From the NCBI GenBank assembly GCA_029959085.1, contig JARWIR010000061.1:2170001-2234000 (forward strand): a DNA stretch of 64,000 nt. Direction: 5' to 3'. Below are positions 1-64,000 of this stretch, piece after piece. The number at the start of each line of letters is the position of its first letter. Within the stretch, counting starts at the first letter, position 1. This DNA comes from Nemophila menziesii. Taxonomy: Eukaryota > Streptophyta > Magnoliopsida > Boraginales > Hydrophyllaceae. Under the pieces are notes generated by a model. That model was not told where the DNA came from, ran no database searches, and worked only from the letters and a program-made list of their open reading frames with translations. The translations under genes and the position numbers were made by a program.

Positions 1-552
1 GTAATACTTGCAGTGAGTTTCTCATGGTAGTTAAGGGTGTGTGTACTTCATAAGTTCATTATCTATAGCTAACTTTTGTAGTCCCTGCGAACGAATTCTA
101 CTTATCAATTAAACTTGCATACGATTTGTGATACTTGTAGTAAGTAACGTAGTGGCATAGGATGTTTAGTTCTTTTAGTATTTATATCGTTATTTTATCA
201 CACCCTAACCACCACCAAGATTAATATATCACACACTTTGTATTATGTGATTTGAATTAATGTCTATAGTTCTTGTAGTGCACACGTATAGGATTACCTT
301 AGTAATTGAGTTGACACACGGAAGGGGAATTCGATTCTATAAAACACCATATAGTCATCTAGTGTACGGTAGTGATCCTGATGGGCTTGCCTAGCTAGAT
401 AGTCAATAGGGTTTAATTTAACCACCTTGGTCTTACAAGTACCTTTAACCCGATACGAGTATATGACACAATTTCCTCACACCAAACACCTTTGGGAACA
501 CGTGAACCTCAGATGCAAGTAAGAAAGTTGTCATCTTTTTGTATTGTTTTTT
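1..552. other. Unclassified repeat-like flank
   Basis: No open frame and no protein similarity that I can recognise on either strand. The stretch leads directly into the remnant of an Athila-like accessory ORF and may be an older insertion or diverged internal sequence of that element. It ends with a pyrimidine-rich run followed by CAG near 550-558, just before the first recognisable codons, which resembles a 3' splice site but could be chance. Confidence 0.3.
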
Positions 553-1004
553 ACGCAGGAAAGAAATAGATGTGCCACAATTGATGTTTGATGAGGTGAT
601 GCGATTTGAAACCGCTTCACAATCATTGTTCAGTGTGAAATATCCAACAATGATTACTGTCCTGTTGAGGAAAGCAAATATGAACCATGGTGAGAATTAT
701 AAATTGATGTAAAAGTGAGCAACAATAGCAACAGTGTGTGGATCAAGACGATCCTACGCGGAGCTATTTAAAGAATTATCTAAAGGAAGAAAGCTTTTGT
801 GAGATAGAATCAAGAGATGAGGATCTTGCATGGAGAGAAAGGGTAGGTGATCGATTAAATCAAGTAGAAGCAGCTCAAACTTTCTTAGTCAATGATGTGG
901 CACAAATCAAATCAAACCAAGTGCACATCATGAAACTCCTGGAGAAAATTAGAGGCGATATCGCGAAAGTCCACCAAATACTATCCTGGAGGTTGATAAT
1001 GTGA
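553..1004 (+). pseudogene. G0 accessory (env-like position) ORF, C-terminal remnant
   Basis: Translation from about 565 gives a stretch with the YPTMITVLL segment, equivalent to the FPCTITTLCL segment in the accessory proteins of Gypsy A and B, followed by stop codons near 710-717. An open frame at 738-1004 then encodes an 88-residue charged, helix-forming tail with heptad-like spacing, matching the coiled-coil C-terminus of the A and B proteins. The family is, as far as I can judge, the plant retrotransposon accessory protein often annotated as putative plant transposon protein. Function is unknown. The N-terminal half is missing from the window. Confidence 0.5.
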
Positions 1005-1016
1005 GGCAATAGCCTC
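1003..1016 (+). other. Hairpin at ORF end (G0, H1)
   Basis: GAGGC-AATA-GCCTC is a perfect 5-bp stem immediately after the accessory ORF stop. It occupies the same position as the longer hairpins at 17191-17211 (A) and 39042-39062 (B), but with a different stem sequence. Confidence 0.5.
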
Positions 1017-1096
1017 GAGAGTATGTTTTATTTCTTCATTTCCATTTGTGTACTTACTATATTTGTGTTAGTATTTAATTTTATCGAGTGTGTTTC

Positions 1097-1116
1097 GAGT
1101 CGTGGGGACACGACTT
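1097..1116 (+). other. 3' UTR hairpin with GGGA loop (G0, H2)
   Basis: GAGTCGTG-GGGA-CACGACTT forms an 8-bp stem (one G.U pair) with a GNRA-type tetraloop in the element's sense RNA. The same hairpin occurs in Gypsy A (17110-17129) and Gypsy B (38959-38978), where the stem is perfect. Confidence 0.6.
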
Positions 1117-2400
1117 ATTTTTTAGTCGGGGTGTGGGGATTCCTTGTCCCTTATCTATATTTTTTGTGATTTATTGCTTTTTAGGGTAGAAGCAAAAAAT
1201 TTGGTTGGTGTAATTTGATGTAGACTGTGTTTAATGGATTAAAATCATAAATTTAGTGAGTTAACTATAGTAGGTAATTTGTTTATGAACGAGTTGTTTT
1301 GTATGCTTAGAGTATAAACGTGAAAACACATATTAATGGTAGATAAATAATTAGTAAGCAATGCAGGAGAAGTAAGTTTGATCTTAGGGTTCCATGAGGG
1401 GTTTGTAGGTCGTGAGATCCAAGTTAGTTGATAAACCCATTTAATGAACGTGCTAGAGGTGAGAAAGTAACAAAATTTCATAGTTTAGGAAGTTATTAAG
1501 GCGGTTCTTTGATAAGACCCTTGTTGCCTTTTAGCTTGAGGTCCAAATATTATTGAATTATTATCCGTCTCAGACCCTTCTAGCCTTTCTAAAGCCTTTT
1601 ATTTTCCATGTTACAAGACATTCCCTTTAGATTATAGGACTTTTCCATATGACCCGCAATCGAATCGCGATGCTTAGACAGATGTTTTAGAGCTTGAGTT
1701 TGGGATGGTGGGTTCAAATTATGACAAACATCATTGGGTTGGGTATTTTTCGAGCTTATGTATTGTGCTTTTGATGATGATACACGGTTTTTATATTGTA
1801 ACCCTTTGCTGGGGTAAAAGAAAAAAGTATTGAAAAGAAAAAAAAATATGATTGAGAAAGAAGTAGCATGACATTTCACATTAAAAAAAGAGTCATATCT
1901 AGATTACAAAAGAGAAAAAATTAATATGAAAAGATTATATGATTTGGACTAGCAAAGTGGAATTTTTAGGTGATTATCTTGATATTTGGTATTGGGTTAG
2001 TGGGGATGCTACTTAGTGCATCAAATCATTTGGTTGACTGAGAACATTTATGATAGTAACTCAAGCTCTAGGGTGATTAGTTGACAGCTAATGAGAAGAG
2101 AGCCAAAAGCTCACTCTATATTATCCAAATATACGATCATACCCGTCCCTAAGCCTAACATTACAACCTTAAAGATCTTATGATTCGTCACTATGTAATC
2201 TAGGAGCAATTGAACTAATAGAGAGTAGTTAGATGGATAACTGGATACTAGTTAAGATCGATGAACAATCTATAACCTCCGTATCAAACTAAGTGAAAGA
2301 CCTATCCTTCGTGCATTGCAAAGCTAATCTGATCTTAAAATTAATCTGTGTTGATTGTTTGTATTATAAGTGTATATAAATGATTAAGTTTGTAAATATT

Positions 2401-3118
2401 ATTACATAAAACTTGCTAAGTAGTTTCTTTAGGATTATTACGCTTGATCTTCTATTTCTTCCCTTATGCTTAATTGACTTACTCATATATTTAGAGACTT
2501 CCTTATGTTCTTATTTATTATTGTATCGGGACGATACAACTTTGAGTTGTGGGTTTTTATGTCTCCGTATTTGTGATATATTAATCTACTTTTGAGACAT
2601 CATTTTAGGTGTGTTATGCACTTATCTGAGGGATTTTTTCCTATTAATCGTTAGTTTCTTAATTATTTCCTTGACTTGGAGGTTTAGTACTTTTAGAGCG
2701 TTTTAGTGTAATTTGTGTGTTAAATGTGAATATCTTAGGTATAATGATTATATTAGATTCCAAATCAATATTAAGGAGTTAAGTAAAGAAGATCATAAAT
2801 GAAATCAAGAGCTAAAAGGAAGGAACTGGTTTTAGGAAAGTGCAAAAGCTGCCAAAAGTTGATGTCTAGTTGTAAAGACGTGTAGTGTTCTTGATGTTGT
2901 GCAAAATCGACAAGGAATTTTAATAATCCCTTTTATATTTGGAAAGGTCTGTGAATATCGGTTGTTTCGATGTAAAGATCACTGGATTTGGAGTTGTAAC
3001 GAAGGAGTTATGAATTTTAGAAACTCCAAAGGTCAACCAATCCCTACTATTAAGAAAAAGGAGATTGAGTTGGATTAGGACCCCAAAACTTGGCACATGA
3101 CCTAATTTCGACCTAACA

Positions 3119-3165
<47 letters not shown>

Positions 3166-3739
3166 GACTATCTAACTTTGTAAACATGTCCTTGAACAGT
3201 TCCTTATCAATATTACACTTAGAGATCATCTAGAGAAGCAAGTTAATAGTATGTATTTTATCTTTAAAATTTATTTCTTCTAGTATGAACTAATTTTCAC
3301 ATAACTTGGGTTTGAACTATGTATAATCTTTGATTCTATTTCTATATTCTATGTTATTTTGGAAAGTGACAATTAATCGATTGAGCTTCTTATTTACACA
3401 TATGTATTATGTGCTTTGACCTATTCCAACCCTAGATTTGGCCATATTTAGGATTGCCCTTAGTAGTTGGATCACATATGATAGACAACATAGGAGTGAC
3501 TTACTAAAACAGATGAGAAATTTTTTCCTAGAAAACATAAGTAGAATTTGTTGGAAAACTTGTAATTCCTCCCTCTACAAAGAAACAAAGAACTGATAGT
3601 AATCCGTAAATAGAAGATGAGTCAGACTTAGACAATTACGCGTGATCTTAATACCTTTGATGTTATCCTATATGTATTCCTTATTAATAAGACTAATCGA
3701 AATTTCAATAAGAATACTAAACATGAGGGGTGTAATGGA
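2401..3739. other. AT-rich spacer, probably decayed G0 LTR
   Basis: No gene seen. A segment near 2960-3030 (GATCACTGGATTTGGAGTTGTAACGAAGG in shorter pieces) resembles the LTR stretch of the gypsy elements about GATTGACCTCATTCCAG read on the other strand, suggesting a very diverged LTR. The stretch also holds a TA microsatellite. Confidence 0.3.
3121..3162. repeat. (TA)21 microsatellite
   Basis: Forty-two bases of uninterrupted TA dinucleotide repeat directly visible in the sequence. Confidence 0.97.
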
Positions 3740-4340
3740 TGCCTTGCTACAACCCTGTTTTAACTTGAACTCGGGTAAAACCCTTTTATTGAAGGTAACA
3801 TGAAACGATTAAAACATTATATAATTCTCTATCTAATTAATCACTTAATCGTGTAAGCCTAATTTTTTTTTATACTGGGAGCAAAGTATCCCATCAAAAT
3901 TGATCATATGCTTTTGCCATGTCCATCTTAACTACAACATAGTGTTTATTTGATTTTCTTTTCCCATAAAAAAAAAAAATTCTTGGGTCTTTGCAATATT
4001 ATTTAAATACAATGACCTTGAATAAATATTCACTGAGTCAATGTGATAATGCAATCCATAAACTATTAAAACTGAAAAATAAAAGTATTATATAACCTTG
4101 TATGCACAATTTGCACAAGAAATGGGTCTGAAGTCTCTCACCATACCTTGAGGGATCCTTTTAGGAATAATGGTGAGAAGCATATCATTAAGACCTCCCA
4201 AAAAAATATTACTCTAAAAGAAAATGGTAATCATAACAAGAATATCTGATTGTATAATGTCCCAAAACTTCTGCCAAAACTTACCATCCAACTTGTCAAG
4301 ATCAAGAGTTTTAGATCCCGATATACTTAACACCATATAC
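3740..4340 (-). pseudogene. LINE reverse transcriptase fragment
   Basis: On the minus strand two classic non-LTR RT blocks can be read in the right order. FRPISCANCAYKV is read from about 4093-4131. VVKMDMAKAYDQF is read from about 3898-3940 (RT blocks 2 and 3 of plant L1-type elements). Between them the TDN/AQE region is present but broken by an A-run and frame changes. No flanking EN or 3' end could be delimited, so this is an isolated fragment, distinct in sequence from LINE-1 and LINE-2 in the window. Confidence 0.7.
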
Positions 4341-5258
4341 TAACTTTCTCTATAGTTCAATCTTTTGTACAGCTCTCAATCATCTCTGAAGTAACCTTAC
4401 AAGGAAGAAATTTTTTCACGATAGAACAATTTATATAATCTTTTTTAGTATATAAACCCTTATAATAATCAAAGAACATTATCTTAATTTGTATTGATCT
4501 TCATGCCCGATTTCATTGAGTACCTTGAGCCGAACCACCTTGTTACAACATCTTCTTCATAACACAAAAAAAAAATCTAGTATTATGTATGATCTCCATA
4601 ATCTATCCATTTAACTCTTACTCGATATGCCCAATATTTCTCCTCTTTAAACCACACCTTTTCTAACTTATACTTAATTTGACGCTCTTTACTATGTTCT
4701 CATCAAACGGGAAAGCAGTAATTCAATTCTTTCTGATATCTATAAATAAGATCGTTATTATTTAAAATTGATCTCTTGGCCCACCGATTCAAAACTAAAC
4801 ATGTAACTTGTTTTTAAAAAGCAAACTCTTTTAATGTCAAATCTTACAAAGCCTCCCCTCCCCCACCCCCATACCCCTGCCACACTACATACACATTATC
4901 CACAACTCTTCTACATGTCAGGATGCTATCAAGTGAGCTCTCTTTGTCCAGATTTATTTGTCCTACTTTTTATGGCACAAGGATTAAAAAATGCATTGAT
5001 AAACCCCTATTTTACTATATTATCCTTATTTAATAAGTATAAGGTCATTTATTGCACCATTCTTTTTAACTAATTAATTAGGAATGATAATGGAAAAATT
5101 GGAAGAATAATGTATTAGTATTGTAAAAGGAGAAATAATATCAAACAACTTATTTTAGTAAGTTAGACAAGATATAAATATTGGACAATTTCTTTGAGTA
5201 AGTTGGACAAAATTAAATTGGACAAAGGGAGTATCACTTTGTCAACCATGAAAACTTG
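4341..5258. other. AT-rich spacer with no recognised gene
   Basis: No convincing ORF on either strand. The right end (5217-5233, TTGGACAAAGGGAGTA) resembles the terminal bases of plant Stowaway-type MITEs, but no matching left terminus was found. Confidence 0.4.
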
Positions 5259-5297
5259 TATGCCTCTAATTTTTTTTTTTGTTCCAAACCTTACTCA

Positions 5298-8200
5298 TTA
5301 TAAAACTAGAAAATTATTACAAGTTACCCAATTCTCGAAGGAACAATTTTGTTTTTTGATTAATTCCACTAACCTACTTAGGTACATGTCTAGACACGAG
5401 CCAACCATGTTGTCATTCAGCTTATGCTGGGCTACCCCATCAGCTAGTGTATTCCTACTACGATTAACCCTTCGAAATACAGGATTACAAGCTTTAGCTA
5501 TGAAATAAATACATTTAATGATATTACAAATAATGGGAGATGAAATAAACTGTCTATTCCCTAAAGGAAGCATAACTTGAAGGCAATCACTCTCAATAAT
5601 AACTCTTGATTTTTTCAAATCTCGAGCTATGATACACGCCTTAAGGATGCCCAAAGCTTCTGCTTCCTTTGGAGTTTCAGCGGCTATATCCCATGCTTTG
5701 TAATCTAGTACTTTTCCTGTTGAATCCCTGGTTACACAAGAAATAGAATTTTGTTAGTACCCATTGTTGCATCACAATTTATTTTAATTAAGTTGTTTGG
5801 TTGTGGAATTCACTTCATTTTGTTATTATTTTTACTATCATTCATAGAACTCTCAGACTTATTACTTTTTACCTCATCAATAGTTATATTTTCCTTATTT
5901 TTGGTTCTTTATTATCCGTTAGTAGATTTTTTACATCATTAGGATAATTTGTATTTTTCATACTCTTCCTATTCCTTTATAGCATTCTCAATTGTTCTAG
6001 TAGGGTCAATGTTTCTTTTTTGTACTTGAAAGCACATCTATCTTTCCAAACATGCCACATTAAGGTGCAGATTTGTTCCATCAGGAACTTATTAATGGGA
6101 TTTATCTCCTTACCTTTTCCTGCTATACTTGCCATCCAAGTATCCACATTAGATGAGTACTGGTTGCTAGTTAGCAGGCTATAGGGGGAGGCAAACCAAC
6201 CAGCTCTAACCCAACCACATTCTAAAAGCATATGTTCAGAATTTTCAACTTCCTTATTACAGATATAGAAAATAGAACTTTTAATAACTATCCTTTTATA
6301 TACATTCTCATTTGTAGGAAGGAGATTCATTACTAATTTCCAAATAAAGTTCCTAACTTTAGGGGCCACTTTTAAGTTCCATATCATTGTCCATATGGAG
6401 CGGGATACTGTATGAGAAGATTTAGCTCTATTATTACTCTTGGTATTTTCATCCTTTTCTTTATTATTTTTTAGAATTTGATAACATTTCTTAACAGAGT
6501 ATAGACCATCTATATCATGGGTCCAATAAGGAACATCTTTTCCTCATAAGTGGGGTAAAAAGGTGTTAAGTATAGTATTGGCCACCTCATTAGGATAGGC
6601 TGCTTTAATAATATTTATGTTCCATTTCCTTTCATTATTATGAATCAGATCATTTAACTTTCTCAGATCATCTCTGTTAGGTTTAATAACCTTATTTAAG
6701 TTACTGATCCACTTATCTAAATGGAGGTTAATGTTATAACCATTACCAACCTTCTACTTACAATCATTTTTAATAACTTCCCTCCCACTGATGAGACTTT
6801 TCCAACCCCATGAGGGGTTGTTGCCTACCTTAACTTCCAAAAAAGATTCTAGAGGACAAACTTACCCTTTAGTACTTTATATAATAGAGAATTGTTATTA
6901 TTACAAAGAATCGAAGCCTGATTTCCCGAAAGATCCAAGTTCATAAGGTTAAGGTCTCTAAAACCCAGTCCTCCATTGCTTTTACTTTTAGTAATAGTAT
7001 CCCAACTGCCCCAGTGTACCTTATTATTTCCTTTACTACCCCACCAGAAGTTTACAATTTGGGAGGATATCAAATCACAAACTCTCTTAGGGATGAGAAA
7101 AGAAGACATAAAGTAATTTGGGAGACTTTGGAGTACAAATTTAATTAAAATATCTTTACCTTCTTGAAAAAGAAATAAGTTTTTCCAATTTTCTGTTATT
7201 TTTAAAGTTCTTTCCACCAATAGGTTTAAGTCCTTGATCTTAGACCTACCCCATTCTGTAGGCAAACCCAAATAATTACCAAGATTATTAGTAATAGGCA
7301 TGTTCAGTTTATGAGACATGATATTTTGAATAAAATCAGGGGTGTTAGGACTAAATTTAACCCCACACTTGTTCAAGTTTAATTTCGTGCCTGTAACATA
7401 GATATATTTATTAACAACATCATTAAACCCTCAATTTCTTCATAGTTAACTTTCATAAAGAAAATGCTGTCATCTGCAAATAATAGATGAGTAAAACAAG
7501 GGTACGTTTTAGCTATTTTGATTCCATTCATTACTTTATTATCTCTTTTATCTGTTATATGAATAGAGAGCATTTGGGTAACCATACAAAACAAGAAAGG
7601 AGATAGGGGGTCACCCTGTCACAGTCCTCTTTGGGGGTTATCAAATTTCATGTGTGAACCATTAAACAAGATAGAGTATGTGACTGAGTTTACACATCTC
7701 ATAATTTTGCTAACCCATTTCTTGTTAGATCCCATTCTATTCATCATCTCTTCCAAAAAATCTCATTCCACATTTTCATAAGCCTTTTGTACATCTGCTT
7801 TTATAGTCATATAATAAGTTTTAGTATATCTTTGCTCATTGATATAATTAATAACTTCATGTGATACCATTATGTTGTCCTGAATGTGCCTTCCTGGAAT
7901 GGATGCTGATTGACTTTCATCAATAATAGCTATCATAACCGGTTGCAACCTGTTAACAAGCACTTTGGCAATAATTTTATAAATGAACAACTAATAGGTC
8001 TAAAATGCTTTATATTAATAGGGTTAGGAATTATAGGTATAAAAAATTGGAAAGTATGGTTAATCTCTTCCAAGCTACCTTCATTATACCAAAAATTATT
8101 GATAAGTCTTATAACATCTATTTTAATATACTCCCAGTATTTTTTGAAGAAAAACCCCGGGTATCCATCAGGACCTTGTGATTTATTAGCTCCCAATTTT

Positions 8201-9530
8201 GTACTAGCTTTACTAATCTCATCAATATGAAGTGGGAGGTTGAGGCTGTTATTCATATTATCATTTACTAATGGGGTTATAAGCCTAGCTATGGAGCTAT
8301 AATCCCTTTGCCCAACTGTTTTAAAAATATTATTAAAGTAACCACTAATTTCTTCTTTAATATCATCATATTCTTCCACCCAAGTCCCATCATCTTTTGT
8401 AATTCTATGTATTTTGTTAATTTCCTTCTTTATTTAGTAGTAGCATGAAAAAAGAATGTATTTTTATCCCCTTTATTGAGCAAGAAAATTCTAGACCTAG
8501 CAGCCCAAAAATCCTCTTCTTTTTTCCATAATTCTTCCTTAATTTTAATAGTGACATTATACTCATCCTAGATTGAAGTTTCAGGATCATTATATATCAT
8601 TTCAAGTTTCCTCATATTGAAATCAATAAGTTTTTTTTTTTTTTGAATTTCTTCTTACTCCAAGCAGATAATAGTCTACTACATTTTCTTAATTTATTAT
8701 TTAGGGCATCTCTACTAAGCCCACGGTTATAATTTTTAATTTCCCATACCCTCTTTAATATTTCAAGACAATTAGCTTCTTCTGTCCAGTGATTCTCAAA
8801 ATAAAACCTCCTATCTTTATTAACATGATTTCCTTTCATTATTGACAATTGGGGAGAGTGATCAGAGCTAACTAATGGTAAAAGAGCAATCCAAGCAGTT
8901 GGGTATAGGTTTCCCATTTTTCATTACAAAAACTTTTATTTATAAGTGATTCAATCATTTCCCCATCCTTTCTCTTATTAGACCATGAATACTTACAACC
9001 TTTTTGAATAATTTCTTCAAGGTTTTGATGTTTAATAAAGCCATTAAACTGTTTCATAGCCTTAGTGTAGGTACCATCCCCTCCATTTTTTCTCAGAAAT
9101 ATTTCTAATATTATTAAAGTCCCCTATCAGATTCCAATGTTCATTATTAGCTGGTCTACAACTGCTAAATAAATCAAGTCAGTCTTCTTTAAACTTATCA
9201 ATTGGGGCATCATATACAAAAGTTGTATAGAAATTTTTATTACCATCCTTAATTAAGCAGTGAATGTGATTAGTAGTTTTACTAATTATAGTGATATTAG
9301 TGTTGTCTTTACTAAAAATTGCTAACCCCCCACTTAGGTGAATCGGTTCTACAGTCTCAATCAAGTTGATATTTAAAATTTTCTCAAGTTTCTTAACATT
9401 ACTATAAATATTCTTAGTTTCTGAAAGAAATAATACATGAGTCTGGTATTTTCTCACAATACCAGTAAGGGTCTGGACTACCAAGGAGGAGCCAATCCCT
9501 TGAAAATTCTAGGCTATTTGTATAATTGAT
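5298..9530 (-). pseudogene. LINE-1 ORF2 (endonuclease, reverse transcriptase, RNase H)
   Basis: Domains can be followed in order on the minus strand. An AP-endonuclease start (QIA*NFQGIGSS, where the expected W codon is a stop) lies near 9525, with further endonuclease pieces at 8870-9484. RT blocks are FRPIS near 8010, a QGDPLSP block near 7610 and LLFADDS at about 7465-7490. A zf-RVT zinc-binding region with C and H residues lies at 5977-6387, and a C-terminal RNase H domain (ESDCLQV and ADGVAQH segments) at 5298-5700. At least ten stops or frameshifts make it inactive. The C-terminal RNase H distinguishes this lineage from LINE-2, which lacks it. Confidence 0.85.
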
Positions 9531-11196
9531 TGTCTTGGGGTTGAATCAGGTCAACCCTGCAAAGCTCTGTAGTAGCCTCAAAATTACCTTCAATTTCTTT
9601 CATACCCGCATCATCATCCTCTACATTACTTTCCTGTTCATCCATATCTGACTTATCAGCCATATCCTCTACTAACTCTTTCTTAACCCTCTCGGTTTCT
9701 TCTTTTTCTGTAATATTTCTAGCCTCTCTATTCACCTTTCTAGGAGCCCATAGAGTTTTTTGTCGTTTCACATTTACTTGGGTTACCAGATAGTTTTTAA
9801 TTTTCCTACTTCTTGCTTTGATAGATAGTCTTGCCGAGGATTCCTCATATTCTATTTATTGAAGCTTTAGATATTGTGTGATATGGATGAAGAATTAGGG
9901 TTAAGAGAAGAAATAATTTTAGGTGTGGTATAATCATCGTCTAATAGAATATTCGTAAGGGGTTGAATTGGTTGGTGTGAGTGGGTATAAAGGGGGTGTT
10001 AGGGTTCTTCAAAATTGGGGATCGGTTGTACTTCTCAGTTAAGTTATAAGTTAAATAGACTGGTGAGAGGGAGTTAGTTATTGGGTTTTTACTAGTTGGG
10101 CTAGACTTTATAATAAAAGTTCCGAATAGAATAGTATTCTCTTGGGCTATAGGAGAATTGAATTTCATTAGCATCTCACTTGCTAACGTGGCAAGTTTTT
10201 CTTCTTTTTAATTATATGCTAAAATATTCTGTTCTTTCTCTTTCATAGCTTTATCACACGAGAGATCTGTTCAACCATTGATGTCCTTTACACTCTCTTC
10301 TTCCTTACTCATTTCTTGTCTTTTCCTGCTCCCATTACCGCCCTTCGTACTAAATTCAAAAATAGCACTAGTACTGTTAACGATGTTAGTAACATCTTTA
10401 CTGAGTTCACCAGGTATGACTCTTACTGAGTCATCTCCTCTTGTTTTTTGACGATTGGGTTCATTCTTCTTGACATTTTCGTAATTAACCTTATCTGAGG
10501 TACTTTCTGAAACTCTTTTTACCATTAATTTCTGTGTTGGACCTGTAGTTGAAATTTTAATCCATGCTCCAATTTTGGGGAAGACTAGGGTTTCTGCATT
10601 TTAGTTCTTCATGGCCGAAGATTCCACACCCGTAACAGACCTAGCCTATATTTTCATACTTGAATTTAATCCAACTAGCTTTTGTTTCTGATTTATAGTC
10701 ATTGATACCTGCTATTAGAGGGTTTTGAATGTTCCAATCGACTCTCACTTTGGTAATAGAAGAGTCATCAATTTCTAGCGATTTTGGTAGTTCAATTTGG
10801 TGTACCTTTCTAAAGTAACTAAGCATTTTCTCAAGACAGTTTAATGTTAACAGGTTTGCAGGAATACCAAAGAGTTGGAGCCACATAGTCGTATTGTTGA
10901 CCTCTTTATCCGCTCTATTTTCATACTTGTTAATGGCGAGATGTTTTCCTTGTACTGCCCATGATCTCTGTTCCCAAACCTTCATTTTATCTCCTTCATT
11001 TCCGAACTTGATGAAGAAGGTATTGTCACCACACTTTTCTACTTCTACTTAATTTTTTATGGCCCAGTACTTGTTAACAAGGTTTTTGATAAAAATATGG
11101 TTGAATTTTTCTTGGTGTAACAACTTAACAATGAGTTTTTGCTCATTTAGTTCTCTGTAGATGGATTTGTTATCTAGATTTATGACAAGGGGTTTT
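9514..11196 (-). pseudogene. LINE-1 ORF1 (DUF4283 and CCHC knuckle)
   Basis: The minus-strand frames show a DUF4283-type nucleic-acid-binding region (10640-11190, with MWLQLFGIPANLL as its core). It is followed by a CCHC zinc knuckle (CYGCGIFGHEELKC, about 10587-10630) preceded by an in-frame stop. A charged tail rich in Glu, Lys and Asp comes next (9514-9771). The N-terminal part is cut off at 11196 by Copia C1. A second copy of most of this ORF1 lies at 51673-52387 plus 54660-55216. Confidence 0.8.
11192..11196. repeat. Target-site duplication GTTTT of Copia C1
   Basis: GTTTT precedes the C1 LTR here and also before the second LTR copy (55212-55216), and it follows the second LTR (56435-56439). 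Confidence 0.7.
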
Positions 11197-11501
11197 TGTT
11201 GGCATATAGCCTCCCTTAATAGGTTGTTTTAATGTGACAAACCCTCTTGTGTTTAGTGTGCTAATTACTCTTGTTATATACATCCTATCTTGCACTATTG
11301 TTCATCAAAAACACTTTACGTATCATTATTATTATTATATCTCTTTACATATACTTTTATTCATATCTTTATATACATTGAGATATAGCCTTTATGATCA
11401 ACTACAAAGTTTATTTGAATGATGTTATCTACAACTTTCGTGAAGAAGATTTACTGACCCGAGCATCATAGCAAAACTTATATCTATCAAAGATGTTTGG
11501 T

Positions 11502-11637
11502 GCGGTACACTGGACCTAGGGTACGGTACACCGCAGCTATGCGGACTGGGGGCACGGTGCATGGCTAGCCCGTCAGAAGCAAGGAAATCAAAACGTTGAG
11601 AAGTGCGGCACACCGCACAAGACCCGCGGTGCACCGC
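11502..11637 (+). promoter_or_regulatory. Paired GCGGT/ACCGC palindromes in C1 LTR
   Basis: Twelve-base palindromic units lie at 11502 (imperfect) and 11523, spaced 21 bp, and at 11605 (GCGGCACACCGC) and 11626 (GCGGTGCACCGC, perfect), again spaced 21 bp. A degenerate copy lies at 11553. They occupy the U3 region about 40-180 bp before the Myb motifs and the likely TATA position. The same pair occurs in the second LTR (55622 and 55643) and once upstream of the C1 accessory ORF (49899 with a half site at 49920). Confidence 0.75.
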
Positions 11638-11678
11638 AGGTAAGGTTTTTCTGCAACCAAATGAGGACAAAAGGCATA

Positions 11679-11731
11679 TAACCGTTGGGTGTTAAATGTA
11701 TCTGTTAGACACATGGCTTTTGACCGTTAGA
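11679..11731 (-). promoter_or_regulatory. Two MSA-type Myb motifs in C1 LTR
   Basis: Read on the minus strand, 11679-11689 is CCCAACGGTTA and 11721-11731 is TCTAACGGTCA. Both match the published M-phase-specific activator consensus YCYAACGGYYA, bound by three-repeat Myb proteins. In the second LTR the first motif is mutated and the second is kept (55738-55748). Confidence 0.55.
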
Positions 11732-12116
11732 GGCTTATTTCAGCTACAAATAAGCTCTCATTGAAGGCACAACTTACACCTTCTATCTACCAATCTTAAG
11801 AGCTATTATTGTTATCATTCAAGAAGGTTTTCAAAGAGCATTCAAGTCATATCTACACATTCAAGCTTTATAGTTATCTCTACTCATATAGGAGTCTAGC
11901 TACAAACATTGTATCACCACTTAAACACTCTTTCTTCCTCTTAATTCTTACCTTGTATTAGATTAAGAGAGTATTGTGAGTATAGGTAGTATACTTGGTT
12001 CCTTGTGTTTGTGATAACACAAGTGGTTTGCTTCAAGGTTGTGAAGTGGTTGTAAACGGTTTGTAATCTCACCCAGGTTAAAGAGATACGAAGATTATAT
12101 TGAGAATCTTGCAAAT

Positions 12117-12192
12117 CCTAAGGGGGACTCCTTAGGTAGTGGATGTAGGGAAACCGAACCACTATATATCGTGTGTATCTTTCTATCCCTAC
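12117..12192 (+). other. Conserved hairpin plus pseudoknot-like block in C1 LTR
   Basis: CCTAAG (12117-12122) can pair with CTTAGG (12131-12136). Directly after it, TAGTGG (12137-12142) can pair with CCACTA (12159-12164), while GTAGGG (12145-12150) can pair with CCCTAC (12187-12192). The last two stems interleave as in an H-type pseudoknot. The block is nearly identical in C2 (28962-29037) although the two LTRs are otherwise clearly diverged. Confidence 0.5.
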
Positions 12193-12408
12193 ACTATTTA
12201 TTTTCCGCACTCTATATGCTTGATAAAATGCTTACATGAATAGTTAAATTATATTGTCTCATAGTATTATCTAGTTTATAACTATTTAGTTGACTAAAGC
12301 AATAGGATTTAAATTAGCCTTTAATTTTTTTTACTTGAATTAAAATTAGCTGATTAATTTCCATAGTCCTATTCAACCCCCCTTCTAGGACGCATACAGA
12401 ATATCAAT

Positions 12409-12421
12409 TGGTATTAGAGCC
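12409..12421 (+). other. C1 primer binding site (initiator tRNA-Met)
   Basis: TGGTATTAGAGCC lies two bases after the LTR and differs by one base from the usual Copia PBS TGGTATCAGAGCC, which is present intact in C2. Confidence 0.85.
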
Positions 12422-12461
12422 TATCTCTAATTTGTACTTAACCGTTTCTAGAGTTAAAACG

Positions 12462-14187
12462 ATATGGACTCTAATCAACCCGAAGGTTCATGTTCTACTA
12501 GACCTCCGCTTTTTACAGGAAAAGACTAATTTGGATGGAAAAAGAAAATGGAGATTCATGTCAAAGGAATTGATTACTTTTTATGGCTAGTTATTAAGAA
12601 GGGTCCTTATATTCCTTATGTGGATGATACCAACACTAAAGAGAAAGATGAAGATAATTACAATGCTCAAGATATAGCCAAACTCACCAAAAACAACAAA
12701 GCAATTATTATACTCATAAATGGTTTGAGTATCACGGAGTATGCTAGAGTTAGTGAGTGCAACTCGGCTCATGAAATGTGGCAACTTTTGGAGCTATCAT
12801 ATCAAGGTACGGAGGATGTCCAAGAAACTAAGATTGGTCTCTTTATTACAAAATATGAGTTATTCCGAATGGAGCCCGATGAAGCCTTAAATGCTATGCA
12901 TCAAATATTTTCCAACATTGTCAACACCTTGAAGACCCTTGGTCAAGTATACACCAACAAAGAACAATGCCGAAAAATCTTATTTGCTCTTCCAAAGAAA
13001 TACAAAACAAAAATCAACTCCATAAGAGATACAAACGATCTTTCAAAAATGACGGTTCATGAACTCATTTGTAACCTCATGACGGAGGAACTAGTGCTTG
13101 AAGAAGAAAAATTAAGAGATGATGAGGAGATGAAAATTAAGAAATCCATTGCCTTTCATGCGTTAAGTAGCAAGATGAAAGAAAGAAAGGAAAAGAAGGA
13201 AAGTGAAGAAGAAGAAAATTCTCATGAAGAAGAAACTAGTGAAGATGAAGGAGTAGCTATGTTGGCAAGAGATATGAAAAGAATTTTGAGATACAAACGT
13301 TTTGCCAAGAAAGGAAGCTCTTCCACACCCTACAAAAAGAATGTTAGAGCTATCAAACAAGATGAACCCACTTGATATCATTGCAAGAAAATAGGTCAGA
13401 TCAAAACCTATTGTCCTCTTCTTCAAAAAGAAAGACCTAAGAGACCTATGCATGCAAGCATTACTTGGGATACTCAAAATTCGGATGAAGAAGATAGTGA
13501 AAATGATAATGTTAACCTTGTTGCTTTCATGGGAGATATTGCAAATGATGAAGACACTATTTGGGATGATAGTCACTCAATCCAAGAGTTAAGTGATGAC
13601 GGTTCAACTCACTTTGCATTCATGGCTAACCATGACGAGGTAACTCCTAAATCTAATCTCTCTTTATCAAATGATGATGCTAGTGAGGAAGATATTCATG
13701 ATGCATTTGATTCTCTTTACAATGATTTTTTAATCTCTATTGAAACAAACAAAGTTTTAACAAAAGATTTAGAAATTGAAAGAAATAGAAATAAAGAGAT
13801 TTTAAAAGCTTTGGAGGATTGTCAAAATCTTAGTGATGAATGTATAGATGAAAATGAAAAACTTCATCTTATTAAGAAAAATCTTTTGGAAGAAAAAGCT
13901 TTGTTAGAGAAAAAGGTTGAAGATTTAAATGCTATTATTTTAAAATTTACCAAGGGAAAAGAAAATTTGGATTTAATTTTAGGTTCTCAAAAAATGGCTT
14001 TTGAAAAAAGTGGTATTGGCTATGATCCTTCAACCAAACAAAAATTCTTGAAAAATGCTTTTATTAAATCAACCATTTCACATCATATTCCTTCTTCTTC
14101 AAAATCTTCAATCACTTGCACATATTGTGAAAAACTTGAACATGATGCATCTCATTGTTACTATCGTAAATTATTGGATTTGGGGTC
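12462..14187 (+). pseudogene. C1 gag, main part
   Basis: The start is ATG at 12462 by alignment with the C2 start at 29391. A stop follows near 12525 where a Tyr is expected (GKD*FGW). The body (12548-13375) is a UBN2/Copia-type gag domain with the CNSAHEMWQLLE segment. The first zinc knuckle is destroyed because a TGA replaces its first Cys at 13373-13375 and the knuckle His is Gln. The frame then runs open from 13376 through a long coiled coil (about 13750-13980) to a second knuckle, CTYCEKLEHDASHCYYRK, near 14115-14170. Gypsy A interrupts it at 14187, and the gag end is at 26911-27009. Confidence 0.85.
14183..14187. repeat. TSD GGGTC of Gypsy A (left)
   Basis: GGGTC flanks Gypsy A here and at 26911-26915. 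Removing the element and one copy restores the gag reading frame of C1. Confidence 0.95.
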
Positions 14188-15750
14188 TGGTGGTCCTTTG
14201 TGTGTTCTAAAATAAATGCAATAAATAATCGAACCATAACCGCAAGTGTACGGTTGTCCCAAGTAGTATAAATGATAAAACAGATTCGTTCCAAGGACGG
14301 GACGGTTGACTACAATGCTTATCTATTAATGATTGATTGCACTTATGAAAGCAATTAAAGATAATATGTTTGTTTGGTTTTGTATTAATACTGAGTAAAT
14401 GAAAGACAATTATTAAAATGCAAATAAAAGCTAAGACGCAAATAAAATGATGTAAAACGCAGTATGAGAAGTAGCACTTGAGAACGCAAGGATCCTCCCA
14501 ATCCTATTTCCTAACTTATGTTGTTTAAGAGCTACATTGGTCAATTACAATGGTCGGGATTCTAAATTCCTTATACCCCCGTCAGGGTGGACTATAAGGC
14601 GATTCTAGAGTGTCACTAGTCCCGTCAGGGTAAATATGATCCACTTTTGGATGTTTAAGTTTTATTACCTCATTGACCCTAGAATTAGCTAAGTTCGTCA
14701 GAATCAATAGCTTCTATCCTAGATTGAATAAATGGTTCTGTATCTAAACCCTCCGTCAGGATGATCCAATCGCCACTAATTGGAATAGCCTAAATACTAA
14801 CACCTGTTCCTAGTTCATGACGCTAAAAACAGTAAATATTCTCAATTTATCGGAAAGAGTAAAAGCCCCAATCTAATTTAATTTAACAGAAACCCAAATT
14901 CAATATTCGTAATTCAATAAGATTGGGATTCACCCATTAATTGTTCTCAAGCACTATTAAATGTTTAGCTCATATTGAAAAGAAAAACTAAATTAAATGT
15001 AAAGGAATTCATATTTGATTACAAAATTAAAGATAAAAAGAACCTAATTTCCGGAATAGGAATGACTACGAATGGAGATATAGACCCTCTCCAGTTCTTG
15101 TAGCTTCTTCTTTCTTCCTTCTGTTGCTTCTCTCTGGTGTTTTTAATCTTGAAGAATGTTAATTGTTTTAAAAATAGAAGTCAAAGGCTGGTGTTATATG
15201 TGTAAAAACGGATTAGGGCTTGGACTTAAGAATAAAACACTAATTAAATGTACAAGCCCAAATTCTAAGCCCAAAATCCCGTAACTGCTGATACACCTTC
15301 ACTAAAACGGCTTTTCCCGATTTGTTATGACTCCGATTGACCTCATTCCAGTTGTTAAAGTTCTGTAACTCGATAAGGAATGTTTTCTCTTCAAAGGTCA
15401 GCGGCTAAATCATCGCGTAAGCACCTCGAAATCAGCAATCTATGCCCTGGAAAATGGATTTTCAGCTCTAAAAATAATATCTTCGGGATTTATCTTCAAG
15501 TCTTGACTCTATCTCTTGATCTTTGACTTTCTCCTCGGATTCCTCTTTTAGCTAACATCTAAAACCTGTAAACTTTACACTAAAAATACCAATATTACGC
15601 GCAAAAGCTTAATAAATTAAAAATGCTAGAAATAAAAGAGGAAAATCATATTATTGCATATTTAGTCCAAAAGTCTATCAAATTGATTAAATAAACACCA
15701 AAAATGATGTCTCCTAAGGGTCAAAAATAAGAACAATTAGGGAGACATCA
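14188..15750 (-). repeat. Gypsy A 3' LTR
   Basis: It starts TGGTGGTCCTTTG and ends GGGAGACATCA. It carries four CGTCAGG-type motifs between about 14580 and 14762, located downstream of the TATA-like site in the direction of transcription. Confidence 0.95.
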
Positions 15751-15763
15751 AGACCCCCAACTC
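15751..15763 (-). other. Gypsy A polypurine tract
   Basis: On the minus strand GAGTTGGGGGTCT directly precedes the 3' LTR. The identical tract is present in Gypsy B at 37570-37582. Confidence 0.8.
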
Positions 15764-17109
15764 AAACCTTTGTCGTCCCGACAAAGCAAAACAAAACAAA
15801 ACAAGGGGTAGAAGTAAACCCAAGAACAAATAGAAGCTAGCAAATAAACCTAAAGCAATTCTTAAGATAAATCTCATATAGCAAAACTTTAAAGAACTAA
15901 CATATACATACACTAATCATGCAACATCAAATATAAATAATCTCAATCATAAAATTAAAGTCGCAATGCTTGAAGGTTACACTTGTACTCATCTCTGTAT
16001 GATGGCTATAGGGTGGTCATTAATCCTACCTCGCTTTGAACGCTCCACCTAGTATATTCCCTATCAACAGAATTATAAATTCACTATGCACTTAGGAATC
16101 ACGAGGTGTTTATGGTTTTAATAATGGCTTGAGGACGGTATGGATATATATTTGGTAAATTTGAAGTGAGATTTTGGCTCTCTCCTCAGTTACCATCAAC
16201 AATGTCCTCGAGCTTGAGTTTACGCTAAAAAATGTTCTCACTCACCCATTTGACGCGCTAATGTTGCGTCCCCAATGTCAACCCAAATAAAACTAAGATG
16301 ATTTCCAAAAATATTCCACTTTGCCGGTTTATTTTATTCTTTCTTTCTTTTTATTTTCTTTTTTTTTGTACAAGATACCCATGACCATCATTTTGATGTG
16401 AAAGGTCATGTCTCTTATATATATATATATATATTTTTTTTTATTCTCAGCAAAGGGTTACAAATAATAATATCATCTTTTATTTTTGTGCCTCAATACA
16501 AACACATATTATTCCTTCCCAATGTAAATTCCCAAATGTGGACCCTCCACCCCAAACTCAAGCTCGAGACAAGTCTCAGGGTTGTGATTCAAGTGCGGGT
16601 CATTTGGTCATGCCTAATAATCTAAAGGATAATGGGCTTATATCGTGGCTACAAAAGAAAATGGCTTAAGGCTCAAACTTGGGCTAAGACGGATAAAATT
16701 TTAATAAGGGATAGCAAGCTAAAAGGCTTCAAATGGCTAACAAAGAACTGCCCCTATCATTTTCCTAAGTACATAGCTTGTATTTAGTTCATATCTAGGT
16801 GGGTTCTCTACTAATTAGGATTTCACGTTCTACACACCAAACATATTCCTTAAGTACAAGCTTACTTCATTTGCATTGTTCATTAATTTTTCCTATCAAT
16901 TACTTATGTTCGCATGCAATTGTAAGTGCGTTTTATGTTATTACCTAAAGTCCACTATTTACTATCATAGATTCATCAAAAGTATACTTAAAGGGACATT
17001 TAAAATCTTCTATAGTCAAACGCAACTCATTATTTTATTGAAAGCAAATAAAACACATAACACATAAAAACTGGGATGAGGCAACGAACCCCACCCCAAA
17101 CTCAAAAAT
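15764..17109 (-). other. Gypsy A long 3' UTR
   Basis: No ORF. It is collinear with Gypsy B 37583-38958 and, distantly, with G0 1117-2400. One segment contains a TA run (16418-16433). The position corresponding to the palindrome pair of Gypsy B at 38202-38236 instead reads CATGACC, a spacer, then GGTCATG (about 16379-16411). Confidence 0.7.
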
Positions 17110-17129
17110 GAGTCGTGTCCCCACGACTC
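17110..17129 (-). other. 3' UTR hairpin with GGGA loop (A, H2)
   Basis: Read on the minus strand, GAGTCGTGGGGACACGACTC is a perfect 8-bp stem closed by a GGGA (GNRA-type) loop. It is conserved in G0 and B. Confidence 0.65.
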
Positions 17130-17189
17130 GAAAAGACTTAATAAAATAAACTAAACTAACTAAAACGCGAAAGGGATAGAAAACGTATC

Positions 17190-18549
17190 TTAACCAGCGC
17201 GAGGCTGGTTATCGGTGTTGCGTCCATGAACTTTCTCTTGCGTAAGTATACCATAGGTGGCGTGTTGAATTGTGCTCACCCCCATCAACATGTTTCGGAG
17301 AAGTTCTAACTCTTTTGTAACGTTTCCCAAAGACGCAATCATCTTCACTTGGTTCTCTTCTAACACCTTCACTTTCGCTTCCAACTCATTAGTTGTATGC
17401 ATCTTCTTCTTTGGAGGAGCTCTAGGATTTCTTGTTGCTTTTAACACCTCATCATGAATATTCTTGATCAAAGCTAAACCCATACTCTCACCCACTACAA
17501 CACGATCAATCTCTGCGTCTTTACGCGGAACCTTTGCGTCTAAGCACAACGTAGTGATGGTACAAGGAAATTTGAGATTTTGTTGTGAAGTAGGAATTCG
17601 AGCAAATTCCATGATGGTATCATATATCACACGAGCAACATCTATAGGTTTCTCCTCGATAATACATTTAATGAACAAAAGATGCTCCTTCTTCACTTCC
17701 GATATGTGCTTAACTCCGAAGAAGGTAGGGATTATAAAGCGTGACCAAATCTTAGCACATGGTAGCAAATTACTACTATACATCTGTCCAGGATATCTCT
17801 CCCCTTCGGGAATTGGGCGGGCCCCATCAACAAGCACTTTCCCCCAAAGGGATTCATAATCAAACGAAGGTTCTTTTAGAGACTCTTGAAACGGACATAT
17901 TCCGGAAAATTCAGGTAGTTTCAATGATTTACGAATAAGCTCAACGGAGAAAGGAATTACCTTTTTGCGAATAATAACTGCTTCTTTTGAGAAGGCGATT
18001 CCTTCATAAAAATCTCGCACCAAGGTAGGAATATACTCAAGCTTCCTGTCACGCAATTCTTTCCAACCCAATTTATCACAAGTTATACCATAATCTTTAT
18101 AAGCACTAGTCATAATACCCTTAGGAAGATTCATCTCCTCACCAAACTTCAAAAATTGAATTCTATCACGAACCTGAGTATCCCATGGAATGAAGACTCT
18201 TTTAGGCTTTTGAGCCCAAGCTTTCCTACGCGGAGGTTATGTTGTTGCACTGGTTCTTCGGGAACTTCTTGTACAGTTTCTTCCACAATTTCTTCTTCAA
18301 CTTCTTCCTCACTCTCTTCTTCAAATTCGTCCTCACTTTCTTCATCACTTTCATCAATTAACCTACTCTTTTTCGGATTAGCCTTACTTGGATTTTCTTT
18401 CCGTTTCGGAGCAATTGGGTTTTGTACAGTCTTTTTGGATCGCGAATCCGGAATCTCAATTGCTTGGTCTGGGCTAGCTCCAACATTGTTCATGTTTCTT
18501 GGTATGTTTCTTCAATAGTTACACATAGAAGCAGTCCTGTTAGTCATCT
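17190..18549 (-). pseudogene. Gypsy A accessory ORF (env-like position)
   Basis: Homologous to the intact Gypsy B protein at 39041-40360. The ancestral ATG (18547-18549, same context as B) is followed by a stop after 11 codons. A second ATG at 18493 opens a Lys/Arg then Glu-rich N-terminus. A one-base shift at about 18232-18240 breaks the frame, and the core continues at 18152-17190 with the segments KFGEEMNLPKG and SRFIIPTFFGVKH. A coiled coil (LEAKVKVLEENQ) and the conserved end QPRAG follow. I recognise the core as the plant retrotransposon accessory family found at the 3' side of Athila elements; its biochemical role is unknown. It lies between pol and the 3' UTR, where env lies in retroviruses, but no signal peptide or membrane segment is seen. 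Confidence 0.8.
17191..17211 (-). other. Hairpin over accessory ORF stop (A, H1)
   Basis: TAACCAGC-GCGAG-GCTGGTTA is a perfect 8-bp inverted repeat. On the minus strand it covers the PRAG codons and the stop. It is identical in Gypsy B. Confidence 0.6.
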
Positions 18550-18811
18550 CTTTTCACCCCAAACTCAAAACTTCAAATAGAGAGAAAGCTAGAGAAAAGC
18601 TTTGAAATTTGATGTTTTGAGGTTTAAAACTTGAAGAATTAGGTGTTATATGAGATGGGTTAAGGTTATTTGAGAGGAATTGTGAAAGAATTGGGTTTAA
18701 TTTCAAGGTTGGGAAGGGGGAATTAATGAAGAAAAGGTGAATTTTGGTGATGTTTTGGAGAAGCTATGAGTTGATTGTGTGTTTTTGTGATGAAAGAAGG
18801 CTTGATTTGAT

Positions 18812-18820
18812 GATTTTATA
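18812..18820 (-). promoter_or_regulatory. Possible internal TATA box of Gypsy A accessory ORF
   Basis: Minus-strand TATAAAATC, about 120 bp downstream of the palindrome at 18941-18952 and about 265 bp before the ancestral ATG. The sequence between it and the ATG is C/A-rich like a plant 5' leader. A TATATATC lies at the matching place in Gypsy B (40626-40633). Confidence 0.4.
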
Positions 18821-18940
18821 GTTGTTTGTTGATGATTTTCGGAGTAGGTGGAGGCAAGGATTCGGAATATAAGGTTAGCTTGGAGAAAGAGGCAATAAAC
18901 TAGGTTAAGTAAGCTCAAAACCGCCTCTCGCAACAGGTCA

Positions 18941-19337
18941 CCGGCTAGCCGGTCGCGAGGACGGCGGAAAAAATTACTAAATTCGTTTTTTTTATTTTTT
19001 ATTTTTACCTCAGACCCAAGCACCTTGCGTCGTAGCTGACGCAGTGATCAGAAACCTTGAAATCCTTGGCCGGCTAGCCGGCGGATTCGCCGGCATGCCG
19101 GCGGAATGTCGATGGCGCATTTCGAGACGCAGCAACCTTGCGTCGTCGCTGACGCAAGGACCAGAATCTTTTCCTCCAGTTGGCCGGCTAGCCGGTCAGT
19201 TGACCGGCATGCCGGCGGATTCTCGCTGGCGCGAATTGTGACGCAGCAACGCTGCATCATCGCTGACGCAGTGGTCAGAGAGTTGGGGTCCTTCAGCTCG
19301 TTTGGCCGGTATGCCGGCCAGCCCGCCGGCTAGCCGG
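18941..19337 (-). repeat. Gypsy A palindrome array (CCGGC/GCCGG)
   Basis: CCGGCTAGCCGG occurs at 18941, 19070, 19184 and 19326. CCGGCATGCCGG occurs at 19090 and 19204. A variant, CCGGTATGCCGG, occurs at 19305. The pairs are spaced 20, 20 and 21 bp. They lie in tandem units of about 114-119 bp that also contain GACGCAGCAAC and TGGCGCGAAT framework motifs. The array sits between the end of pol and the accessory ORF. Confidence 0.9.
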
Positions 19338-19571
19338 TCAAACCTGCTGTGGACTCTAAAATTTTTCGTTTTCTCATCGTTTTGACCCCAAACTCATGAC
19401 CATTATACCCCTGAAATCATCAAAAACAAACACCCTTCCTCATTTCTTAAAAATAAACACTAAAATTACGAAAATCAAACTATTCTAATTTGCAAAAATT
19501 TAAAAACTCTATTAATATACAAAGAATTGGCTTTTGTTTAACGTCGTTAAGTTCGACGGGTTACCTCACGC

Positions 19572-22500
19572 TTAAGGAGCCTCCATGAGGTACATGACCT
19601 CTCCGGGATGTGGATCTTCCGAGCGATTGGTATCTTCACCTCCATGGTATATCTTTAATCTATGACCGTTCACCATGAAGGTACGGTTCTCTAGCGGATG
19701 TTCTATTTCTATAGCCCCATGAGGTGTAACTTTGGTCACAATGTATGGACCTGACCACTTAGATCTTAACTTACCCGGATAATTGCTGAACTTTGAATTA
19801 TACTTCAATACTCTTTGCCCCACTTCAAAGTTCTTTGTACGAATCCGATTGTCATGCCATTTCTTCGTGTTTTCATTGTAAAGTTTGGCATTTTCATAAG
19901 CTTGCAATCGGAATTCGTCAAGTTCATTAAGCTTCATCATACGATTCTTTCCGGCTAAGATAGGATCTAAGTTCAACTGCGCAATCGCCCAATAGGCACC
20001 CATTTCAAGCTCTAAAGGTAAGTGACAAGCCTTACCATACACCATACGATAAGGAGATGCACCAACTGGAGTTTTGAACGCAGTACGATAGGCCCACAAC
20101 GCATCATCTAATTTCATTGACCAATCTTTTCTTGTAGGACCAACGGTTTTCTCTAGGATAGACTTGACTTCACGATTCGATACTTCAGCTTGACCATTGG
20201 ATTGTGGATGGTATGCAGTCGATACACGGTGTCTTACTCCATACTTCTCTAGAACAGTCTTCAGATATTTATTAACGAAATGAGATCCTCCATCGCTAAT
20301 AATCACTCTAGGTGTGCCATGTCTAGTGAAAATATGTGATTTCAAGAACTTGATCACCACTCGTGAATCATTGGTAGGTAAAGCCACCGCTTCTACCCAC
20401 TTTGACACATAATCAACATCTAACAAGATGTAAAGGTTACCATTTGAAGGAACGAAAGGACCCATAAAGTCTATACCCCAAACATCAAATATTTCAACTT
20501 CTAACACATTATTACGTGGCATCTCATCCCTCTTGGATATGTTTCCGGTAAACTGGCATCTCGTGCATTTCTTAACATATTCATGACAATCTTTCACAAG
20601 AGAAGGCCAGTAAAAACCTGATTGAAATACCTTCGCGGCAGTCCTATCTCCTTTGAAATGTCCTCCATATAATGAATCATGACATCCAGCTATAATGGCT
20701 TCAGTTTCTTCCCTTGCTACACATCTTCGTATCATTTGGTCAGCACACACTTTGTAGAGGAAAGGATCCTCCCAAAAGAACTGTCTAGCACGGTGAGCTA
20801 ACCTTTTTCTTTCTTGATAAGTAGAACCTTCAGGAAAAACACCACTCACCACTAAATTCGCAATATCTGCATACCACGGAGCTTCATAATCTCTAACAAT
20901 GAACAAACTCTCATCAGGAAACTCTTCTCTAACTGCTTCAGTGCCACTATTCATCTCAGAACCCTCTAAACGCGATAGATGATCTGCAACCTGATTCTCA
21001 CAACCCTTTCTATCTTTGATCTCTAAATCGAACTCTTGAAGTAATAAAACCCATCTGATTAACCTTGGTTTCGCATCTTTCTTTTTCGTAAGATATCTGA
21101 TCGCGGAATGATCTGTATAAACAATAACTTTCGCTCCAAGAAGATAAGAGCGAAATTTATCAAAGGAATATACAACTGCTAGTAACTCCTTTTCTGTAAC
21201 TGTGTAATTAATCTGAGCGCCACTAAAAGTTTTACTAGCATAGTAAATCGAATGAAAAACCTTCTCTTTTCTCTGTCCCAATACAGCTCCCATACACAAA
21301 TCACTCGCATCACACATAACTTCAAACGGTAAATTCCAATCTGGAGGTAATACTATAGGAGCAGAAATAAGCTTTTCTTTGATTGCTTTGAAGGCCGCTA
21401 AACAAGCTTCATCAAAAAGGAATTTGGAGTCCTTTTCAAGTAAGTTGCATAACGGTTTAGCAATCTTAGAGAAGTCTTTGATAAATCGCCTATAAAAGCC
21501 AGCATGGCCAAGAAAACTTCTTACCCCTTTAACAGAAACAGGAGGGGGAAGAGTTTTAATTACCTCTATCTTTGCTCTATCAACCTCTAATCCAACACTC
21601 GAAACTTTGTGACCCAGAACAACACCTTCTCGAACCATGAAATGACACTTCTCCCAGTTTAAAACCAAATCTGTTTCTTTGCATCTGATTAACACTTTCT
21701 CCAAATTATCTAAACATTTATCAAAATCGTCACCAAATATAAAGAAATCATCCATAAACACTTCAAGAAATTTATCAATCATATCCCAGAAGATGGCCAT
21801 CATGCATCTTTGAAAAGTAGCGGGAGCGTTACACAACCCAAATGGCATTCTGCGATATGCAAAAGTACCAAAGGGACATGTAAATGTTGTTTTATGTTGA
21901 TCTTCCGGAGCCACGTAAATTTGATTATACCCAGAATAACCATCCAAGAAGCAATAGTACTCTTTTCCGGCTAATTTGTCTAACATTTGATCAATGAAAG
22001 GCAAAGGAAAATGATCTTTTCTGGTGGCCTTGTTCAGCTTTCTGTAATCCATGCAAACTCTCCATCCAACTACCGTTCTTGAAGGAATCGCTTCATTTTT
22101 ATCATTAAGAACTGTTGTCATTCCTCCTTTCTTCGGTACACACTGAACCGGACTCACCCATTCACTACTCGAGATGGGTTAAATGATCCCCGCATCTAAA
22201 AGCTTGATCACCTCTTTCTTCACTACATCTTTCATAACGGCCATTAATCTTCTTTGACCTTCAACTGAGCGTGCGTTATTATCTTCAAGTATAATTTTGT
22301 GTTGACAATAGGATGGACTAATGCCTTTGATGTCAGCAATTGTCCAACCTATTGCTTCTTAGTTGGCTCTTAACACACGCAACAGTTTATCTTCTTGAGG
22401 ACCTGTTAAATTAGCTGAAACAATAACAGGTAGAGTTTCATTAGTACCTAAATACGCATACCTCAAGTGTGCTGGTAACGGTTTTTCTTCAAATTCCGGA

Positions 22501-25212
22501 GGAGATTCAATTGAAGGCTTCTTTTTAGGAATAATCTCCCCCGGTTCTCTCACAGGTTCATAGGCAAGACGTCTATACTTCGGATTTTCAGAATTGAGAG
22601 CTGCCACTGTTTCGGCAAGCTCTTCCATCATCTCAGGTAAGTCTAATGTTAAAGCAGCCTGCAAAATATCATCAAAATTTAACAATTAAATACCTCTTGC
22701 GATGCTTGCTCCACTACATCCATTCTGAAGCAATCTTCTTGAGAATTTGGAAATTTTTCATAGCTCGAAATACATTGAATTTGACTTCCTCGTCTTGTAT
22801 CCTCATCGTTAATTCACCATTCTCTACATCGATTAATGTACGCCCTGTAGCTAGGAATGGTCTACCCAAAATAATGGGGACATTTCTATCTGCATCGTAC
22901 TCAAGTATTACGAAATCAACGGGAAATATAAGTGTACCTGCCTTAACGAGGACATCCTCAATTCGGCCTTCAGGATGTGCAAGAGACCTGTCCGCCATTT
23001 GCAACACCATAGAAGTGGGTCTTGCTTCTCCAATTTTTAGCTTATCAAATATCGATTTGAGCATCAAATTGATGCTTGCCCCCAAATCACATAGCGCTTT
23101 TCCTTTCCATTCTTCTCCAATCGATATCGAAATCGTAAAACTCCCAGGATCAACTAACTTTGGAGGTAACATACTCTGGCAAATCGCACTACACTCTTCA
23201 GGGAGACCAATCATCTCATTATCACAATAAGGCCTTTTGTTAGTGAGGGCCCTCTTCAAAAACTTCGTATACTTAGGAATATCTCGAATCGCCTCTAGTA
23301 GCGGAATATTAATACTCAGACCCTTCACTCTATTAAAGAATTTCTGAAAATCACCCAAGTCACCCTTTTTCTGAACTCGAGATGGAAACGGTGGTGGAGG
23401 GCGATTGATCACAACATCATCTTTCTTTTTCGGAACTTCACTTGGCCTCACTATTTCTTCAACCTCACTCTCTTTTTCATTCTCTTTCTCTTTCTCACCC
23501 ACTTCCTTTTCTTTTCTTGGAACTTCTTTCTCTTTCATAACGGGAAAAGGAGGTGGAGGAAGGTTCTTACCACTTCTTAATGTAACAGCTTTGCAATCTT
23601 CACGTTGTATTGGATTCTCAGTATCGCTAGGAAGTTGCCCTTGTGGACGTTGATTTAGTTGTTTATTAATTTGACTTATTTGATTCTGTAACAACTTCAT
23701 GTTTGCGTCAGATGCTTGTTGACGTTCCAGAGCTTGTGTTTGAAGAGCAATTAAACTTTCAACTGTTTTCTGAAGGGTAACTACTCCTTCTTGTGGATGG
23801 GCAGGTAAGGCTTTTTGGTTCAATGTTTCATCGTAAGTATTCTGAGGAGCTTGTCTTTATACATAATTACCCTGATTCTGTCCTCCTTGATAATTGTTGT
23901 GTGGTCTTGGATTATAGTTGTTACCTTGGGGACGCGGCTAATACGCATATGTAGGATTGGCTGCCCCATTAGGATTTGAGTATTGAAACCCCGGATGGTT
24001 TCTGTTAGGCTGATATCCATTACCACTTGAATTGAAGTTACCTCTGTTGGACACAAACATCACAGGCTCTTGGTTATTCGGACAATTTTCCTCATCATGA
24101 TCATCTACTCTGCAAATCGAACACATATAAACCTCTTGTGCAGCTTGAATAGCTACCTTCTTACCCGAAAATCCTTCTTTTACAGCTAAAGTAAGCTGTT
24201 TCAACTGTTGCTCTATAGTAGTCTGAATCTTATTCTCAAGCGTAGCAAATTTCTCTTCCATATTAACATTATTCACTCCTTTAACTGGTGTTCTTGCAGA
24301 AGTCCACCCAACTTCATTTTTTACTGTTCTTTCCAAAATGATTTTAGCATAAGCGGGTTGAACTTGAAGAAAACCTGCACCACATAACAAATCCAACTTC
24401 TCTCTCGAAGTCCCATCAAGGCCTCTGTAAAAGTTTTTTAGCTGTTGTTGTTCTGAAAAGCCATGATAGGGGACTCTACGTAAATATATCTGGAATCTTG
24501 TCCAGCTCTTACCCAAAGTTTCATCATATTCTTGACGGAAATGCGTTAATTCTAATTCAGCATCTAACCTCATGTTACTTGGGTAATACCTGTCAAAGAA
24601 AGCAGTCTCTAATTGGTCCCAGTTTGTTATCTTCGTAGGATCTTGTGTATCGTGCCATTCACTCGCTCCATCAATAACAAAAAATTTAAACGCAGCAAAA
24701 TACATTTGTTCTCTTGAAACTCCTTGTGTGATATAAGAGTCACATATCTGCTTAAATATCTGTATTGCTCTAAGAGGATCTTCTGCTGGTCTACCACGAA
24801 AATTTCCAAAATTTTGGAATTGAGCTATCATACCCGAATCTGGACAAAATCTTGGAACATTTATATCTGGAGCACCTACTCCTATAGCAGGAGCACGGAA
24901 TGGAACTTCTGGTGGACCATTAGTAAACCATGGATCTTGATTCATTACTATCTGAACTTGAGGATTAGGATTCAATGGTGGAATTGGAGGAATAAGGCCA
25001 GGTGGCGCTAAAGGTTGGCCATTTGCGCCTAGCTGACCTGGTTAATTATTTTGTTGATCTTGAAGATTTATCTCATCCATTCTGTTAATTAATTCTTCTA
25101 CCTCTAAAGCTTCTCGTTCTCTTCTTCTCTTGTTAGCAAGTCTGATCAACGATTCTGGATTACTAAGGATCGGAGGTGTTGGCTCTAGATCCTTGAATAG
25201 ACTTCTTCGCAT
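19572..25212 (-). pseudogene. Gypsy A gag-pol
   Basis: Collinear with the intact Gypsy B polyprotein. Visible lesions on the minus strand are a stop at about 25042 in the gag linker, TAG at 23938-23940 and TAA at 23857-23859 (Gln codons in B). An insertion at about 22755 and a one-base loss at about 22685 shift the frame, and stops follow at 22359-22361 and 22180-22182. From 22157 to 19572 the frame is open (861 codons): RT with FMDDF, RNase H ([11 protein letters not shown]), integrase zinc-binding HHCC region and DDE core ([27 protein letters not shown]). The product would act in the virus-like particle and in cDNA integration, but no complete polyprotein can be made. Confidence 0.95.
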
Positions 25213-25323
25213 ACACCAAACCTAAAAACCTGAGAAAGATAAACAAACAAAAAGCGTAAAACTGATAAAATAAAGTAAATGCAACTATCACTAAAGGATA
25301 AACACCGTGGTCACACGCTACCG

Positions 25324-25341
25324 TCCCCGGCAGCGGCGCCA
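25324..25341 (-). other. Gypsy A primer binding site (tRNA-Asp)
   Basis: Minus-strand TGGCGCCGCTGCCGGGGA, six bases from the 5' LTR, is complementary to the 3' end of plant tRNA-Asp with one mismatch. This is the PBS type known for Athila elements. Confidence 0.9.
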
Positions 25342-25347
25342 AAAACT

Positions 25348-26910
25348 TGGTGGTCCTTTGTGTGTTCTAAAATAAATGCAATAAATAATCGAACCACAAC
25401 CGCAAGTGTACGGTTGTCCCAAGTAGTATAAATGAGAAAACAGATTCGTTCCAAGGACGGGATGGTTGACTACAATGCTTATCTATTAATGATTGATTGC
25501 ACTTATGAAAGCAATTAAAGATAATATGTTTGTTTGGTTTTGTATTAATATTAAGTAAATGAAAGACAATTATTAAAATGCAAATAAAAGCTAAGACGCA
25601 AATAAAATGATGTAAAACGCAGTATGAGAAGTAGCACTTGAGAACGCAAGGATCCTCCCAATCCTATTTCCTAACTTATGTTGTTTAAGGGCTAAATTGG
25701 TCAATTACAATGGTCGGGATTCTAAATTCCTTATACCCCCGTCAGGGTGGACTATAAGGCGATCCTAGAGTGTCACTAGTCCCGTCAGGGTAAATATGAT
25801 CCACTTTTGGATGTTTAAGTTTTATTACCTCATTGGCCCTAGAATTAGCTAAGTTCGTCAGAATCAATAGCTTCTATCCTAGATTGAATAATTGGTTCTG
25901 TATCTAAACCCTCCGTCAGGATGAGCCAATCGCCACTAATTGGAATAGCCTAAATACTAACACCTGTTCCTAGTTCATGACGCTAAAAACAGTAAATATT
26001 CTCAATTTATCGAAAAGAGTAAAAGCCCCAATCTAATTTAATTTAACAGAAACCCAAATTCAACATTCGTAATTCAATAAGATTGGGATTCACCCATTAA
26101 TTGTTCTCAAGCACTATTAAATGTTTAGCTCATATTGAAAAGAAAAACTAAATTAAATGTAAAGGAATTCATATTTGATTACAAAATTAAAGATAAAAAG
26201 AACCTAATTTTCGGAATAGGAATGACTACGAACGGAGATATAGACCCTCTCCAGCTCTTGTAGCTTCTTCTTTCTTCCTTCTGTTGCTTCTCTCTGGTGA
26301 TTTTAATCTTGCAGAATGTGAATTGTTTTAAAAATAGAAGTCAAAGGCTGGTTTTATATGTGTAAAAACGGATTAGGGCTTGGACTTAAGAATAAAACAC
26401 TAATTAAATGTCCAAGCCCAAATTCTATGCCCAAAATCCCGTAACTGCTGATACACCTTCACTAAAACGGCTTTTCCCGATTCGTTATGACTCTGATTGA
26501 CCTCATTCCAGTTGCTAAAGTTCCGTAACTTGATAAGGAATGTTTTCTCTTCAAAGGTCAGCGGCTAAATCATCACTTAAGCACCTCGAAATCAGCAATC
26601 TATGGCCTGGAAAATGGATTTTCAGCTCTAAAAATAATATATTCGGGATTTATCTTCAAGTCTTGACTCTATCTCTTGATCTTTGACTTTCTCCTCGGAT
26701 TCCTCTTCTAGCTAACATCTAAAACCTGTAAACTTTACACTAAAAATACCAATATTACGCGCAAATGTTTAATAAATTAAAAATGCTAGAAATAAAAGAG
26801 GAAAATCATATTATTGCATATTTAGTCCAAAAGTCTATCAAATTGATTAAATAAACACCAAAAATGATGTCTTTTAACGGTCGAAAATAAGAACAATTAG
26901 GGAGACATCA
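25348..26910 (-). repeat. Gypsy A 5' LTR
   Basis: 1563 bp, starting TGGTGGTCC and ending GAGACATCA, the partner of 14188-15750. In the direction of transcription it is followed by the PBS. Confidence 0.95.
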
Positions 26911-27009
26911 GGGTCTCTTGTACCATCTTGGAAAAAGCCTATATGGGCTATAAAAAGAAAATCCACTAACCCTCATGGACCCAAACCGAATTGGGTACCT
27001 AAAACTTAA
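26911..27009 (+). pseudogene. C1 gag, C-terminal end
   Basis: It starts with the TSD copy GGGTC and continues the gag frame of C1 (GSLVPSWKKP) to a TAA stop at 27007-27009. C2 gag ends in the same way (SLIPSWEKP, stop at 30441-30443). The protease then begins in the +1 frame after a T-rich stretch ending in TAG (27010-27026), so gag and pol are not in one frame here. Confidence 0.75.
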
Positions 27010-27028
27010 TCATTGTTGTTTGTAGGGA

Positions 27029-27991
27029 TTGAGCATCAAGAAGCAAAATATATGGATTGTTGATAGTGGATGCTCTAGACATATGACCGGGAACTCTTCA
27101 TTATTTACACATCTCTATAAAACAAAAGGTGATAAAGTTACTTTTGCCGACAATACTAAAAAACGTGTTTTGGGTAAAGGTAATATCGGTAATATGGATT
27201 CTTTACTTATCTCAAATGTTTTGCTTGTTGAGGGTCTATCTTTTAACTTGCTTAGTATTAGTCAACTATGTGATGTTGGTTATTTTGTTAAATTTGAAGC
27301 ATCTAGATGTATTGTGTTTAAAAACGATGATTTAAATACTATTTTTATTGCTAAGAGATCCGATATTGTTTTTATAGTTGATCTTGAAAGTCTTATTTGT
27401 CAACATATTATATGATTGTCCGTGGTTAATGATAGTTGGCTTTGGCATAGACGTTTAGGTCATGCTAGCATGGATTTAATTTCAAAATTATCTAGAAAAA
27501 ATCTTGTTGTTGGATTGCCTATTTATAAGTTTGATAAAGATAAACTATGTGATGCTTGTCAACTCGGTAAACAACATCGTTCTTCTTTTAAACCCATAAA
27601 TAAGGTCATCACCATTAGGCCACTTCAATTATTGCACATGGATCTTTTTGGACCCGTTGATGTCACTAGTCTAGGAGGATCTAGATATGTATTTGTTGTT
27701 ATTGATGACTACACTAGATATACATGGGAGATGTTCCTTGCTTTAAAAAATCAAGCCTTCAATGAATTTGCAAAACTTTGTAGAAAGGTGCAAAATGAGA
27801 AAGGCTACTCTATTACATGCATTCGTAGTGATAATGGTAGTGAATATGTGAATTCTCCTTTTGTGCATTTTTGTGATGAATTTGGCATTGAGCATAATTT
27901 TTCGCCTCCTAGAACTCCCCAACAAAATGGGGTAGTAGAAAGGAAAAATTGGACTCTACAAGAAATGGCAAGGACAATGTTAAAAGAACAT
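27029..27991 (+). pseudogene. C1 pol: protease, GAG-pre-integrase, integrase (first part)
   Basis: The aspartic protease is recognised from IVDSGCSRHMTGN near 27053-27095. A TGA at 27413-27415 is the only stop, and the frame continues with the zinc-binding H...H...C..C region (LWHRRLGHAS, CDACQLGKQ) and the integrase core. The core has D in HMDLFGP, D in RSDNGSEY and E in VVERKN, the complete DDE set. C2 interrupts it at 27991 within the integrase C-terminal part, and the frame is resumed exactly at 34728. Confidence 0.92.
27987..27991. repeat. TSD AACAT of C2 (left)
   Basis: AACAT occurs here and at 34723-34727 on either side of C2. Confidence 0.93.
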
Positions 27992-28324
27992 TGTTGGCAT
28001 ATTGCCCCCATCGATTAGTTGTTTTAATGTGACAAATCCTCTATTGTTTAGTGTTCTAATTATACTTTATTTACATTCTTTATCTTGCACTCTAATTCAT
28101 CAAAAAGCACACTCTTTATCATTAAGATCAAAGCTTTATTATCATATCCTAAGTAGCTAATTTTCATACCATTACTTTTAACCTTATCTTATGTGTACAT
28201 TGAGAATTAGCTTTCATGATCAACAACAAAGTTTCTTAAAATGATGTTTACTACAACTCTCGTGAAGAAAACTTTTCCATCCGAGCAACTAATCAAAATA
28301 TCATAATTTCCATGTCAGTAAGAA

Positions 28325-28456
28325 CCGGGTACCCGCATTTGGTAAAACCGGGAACCCGGTTTGGTGAAGCTCAAGTCAACATCAAGCTCCTTATAGTCGT
28401 TATGTAACCGTTGCAATTGAAACCGGGTACCCGCATTTGGGAAACCGGGAACCCGG
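28325..28456 (+). promoter_or_regulatory. Two palindrome pairs in C2 LTR promoter
   Basis: Pair 1 is CCGGGTACCCGC at 28325 and CCGGGAACCCGG at 28348 (23 bp apart). Pair 2 is CCGGGTACCCGC at 28423 and CCGGGAACCCGG at 28445 (22 bp apart). The TATA box follows about 55 bp after pair 2. The same pair type lies upstream of the C2 accessory ORF (30873 and 30896). Confidence 0.85.
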
Positions 28457-28484
28457 TTTGGCACAAAGTATCCCACCAACTTTA

Positions 28485-28516
28485 TAACCGTTGGGAACTT
28501 TCTTGTGCTATAAATA
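28485..28516 (+). promoter_or_regulatory. C2 LTR core promoter: MSA-type motif and TATA box
   Basis: 28485-28495 read on the minus strand is CCCAACGGTTA (MSA consensus). TATAAATA lies at 28509-28516. In the 3' LTR the Myb motif is kept (33880-33890) but the TATA box is deleted (GTGATATGACC at about 33899-33910). Confidence 0.7.
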
Positions 28517-28961
28517 TGGCCTCTTTGAAGGAGAAACTTACATCCTACACTTCAACTATTATACATATCATTCTCCTACAAAATTAGAGGTCTCAAGCTA
28601 TCAAAGTTAATCATCCAAGCTTGATCAAGATCTTAAACCAATAAGCTTCAAAGTTATTATCTACTCAAGAGGAGTTTACATTCTTATAGTTATATCTACT
28701 CTTTAGGAGATTATTTAGCAAAGTTGTTTCACCCTTTAAACACTTTGTATTTATCCTCATAAGTCTAGTTCTTGTAATAGATAGGTTAAGAGAGAATTTG
28801 AGTATCGGGAGTATACTCGGTGTCCTTGTGTTGTGATTACACAAGAGTTTCCTTCGTGGTTTCGAAGAGGTTGTCCTTCTTGTTATCGAAGAGGTTGTAA
28901 GGGTTATTGTGTTCTCGACCCGGTTAAGAGAGACACGGGAGCTTAGTGAAAAGCTTGAAAT

Positions 28962-29037
28962 CCTAAGGAGGCTTCCTTAGGTAGTGGATGTAGGGAAACC
29001 GAACCACTATAAATCGTGTGTATCTTTCTATCCCTAC
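28962..29037 (+). other. Conserved hairpin plus pseudoknot-like block in C2 LTR
   Basis: CCTAAGG/CCTTAGG form a 7-bp stem (28962-28981). TAGTGG (28982) can pair with CCACTA (29004), and GTAGGG (28990) with CCCTAC (29032). It is the counterpart of the C1 block at 12117-12192. Confidence 0.5.
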
Positions 29038-29335
29038 ACTATTTACTTTCCGCACTTTACATGTTTGATTATATGCTTACTAGTATGAATATTGTGATTA
29101 TGTTTATCTAACTAATCAAACTTTGGTCTTCTAAGTTAGTAAGAGAATAGATAATCGATTTACTTGTTTAACTTATATATCGAACCTCTTACTTATCCTT
29201 TGCATGATCCCATAAGTGTTTGATATATTAGTTGACTTAGAAGTTTTCTCTTAAACTTATAATTGTCCAAAAGATTTTTAATTAGGCATTAATCTTATTA
29301 GTAATCCTATTCACCCCCCCTCTAGGACTTTCAAT

Positions 29336-29348
29336 TGGTATCAGAGCC
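29336..29348 (+). other. C2 primer binding site (initiator tRNA-Met)
   Basis: TGGTATCAGAGCC two bases after the LTR is the canonical Copia PBS. Confidence 0.93.
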
Positions 29349-29390
29349 TAACTCTACGTGAATAGCTTAATCGTTAGTAGAGTAAACGAT

Positions 29391-30443
29391 ATGGAATATA
29401 ATCTTTTGGAAGAGTCGTCTTCTACCCGACCTCCACTTTTTGTAGGAACTTACTATTTTGCTTGGAGAACAAAAATGGAGGAATTTATCAAAGCCGAAGA
29501 TCCCGATCAATGGAGAATCGTTATAGATGGTCCATTCGTTCCATATAAAGAGGAATTAAATGAAGCGGGAGTTATTAAGCTAAATCAAGAAGAAAAAGAT
29601 TATGATGAACTCACCATTGAGGATAATGCTAAGCTCACTCAAAAAGCAAAACCGATGTACACTCTAATTTGTGGAATATCCGAAGAGATTTTCTCACAAA
29701 TGTTAGATTGTAATTCCGCAAAAGAGCTTTGGGATCGTTTGGAGTTTCTATATGGAATTGTCGAGAATGATGAAGAAAAAGAAAGCTTAATCCATGATGA
29801 ATCTCATGACAATCCTAAACCAAACCATGAGGTAGCAATCTATCCCAACTCTTTGTCACCTCCATATAATTATGATGATATTAGGCATATTTCATCCCTT
29901 CTAAAAATTCTTGATTCTCAAATCCATTTGAATAACCTTATGTTGAAAAAGGCTAAAGTTGAGCAAAAGAATTGTTTTAATTGTTGTATCACTTTAGATG
30001 ATATTTTGGGAAATACTAAAAACCCTTGTTTTGAAAATATTTTCTTTTCAAATAAAAGTCAACATCCTATGAAGAAAAATATAGAAGGTTTTGAAAAAGT
30101 GGATGAAGCATTTTCCCTTGCTCTTAAAACTTTAGAAAATCATCCCTATTTAAATGTTACTCCATTTGATGAAAATGATCTTTTTAAAGAAAAATTATAT
30201 TTGAGTGATAATTTGGATATTCAAAAGAATGAGAAAAAATCGTGTTCAAAACCCTCTCATGATAGTTCTATTAGAAAAAGAAGTTCTTGCAATTATTGTG
30301 GTAAACCCGGTCATCATGTTTCTACATGTCATTACCACAAACAACTTGAATACGGGTCTTTAATACCCTCGTGGGAAAAACCGACATGGATCGTGAAAAG
30401 TATTAATCGTGTTCCCGGATCCATTTCACCTTGGATACCATAG
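29391..30443 (+). CDS. C2 shortened gag
   Basis: An open frame of 350 codons from ATG 29391. The N-terminus (STRPPLFVGTYYFAWRTKMEEF) matches Copia gag, and the CNSAKELWDRLEF segment marks the start of the UBN2-type region. The protein then jumps at about residue 135 to a linker and the C-terminal knuckle CNYCGKPGHHVSTCHYHK (CCHC, about 30288-30341). The central part of the gag domain present in C1 is absent. The frame is open despite 2% LTR divergence. It could retain RNA binding through the knuckle, but with the capsid-type part deleted it may not assemble on its own. Confidence 0.75.
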   Translation: MEYNLLEESSSTRPPLFVGTYYFAWRTKMEEFIKAEDPDQWRIVIDGPFVPYKEELNEAGVIKLNQEEKDYDELTIEDNAKLTQKAKPMYTLICGISEEIFSQMLDCNSAKELWDRLEFLYGIVENDEEKESLIHDESHDNPKPNHEVAIYPNSLSPPYNYDDIRHISSLLKILDSQIHLNNLMLKKAKVEQKNCFNCCITLDDILGNTKNPCFENIFFSNKSQHPMKKNIEGFEKVDEAFSLALKTLENHPYLNVTPFDENDLFKEKLYLSDNLDIQKNEKKSCSKPSHDSSIRKRSSCNYCGKPGHHVSTCHYHKQLEYGSLIPSWEKPTWIVKSINRVPGSISPWIP

Positions 30444-30872
30444 TAATATTTTATTGTAGGTGTTGAGCGTCAAGAAATTGAAATGATATACAAAAAGACG
30501 CTCAAATCTCGTAAAAGAAAAATCCGGTGAATTCTTTCCTTCTTTTCTTTTTTAGATTGTGTTCTATTATGTGTTTATGTGTTTTATCCTCTATGTGCTA
30601 ATATCTTGCAAGTCTTGACCTTTTCATGCTTAATATTGCTTAGTTTTTACATTGGGTCTTTTTATACTTTTAAAAAATATAGGGGTCTTTGTGCAATAAA
30701 CTGTTTTCTCTATTTTCGTGATTTCCTTTTCATAATTTTTCATAACAAAAATTATTTTGGAAGTTTTATAACATGTCTAAACTATTGGGGAGCTTTCGAA
30801 TTGGTTTCGGGTGATTTTGCAAAATGCTTTTTTCCAGTTTTAACCTTTTTCGTCGAGGCCTACGAAAGGAAA
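30444..30872 (+). other. C2 deletion junction and leader of accessory ORF
   Basis: No gene. The beginning of the C1-like protease leader (GTTGAGCGTCAAGAA, near 30462) is followed within about 100 bp by sequence homologous to C1 49710-49850, so about 2.9 kb of pol is missing between the two. Confidence 0.7.
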
Positions 30873-30907
30873 CCGGGCACCCGGTTTTGGTGAATGCGGG
30901 AACCCGG
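30873..30907 (+). promoter_or_regulatory. Palindrome pair upstream of C2 accessory ORF
   Basis: CCGGGCACCCGG (30873-30884) and GCGGGAACCCGG (30896-30907) are 23 bp apart, 160-195 bp before ATG 31067. The pair and its flanks (GAATGCGGG, GGTTCC, GCTGTG) resemble the Gypsy B unit at 41151-41200. Confidence 0.85.
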
Positions 30908-31066
30908 TTCCAGTGCTGTGTACAGCCCGAATTGGTCAAAACCCATGGTCTTCTCTCTTATTCTTTCACTTCTCAAAACGTTTTCTTCTCCTCTCTCTCT
31001 CAAAAACGAAAACCCCCTTTTCAAAACCCTAACTCACTCCATTAAACCTTCATCATCTCCTTGGCC

Positions 31067-32398
31067 ATGGCTTCCAAAGACAAAGCCCACATGGTTTCTT
31101 CTTCTTCCAAAGCTTCTAGAGCTTCAAGGGCTTCCAAAAACAAAAGAATCATAGATGAAGAAGATGAAGAAATTGAGATAGATTCAATTTATGAAGATGA
31201 AGAAGATGATTTAGAGCTTGAAGAAGAACCCACAAAACAAAGAATGGTGAGGAAAAACATCAAGGTTCTTTAGGGAAGATCAATTTCATCTCTTTCACTA
31301 AGTGCCTCTATCTCCTTGGTAAATGGCTCAAATTCTAATCTCTTCCAATTATTTCAATTTCAAGGATTATATTTTTTCCTATCTTTAGAAAATAAGTCTT
31401 ATCAATCCTTAGTTAATGATTTTTACAAAAACATCCTTCCTCTAGATTGTGAATCTTGCTCTCTTAAATCAATTGTGTCAAACAAAAACCTTTCAATTAC
31501 TCCAAAAACCATTGAAAAAGCTTTTGAACTTCAAAATAGTGGATATGAGAATTTTATTGTCTCGGGTTGGAATAGAAGTAAAGAAATGATTGATATCCCT
31601 TTGAAAAACGAGGTTGAAGCTTTTATGTCATCGAAAATGATTCAATCCCATACTCAACCTTGGTTATCGAGTTTATTCTCTCCGGATATTCGTTTGGCAC
31701 ATAAAATTATCTTGTTTTGTCTTTTAGGAAAGGATAGAAAGGATGGAACAATTGCTCCCTATGAAGCAATCCTTTTATTTCATCTTTATTCAAAAAGGCC
31801 TATCAATTTTTGTAAAATTTTCATTCGTAACTTGGATTATCGTGCTCATTCGAGCTCTACCATACCCTACGGGATTGCTCTTAGTTATCTCTTGGTCAAT
31901 GTTAAGAAAATATCTCTCTCTCTTGACCCTCGTGATTTAGAACCAACTTGGAGGTTTGATATTGCTTTTTTGAAAACTATGAAAATCTTCATTTACAATG
32001 GAGAATACATTGATAAGCATATTTTTGATCATCTTCCCGAAAATCTTCGAAAAACTATCTTGAAAAATGTTAGGCTAAATATCACCTCCTCGGGTCCCAC
32101 TATTGAGTCTCTTAACATTCCTTCCCGTGAGGTTATGCCTATTGATCCTCCTCCGTTTTATCGTACTTCCCGTCCTAAATCTTCCATTGGTTCTTCTTCA
32201 AATTTTGCTACTAAAGATGATCTTGATAAATTTGAATCTACCTTGCTAAATGTTTTCAAAGAGGGTTTTGCGGAAATCAAAGGATGGTTTGAAAATATGA
32301 ATAATCGAATTGAGGGCTTGAGGGACGAAGTTTCATGTCTTCGTGATGATCTTGGAAATGGAAGAAGGTCTAGGAGCCGCTCTCCTCGGAATTCTTGA
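31067..32398 (+). pseudogene. C2 accessory ORF with one in-frame stop
   Basis: ATG 31067 (GGCCATGG context) opens a Ser/Lys-rich then strongly acidic N-terminus. A single TAG at 31271-31273 interrupts it, and the same frame continues without a break to 32398 (443 codons in total). The core aligns by eye with the C1 protein (GRS/GRI, LVNDFYKN/LVEEFYTN, IAPYEAILLFHL/LIPYKTYLLFLI). The tail has a predicted coiled coil (about 32210-32350) and ends in GRRSRSRSPRNS, an RS-dipeptide motif as in nuclear SR proteins. It could be a simple null mutation or a leaky stop. No membrane segment is seen. Confidence 0.75.
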
Positions 32399-33386
32399 TT
32401 ATCTTGCTTGGAGTTTTTGGGGTGCTTTTTGGAGAAAAATTTAACCTCGATTATCTTTTAGTATTTGCCTTTATTTCATGTCTTTAGTTTCGTTTGTTGA
32501 ATTTGCTTTGTTTGAACTTGTCTACTTTCATATTTTGTTAGCTTGATCTCTCTATGTTCCGGTTTATAACGTTTTGACGTTATGGTTATGGTTTATGTTT
32601 ATGAATTTTTTTTTTATTTTGATTGGTTGTGTTTTGGATTAAATTAATTGTGTTGCTATCATGTTTTTATCTTAGTTTGGATATTATCTTGTGTTGCTAA
32701 TTATCTCTTGTTGTTGTAGTTGATATTGCAATCTAGCTCTTCTAAATCATACATATTGCATTTTTAGCCTCTAAAATTTCAATAATTGCATTTTAGTCCC
32801 CACATTATATAAATTGCACTTTGACCCCACATTTTTATAAAATTACACCAAAGTGCCAAAGTGGACTTCATAATCTTTCACATGTAATAATTTGCCATTA
32901 TAGTCCAAATCTTTTGAAAAATTGCATTTTAAACTCTAAACTTTGCAAAATTGCATTTTTCTTTCATGCTTCATCTAATTGAGCTTTGTGCATTTCAATT
33001 AGTTAAAATGTTTTCTTTGCTCTAAACTTATAAACTCTTTATATTGTTTTCTAAAAACTATTCACTTGAGGTTTAGCTCTTCGTCGTTAATTATGGGTTA
33101 TACATTTATTATCCCGTCTTTTTGATGAAGACAAAGGGGGAGAAATATGTGCACTAAAACTTTCAAAATTTGCACTTTACAAAACTCACAAATGCATATC
33201 ATTTTCATAAAAATACACTTTGACTTAATGCTTGTTGTGAGGGGGAGTTAGACTCCATATGTGCTTTATTCCTTAACATCTTGTATGCACATTGATAGGG
33301 GGAGCATAACTCCTTTAGAGACTAAACTTTCATATCGTTCCTAGGTGTTTTAGTGAAGGATTTGTCATCATCAAAAAGGGGGAGAT
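32399..33386 (+). other. C2 3' UTR and polypurine tract
   Basis: No ORF; T-rich sequence with repeated TTGCATTTTAG-like words (32740-32960). The PPT AAAAAGGGGGAGA (33373-33385) directly precedes the 3' LTR. A second similar purine run, AAAGGGGGAGAAA, lies at about 33132-33145. Confidence 0.8.
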
Positions 33387-34722
33387 TGTTGGCATATTGC
33401 CCCCATCGATTAGTTGTTTTAATGTGACAAATCCTCTATTGTTTAGTGTGCTAATTATACTTTATTTATATTCTTTATCTTGCACTCTAATTCATCAAAA
33501 AGCACAATCTTTATCATTTAGATCAAAGCTTTATTATCATATCCTAAGTAGCTAATTTTCATACCATTACTTTTAACCTTATCTTATGTGTACATTGAGA
33601 ATTAGCTTTCATGATCAACAACAAAGTTTCTTAAAATGATGTTTACTACAACTCTCGTGAAGAAAACTTTTCCATCCGAGCAACGAATCAAAATATCATA
33701 ATTTCCGTGTCAGTAAGAACCGGGTACCCGCATTTGGTAAAACCGGGAACCCGGTTTGGTGAAGCTCAAGTCAACATCAAGCTCCTTATAGCCGTTATGT
33801 AACCGTTGAAATTGAAACCGGGTACCCGCATTTGGGAAACCGGGAACCCAGTTTGGCACAAAGTATCCCACCAACTTTATAACCGTTGGGAACTTTCTTG
33901 TGATATGACCTCTTTAAAGGAGAAACTTACCTCTTACACTTCAACTATTATACATATCATTCTCCTACAAAATTAGAGGTCTCAAGCTATCAAATTTAAT
34001 CATCCAAGCTTGATCAAGAGCTTAAACCAATAAGCTTCAAAGTTATTATCTACTCAAGAGGAGTTTACATGCTTATAGTTATATCTACTCTTTAGGAGAT
34101 TATTTAGCAAAGTTGTTTCACCCTTTAAACACTTTGTATTTATCCTCTTAAGTCTAGTTCTTGTAATAGATAGATTAAGAGAGAATTCAAGTATCGGGAG
34201 TATACTCGGTGTCCTTGTGTTATGATTACACAAGAGTTTCCTTCGTGGTTTCGAAGAGGTTGTCCGTCGTGTTATCGAAGTGGTTGTAAGGGTTATTGTG
34301 TTCTCGACCCGGTTAAGAGAGACACGGGAGCTTAGTGAAAAGCTTGAAATCCTAAGGAGGCTTCCTTAGGTAGTGGATGTAGGGAAACCGAACCACTATA
34401 AATCGTGTGTATCTTTCTATCCCTACGCTATTTACTTTCCGCACTTTACATGTTTGATTATATGCTTACTAGTATGAATATCGTGATTATGTTTATCTAG
34501 CTAATCAAACTTTGGTCTTCTAAGTTAGTAAGAGAATAGATAATCGATTTACTTGTTTAACTTATATATCGAACCTCTAACTTATCCTTTGCATGATCCC
34601 ATAAGTGTTTGATATATTAGTTGACTTAGAAGTTTTCTCTTAAACTTATAATTGTCCAAAAGATTTTTAATTAGGCATTAATCTTATTAGTAATCCTATT
34701 CACCCCCCCTCTAGGACTTTCA
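33387..34722 (+). repeat. C2 3' LTR
   Basis: 1336 bp, partner of 27992-29333. It lacks the TATA box because of a short deletion, and one palindrome carries a substitution (CCGGGAACCCAG). Confidence 0.95.
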
Positions 34723-34727
34723 AACAT

Positions 34728-36008
34728 AGCTTGCCTACATACTTTTGGGGTGAAGCCGTTCATACGGCTTGTTATGTGCTAAATAGAGTTCTTATTAGAC
34801 CTATTATTAAGAAAACCCCTTATGAACTTTGGAATGGTAGACCACCAACTATTGCATATTTTTGTGTTTTTGGGTGCAAATGTTTTATCTTAAACACTAG
34901 GGATCATTTGGGAAAATTTGATGCCAAATCCGATGAAGGTATTTTTCTTGGCTATTCCACTAAGGGAAAAGCCTATTGTATTTTCAATAAACGCACTCGT
35001 ACTATTGAAGAATCTATGCATGTTGATTTTGATGAGACTAACCCTTTTTGTATGAAGAAAGTAGTAGATGATGATTCACATGAAGATACCCCACAAGATC
35101 AACCCTTAGAATCTCCTACTCAAGAATTAAAAACTCATGATGAATCTATTGAGAAAGATGGTCAACCTTCAAATGAAGCTACTCCGGATTTACCAAAATG
35201 TTGGAAAAACAACAAAGATCACCCAAGCGAATTAATTTTAGGTGATCCAAATGAAGGGGTAACTACTCGTTCTCGTGTAATTGCCTTATGTGCTCATCAT
35301 GCCTTCTTATCTCAAATTGAGCCCAAAAATATTAAAGAAGCTTTACTTGATGATCATTGGATAAATGCCATGCATGAGGAATTGAATCAATTTGAGCGTA
35401 GTAAAGTTTGGACCTTAGTTGAGAGACCAATTGGTCCCACTATTATTGGTACTAAATGGGTTTTTCGAAATGAACTAGATGACATCGGAATTATCACAAG
35501 GAATAAAGCATGCTTAGTTGCTCAAGGGTATAATCAAGAAAAAGGTATTGATTTTGATGAGACTTTTGCTCCGGTAGCTAGACTTGAGTCTATTCGTATG
35601 TTACTTGCTTTTGCTTGTTATATGGATTTTAAACTTTACCAAATGGATGCCAAAAGTGCTTTTTTAAATGGTTTTATAGAAGAAGAAGTTTTTGTTAAAC
35701 AACCACCGGGTTTTGAAGACCCAAAATTTCCAAATCACGTTTTTAAACTTTCAAAAGCTTTATATGGTTTAAAACAAGCACCTCGTGCTTGGTATGATCG
35801 TTTAAGCAAATTTTTGTTAGAAAATGGTTTTAAACGTGGTAATATTGACTCCACTTTGTTTATGAAAAATTATTCTAAAGATATTCTTCTTGTTCAAATT
35901 TATGTGGATGATATTATATTTGGTGCTACTAATGAAAATCTTTGTGAGAATTTTTCTAAAAGTATGCATAAGGAGTTTGAGATGAGCGTGATGGGTGAAT
36001 TGAACTAC
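34728..36008 (+). pseudogene. C1 pol: integrase end and reverse transcriptase (first part)
   Basis: Open throughout. It begins with the integrase C-terminal region (YFWGEAVHTACYVLNR, ELWNGRPP) and a variable linker. The Copia RT follows with FDETFAPVARLESIR, the QMDAKSAFLNG block, ALYGLKQAPRAWYDRL and the catalytic YVDDI (about 35902-35916). Gypsy B interrupts it after GELNY at 36008, and the same frame resumes at 48857. Confidence 0.93.
36004..36008. repeat. TSD ACTAC of Gypsy B (left)
   Basis: ACTAC occurs here and at 48852-48856. Confidence 0.95.
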
Positions 36009-37569
36009 TGGTGGTCCTTTGTGTGTTCTAAAAATAAATGCAAGTGTAAATCGAACCACAACCGCAAGTGTACGGTTGTCCACAGTAGTATGTATAATAA
36101 TACAGATTCGTTCCAAGGACGGATGGTTGATCACAATGTTTAGCAAGTAGTGATTGATGCACTTATGAAAATAAAAGATAATAAAATGTTTGTTTGGTTT
36201 CGTTGATTAAAGCTAATGAAAAAAAGACAAATAATTAAATGCAAGTAGAAGCTAAGACGCAAGTAAAATAAGTGAAAACGCAATATGAGATGTAGCACTT
36301 GAGAACGCAAGGATCCTCCTAATCTTACTTCCTAACTTATGTTGTTTAAGGGCTAAATCGGTCAATTACAATGGTCGGAATTCTAAATTCCTTATACCCC
36401 CGTCAGGGTGGACTATAAGGCGATCCTAAAGTGTCACTAGTCCCGTCAGGGTAAATATGATCCACCGTTGGATGCTTAAGTGTTTTACCTCATTGGCCCT
36501 AGAATTAACTAAGTTCGTCAGAATCAATAGCTTTTATCCTAGATTGAATAATTAATTCTATACCTAAACCCTCCGTCAGGATGATCCACACGCCACTTAT
36601 GTGGAATAGCTTAGATACTAATACCTAATCTTAGTTCGCGACTCTAAAATCAGTAAATAATCACAAATTATCGAAAAGAGTAATAGACCTAATTTAATCT
36701 AATTCAATATAAACCCAAATTCAACATTCGTTAATTCATAAAATTAAGATTCACCCATTGTTTGTTCTCAAGCACTATTAAAAGCTTAGCTCATATTGAA
36801 ATTAAAAACTAAATTAAAATAAATGGAATTCATATTGTTTACAAAATAAAAATACGAAAAGAACCTAATTTCCGGAATTGGAATGACTACGAACGGAGCT
36901 ATAGACCCACTCCAGCTCTTGTAGCTTCTTCTTTCTTCCTTCTGTTGCTTCTCTCTGGTGTTTAATCTTGTGGAATGTGAATTGTGTGAAAAATAGAAGT
37001 CCAGACCTCCTTATATAAGTGTAAAAACGGATTAGGGCTTGGACCAGAAAATAAAAGACTAATTAAATGTCCAAGCCCAATTTCCAAGCCCAAAATCCCG
37101 TAACTGCTGATACACCTTCACTAAAACGGCTTTTCCCGATGCGTTACAACTCCGATTGACCTCATTCCAGTTGCTAAAGTTCCGTAACTCGATAAGGAAT
37201 GATTTCTCTTCAAAGGTCAACAGCTAAATCATCGCTTAAGCACCTCGAAATCAGCAATCTATGGCCTGGAAAATGGATTTTCAGCTCTAAAAATAATATC
37301 TTCGGGATTTATCTTCAAGTCTTGACTCTAATTCACGATCTTTGACTTTCTCCTCGGATTCCTCTCCTAGCTAACATGTAAAACCTGTAAACTTTACACT
37401 AAAAATACCAATATTACGCGCAAAAGTTTAATAAATTAAAAATGCTAGAAATAAAAAGGGAATTCCGGATTATTGTAATTTAAGTCCAAAAGTCTATCAA
37501 ATTAATTAAATAAACACCAAAAATGATGTCTCCCAAGGGTCGAAAATAAGAACAATTAGGGAGACATCA
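36009..37569 (-). repeat. Gypsy B 3' LTR
   Basis: 1561 bp, starting TGGTGGTCC and ending GAGACATCA. Minus-strand transcription makes this the 3' LTR. Confidence 0.97.
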
Positions 37570-37582
37570 AGACCCCCAACTC
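37570..37582 (-). other. Gypsy B polypurine tract
   Basis: Minus-strand GAGTTGGGGGTCT adjoins the 3' LTR. Confidence 0.8.
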
Positions 37583-38958
37583 AAACCTTTGTCGTCCCGA
37601 CAAAGTAAAACAAAACAAAGGGGTAGAAGTAAGCGTATAAACAAATAGAAGCTAGCAAATAAACCCTAAAGCAATTCTCAAAATAAATCTCATATAGCAA
37701 ACTCTAGAATTAATATACACATACACTAATCATGCAACATCAAACATAAATAATCTCAATCATAAAATTAAAGTTGCAATGCTTGAAGGTTACACTTGTA
37801 CTCATTTCTGTATGATGGCTATAGGGTGGTCATTAATCCTAAATCGCTTTGAACGCTCCACCTAGTATATTCCCTATCAGCAGAATAATAAATTCACTAT
37901 GCACTAAGGAATCACGAGGTCTTTACGGTTATAATATTGGCTTAAGGACGGGTGTGGATGTATATTTGGTAAATTTGAAGTGAGCTTTTGGCTCTCTCCT
38001 CACTTACCATCAACAATGTCCTCGAGCTTGAGTTAACGCTCAAAAAGATGTTCTCACTCACCCATATACGCACTAATTTAGCGTCCCATGTCTACCCACT
38101 ATAAATAAGATGATTTTCAGAAAATACCACTTTGCCGGATGTTTTATTTATTCATATTTTTCTTTTTCTTTTCTTTTCTCTTTTTTTTGTACAGAAGCAA
38201 ACCGGGTTCCCGGTTTTGACGAATCCGGGTTCCCGGTTCCTACTGTATGATTTTTCAAAATTTTTCATTTTTTTCTTTCTTTTTCATTTTTCTTCATTCC
38301 CGGCAAAGGGTTACAAGTATATATCATCTGCAATTGTGCTACAATACAAAGCACATCGATCCCAACCCATTAAATTCCCCATATGTGGTCCCACCACCCC
38401 AAACTCAAGCTCGAGACATGTCTCAGGATTGTGATTCAAGTGCGGGTCATATGGTCATGCCTAATAATCTAAGGGATAATGGCTTATATCGTGGCTACAA
38501 AGAAAAGGCTAAGGCTCAAAGTGGGCTAAGACGGATAATCATTAGTACAAGGGATAGAAAGCTAAAAAGGCACAAATGGCTAACAAAGAACTGCCCCTAT
38601 CATTTTCCTAAGTACATAGCTTGTCTTTAGTTCATATCTAGGTGGGTTCTCTACTAATTAGGATTTCACGTTCTACACACCAAACATATTCCTTGAGTAC
38701 GAGCTTACTTCATTTGCATTGTTCATTAATTTTTCCTATCAATTACCTATGTTCGCATGCAATTGTAAGTGCGTTTTATATCAATCCCTAAAGTCCACTA
38801 TTTACTATCATAGATTTATCAAAAGTATGCTTAAAGGGATATTTAAAAATTTCTACAGTCAAACGCAACTCCGAAAATTCTTTTATTGAAAGCAAATAAA
38901 GCAAATAACACATAAAAAACTGGGATGAGGCAACGAACCCCACCCCAAACTCAAAAAT
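37583..38958 (-). other. Gypsy B long 3' UTR
   Basis: No ORF; about 1.4 kb collinear with Gypsy A. It includes a palindrome pair at 38202-38236 and the near-palindrome GAGACATGTCTC (about 38412-38423). Confidence 0.75.
38202..38236 (-). repeat. Palindrome pair in Gypsy B 3' UTR
   Basis: CCGGGTTCCCGG at 38202 and again at 38225, 23 bp apart. The matching place in Gypsy A has no such pair, so the pair was gained or exchanged after the two copies diverged. Confidence 0.85.
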
Positions 38959-38978
38959 GAGTCGTGTCCCCACGACTC
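38959..38978 (-). other. 3' UTR hairpin with GGGA loop (B, H2)
   Basis: Minus-strand GAGTCGTGGGGACACGACTC, identical to that of A. Confidence 0.65.
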
Positions 38979-39040
38979 GAAAAGAGTCAATAAAGCATTT
39001 AAACTAATATACACTAAGAGGAAAGTTTAGAAAACGTATC

Positions 39041-40360
39041 TTAACCAGCGCGAGGCTGGTTATTGGTGTTATGTTCTGGACCTTTATCTCGCGTAACATC
39101 ATCATAAATCGCGTTTTGAAGTGTATTTACGCCTAGGATTAAATTTCGAAGCAGGTCCAGTTCTTTGGTAACGTTTCCCAAGGTAGCAATCATCTTCTCC
39201 TGATTCTCTTCCAACACCTGAATCTTCGCTTCCAACTCAGGTACAGTTTTCACTTTCTTTGATTGAGGAGTTATCGGACTTCTTGTAGTTCGTGTTGCTT
39301 CTTCATGGATGTTCTTGATTGTGCTCAAAGCTATACTCACACCAACTGAAACAGTATCAATATCTGCGTCCTTACGCGGAATCTTTGCGTCTAGACACAA
39401 CTGAGTAATAGTAGTACAAGGAAACTTCAGATTTTGTTGTTTCATTGGTGATTTCGCGAACTCCATGATTGTATCATAAATGATCTTAGCAACATCAAAT
39501 GGTTTCTCCTCCAAAATACACTTAATAACAAATATGTGCTCTTTCTTCAACTCGGAAGTGTGTTTAATACCAAAGAAAGTGGGTATTATGAAACGAGACC
39601 AAACCTTAGCACGAGGTGTCAAACTACTGCTGTAAAACTGTCCAGGATACCTTTCACCTTCGGGAATTGGGCTAGTCCCATTAACAAGCACGGTCCCCCA
39701 AAAGGATTCAAAATCAAAAGAAGGGTCATTAAGAGTTTCTTGGAAGGGGCATGTTCCAGAAAAGTTGGGTAGTTTCAATGATTTCCGAATACGTTCAATA
39801 GAGAAAGGAACTACCTTTTTGCGGACATCAATGGCATCACGGGAGGTAGCTAAACCTTCGTAAAATTCTCGCACAAAAGTAGGAATAAACTCAAGCTTCC
39901 TTTCTTGTAACTCTTTCCAACTAAACTTAGCACATGTCACAGCATATTCCTTGTAATCACTACTCATAATACCCTTAGGAAAATTCGTCTCCTCACCAAA
40001 TTTCAAAAATTCAATTCTTTCACGAACCTGAGTATTCCAACAAATGTAAACCCTCTTAGGCTTGTGGGCCCACATCTTCATACGCGGAGGTTTTTGAACG
40101 GGTTCTTCCGGAATCTCTTGTTCAGTTTCCTTCTCAATGTTCTTCGTAATTTCCTCTTCTGGTTCCTTCTCACTTTCAATCTCATCAATTAATCTTCCCT
40201 TTTGACCTGTGATTTCTTTTCTGTTAGAATCAAGCTTAACTTCGTCAATTTTTCGTTTAGGACGCGAATCAGGAATCTCAATAGCTTGTTCTTGAGAACC
40301 ACCAATGGTGGTCTTTCTTCTAGGAGCAGTTCTTCGAAAATCACCGGTTCTATTAGTCAT
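39041..40360 (-). CDS. Gypsy B accessory protein (env-like position)
   Basis: Intact, 439 residues, start ATG 40360. Residues 1-120 are charged: a basic stretch with PKRKID that could be a nuclear localisation signal, then a Glu-rich stretch. The core (about 125-360) has the segments KFGEETNFPKG, FVREFYEGLA and SRFIIPTFFGIKH. A coiled coil follows at about 372-408 (ELEAKIQVLEENQEKM), and the protein ends in PRAG. I recognise the family as the accessory protein of Athila-type elements (putative plant transposon protein); a function has not been shown to my knowledge. It has no signal peptide or transmembrane segment, so an envelope role is unlikely from sequence. Upstream lie a palindrome array and a TATA-like site that could form its own promoter. 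A DNA-binding or particle-associated role are both open. Confidence 0.85.
   Translation of the reverse strand: MTNRTGDFRRTAPRRKTTIGGSQEQAIEIPDSRPKRKIDEVKLDSNRKEITGQKGRLIDEIESEKEPEEEITKNIEKETEQEIPEEPVQKPPRMKMWAHKPKRVYICWNTQVRERIEFLKFGEETNFPKGIMSSDYKEYAVTCAKFSWKELQERKLEFIPTFVREFYEGLATSRDAIDVRKKVVPFSIERIRKSLKLPNFSGTCPFQETLNDPSFDFESFWGTVLVNGTSPIPEGERYPGQFYSSSLTPRAKVWSRFIIPTFFGIKHTSELKKEHIFVIKCILEEKPFDVAKIIYDTIMEFAKSPMKQQNLKFPCTTITQLCLDAKIPRKDADIDTVSVGVSIALSTIKNIHEEATRTTRSPITPQSKKVKTVPELEAKIQVLEENQEKMIATLGNVTKELDLLRNLILGVNTLQNAIYDDVTRDKGPEHNTNNQPRAG
39042..39062 (-). other. Hairpin over accessory ORF stop (B, H1)
   Basis: TAACCAGC-GCGAG-GCTGGTTA, an 8-bp stem spanning the last codons and the stop. 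Confidence 0.6.
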
Positions 40361-40625
40361 CTCTTTTCACCCCAAACTCAAAACTTCAAATAATGAAAAA
40401 CTTAGGGAAAAGTTTAGAATTTTGATGTTTTGAGGTTTAAGAATTTAAGAACTAGGTGAAATATGAGATGGGTCTTGGTTAATTTGTATGGGAGAAGAAA
40501 GAATTGGGTTTAATTTAAGGAATTGGGTGAAGAAGAATCTTGGGAAAAACTAAGGATTTGATGTTATTTTGGAGAGGAGTTGAGTTGATCTTATGTTTTT
40601 GTGGTGAAAGAGGGTAGGATTTGAT

Positions 40626-40633
40626 GATATATA
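40626..40633 (-). promoter_or_regulatory. Possible internal TATA box of Gypsy B accessory ORF
   Basis: Minus-strand TATATATC about 120 bp downstream of the nearest palindrome (40755-40766) and about 265 bp before the ATG, matching the distance in Gypsy A. Confidence 0.4.
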
Positions 40634-40754
40634 GTGTTTTGGTAGATGAATTTCGGAGGTGGGGAGGCTATTGGTGCGTTTTAGGTAAATACTTGCAAAA
40701 GAGGCTAAGAAACTAGGGTAAAACACCTCAAAACCGCCTCTCACAGCTTTCAAA

Positions 40755-41287
40755 CCGGGTTCCCGGTTTTGGCAAACCGGGTTCCCGGTTCCGCGTCGCT
40801 GTGACGGCGCGGAAAAATAATTGTGGACTTTTTTTTTTTTTTTTCAAAACGCACCAAAACGCTGGACCCCAAGACGCGGGGTCAGGGATTTTACTCGCCG
40901 AAACCGGGTACCCGGTTCTGTGGAATGCGGGTTCCCGGATTTTCTCGATGGCGCGAGTCAAAACGCGCCAAAACGCAGCACCTCAAGACGCTGGATCAGA
41001 ACTTTTGGATGTTTACAGCTCCGAAACCGGGTACCCGGTTCTGCCAAATGCGGGTACCCGGATTTGTGTCGATGGCGCGAATCAAAACGCACGAAAACGC
41101 AAGCCACCAAAACGCTGGGTCAGGGATTTTCAGAAATCACAGCACCAAAACCGGGTACCCGGTTTTTCCAAATGCGGGTTCCCGGTTCCGACGCTGTGGT
41201 ATTACCCCAAAACGCCAAGTGTTGCGTTAAAATGGTTGGTACCATCTCCTAAACCGGGTTCCCGGTTTTGCGAAACCGGGTTCCCAG
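40755..41287 (-). repeat. Gypsy B palindrome array: five pairs
   Basis: Ten 12-bp palindromic units (CCGGG/CCCGG or GCGGG/CCCGG with TA or TT in the centre) start at 40755/40777, 40904/40927, 41027/41050, 41151/41174 and 41254/41276. Spacing within pairs is 22, 23, 23, 23 and 22 bp. The middle pairs sit in tandem units of about 123 bp (GATGGCGCGA at 40948 and 41071). The array lies between gag-pol and the accessory ORF. Confidence 0.93.
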
Positions 41288-41522
41288 TTTCTCCTGGACA
41301 TCCAACCAAATTTTCTTCTGTTTTCGCCAAAACGACCCCAAACTCAAGTCCTTTTTACCCCTGAAATCATCAAAAACAACTACCCTTCCTCATTTCTTAA
41401 TAAAAACAATAAAATTACGAAAATCAAACTAATCTAAATTGTAAAAATGTAAAAACTCAGCTAATATACAAGTAATTGGCTTTTGTTTAACGTCGTTAAG
41501 CTCGACGGGTTACCTCACGCTT

Positions 41523-44500
41523 CTAAGGAGTCTCGAGGAGATACATGACCTCCCCGGGATGTGGATCTTCCGAGCGATTGGTATTTTCACCTCCATGGTA
41601 TATCTTCAATCTGTGACCGTTAACCATAAAGGTACGGTTCTCTAGCGGATGTTCTATTTCTATCGCCCCATGAGGTGTAACTTTGGTCACTATGTATGGA
41701 CCTGACCACTTAGATCTTAACTTACCCGGAAAATTGCTGAACTTTGAATTATACTTTAATACTTTTTGCCCCACTTCAAAGTTCTTTGGACGAATCCGAT
41801 TGTCATGCCATTTCTTTGTATTTTCTTTGTAAAGTTTAGCATTTTCATAAGCATGCAATCGGAATTCGTCAAGTTCATTAAGCTTCATCATACGATTCTT
41901 TCCGGCTAAGCTAGGATCTAAGTTCAACTGCGCAATCGCCCAATAGGCACCCATTTCAAGCTTTAAAGGTAAGTGACAAGCCTTACCATACACCATACGA
42001 TAGGGAGATGCACCAACTGGAGTCTTAAACGCAGTACGATAGGCCCACAACGCATCATCTAACTTCATTGACCAATCTTTTCTTGTAGGACCAACGGTTT
42101 TCTCTAGGATTGATTTGACTTCACGATTCGAAACTTCAGCTTGACCATTGGATTGTGGATGATATGAAGTAGATACACGGTGTCTAACTCCATATTTCTC
42201 TAGAATAGTCTGCAGATATTTATTAACGAAGTGAGATCCTCCATCGCTAATAATCACTCTAGGTGTGCCATGTCTAGTGAAAATATGTAACTTCAAGAAT
42301 TTAATCACCACTCGTGAATCATTAGTAGGTAAAGCCACCGCTTCTACCCACTTAGACACATAATCAACAGCCAATAAGATATAGAGGTTACCATTTGAAG
42401 GAACGAAAGGACCCATAAAGTCTATGCCCCACACATCGAATATCTCAACCTCTAACACATTATTACGTGGCATCTCATCCCTCTTGGATATGTTTCCGGT
42501 AAACTGGCATCTCGTACATTTCTTAACATATTCATGACAATCTTTTATAAGAGAAGGCCAGTAAAAACCTGATTGAAATACCTTTGCAGCAGTTCTGTCT
42601 CCTTTGAAATGTCCTCCATATAATGAATCATGGCATCCAGCTATAATGGCTTGAGTCTCTTCCCTTGCTACACATCTTCGTATCATTTGGTCAGCACAAA
42701 CTTTATAGAGGAACGGATCCTCCCAAAAGAACTGTCTAGCATGATGAGCTAACCTCTTTCTTTCTTGATAAGTAGAACCTTCAGGAAAAACACCACTCAC
42801 CACTAAATTCGCAATATCTGCATACCACGGAGCCTCATAATCTCGAACAACGAATAAACTCTCATCAGGAAACTCTTCTCTAACTGCTTCAGTACCACTA
42901 TTCATCTCTGAACCCTCTAAACGCGATAGATGATCTGCAACCTGATTCTCACAACCCTTTCTATCTTTGATCTCTAAATCGAACTCTTGTAGCAATAACA
43001 CCCATCTGATTAACCTTGGTTTCGCATCTTTCTTCTCCATAAGAAATCTGATCGCGGAATGATCTGTATAAACAATAACTTTCGCTCCAAGAAGATAAGA
43101 GCGAAATTTATCAAACGAATATACAACTGCTAGCAACTCTTTTTCTGTAACTGTGTAATTAATCTGAGCACCACTAAAAGTTTTACTAGCATAGTAAATC
43201 GAATGAAAAACCTTCTCTTTCCTCTGTCCTAATACAGCTCCCATACACAAATCACTCGCATCACACATAACTTCAAACGGTAAATTCCAATCTGGAGGTA
43301 ACACTATAGGAGCAGAAATAAGCTTTTCTTTGATTGCTTTGAAGGCCGCTAAACAAGCTTCATCAAAAAGGAATTTGCAATCCTTTTCGAGTAAGTTGCA
43401 TAACGGTTTAGCAATCTTAGAAAAATCTTTAATAAAACGCCTATAAAAGCCAGCATGGCCAAGAAAACTCCTTACCCCTTTAACAGAAACAGGAGGGGGA
43501 AGAGTTTTAATTACCTCTATCTTTGCTCTATCAACCTCTAAACCAACACTCGAAACTTTGTGACCCAGAACAATACCTTCACGAACCATGAAGTGACACT
43601 TCTCCCAGTTGAGCACCAAATCTGTTTCCTTGCATCTCACTAACACTTTCTCCAAGTTATCCAAACATATATCAAAATCATCACCAAACACGGAGAAATC
43701 ATCCATGAACATTTCAAGGAAATTATCTATCATGTCCCAGAAGATGGCCATCATACACCTTTGAAAAGTAGCGGGAGCGTTACACAACCCAAATGGCATT
43801 CTGCGATATGCAAAAGTACCAAATGGGCATGTAAAGGTAGTCTTATGTTGATCTTCTGGAGCCACGTAAATCTGATTGTACCCGGAGTAACCATCCAAGA
43901 AGCAATAGTACTCTCTTCCGGCTAATTTATCTAACATTTGATCGATGAAGGGCAAAGGGAAATGATCTTTTCTGGTGGCCTTATTCAGCTTTCTGTAATC
44001 CATGCAAACTCTCCATCCAACTACCGTTCTTGAAGGAATCGCTTCATTTTTATCATTAAGAACTGTTGTAATTCCTCCTTTCTTCGGTACACACTGAACT
44101 GGACTCACCCATTCACTACTCGAAATGGGATAAATAATCCCCGCATCTAAAAGCTTGATCACCTCTTTCTTTACCACATCTTTCATCACTGGCATCAATC
44201 TCCTTTGACCTTCAACTGAGCGTGCGTTAACATCTTCAAGTATGATTTTGTGTTGACAATAGGATGGACTAATGCCATTGATGTCAGCAATTGTCCAACC
44301 TATTGCTTCTTTGTTGGCTCTTAACACACGCAACAGTTTATCTTCTTGAGGACCTGTTAAATTAGCTGAAACAATAACAGGTAGAGTTTCATTAGTACCC
44401 AAATAAGCATACCTCAAGTGTGCCGGCAATGGTTTTTCTTCCAACTCCGGAGGAGATTCAATTGAAGGCTTCTTTTTAGGAATAATCTCCCCCGGTCCTC

Positions 44501-47156
44501 TCACAGGTTCATAGGCAAGACGCCTATACTTCGGATTTTCAGAATTTAGAGCGGCCACTGTTTCTGTAAGCTCCTCCATCATCTCAGGTGAATCTAATGT
44601 TAAAGCAGCCTGCAAGATATCATCAAAATTTAAACAATTAAATACCTCTTGTGATGCTTGCTCTACTACATCCATTCTGAAGCAATCTTCCTGAGAATCT
44701 GGGAATTTCATAGCTCGAAATACATTGAATTTCACTTCCTCATCTTGTATCCTCATCGTTAATTCGCCATTCTCTACATCGATCAATGTCCTCCCTGTAG
44801 CTAGGAAGGGTCTACCCAAAATAATGGGGACATTTCTATCTGCATTGTATTCAAGAATTACGAAATCAATAGGAAATATAAGTGTACCTGCCTTAACAAG
44901 GACATCCTCAATACGACCTTCAGGATGAGCAAGAGACCTGTCCGCCATTTGCAAGACCATAGAGGTAGGTCTTGCATTTCCAATTTTAAGCTTATCAAAG
45001 ACTGACTTGGGCATCAAGTTGATGCTTGCCCCCAAATCACATAGTGCCTTTCCTTTCCATTCTTCTCCAATCGATATGGGAATCGTGAAACTCCCCGGAT
45101 CAACTAACTTCGGAGGTAATTTACTCTGACAAATCGCACTACACTCTTCAGGAAGGCCAATCATCTCATTATCACAATAAGGCCTTTTGTTAGTGAGGGC
45201 CCTCTTCAAAAACTTCGTATACTTAGGAATGTCTCGAATCGCCTCAAGTAACGGAATATTAATACTCAAACCCCTCACTCTATTAAAGAACTTCTGAAAA
45301 TCAACCATATCACCCTTTTTCTGAACTCGCGATGGAAACGGTGGTGGAGGGCGATTGCTTACAATTTCATCTCTCTTTTTCGGAATTTCTCTTGGTCTTT
45401 CTATCTCTTCAACCTCACTATCTTTCTCATTCTCTTTCTCTTTCTCACCCACTTCCTTTTCTTTTCTTGGAACTTCTTTCTCTTTCATAACGGGAAAAGG
45501 AGGTGGAGGAAGGTTCTTACCACTTCTTAATGTAACAGCCTTGCAATCTTCATGTTGTGTTGGATTTTCCGTATCGCTAGGAAGTTGCCCTTGTGGACGC
45601 TGATTTAGCTGTTTATTAATTTGACTTAGCTGATTCTGGAAAATCTTCATATTCGCTTCAGCTGCGTTCTGACGTTCCAAAGCTTGTGTTTGAAGAGCAA
45701 TCAAATTTTCAACGGTTTTCTGAAGGGTAATTACTCCTTCTTGTGGATGGGCAGGTAGAGCTTTCTGGTTTAAATTCTCATCGTAGGTATTCTGAGGAGC
45801 TTGTCTTTGCACATAATTGTTTTGATTCTGTCCTCCTTGATGATTGTTATGTGGTCTTGGATTATAGTTGTTGCCTTGAGGACGCGGCTGATACGCGTAA
45901 GTAGGATTGGCTGCCCCATTAGGATTTGAGTATTGAAACCCAGGATGGTTTCTGTTAGGCTGATATCCATTACCACTTGAATTGAAATTACCTCTATTGG
46001 ACATAAAATTCACTGATTCTTGGTTATTCGGACAACTTTCCTCATCATGATCATCTACCTTACAAATCGAACACATATACACCTCTTGTGCAGCATGCAC
46101 AGCTACCTTCTTACCCGAAAATCCTTCTTTTACAGCTAAAGTAAGCTGCTTCAATTGTTGCTCTATGGTATTCTGGATTTTATTCTCAAACGTAGCAAAT
46201 TTCTCTTCCATGTCAACATTATTTACTACCTTGACTGGTGTTCTTACTGAGCTCCACCCAACTTCATTCTTGACTGTTCTCTCTAAAATAATTTTGGCAT
46301 GAGCGGGTTGAACTTGAAGAAAACCTGCACCACATAGCGTATCCAATTTCTCTCTTGAAATTCCATCAAGGCCTCTATAAAAGATCTTTAACTGTTGTTG
46401 TTCTGAAAAGCCATGATTGGGAACCTTACGCAAACACATCTGAAATCTTGTCCAACTCTTACCCACAGTTTCCTCATATTCTTGACGGAAGTGCGTCAAT
46501 TCTAACTCAGCATCTAATCTCATGTTACTTGGGTAATACCTGTCGAAGAAAGCAATTTCTAATTGGTCCCAATTGGTAATCTTCGTAGGATCTTGCGTAT
46601 CGTGCCATTCACTTGCTCCATCAATGACAAAGAATTTAAAAGCAGCAAAATACATCTGTTCTCTTGAAACCCCTTGTGTGATATAAGAATCACATATCTG
46701 CTTAAATTTCTGTACCGCTCTAAGAGGATCTTCCGATGGTCTTCCGCGAAAATTTCCAAAGTTTTGGAACTGAGCTAGCATACCCGAATCTGGACGGAAT
46801 CTCGGAACATCAATATCTGGAGCACCTACTCCTATAGCTGGAGCGCGGAATGGAACTTCTGGAGGACCATTAGTAAACCATGGATCTTGATTCATCACGA
46901 TTTGAACTTGAGGATTAGGATTTAGTGGTTGAACTTGAGGAATAACGCCTGGGGCTAAAGGTTGGCCATTTGCATCTAACTGGCCTTGTCCGTTCTGTTG
47001 ACCTTGAAGATTGATATTCTCCATTCTGTTACTTAATTCTTCTACTTCTAAAGCTTCTCGTTCTCTTCTTCTTCTGTTTGCAAGTCTGATCAACGATTCT
47101 GGATTACTAAGGATCGGAGGTGTTGGCTCTAGATCCTTGAATAGCCTTCTTCGCAT
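41523..47156 (-). CDS. Gypsy B gag-pol polyprotein
   Basis: One unbroken ORF of 1877 residues on the minus strand. Gag occupies about 1-480 with a Ty3-type capsid region ([11 protein letters not shown]) and a CCHC knuckle ([14 protein letters not shown]) at about 360-375. A Pro/Glu/Lys-rich linker follows, then the aspartic protease ([11 protein letters not shown], about 705). RT has FMDDF at about 1151 and RNase H has [11 protein letters not shown] at about 1300. The integrase HHCC zinc region is at about 1507-1549, and the DDE core has D near 1577, D near 1636 and E near 1672. There is no chromodomain, consistent with Athila. Gag and pol are fused without a frameshift, so any excess of Gag must come from processing or a separate RNA. 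All catalytic residues I can check are present. Confidence 0.97.
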
Positions 47157-47267
47157 ACACCAAACCTAAAAACCTGAAAAAGCTAACAAACAAAAAGCGT
47201 AAAACTGATAAAATAAAATAAATGCACTTATCACTAAAGGATAAACACCGTGGTCACACGCTACCGT

Positions 47268-47285
47268 TCCCCGGCAGCGGCGCCA
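47268..47285 (-). other. Gypsy B primer binding site (tRNA-Asp)
   Basis: Minus-strand TGGCGCCGCTGCCGGGGA, six bases from the 5' LTR, as in Gypsy A. Confidence 0.92.
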
Positions 47286-47682
47286 AAAACTTGGTGGTCC
47301 TTTGTGTGTTCTAAAAATAAATGCAAGTGTAAATCGAACCACAACCGCAAGTGTACGGTTGTCCCAAGTAGTATGTATGATAATACAGATTCGTTCCAAG
47401 GACGGATGGTTGATCACAATGTTTAGCAAGTAGTGATTGATGCACTTATGAAAATAAAAGATAATAAAATGTTTGTTTAGTTTCGTTGATTAAAGCTAAT
47501 GAAAAAAAGACAAATAATTAAATGCAAGTAGAAGCTAAGACGCAAGTAAAATAAGTGAAAACGCAATATGAGATGTAGCACTTGAGAACGCAAGGATCCT
47601 CCTAATCTTACTTCCTAACTTATGTTGTTTAAGGGCTAAATCGGTCAATTACAATGGTCGGGATTCTAAATTCCTTATACCC

Positions 47683-47863
47683 CCGTCAGGGTGGACTATA
47701 AGGCGATCCTAAAGTGTCACTAGTCTCGTCAGGGTAAATATGATCCACCGTTGGATGCTTAAGTGTTTTACCTCATTGGCCCTAGAATTAACTAAGTTCG
47801 TCAGAATCAATAGCTTTTATCCTAGATTGAATAATTAATTCTATACCTAAACCCTCCGTCAGG
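47683..47863 (-). repeat. Four CCTGACGG-type motifs in the Gypsy B leader
   Basis: On the plus strand CCGTCAGG or one-base variants lie at 47683, 47726, 47797 and 47856. All lie downstream of the TATA box, hence in the transcribed leader. The same set occurs in both LTRs of Gypsy A and in the diverged solo LTR S (about 52770-52955). Confidence 0.7.
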
Positions 47864-48292
47864 ATGATCCACACGCCACTTATGTGGAATAGCTTAGATA
47901 CTAATACCTAATCTTAGTTCGCGACTCTAAAATCAGTAAATAATCACAAATTATCGAAAAGAGTAATAGACCTAATTTAATCTAATTCAATATAAACCCA
48001 AATTCAACATTCGTTAATTCATAAAATTAAGATTCACCCATTGTTTGTTCTCAAGCACTATTAAAAGCTTAGCTCATATTGAAATTAAAAACTAAATTAA
48101 AATAAATGGAATTCATATTGTTTACAAAATAAAAATACGAAAAGAACCTAATTTCCGGAATTGGAATGACTACGAACGGAGCTATAGACCCACTCCAGCT
48201 CTTGTAGCTTCTTCTTTCTTCCTTCTGTTGCTTCTCTCTGGTGTTTAATCTTGTGGAATGTGAATTGTGTGAAAAATAGAAGTCCAGACCTC

Positions 48293-48300
48293 CTTTTATA
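48293..48300 (-). promoter_or_regulatory. Gypsy B LTR TATA box
   Basis: Minus-strand TATAAAAG followed by GAGGTCTGGACTT. The 3' LTR copy has TATATAAG at this place. Confidence 0.6.
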
Positions 48301-48856
48301 AGTGTAAAAACGGATTAGGGCTTGGACCAGAAAATAAAAGACTAATTAAATGTCCAAGCCCAATTTCCAAGCCCAAAATCCCGTAATTGCTGATACACCT
48401 TCACTAAAACGGCTTTTCCCGATGCGTTACAACTCCGATTGACCTCATTCCAGTTGCTAAAGTTCCGTAACTCGATAAGGAATGATTTCTCTTCAAAGGT
48501 CAACAGCTAAATCATCGCTTAAGAACCTCTAAATCAGCAATCTATGGCCTGGAAAATGGATTTTCAGCTCTAAAAATAATATCTTCGGGATTTATCTTCA
48601 AGTCTTGACTCTAATTCACGATCTTTGACTTTCTCCTCGGATTCCTCTCCTAGCTAACATGTAAAACCTGTAAACTTTACACTAAAAATACCAATATTAC
48701 GCGCAAAATTTAATAAATTAAAAATGCTAGAAATAAAAAGGGAATTCCGGATTATTGTAATTTAAGTCCAAAAGTCTATCAAATTAATTAAATAAACACC
48801 AAAAATGATGTCTCCCAAGGGTCGAAAATAAGAACAATTAGGGAGACATCAACTAC

Positions 48857-49690
48857 TTCCTTGGACTTCAAATAAAGCAAATGAAGGATGGCATCTTTGT
48901 AAATCAACTCAAATACACAAAAGAATTGATCAAGAAATTTGGACTTGAAGATGCAAAGGAAATCGGAACTCCAATGAGCACATACACAAAGCTAGACAAA
49001 GATGAAGATGGTAAGAATGTTGATGAAAAAACGTATCGAGGTATGATTGGTAGCTTACTTTACTTAACTGCTTCTAGACCCGATATTATGTTTTCCGTGT
49101 GTTTATGTGCTAGATTTCAATCCTCTCCTAAAGAATCTCATCTTAGTTCCGTTAAGCGTATTTTTCGTTATTTGAAAGGTACTCTAAGTTTAAGACTTTG
49201 GTATCCTAGATTCACTTCTTTCGAACTTATAGGATATTCGGATGCCGACTATGCCGGTTGTCGTCTTGATAGAAAAAGCACTAGTGGTAGTTGCCAATTC
49301 TTAGGTCAATCCCTTGTATCTTGGTCTAGTAGAAAACAAAATAGTGTTGCTTTATCCACGGCCGAAGCCGAATATGTTGCGGCCGGAAATTGTGTGACTC
49401 AAATCCTTTGGATGAAACAAACCTTACTAGACTTTGTCCTAGAGTATGATTGTGATCCTATTCGTTGCGATAACACTAGCGCTATTAATCTTACGAAAAA
49501 TCCTATTCAACACTCTAGAACGAAACACATAGAAATTCGTCATCATTTTATTCGTGATCACACTCAAAAAGGGGATATTGTGCTTGAATTTGTCACATCG
49601 GAAAATCAACTTGCCGATATTTTTACCAAACCTCTTCCACAAGATCTTTTTGAAAAAATTCGTTGTGAAATTGGCATGCAAATTCTCTAA
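48857..49690 (+). pseudogene. C1 pol: RT end and RNase H
   Basis: Open frame continuing RT (FLGLQIKQMKDGIFVNQLKY) and then Copia RNase H with SDADYAGCRLDRKSTSG, STAEAEYVAA and a C-terminal segment LADIFTKPLPQ. It ends at a normal stop at 49688-49690. No lesion is seen in this part. Confidence 0.94.
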
Positions 49691-50110
49691 AAACCGTTTC
49701 TTTTTAAATGTTTTTAAAAATAAACTGTTTTCTTTAATTTCGAGTTTTCTACATTGAATTTTTTCAAAACAAAAATTATTTTGTAAGTTTTATAACATTC
49801 CAAATCTATTGGGGAGGTTTCGAATGAGTTTCGGGAGTTTTTAAACAACCCTAAAAATCCATTTTTCTTGACTTAAGCGAGAGCTCGAATTCTACAGTGC
49901 GGTACACCACACATTTGTCGCGGTCTGAATTTAAAACCCGTTTCTTTTCTTTTGTTATTCCATTCTCTTTTAAAACAAACCCTACCCGCCTCTCTCACGC
50001 CTCTCTGCGATTTCCGGCGACCCCACCTCCGCCAAAACACCTTTTCTCCACCAAATCACTCCATTTTCATCTTTAAATCATCTCTCCTTCATTACCCACT
50101 TGATTCCACC
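49691..50110 (+). promoter_or_regulatory. C1 spacer before accessory ORF, with palindrome
   Basis: GCGGTACACCAC (49899-49910, within GTGCGGTACACCACAC) is followed 21 bp later by a half site GCGGT at 49920. This reproduces the LTR pair of C1 (GTGCGGTACACCGCAC, then GCGGTGCACCGC 21 bp on). The sequence from 49930 to the ATG is C/T-rich like a plant leader. Confidence 0.65.
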
Positions 50111-51259
50111 ATGACTAGACCCAAAAGAACAGCTGCTGCTCCAAGGAAAACCGCCGCCGCTCCAAGGAAAACCGCCGCCGCCGGAGCCTCCTCCAGCCGC
50201 CGCCGACCACCTTCTCCGGAGAGCTTTCCATCACCTCCTCCAGCACTTCGTCCTTTCGATGTTCATCCAGGTAGAATCATCGATCTTTTGGCTTTTCCTC
50301 TTGGTGATGATTCTCTCTATGCCTTGTTTTGTGTTCAAAGATGTGATAGAATATTTCATTATTCTGGAAAAAATCTTGCTTATGGATTAGTTGAAGAGTT
50401 TTACACTAATTTTGAATATAATTGTGGTAATAACTCTATTCGTTCGGTTGTTTCGGGTGTTAATTTTCGGTTAAAAATGGATGAGTTATGTAATAGATAT
50501 GATGTTCCAAATCATGGTTTTGGTGGGTTTTGGTCGAATGCTTGGGATGGTTCGGGTTTGGATATTATTGAGCAAAATCAAGTAAATGAGTTTGTTGAGA
50601 GAAGAATGGTTGTTAATGATGGTACGTGGCTTATTCGGAATTTCGATACGGAATTTATAGTGGCCCACAAGTTTCTTATCTCGGCCATTATTCCCAAGGA
50701 CAAGCATGATGCTAAGTTAATTCCTTACAAGACGTATCTACTATTTCTCATTTTCACTCGGCAACCAATCAATCTTATTTCTATCATGTTCAAGTGGATG
50801 AATCATTCTAGGATGGCCCGAGGTAAAGTTCCATATGGTATTTTTCTTTCCCGTTGTTTTGAAATTAAGAATATTTCGTTTGGGGGTACAAATGTAAAAC
50901 CTATGGATAGATCGTGGAGTTTTGATTATAATACTATTCGGAGAATGAAATATGTGATCTACAACAATGTTTATGTGGCAAGCTCTCTTGTTAGTCGGAT
51001 TGCGGATGATAATCTTCGTAATCTCATCCTATCCACCAAAGATAAAACTACCGGGCCGGCTTTTGATTCTCTTGAGCTTTTGGAAAACCCGATTCCCCAA
51101 CATGCCGCTCCTAATCCTAATACCGCTTCATCCTCTAATCCTCCTCCCGGTGATAGTTCCTCCTCTAACTCCCGTCTCGATCAATTCATGGCTTTTGTGA
51201 CTCAAAAGCTTGAAACCATGGAGAAGAAGCTCGATGCTATTAATGATAAGATTTATTGA
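50111..51259 (+). CDS. C1 accessory protein
   Basis: 382 residues from ATG 50111 (CCACCATGACT context). The open frame begins upstream at 49952, but the homologous position in C2 and the leader composition favour 50111. The N-terminus is Lys/Arg/Ala/Pro-rich with repeated APRKTAA. The conserved core (about 50-310) has LVEEFYTNFEYN, IVAHKFLISAIIP and KVPYGIFLSRCF. A Ser/Pro linker and a C-terminal coiled coil (MAFVTQKLETMEKKLDAIND) follow. It is homologous to the C2 protein and has the same overall layout as the Gypsy A/B proteins. No membrane segment or signal peptide. The frame is fully open although C1 is the oldest LTR element here. Just after the stop the sequence could still encode an RS-like tail (GRRSCSRSHSP), suggesting that the stop is a recent shortening relative to C2. 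Confidence 0.8.
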   Translation: MTRPKRTAAAPRKTAAAPRKTAAAGASSSRRRPPSPESFPSPPPALRPFDVHPGRIIDLLAFPLGDDSLYALFCVQRCDRIFHYSGKNLAYGLVEEFYTNFEYNCGNNSIRSVVSGVNFRLKMDELCNRYDVPNHGFGGFWSNAWDGSGLDIIEQNQVNEFVERRMVVNDGTWLIRNFDTEFIVAHKFLISAIIPKDKHDAKLIPYKTYLLFLIFTRQPINLISIMFKWMNHSRMARGKVPYGIFLSRCFEIKNISFGGTNVKPMDRSWSFDYNTIRRMKYVIYNNVYVASSLVSRIADDNLRNLILSTKDKTTGPAFDSLELLENPIPQHAAPNPNTASSSNPPPGDSSSSNSRLDQFMAFVTQKLETMEKKLDAINDKIY

Positions 51260-51672
51260 TCGGGAAGGCGCTCTTGCTCTCGGAGTCATTCTCCTCGTAC
51301 CCTTAATTGAAATTGCTTTGTCTTTATTATAACTTTATATGCTTTGGATCCATGTTTTGGATATTTAGGTTTTTATTGCTATATTTGGTTTTTATTATTT
51401 GCTATGTTTTGGATATTTGGTTTAGTATGCTATGTTTTAAATTTGGATATTTGATGTTTAGATGCTTAAATTATTTGTTTCGGATTTTATATTGTTGAGT
51501 TGATGTTGCTAACCTTTTTCTTGATGATATAGGTACTATTGCATTATTAATCCTTGATCTTATTCATTATTGCTTTATGGTACCTATAGTTTGATCAAAT
51601 TACTCTTAGTTTTTCAAATGTTTGAAAATCGCACTTAGGTCTCTAAAAGTTTTTCAAATTGCTTTTTCAAAT
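51260..51672 (+). other. C1 3' UTR, truncated
   Basis: T-rich sequence without ORF. It ends abruptly at 51672 where LINE-1 DNA begins; PPT and LTR are missing. Confidence 0.75.
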
Positions 51673-52387
51673 GTGGGTATAGAGGGGGTGTTAGGGTTCT
51701 TCAAAATTGGGGATCGGTTGTACTTCTCAGTTAAGTTATAAGTTAAATAGACTGGTGAGAGGGAGTTAGTTATTTGGTTTTTACTAGTTGGGCTAGACTT
51801 TATAATATTATGAAAGAAAGATATGTTTGGGCTTTTGGTGTTAATATTTGGACTTTCAAAAGTTCTGAATAGAATAGTATTCTCTTGGGCTATAGGAGAA
51901 TTGAATTTCATTAGCATCTCACTTGCTAACGTGGAAAGTTTTTCTTCTTTTTAATTATATGCTAAAATATTTTGTTCTTTCTCTTACATAGCTTTGTCAC
52001 ACGAGAGATCTATTCCACCATTGCTGTCCTTTACACTCTCTTCTTCCTTACTCATTTCTTGTCTTTTCCTGCTCCCATTATTGCCCTTCGTACTAAATTC
52101 AAAAATAGCACTAGTACTGTTAACGATGTTAGTAACATCTTTACTGAGTTCACCAGGTATGACTCTTACTGAGTCATCTCCTCTTGTTTTTTGACGATTG
52201 GGTTCATTCTTCTTGACATTTTTGTAATTAACCTTATCTGAGGTACTTTCTGAAACTCTTTTTACCATTAATTTCTGTGCTGGACCTGTAGTTGAAATTT
52301 TAATCCATGCTCCAATTTTGGGGAAGACTAGGGTTTCTGCATTTTAGTTCTTCATGGCCGAAGATTCCACACCCGTAACAGACCTGG
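51673..52387 (-). repeat. Second copy of LINE-1 ORF1 region (left half)
   Basis: Collinear with 9981-10640, a few percent different. It has a segment of about 55 bp (near 51808-51864) that is deleted in the left copy. It ends at the insertion point of solo LTR S. Confidence 0.9.
52383..52387. repeat. TSD CCTGG of solo LTR S
   Basis: CCTGG occurs here and at 54660-54664; the empty site in the left copy reads CCTAG. Confidence 0.9.
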
Positions 52388-54659
52388 TGGTGGGTCCTTG
52401 TGTGTTATAAAATTAATGCGATAAATAAAAGGAACCACAATACCGCAAGTGTACGGTTGTCCAAGTAATACTCCGATAAGTCGGATTCGTTCTCAGGGAT
52501 TGGACTGGTATAACCCAAGTGTTCAATAGATTAATAGTAGTAATTGCAAATACAGAAAAGTAAAAGATAAAATATATTTGTTTGGTTTTTTATATTAATC
52601 CTAAGAATGCAAGAAAATAAATTACTGAAAATAAATACTAAAGGACTAAGATGCAGATATGAACTATACTTGAGTCTCGCTAGGGAATCACCTAAACTTA
52701 CCTAATTAATGCTTTCTTTAAGGGCAGAACTGATATTTCTATATTAGTCGGGACTCTTTAATCTCCTAGCCCCCGTCAGGGTAGACCTAGGAGTTATTCT
52801 CAGGTGTTACAAACCCCGTCAGGGCGATTATAATCCACCTTTGAATGAATACTATTTTACCCAATTGGCTATAAGGTTAACTAAGTCCGTCAGGATCAAT
52901 AATTTCTACCTTACGTTTATTATCTAGTTCAGTAATTAAACCCCCCGTCAAGGCCACTTCCCCACCAAAGTGAATAGCTTAATTACTATGACCTATCTCC
53001 GATTAGCTAATTCATTGATAGTGAAATTAATATAAAATAAGAAACAATATGAAATACCTAATTCAAATTAAACTAGAAACTAATCCCAAATTGAAATACA
53101 TGAATTAAACAAATTAGGGTTCATCCCATTACGATTCTCAAGTAATTAAAGATTTAGCTCATAATTGAAATAAAAACAATAAAGAAATTAATAATATACA
53201 TGTCCTAATAACAAAAATAAAATAAGAACCTAGATAGAGGAATTGGCTTGAACTGTTGTTGGAGGAAAAAGATTCTCCAGCTTCTGCTCTTTCTTCCGCC
53301 TCTTGACGCTCTCTCTAAAGATGTATATATTGAATGAATTATGAGAGGTCTTTGACTCTCTCTATAAGTTTAACTAAGTCCATCAGGATCAATAATTTCT
53401 ACCTTGCGTTTATTATCTAGTTCAGTAATTAAACCCCCCGTCAAGATGATCACTTCCCCACCAAAGTGAATAGCCTAATTACTCAAACCTATGTCTAATT
53501 GGCCAAATTAAATATAGTGAAATTAACTTACGATAACAAACAATACTAAATTACTCAATTCGAATTAAATTATAAAAAATCCCAAATCAAAAAACATCAA
53601 TTAAATAAATTAAGGTTCAACCTATATAACGAATCTCAAGCACTTAAGAAGTTTAGCTCATAACGGAAAATAAAACTAAAACAAATAAATTAAAATACAT
53701 AATGTTTTACAGAAAGAAATAAATAAAACCTAATGAAGAGGTTGGGTTTGGCTTGAATTGGAGATATAGACAGTCTCCAGCTCTAACTTTCTTCCTTCCT
53801 GCTTGCTCTGACTTGAATCCTTAAGCCTCTTTGATAATTCTTTGAAGTGTGTGAAAGTAGGAGGTTAAGGGGTGTATTTATAGGTGTTGGAAGACCCTAG
53901 GTCGAATTTGCTTGGAGTGGAAGACAAGTTAAAGACTCTCAAATTCGTAGCCCTAAATTCTAGAAAAGGTAAGATTTGCTGCTGATTTGATTTGGTCATA
54001 TCTTTTTCAATACTTATCCGTTTGAGAAGTTCCAATATATGAAACTGCTTGTCTTGGAAAGAGCTTTCTATTGGTGCAGACCACTCGTCCAGAATCCATG
54101 CCAATCTTTAATTATGATTTAATCTCTAAAACGTGGCTGAATTTCAGATTTCAAAAGGCAGCTTTATCTTTTCCTCCTTTGAATAAATTTTTCCTAAATC
54201 TTTTTATTTCCATGTAAATCTTCTTTCCTTTCATCTTTATCTTGACTTGGTCTCTAAGTAATTACCATTTATCTTTTAAAGCTTCACATTAAATAAATAA
54301 TTAAACCGCATATGCTTATAAAGAATAAATCAAGAAATCAAGAAAACGAAATAGGAAACTGTACTCTAAAAATAGAAACTCGACTAAAAATCATTTCCTA
54401 ACACTCTAAAATACACTAAGACTTTATTCTTACTTCTCCACCTTGGATTGGTCTTTCATGAAATTCAAGAACCTATTTAACTTTGCATCAAAAATAGTCA
54501 AATTTACGCACAAAAGCTCAGAAAATGCAAATAGTTAAATTCCAAGGGGGAAAAGTGTAATATGGTAAATTATGCATGAAAGTCTAGCTAATAAGTCAAT
54601 AATTCACCTAAAATGATGTCTCCAGAGGGCTAATAATTAGAACAAATAGGGAGACATCA
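52388..54659 (-). repeat. Solo LTR S of an Athila-related family, with internal duplication
   Basis: It starts TGGTGGGTCCTTGTG and ends GGGAGACATCA like the LTRs of A and B, but is 2272 bp long and clearly diverged. It contains two versions of one segment (about 52883-53362 and 53367-53870), both with the GTCCRTCAGGATCAAT and CCCCCCGTCAA words. The versions differ at many positions. It was inserted only in the right copy of the duplicated LINE-1 segment. Confidence 0.9.
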
Positions 54660-55216
54660 CCTGGCCTATATTTTCATACTTGAATTTAATCCAACTAGCT
54701 TTTGTTTCTGATTCATAGTCATTGATACCTGCTATTAGAGGGTTTTGAATGTTTCAATCGACTCTCACTTTGGTAATAGAAGAGTCATCAATTTCTAGCG
54801 ATTCTGGTAGTTCAGTTTGGTGTACCTTCCTAAAGTAACTAAGCATTTTCTCAAGACAATTTAATGTTAACAGGTTTGCAGGAATACCAAAGAGTTGGAG
54901 CCACATAGTCGTATTGTTGACCTCTTTATCTGCTCTATTTTCATACTTGTTATTTGCGAGATGTTTTCCTTGTCCTGTCCATGATCTCTGTTCCCAAACC
55001 TTCATTTTATCTCCTTCATTTCCGAACTTGATGACGAAGGTATTGTCACCACACTTTTCTACTTCTACTTAATTTCTTAAGGCCCAGTACTTGTTAGCAA
55101 GGTTTTTGATAAAAATATGGTTGAATTTTTCTTGGTGTAACAACTTAACAATGAGTTTTTGCTCATTTAGTTCTCTGTAGATGGATTTGTTATCTAGATT
55201 TATGACAAGGGGTTTT
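54660..55216 (-). repeat. Second copy of LINE-1 ORF1 region (right half)
   Basis: Collinear with 10641-11196, including DUF4283 (MWLQLFGIPANLL). It ends GTTTT before the C1-type LTR. Confidence 0.92.
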
Positions 55217-56434
55217 TGTTGGCATATAGCCTCCCTTAATAGGTTGTTTTAATGTGACAAATCCTCTTGTGTTTAGTGTGCTAATTAATCTTGTTATATA
55301 CATCCTATCTTGCACTATTGTTCATCAAAAACACTTTACATATCATTCTTATTATATCTCTTTACATATACTTTTATTCATATCTTTATATACATTGAGA
55401 TATAGCCTTTATAATCAACTGCAAAGTTTATTAGAATGATGTTATCTACAAATTTCGTGAAGAAGATATACTGACCCGAGCATCATAGCAAAAGTTATAT
55501 CTTTCAAAGATGTTTGGTGCGGTGCACCGGACCTAGGGTACGGTACACCTCATCTATTCGGACCAGGGGCACGGTGCATGGCTAGCCCGTCAAAAGCAAG
55601 GAAATCAAAACGTTGAGAAGTGCGGTACACCGCACAAGACCCGCGGTGCACCGCAGGTAAGGTTTTTCTGCAACCAAATGAGGACAAAAGGCATATAACC
55701 ATTGGGTGTTAAATGTATCCGTTAGACACATGGCTTTTGACCGTTGGATGCTTATTTAAGCTACAAATAAGAGCTCATTGAAGGCACAACTTACACCTTC
55801 TATCTACCAATCTTAAGAGCTATTATTGTTATCATTCAAGAAGGTTTTCAAAGAGCATTCAAGTCATATCTACACATTCAAGCTTTATAGTTATATCTAC
55901 TCATATAGGAGTCTACATACAAACATTGTATCACCACTTAAACACTCTTTCTTCCTCTTAATTCTTACATTGTATTAGATTAAGAGAGTATTGTGAGTAT
56001 AGGTAGTATACTTGGTTCCTTGTGTTTGTGATAACACAAGTGATTTGCTTCAAGGTTGTGAAGTGGTTGTAAAGGGTTTGTAGTCTCACCCGGGTTAAAG
56101 AGATACGAAGATTATATTGAGAATCTTGCAAATCCTAAGGGGGACTCCTTAGGTAGTGGATGTAGGGAAACCGAACCACTATATATCGTGTGTATCTTTC
56201 TATCCCTACACTATTTATTTTCCGCACTCTATATGCTTGATAAAATGCTTACATGAATAGTTAACTTATATTGTCTCTTAGTATTATCTAGTTTATAACT
56301 ATTTAGTTGACTAAAGCAATAGGATTTAAATTAGCCTTTAATTTTATTTACTAGAAATAAAATTAGCCGATTGATTTCCATAGTCCTATTCAACCCCCCC
56401 CCCCCCCCCCTTCTAGGACGCATATAGAATATCA
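55217..56434 (+). repeat. Second C1 LTR, flanked by GTTTT on both sides
   Basis: 1218 bp, partner of 11197-12406. Preceded by LINE-1 DNA plus GTTTT and followed by GTTTT, so by its own borders it is a solo LTR in LINE-1. Palindrome pair at 55622/55643; MSA-type motif at 55738-55748. Confidence 0.93.
56394..56410. repeat. Run of 17 C in the C1 LTR
   Basis: The corresponding place in the 5' LTR (12377-12382) has 6 C. Confidence 0.9.
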
Positions 56435-56717
56435 GTTTTTTTAGCAAGAGAATGGGTGGAAGCATAGAAATCCATAGTTAGCATCGGATTGTCTATAGAA
56501 ACTGAAAACAGAGAAAACGCTCAAAGGGAAGGGAGAAGGATGAAAAAGCTGGAAAAGGAGGGAAGATGAGATGAAATCTAGTATCTTGCTCGAATATTGT
56601 AGGGTTAAAACACTAGATTGTAATGGAATCACTCAAAAAATTTGGGTTTTTGAGTAAAAATTAGGTGTTTGTGGAAGGTTTTTGAGAGAAAGGATTTTGT
56701 CTATAACTTATTGTAAT
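56435..56717 (-). mobile_element. LINE-1, 5' end fragment
   Basis: It begins with the C1 target repeat GTTTT and runs to the proposed second LINE-1 target repeat at 56718-56730 (TATGCCTCTGATT). It probably contains the 5' UTR and the first codons of ORF1. No protein similarity is evident in the fragment itself. Confidence 0.5.
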
Positions 56718-56730
56718 TATGCCTCTGATT

Positions 56731-57230
56731 AATTATTGAACAATGATTTGGACCAATCACTAGAAAGACAATATCCGCCTTATTAGGGAAAATATATGAC
56801 CCTTCTTGACAATATTACGTTTTATCCATCTTCTTCAACGAAGTCCGTAGTTTCTCTTAAATTTGATTATACATGGAAGCAATCCTTAATATGGATCTCA
56901 AATAACTAATTCATCTATTTTTTAGATCAATACACTATTTGTCTTATATACTAATACTCGTTTCTAAGTTTACCATCTACTTTATAAAATGTGCCTCTTT
57001 ACTACTCTTAGTAAAAAAACTTACTAGTTCGCCTCTACTAATGGTTTCCATCTAATTTTTTAAATAAGTTATTATTAAATTATTTTTAATCATTCTTGAT
57101 TAATTTAAATTATCTTTAATTATTATTTTACCCCACAAATTTAACAAAATTAAAATTAACCCCTATTTTTTGAAAGGGATAATTTCAATTAATTACGAAT
57201 CTTCAAATTCCATTCCCAAAAAACCGAAGA
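56731..57230. other. AT-rich sequence with no recognised gene
   Basis: No ORF of note and no repeat I can name; presumably the older host sequence between the two LINE insertions. Confidence 0.4.
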
Positions 57231-57247
57231 GGAAATCCTTCCTACAT
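57231..57247. repeat. 17-bp TSD of LINE-2 (left)
   Basis: GGAAATCCTTCCTACAT is repeated exactly at 62590-62606. Confidence 0.96.
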
Positions 57248-57469
57248 TTTTTTTTTTTGATCATTAAATCAAACTTTTATTCAATAAAGCCCAACTACAA
57301 ATATCTTTTATAGTTCATTTCTACTAAGTCCACTAACTTTTCGGCCCAACATGACCAGAAAAGACTAAGTGAACTTAACACATTACTAAGACATTTAAAA
57401 TAAAACTCAACTACACTATTACATGAGTTTCATTCTACTTAGTTAAGTCAGCCCATTTGATGTGGCCCA

Positions 57470-60400
57470 TTACTCTCCTTCTATCTTCTTCACGAGGCTT
57501 TTGACTCTTTTGCTTTTAAACTTCTTATGTTCAATCTTTACATGGCTTAGGCTAAAAAATTTCTTCCACAATTGCTCCTCGTTTAAACCTGCAGCACCAT
57601 GTTCTCTTTCGTTTCTTTCACACCATATACAATATATAAACGCTGTGAAGAAGATTCCACACAAGTTGATCATCTCCTCACATCCACTCTGAATCAATTG
57701 CTCAATCAACTCATCTAAATCATTTGGAGAGTTTAATCTCGCATAATTCTAACATTCTATTGACTATTATTTTTGAAAAGGAGCAGTTAATGAAAAGATG
57801 ATCAATATCTTCAGAGCAAGCTTTGCGAAAGGTGCAAAGTGAATTAACCTGTATTCCCCAACTCACCATCCTCATTTTTGTGGGAAGCCTGTCTTGTACA
57901 GCTAACCAGGCAATAAAAGAGCACCTAGGAATGCTCTGTTTTGCCCAAACTAACTTATACCATTTCACCTCAGCTTTATGATTAGATATATGATCAAGAG
58001 TTTTTTTAAAGGAGAAATTATTCTTACTATTATGTGTCCAGACTTTTACATCAGCTCCTTGTGATAAATTGATGTTGTTTAGGTAAGGTAGTAACTTACC
58101 AACTTTAGGAGGTAACCTCCATTTTTGTCTTCCAAAGCAACTTGCAACTGTTTTATCATTGTTTATACTCTGCTTCTCAATATCACAATTTAGAGTTTCT
58201 TGAACATTTTTCCCATCTAACCATCTGTCCCACATGATAAAAGTACTACTACCATCCTTTACTTTGTGATAAATGAAGTTATATGCAGTGCTTCTAATTT
58301 TCATTAACTGCTTCCATATCCAGGAGTGAGCATTTTTAATATCTAAACTCCAAATACACTTTCCTTTGATTATATTATGATTCACCCACATACTCCATAG
58401 ATTGTTAGGTTGAGAGTACATCCTCCAAAAGGTGAAGAGCATACATACTTTATTCAAATTTTCTATGTCAGGAATTTCTAAACCACCCTGTGTCTTTGAA
58501 GCACATATGTTTTGCCAAGATACTCTTGCTCCCAAGGCTCCATCTGAGTTTCCTCTCCATAGAAAGCTGTTGATCTTTTGATTAAGCTTATATATTACTT
58601 GTTTTGGCAATAGAAAGACTCTACACCAAAACAATATCTTGCTAATCAACACTATTTTGATTAGTTCAGCTCTGCCTGCGTATGAAAGAAGCTTTGAGGA
58701 CCATATGTTTATACAACTACAAATGTTCTCTACTAGCTTATTTCCATCTGATATATTCAATTTCTTTGAATTTAGGGGCACACCTAGATATCTGACAGGT
58801 AATATTCCTGTCTTAATGTTAAGAATTGCAGAGATACTTTGTATAATATTATTTTCTGTGGCACCAAAGTATAATTCACTTTTACCATAGTTTATTCTTA
58901 ATCCAGATAGTCTTGTAAATAGGTCAAGCGCCTCCTTGATTACTTTAGCTGAGCTAATGTTTGCCTTCATGAAAATAAGCAAATCATCAGCAAAAAGCAT
59001 ATGATTGAGCTTCAAGTTTCTACACTTGTGGTGATGGTAGAATTGGTTTTTCTTTGCCATATGATTAAATAATCCTGTGAAGATTTCCATGCTTATAGCA
59101 AATAGATAAGGTGAGAGAGGGTCTCCTTGTCTGAGCCCTCTCTTCCCTTTAAAATAACCACACAAGTGTCCATTGATACTTACTGAGTAGTGAGGAGTAC
59201 AAACACACATTGTAATCCATGAGATGAACTTTTCAGGGAAGTTGAAAGTATGAAGTGTATTGAGTAAGAACTTCCAGTTTACACTGTCATAGGCCTTTTC
59301 AAGGTCTAGATTAATAGTACACTTTGGTTCTGCATCCTTTCTTTCATATTCTGAGACTATATCTTGTGCAACAAGTATGTTGTCACTTATATATCTCCCC
59401 CCTACATAAGCAGCTTGATTAACTGACACTATAGAGTTTAGGACTTTCTTTAGTCTATTAGCTATAATTCTTGAGATTGTCTTATAGGTTGTATTAACAC
59501 ATGAAATAGGTCTAAACTTCTTGAGGTTTGAAGCATTTTTTTCTTTAGGGATAAGTACCAGTTTAGTAGCATTAACCTAAGATAGCAATTGACTTGTTTC
59601 AAAGCATTGCTTGATAGCTTTACTGAAATCTTCTCCAATTACATTCCATGATGCTTTATAGAATCTAGAATTAAGACCATCAGGTCCTGGGCTCTTGTTT
59701 TCATTTATGGAGAACAGAGCTTCTTTAATTTCTTTATCTGTGATAGGAGCAATTAACTGTTGAATTTGTTCTTCACTGATTCTTGAGTTAATAATTTGTC
59801 TAATGGTTGAGACTGAGCAAACTTCTTCTTCATTATCCTCTGAGCCGAGTAGATTTTTATAGAATCTAATAAATTCATTCTTGATCAGTTCAGGCTCAGT
59901 TATCATCTCTCCATTATCTGTTATGAGTAAAGATATGTTATTTTTGGCAATTCTTCCCTTTATAATTTTATAGAAGTACTTTGAGCTACAATCCATATCA
60001 ATAGTAAAGTTAGCTTTAGCTTTTTGCCTTAATATATTGTGTTGGTTGATGATAGCATCTTCAAGCTCTTTCTCTATAATTTTTCTTCTTTGAGAACCTG
60101 AGATTCCATATTACCCTGCATAATAGAAGATTGAATTTTATTAAGCTGATTTTTGAGAGCATCAATATTATCAGCATTCTTCTTAAAGTATAAGTAATTA
60201 AACTTCTTCAAGGCTATCTTTGTATTTTTATGCTTCATACATAGTTTAAACATCCAATTCCCTTCTAAATCAGTTTTCCAGGCTTGCTTAACAGTTTCTG
60301 TATACTTTTCATGATTAGTCCAAGCATTGAAGAATTTGAATGAGCTAGGAATGAACTTTTTATCATCACCAATATTTACTACCAATGCACAGTGATCAGA

Positions 60401-61069
60401 GGTAGAAGGAGGAATTATTCTGACATTTGATAACTTTTTTTCCATCCATTTTGAGTTGATGAAGACTCTATCTATTTTACTTGCTCTAATGTTATCAGCC
60501 GAGCCTTTGTTTGTCCAGGTGTAATATTGACCACTATAACTGTGTTCAAATAAGTTTGAGTCATCAATATAATCAGCAAATTCAATAGCTCCTTTCTCAA
60601 GAGATTCACAGTTCAATATATCATGTATTGTGAGTATCTCATTAAAATCACCCAATATACATACTTTATCTTTCTTGTTGTTATCACACCATTGAATTAT
60701 ATCCCTCCACAGTGATCTCCTCATATCATCATCATTATATGCGTATACAAATCCTATAAAATACACCTCATTATTATTTAAATCTCTTGCTTCAATAAAC
60801 ATAGCTTGAGCTGATTCTTTAATGAGTTTGACTTCAAAATATTCTATGTCCCATAATATCCATATCCGGCCTGAATCATCAGCATTATAATTGTGTAATG
60901 TCTTCAGGTTGGAGAAATGAGCTTTAATTATATTATCATAGTTGTGGCTTTTAACTTTAGTTTCTAATAGACCAACTAATTTAACTTTATTATTGCATAA
61001 GAAGTTCTTCACATCAAGTTGACGCAGAACATTATTTAGACCTCTAACATTCCAGGCTGCAAAATTCAT
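57470..61069 (-). pseudogene. LINE-2 ORF2 (endonuclease and reverse transcriptase)
   Basis: ATG at 61069-61067 overlaps the ORF1 stop in the form ATGA. The AP endonuclease (about residues 1-230) has NFAAWNVRGLN, LLETKVKS, CILGDFNEI and STSDHCAL. After a frameshift at about 60075-60095 the linker and RT follow: NKSPGPDGLNSRFYK, FRPISCVN, LDLEKAYDSVNW, GLRQGDPLSPYLFA and MLFADDLLIF. The zf-RVT zinc-binding region follows near 57780-58000. Lesions are that frameshift, an in-frame TAG at 59577-59579 and a frame change near 57715. There is no RNase H domain, unlike LINE-1. Confidence 0.93.
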
Positions 61070-62284
61070 ATATTTGGAGGTCTTGGTATCTCTTCTCCTC
61101 CATTATGATTAATAAACTGCAGGATGTCCTTATCAATGTTTGTTTCAGCTTCCTGTAGGTTACTAAACTTATTGTTAGTAGACACCAAACTTCCATTTGT
61201 GTCTTGTCCTTTACTTGATTCTCCTTCATAATATTTAGTACTTTTGTTTTTAACAACACTCCAATCTTCATCTGCAGCTTTTTGTTTATCTTTATTTTGA
61301 TTTTCAATGATAGATTGTTTTGGTCTCCAAACTTTTTGTGTATTATTGCATTTTTCCTCAACATGTCCAAATCTTTTACACTTTAGACATATTGTTGGTT
61401 TCCAATCGTACACAACTTTAACTTCGTGAAGTTCTTCGGCTCCAATATCAACATGTACAACTTCAGGTAATTTCTCTTTAGTATCAACTTCAACACAGAC
61501 ACGAGCGTATCCTAGTCTAGTTTTTTATTCAGTCACTGAGTCCATTTGAATTGGAACACCAATTCCACTCGCTACATAACTTAAGCCACGTTTAGTCCAC
61601 AGGTTCATCGGTACATTAACTAATTTTGCCCATATTGGGATTTTTGTAACATCTATCATTTCGAACTGCGCATCAGCACTCCAAGGCCTAAGAAGAAGAG
61701 GTTTGCCATTGATATGCCAGATCTGCTCCATGGCCTTGTTACTTTGTTGTTGATTTTCGAATTTGAAAACATACATGCCTTTTCCACTCGATTTAACTTC
61801 GATTTTGCCTAAGTTTATCCATTGAAATTTAACAAAGTTGGTTATAGCATAGAAATTCGGTGGGCTATCTAGGAATTGACCTATTAAACAATGAACCCAT
61901 AACTTGTCTCCTTCTTCAAACACATCTGGAGGTGGTCTAACGATTTTCTTTCCTCCATCTTTGTTCGGTGAATGAAAATTCCATCTTATAGACTTCATCA
62001 GCCTTCTTTTCAAACAAAGTTGACCATACTACAGGTCTACTATTCATACTTTCTTCCGATTTATCTTTTGAAGTTTGAATCGGAGTGACAATCGGCGTTT
62101 GATTCACAACTTCTTCCACCGACTCGACGATTATATTCGACTCTTGAACTAACTCTCTCTCTTCGACAGGTTCAGAACTGGGAGGAGAGAACATTAGCTT
62201 TGTGATGTTCGTGTATTTCGTCTTCGTCTTTGGATTTGAGTTGCTTGATTGATTCACTTTGCTTGATTTTAACGTTTTCGTCAT
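61066..62284 (-). pseudogene. LINE-2 ORF1 (DUF4283 and CCHC knuckle)
   Basis: ATG at 62284. The N-terminus is polar and Lys/Ser/Thr-rich. A frameshift at about 61970 precedes the DUF4283 region (61525-62013, with IPIWAKLVNVPMNLW). An in-frame TAA follows at 61525-61527. The CCHC knuckle CLKCKRFGHVEEKC is at about 61345-61390, then a charged tail that ends in TGA at 61066-61068. The product would be the RNA-binding chaperone of the LINE particle. Confidence 0.88.
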
Positions 62285-62589
62285 ATTGATAGCCTAGCAC
62301 GGTTTTATGGGAAGGTTTAGGGGTTGGGTTATATTTGTTTGGTGGTGGTCGGTTGAATGGTTTCAAAATGAATGGATGATTTTTTGAAGTTTACTTGGTG
62401 ATAGATCCCAGATCTTGGAAAAAACACCAAATCAGCTAAGAGAAAAAGCAAAAAGGTGGGATAAAGTGGATAAAGTGGTGGAAAATAAAAAAGATTCTAG
62501 GAATAAATTTTAGGTGATATGAATGGCTAGAGAGGATTTTTTATTGTGTTGCCTCTCATTTGACTGATTTCTACCTCTTTTTCTATTTT

Positions 62590-62606
62590 GGAAATCCTTC
62601 CTACAT
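62590..62606. repeat. 17-bp TSD of LINE-2 (right)
   Basis: GGAAATCCTTCCTACAT, exact copy of 57231-57247. Confidence 0.96.
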
Positions 62607-62769
62607 ACTTATAGTGTAAAAAATTAATTCCTAATTAGACACCTTGCCATAGTTACCTTCCACTATTACCCTTAATGTCATTTTAATTATTTCTTCATTA
62701 TTTTTATCATATAATATTCATAATATATTATATATTTATTTTCTTTTCTCTTTATTATAAAATATGGCT

Positions 62770-63110
62770 ACCGCTACCGACCACCGCCACCACCACCTCA
62801 TGCATTTACCACCAACTATCACCACCGGGCACCACCACCTTCACACATAACCACCACCGCCTCATGCATCCACCACTACCTCATGCATCCACCACCACCA
62901 CCATCACCACCTCATATCCACCACCATCACCTTAGGTATCCACCACCACAACCATCTCATGCAACCACCACCACCACCTCATGCAACCACCATTACCACC
63001 ACCACCACCACCACCTCATGCACCCACCACCACCACCATCTATGTTATTCTCCGCCGACCACCACCACCTTCGCCCATAACACCACCAATGAGTTATGCC
63101 ACTGCTGTCA
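62770..63110. repeat. CCACCACCT(CATGCA) minisatellite, left arm
   Basis: Irregular array of CCACCA with recurring CCTCATGCATCCACCAC words. The open frames across it (His/Pro/Thr-rich) are products of the repeat, not genes. Confidence 0.9.
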
Positions 63111-63344
63111 CCACCAATCATTACTTAATTCCATCACACGCGCGCGTCCGTGAATTTTTCTAAAATATTCATAACTAATTCTAAAAAATCAGAAAAATAA
63201 AATATTTGCATTTTTTTGGACAAGATAGATTAATATTTACGTCTATGATTTTTTTTGATTTTTTAATCATTTAATTTATTGATTTCGATATTCCGTTTTA
63301 TGTGTTGCTATATCCCACAAAAATAGATTGCCAATTCCACGGCA

Positions 63345-63555
63345 CGCGCATCTGTGGTGGTTATGAGCGAAGATGGTGGTCGGCGGAGAATAATTGTGGT
63401 GGTTGTGGGATTGGGGGTGGGATGGTGGTGGTGGTGGTGGTGGTGGTGGGAATGGTGGTAGGGGTGTTGTGGTGGGGGTGGTGTGTTCGTGGTGGGGGTG
63501 GTCTTGGTGAGGGTGACTGTGGTGGTCGGGTGGTGGGGTGGTGGTGGGGGTAGTG
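63345..63555. repeat. TGGTGG minisatellite, right arm
   Basis: G/T-rich array complementary in type to the left arm, with a (GGT)9-like core at about 63424-63450. Confidence 0.9.
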
Positions 63556-63650
63556 GTGAATAAAATAAAGAAATAAAATATTATATATTATAAATGGTGA
63601 AGATAATAATAATTAAATGATATATATATATAATTAAATAATAATAAATA

Positions 63651-64000
63651 GGCTTATGAGTCTTTTTGTAATATTCTAACTTTCTGTTATTAATTGGAAA
63701 TTAAATTGAAACTGTATTTAATTAAGAATAATTACACTTTCCGTGTAATTAATTAGACGTCTTTTTTCTACAAAAAATTCAAATACCCTAAATTACTATA
63801 AGTAAATAACCCCCACCCTTCTTCCTTCCTCTTCCAAAAAAAAAAATCAAACCCTCAAACTCATCTCCAACACCTCACCTCACCTCCCCCCCCACTCCCT
63901 CCCCCTTCTTCCCCTTCTTCCTCTTCTTCCCTGCATCTCCTCTTTCTCCTAAAAAATATCATCAAAACCCTATAAATTGCACTATTGGTCCTCATAAATC
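63651..64000. other. AT-rich then CT-rich flank; possible host gene 5' region
   Basis: AT-rich to about 63780, with a palindrome AATTACAC-TTTCC-GTGTAATT near 63730. From 63800 to 64000 the plus strand is strongly C/T-rich with CTTCTTCC runs, as in plant 5' UTRs. No start codon with a coding continuation is visible before the window ends. Confidence 0.3.

Follow-up and report, generated by a model that had tools for sequence, protein, structure and literature searches.

Four LTR retrotransposons of two superfamilies, the Copia elements C1 and C2 and the Gypsy elements A and B, carry paired GC-rich boxes in the 64-kb window, which is the whole stretch of DNA analysed here. As the best explanation, which we favour tentatively, the boxes may be paired dimer operators at LTR or internal promoters, with a VANC-like PF20167 protein encoded by the elements as their most likely reader. 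Each box would be a dyad of two CGG-containing half-sites for one dimer, and the abutting pairs would place two dimers side by side. The promoter downstream of the operators would be that of the LTR in C1 and C2, whereas in A and B it would be a candidate internal one ahead of the accessory ORF. By reading them, an accessory ('env-like') protein with PF20167 would switch on or de-silence its own family, as the VANC proteins do for VANDAL transposons.

The boxes were defined by the strict rule.CGGN..N'CCG. (CGG-N4-CCG). A comparison with shuffled controls bore out their excess: 31 strict boxes were found in the window, compared to a mean of 0.33 and a maximum of 2 in 30 dinucleotide shuffles, and all 31 are located inside the four elements. 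Rechecking of the coordinates confirmed GC-rich boxes at every position given in a preliminary description of this DNA, with corrections. The pairs reported for C1, C2, A and B are real; the third pair of A is 19306/19326, not 19305/19326, and the list lacked a solitary box of A (18941) as well as the copies in the 3' LTR of C2 (33720/33743 and 33818/33840). The name 12-bp palindrome suits 11 boxes, whose 12-mers are perfectly palindromic, but many are dyads of 5+5 bp with a non-symmetric centre. The definition as perfect 12-bp palindrome was given up, since in many boxes the two central bases are free and the signal is carried by the arms.

Pair spacing tracks the motif type, not one constant phase, with 20 bp in A, 21 bp in C1 and 22-23 bp in B and C2. 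The constant phasing formerly assumed is too strong a claim, as the range from 20 to 23 bp corresponds to about 100 degrees of helical rotation. Strict helical phasing was unsupported beyond the spacing of 20-23 bp. Abutting footprints of 18-20 bp would equally yield this spacing. Compared to random placement, pairs at 20-23 bp gave P=0.042 for C1 (2 pairs), P=0.045 for C2 (2 pairs), P=0.0054 for A (3 pairs) and P=0.00011 for B (5 pairs), values that overstate independence because the arrays of A and B hold tandem units (114 and 124 bp). The CpG observed/expected ratio of the box regions was 1.25 (A), 1.34 (B), 1.12 (C2) and 0.90 (C1), against 0.75, 0.76, 0.67 and 0.51, respectively, in the matching internal region or LTR, a comparison in which the boxes contain CG by definition.

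C2 is a Sirevirus-type Copia element on the forward strand with LTRs at 27990..29334 and 33385-34723 (self-BLAST, 97.5%). It has the PBS TGGTATCAGAGC (29336) and the PPT AGGGGGAG-AT-TG (33377); copies of the PPT occur at 33135, 33240, 33297 and 33377, and only the last is followed by AT-TG. The 5' LTR contains the pairs 28325/28348 (23 bp) and 28423/28445 (22 bp) with the half-site CCGGG/CCCGG (28325..28456). They start 335 bp into the LTR, inside the 200-400 bp described for Sirevirus LTR boxes in the accessible part of PMC2829016, and stop 52 bp upstream of the TATA box (28508). Both pairs recur in the 3' LTR (33720..33851), with one change in the last box. A linker pair (23 bp; 30873..30907) in opposite orientation to the LTR pairs lies upstream of the accessory ORF piece (31274..32398; PF20167, E=2.4e-7, under the gathering score). 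A gag was detected at 29352-30443 (PF14223, 28.2 bits, cut-off 27), whereas the three ORFs with a length of at least 120 aa gave no pol match.

For C1, also on the forward strand, the 5' LTR spans 9981..12382, its 5' edge being approximate (self-BLAST pieces to 51673-56399, 96.5-98.5%). The gag (PF14223) starts at 12530 after this LTR, and the domains PF14223, PF00665 and PF07727 are of Copia type. The 5' LTR pairs 11502/11523 and 11605/11626 (11502..11637) have a spacing of 21 bp and the half-site GCGGT/ACCGC; the boxes 11502, 11523 and 11605 are imperfect. Among the 3' LTR boxes (55519..55654; 55519 with the decayed 55540, and 55622/55643), the counterparts of 11502 (55519) and 11605 (55622) are better and that of 11523 (55540) is worse. 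With a start about 1520 bp into the long LTR the boxes fall outside the Sirevirus range. No PPT AGGGGGAG was found ahead of the 3' LTR. The C1 boxes are confined to the LTRs, and no strict boxes were found ahead of the accessory ORF (49877..51259; PF20167, E=9.7e-8, under the Pfam gathering score).

The Gypsy elements A (14188..26910; LTRs 14188-15750 and 25348-26910) and B (36009..48852; LTRs 36009-37570 and 47292-48852, 99.3%) are located on the reverse strand. The domains PF03732, PF00078, PF17917 and PF00665 stand in the Gypsy order RT-RNaseH-integrase, with the accessory ORF downstream of pol. These are not Copia-type gag/pol domains, and A and B are therefore not Sireviruses. They appear Athila-like, an assignment drawn from anatomy, PF20167 and the PBS; the PBS is presumably of the tRNA-Asp type. 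No strict box was found in the LTRs of A and B; the boxes sit ahead of the accessory ORF. The array of A (18941..19337) consists of the solitary box 18941 and the pairs 19070/19090, 19184/19204 and 19306/19326, each at 20 bp. The half-site CCGGC/GCCGG is present in both arms of 6/7 boxes and in only one arm of the seventh (19306); four of the seven are CCGGCTAGCCGG. The array of B (40755..41287) comprises five pairs at 22-23 bp (40755/40777, 40904/40927, 41027/41050, 41151/41174 and 41254/41276) with the half-site CCGGG/CCCGG, and G/C stands at the half-site switch position in all 10 boxes. B has a second pair (23 bp; 38202..38236) between the accessory ORF and the 3' LTR. As candidate internal promoters, the TATA-like sequences CTATATAT in B (40623..40634) and CTATAAAA in A (18821) follow the last array box at 121 and 120 bp downstream, respectively; both are pattern matches only, of a kind frequent in this AT-rich window. 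The accessory ORF of B measures 441 aa from stop to stop (39041..40366; PF20167, E=1e-24), that of A is an open piece (17190..18236; PF20167, E=5e-26), whose upstream part is out of this frame and has an early stop.

The arms are conserved while the remainder of the tandem units varies, which agrees with the earlier view of the boxes as sequence-specific dyads. In the B units the arms are invariant at 20/20 columns compared to 44/90 outside (P=6e-6), in the A units at 19/20 compared to 30/89 (P=3e-7); the units were chosen by their boxes, a bias favouring the arms. Between the sister elements half-site and spacer differ throughout the array, with CCGGC in A and CCGGG in B. Identity of A and B is 88-97% in gag-pol. 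Along the profile it amounts to 93-95% up to the pol stop, drops to 43-73% in the array, 68-77% in the leader and 64-82% in the ORF, and returns to 87-95% directly past the accessory ORF stop. The second pair of B (38202/38225), which has no strict box as counterpart in A, falls within another dip (58-77%). This dip also contains an AT repeat in A. The extension of the island to the ORF stop is read from the windowed profile, not from the best three-segment fit, in which the high-mismatch segment is limited to the array (A 19382-18929, mismatch 0.63) and the ORF falls in the 0.23 segment. In one pair of elements (A and B), the half-sites switch in concert and alongside a diverging accessory ORF, as is described for VANDAL/VANC (PMC10398659); VANDAL transposons were the analogy drawn in the preliminary description. 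The divergence of the adjacent accessory gene with the boxes suggests a dedicated DNA-binding protein as reader. With dN/dS of 0.24 (348 codons) this ORF is under constraint and therefore likely encodes a working protein. The dS is raised to 0.82 in the accessory ORF compared to 0.23 in pol, so that the island resembles an exchanged cassette and is no proof of coevolution.

PF20167 was matched by all four accessory ORFs, weakly by those of C1 and C2. An envelope function was rejected, because simple hydropathy (maximum KD19 1.09-1.45) showed no transmembrane-like stretch in the four pieces, of which two (A and C2) are incomplete. A heptad-like stretch occurs near the C end in 4/4 pieces (a count given without a control for comparison), in B as a heptad-like helix, and short basic motifs were found in the proteins of B and A. 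The ORF of A gave a sub-threshold match to bZIP_1 (E 0.0056). With AlphaFold (4 sequences) a mean pLDDT of 33 was obtained for the accessory protein and a DNA-binding fold was not evident. A protein search with the ORF of B yielded 5070 candidates, none at E 0.001. The best match of a PDB sequence search (E 0.01) was judged chance. In viral contigs searched with part of the B pol, 4 stretches matched, none from a relative.

B and C2 share a nearly identical module of ~45 bp, spacer included. Of the 17 non-box positions 13.0 match, compared to 5.0 +/- 1.2 at random places (0/20000), and their accessory proteins show no pairwise match (17% in alignment; best BLASTP E 4.9). This sharing weakens the simple assumption that each protein reads its own site, and is more simply explained by a host factor than by an element protein. 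A host transcription factor binding palindromic CGG/GCGG sites as dimer, e.g. of the LOB-domain (LBD/AS2) type, is a possible though less probable reader; the elements would have converged on enhancer modules or swapped them. LOB domains bind GCGGCG, and their dimerisation serves the discrimination of palindromic DNA, according to the available text of PMC10118128. The position of the C2 LTR boxes ahead of the TATA box and the agreement of the CCGGCTAGCCGG boxes of A (4/7 in the array) with the Citrus Sirevirus consensus AATCCGGCTWRCCGGATT are consistent with such a factor. Comparison of the motifs with a cis-element database gave mainly stress-factor sites, as far as the accessible part of the report goes (Bousios 2010, PMC2829016). 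A host factor alone, however, leaves unexplained the joint divergence of array and accessory ORF and the difference of the sisters in half-site and spacer through the whole array, and the literature searched yielded no plant factor whose sites are exactly these. Two further points count against the PF20167 protein as reader: C1 has an accessory ORF with no boxes ahead of it, and env-less Sireviruses bear the motifs in their LTRs (PMC2829016, in part).

The array of B folds far better than its shuffles (z -7.8, 100 shuffles). Fold-back of box with box in RNA or single-stranded DNA, as a signal of the genomic RNA or a source of double-stranded RNA/siRNA, would account for this, and is in our opinion improbable. 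Complementarity of the outer flanks was 11.5 compared to 9.9 with permuted partners (P=0.012; within elements P=0.025, 14 pairs). With shuffled flanks the mean z was -1.26 over 9 Gypsy pairs, four of which (A1, B1, B2, B5) reached P 0.010-0.035; five (B_post with 0.075, B4, A2, A3, B3) missed P 0.05, and the 5 Copia pairs were without flank effect (mean z +0.52, P 0.33-0.99). An excess of small RNA on Sirevirus palindrome clusters also fits (Bousios 2016 as cited in the accessible part of PMC10760457). In contrast, the box centres are non-complementary in 16/17 pairs, as would be expected of single dyads rather than of hairpin arms, and a hairpin needs neither dyad arms nor one arm sequence across all hairpins of an element. 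The box-to-box hairpin as sole function was rejected due to this centre mismatch; the flank complementarity in some Gypsy pairs keeps the idea alive. Recombination and tandem duplication alone, with the boxes as passengers multiplied in the units of 114 and 124 bp and moved between elements by template switching, are very improbable: the tandem units in A and B and the mosaic nature of the elements, which follows from the variation of the A/B dS by region, can be counted in favour, but the arms are intact while the remainder of the same units diverges, the box regions remain CpG-rich (though CG is in the boxes by definition) and one box class stands at different places in two superfamilies.

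In the preliminary description the arrangement was taken as undescribed for SIRE elements. This is wrong for Copia, as repeated motifs of Sireviruses have been in print since 2010 (PMC2829016). In the accessible part of that paper these motifs have a CGG-CCG core and occur in LTRs and upstream of env. The boxes resemble them in being palindromic with this core, present in many copies per element, CpG-rich and varying in sequence by family. The fit is good for C2 and partial for C1; the layout with boxes in the LTR upstream of the TATA box and copies upstream of the env-like ORF is found in C2 only, and the Citrus consensus fits the CTAG boxes of A. The same text calls the motif Sirevirus-specific, whereas it is found here in two Gypsy elements; the text describes neither the pairing at 20-23 bp nor the cross-superfamily module nor the co-divergence with the ORF. 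For LTRs of maize Copia Sireviruses, palindrome clusters of variable sequence with excess mapping of small RNA have been reported (Bousios 2016 as cited in excerpts of PMC5311732 and PMC10760457). The VANDAL/VANC system is similar in its short motifs, which are specific to a family and lie in tandem repeats of non-coding DNA, and in its sister elements, which are alike overall and differ in accessory protein and target motif (PMC5735166, PMC10398659, each in part). Unlike the boxes, the VANDAL motifs YAGTATTAY and AGTTGTCC/AGTTGTAC given there lack palindromic symmetry, and the accessible part of PMC5735166 uses none of the words palindrome, dimer and spacing. Binding and demethylation were demonstrated in that system, while for the boxes they are predicted. 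C1, C2, A and B are LTR retrotransposons, not MULE-type DNA transposons; therefore they may work like VANDAL/VANC, and are no members of it. A sunflower Athila ORF, grouped with 3' accessory ORFs (Transposase_32/PF20167, predicted nuclear localisation), has its Pfam domain in common with A and B; the accessible part of the report describes no DNA target for it (PMC11728184). The available text of PMC12844716 leaves it to future work to show if Tork and Athila have ORFs of this sort with an effect on methylation.

The pairing at 20-23 bp, the sharing across superfamilies and the boxes in Gypsy elements were not found in the literature searched. As far as these searches show, three observations are new: the presence of this box class in Gypsy elements, where it lies between pol and the PF20167 accessory ORF, the ~45-bp module common to Copia C2 and Gypsy B with its spacer, and the sharp divergence of A and B over array and accessory ORF with a switched half-site. 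Opinions differ on what the 'env-like' ORFs of plant retrotransposons do, and a function of the Sirevirus palindromes is unproven; the window joins both features in both superfamilies, and A and B, as sisters that differ in half-site and in ORF, offer a testable pair. More speculatively, and rather unlikely in our estimation, the 'env-like' PF20167 proteins of Sireviruses and Athila might be one family of sequence-specific regulators with CGG-half-site operators rather than envelopes, and evolve as protein-plus-operator cassettes in two superfamilies; C2, which shows no pol and has taken on the operator type of B, could then exploit the regulator of another element ('operator piracy'). If a host factor reads the boxes, elements without relation to each other would have one entry point in common. 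If the PF20167 proteins read them, self-encoded anti-silencing would extend beyond DNA transposons and include retrotransposons that are abundant in plants.

The window was scanned for CGG-N4-CCG boxes, 12-bp dyads defined strictly by CGG at positions 2-4 together with CCG at positions 9-11, bases 5 and 8 being complementary. The 31 boxes identified all lie within the four retrotransposons C1, C2 (Copia), A and B (Gypsy), which confirms the box observation of the preliminary description; 30 shuffled controls gave a mean of 0.33 and a maximum of 2. The Copia boxes are located in the LTRs of C1 and C2 and in the C2 linker, those of A and B between pol and the accessory PF20167 ORF, with an extra pair after this ORF in B. 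Spacing within pairs is 20 bp in A (3/3 pairs), 21 bp in C1 (3/3 listed pairs) and 22-23 bp in both C2 (5/5, 3' LTR counted) and B (6/6). Half-site type and spacing go together, as B and C2 both combine CCGGG with 22-23 bp. In four arrays, pairs were more frequent than random placement would give (P 0.042, 0.045, 0.0054 and 0.00011), a result to be read with caution as the A and B arrays hold tandem units.

The LTR retrotransposons are nested in one another across the window. C1 (+ strand; 5' LTR about 9981-12382, 3' LTR about 51673-56399; LTR identity 96.5-98.5% by piece) is interrupted by three elements, A (14188-26910, - strand; LTR pair 97.6% identical), C2 (27990-34723, + strand; 97.5%) and B (36009-48852, - strand; 99.3%). 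Sirevirus hallmarks of C2 are four AGGGGGAG tracts, the last one directly followed by the AT-TG of the 3' LTR junction, and a primer site, TGGTATCAGAGC, which we take to be of the iMet type. Its coding content is a gag ORF and a PF20167 ORF; none of the three ORFs that reach 120 aa gave a pol match. C2 thus looks non-autonomous, although its LTRs, PBS and PPTs are of Sirevirus type. An insert within the C1 3' LTR (52386-54658) contains a stretch 73-75% like the A and B LTRs as well as a roughly 370-bp internal repeat (52869-53732); the scan found no strict box in it. The near-dyad CCCCGTCAGGG recurs in the A and B LTRs and within this insert (14577, 25737, 36398, 47681, 52771, 52814). Gypsy fragments in inverse orientation (1074-2186) are 74-84% like the A/B parts downstream of the accessory ORF, and a LINE-type element lies at 57720-62028 (- strand), with RVT_1, zf-RVT and Exo_endo_phos in two of the scanned ORFs.

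The boxes are probably best explained as operators read by a dimeric protein. In tandem units, picked by their boxes (a choice that favours the arms), invariant arm columns amounted to 20/20 versus 44/90 outside in three B units, 19/20 versus 30/89 in A, and 20/20 versus 68/97 in the two closest A units; the two central box bases vary. CpG observed/expected is 1.25 in the A array versus 0.75 in the internal region, and 1.34 versus 0.76 in B. Four of five box differences between LTR pairs are transitions, compatible with decay of methylated cytosine. Concerning promoters, the last C2 LTR box ends 52 bp upstream of CTATAAATA (28508), at whose place C1 has CTACAAATA, and TATA-like sequences of similar context follow the last array box by 121 bp (B) and 120 bp (A), ahead of the accessory ORF. 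For the C2 linker pair, no TATA was found in the stretch leading to the C2 ORF. All these calls are pattern matches only, which are common in the AT-rich window.

As reader of such operators, a protein encoded by the elements would be a tentative first candidate. The PF20167 ORF (in Pfam 'Transposase_32', putative plant transposon protein) is present in all four elements, with E values of 5e-26 (A), 1e-24 (B), 1e-7 (C1) and 2e-7 (C2), the last two below the Pfam gathering score. Hydropathy revealed no transmembrane-like stretch in the four protein pieces. Short basic motifs occur in B and A, with one in C1 and none in the C2 piece; towards the C end each piece has a heptad-like stretch, scored without a control at 9 of 10 positions in B and A and 7 of 10 in C2 and C1. 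Structure prediction gave a pLDDT of 33. A dimeric nuclear regulator is a plausible candidate.

Array and ORF differ jointly between the sister elements A and B, a single case. Gag-pol identity is 88-97% (300-bp windows). In the 3' part, 120-column windows give 93-95% identity as far as the pol stop and 89% immediately past it; the values are then 43-73% in the array, 68-77% in the leader and 64-82% in the PF20167 ORF, and return to 87-95% directly behind the ORF stop. Identity drops once more (58-77%) across B's second box pair; at that place A carries an AT repeat and no strict box. A three-segment fit set its boundaries around the array only (mismatch 0.08, 0.63, 0.23), so it is the identity profile that supports a step at the ORF stop. 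The arrays share position and flanking repeat, and the right box aligns in three pairs. The A half-site is CCGGC on both arms in 6/7 boxes and on one arm in box 19306, while B has G/C at the switched position in 10/10; spacer and flank letters agree at 1.4 of 17 positions. The dN/dS is 0.24 in the ORF versus 0.07-0.13 in gag-pol parts. The raised dS of the ORF (0.82; pol 0.23, gag 0.46) suggests a cassette that was exchanged and had diverged earlier, rather than fast amino-acid change alone; the joint difference holds under either reading. Regional dS (A 19572-25041, B 41523-47165) is 0.46 in gag, 0.32 in the middle and 0.23 in pol, which suggests mosaic ancestry past the island.

A host factor as reader is rather unlikely, but B and C2 carry nearly the same module although their accessory proteins do not match. 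In element sense, this module is CCGGGWWCCCGC-ATTTGG..AAA-CCGGGWACCCGG-TTTGG in the C2 LTR and B, with some changes. Non-box positions agree at a mean of 13.0 of 17 (12 comparisons), versus 5.0 ± 1.2 for randomly chosen C2 positions, of which 0 of 20000 reached this value. Both elements also share the asymmetric base that ends the left box (4/4 C2 LTR copies, 3/6 B pairs). In opposite orientation 8-13 positions agree (mean 10.6), since the dyad continues into the flanks; some of the match therefore reflects box extension, not descent. The C2 linker pair (30873-30907) fits the module too, turned the other way round from the LTR pairs. By BLASTP, the B protein had no match to C1 (E 0.17) or C2 (E 4.9). 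The C1 and C2 proteins are similar to one another (26% over 338, E 1e-31).

Fold-back of the box pairs is unlikely as their main role. The B array gave a folding z of -7.8 and flanks add to the stem in 4/9 Gypsy pairs (A1, B1, B2, B5; P 0.010-0.035), with the B pair after the ORF (38202/38225) borderline (0.075), but no flank effect was seen in A2, A3, B3, B4 or any of five Copia pairs, and the two box centres are complementary in only 1/17 pairs. We read the boxes as dyads first, some of the Gypsy pairs having a fold-back feature in addition. In the B regions 40740-41300 and 38180-38260, as well as at pair A1 and the C2 linker pair, short motifs flank the pairs about 7-15 bp outside the boxes: YACAG stands left of A1, B2, B5 and the B pair after the ORF, and CTGTR right of the C2 linker pair, B2, B3, B5 and again this last B pair. 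That the boxes are mere passengers is very improbable.

The preliminary description knew of no such report for SIRE elements; this does not hold, as the available parts of Bousios 2010 (PMC2829016) already describe Sirevirus CGG-CCG palindromes in LTRs and upstream of env. Bousios 2016 is cited within PMC5311732 and PMC10760457. The Copia half of the observation is thus known. Bousios 2010 termed the palindromes Sirevirus-specific, whereas the same box class also occurs here in the Gypsy elements A and B. As far as the excerpts of these sources extend, a sunflower Athila ORF with PF20167 is described (PMC11728184), DNA binding is predicted for TRP28 ORFs of Retand (PMC11963269), VANC anti-silencing proteins and their targets (PMC5735166, PMC10398659) and LOB-domain binding (PMC10118128) are treated, lineage names are given and the role of such ORFs is termed speculative (PMC6317226), and action of Tork and Athila ORFs on methylation is left as an open question (PMC12844716). 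Within the literature searched, the Gypsy boxes, the B/C2 module and the array-plus-ORF island are new. The argument for a host factor, or for a module passed between the superfamilies, rests mainly on the B/C2 module together with the non-matching accessory proteins.
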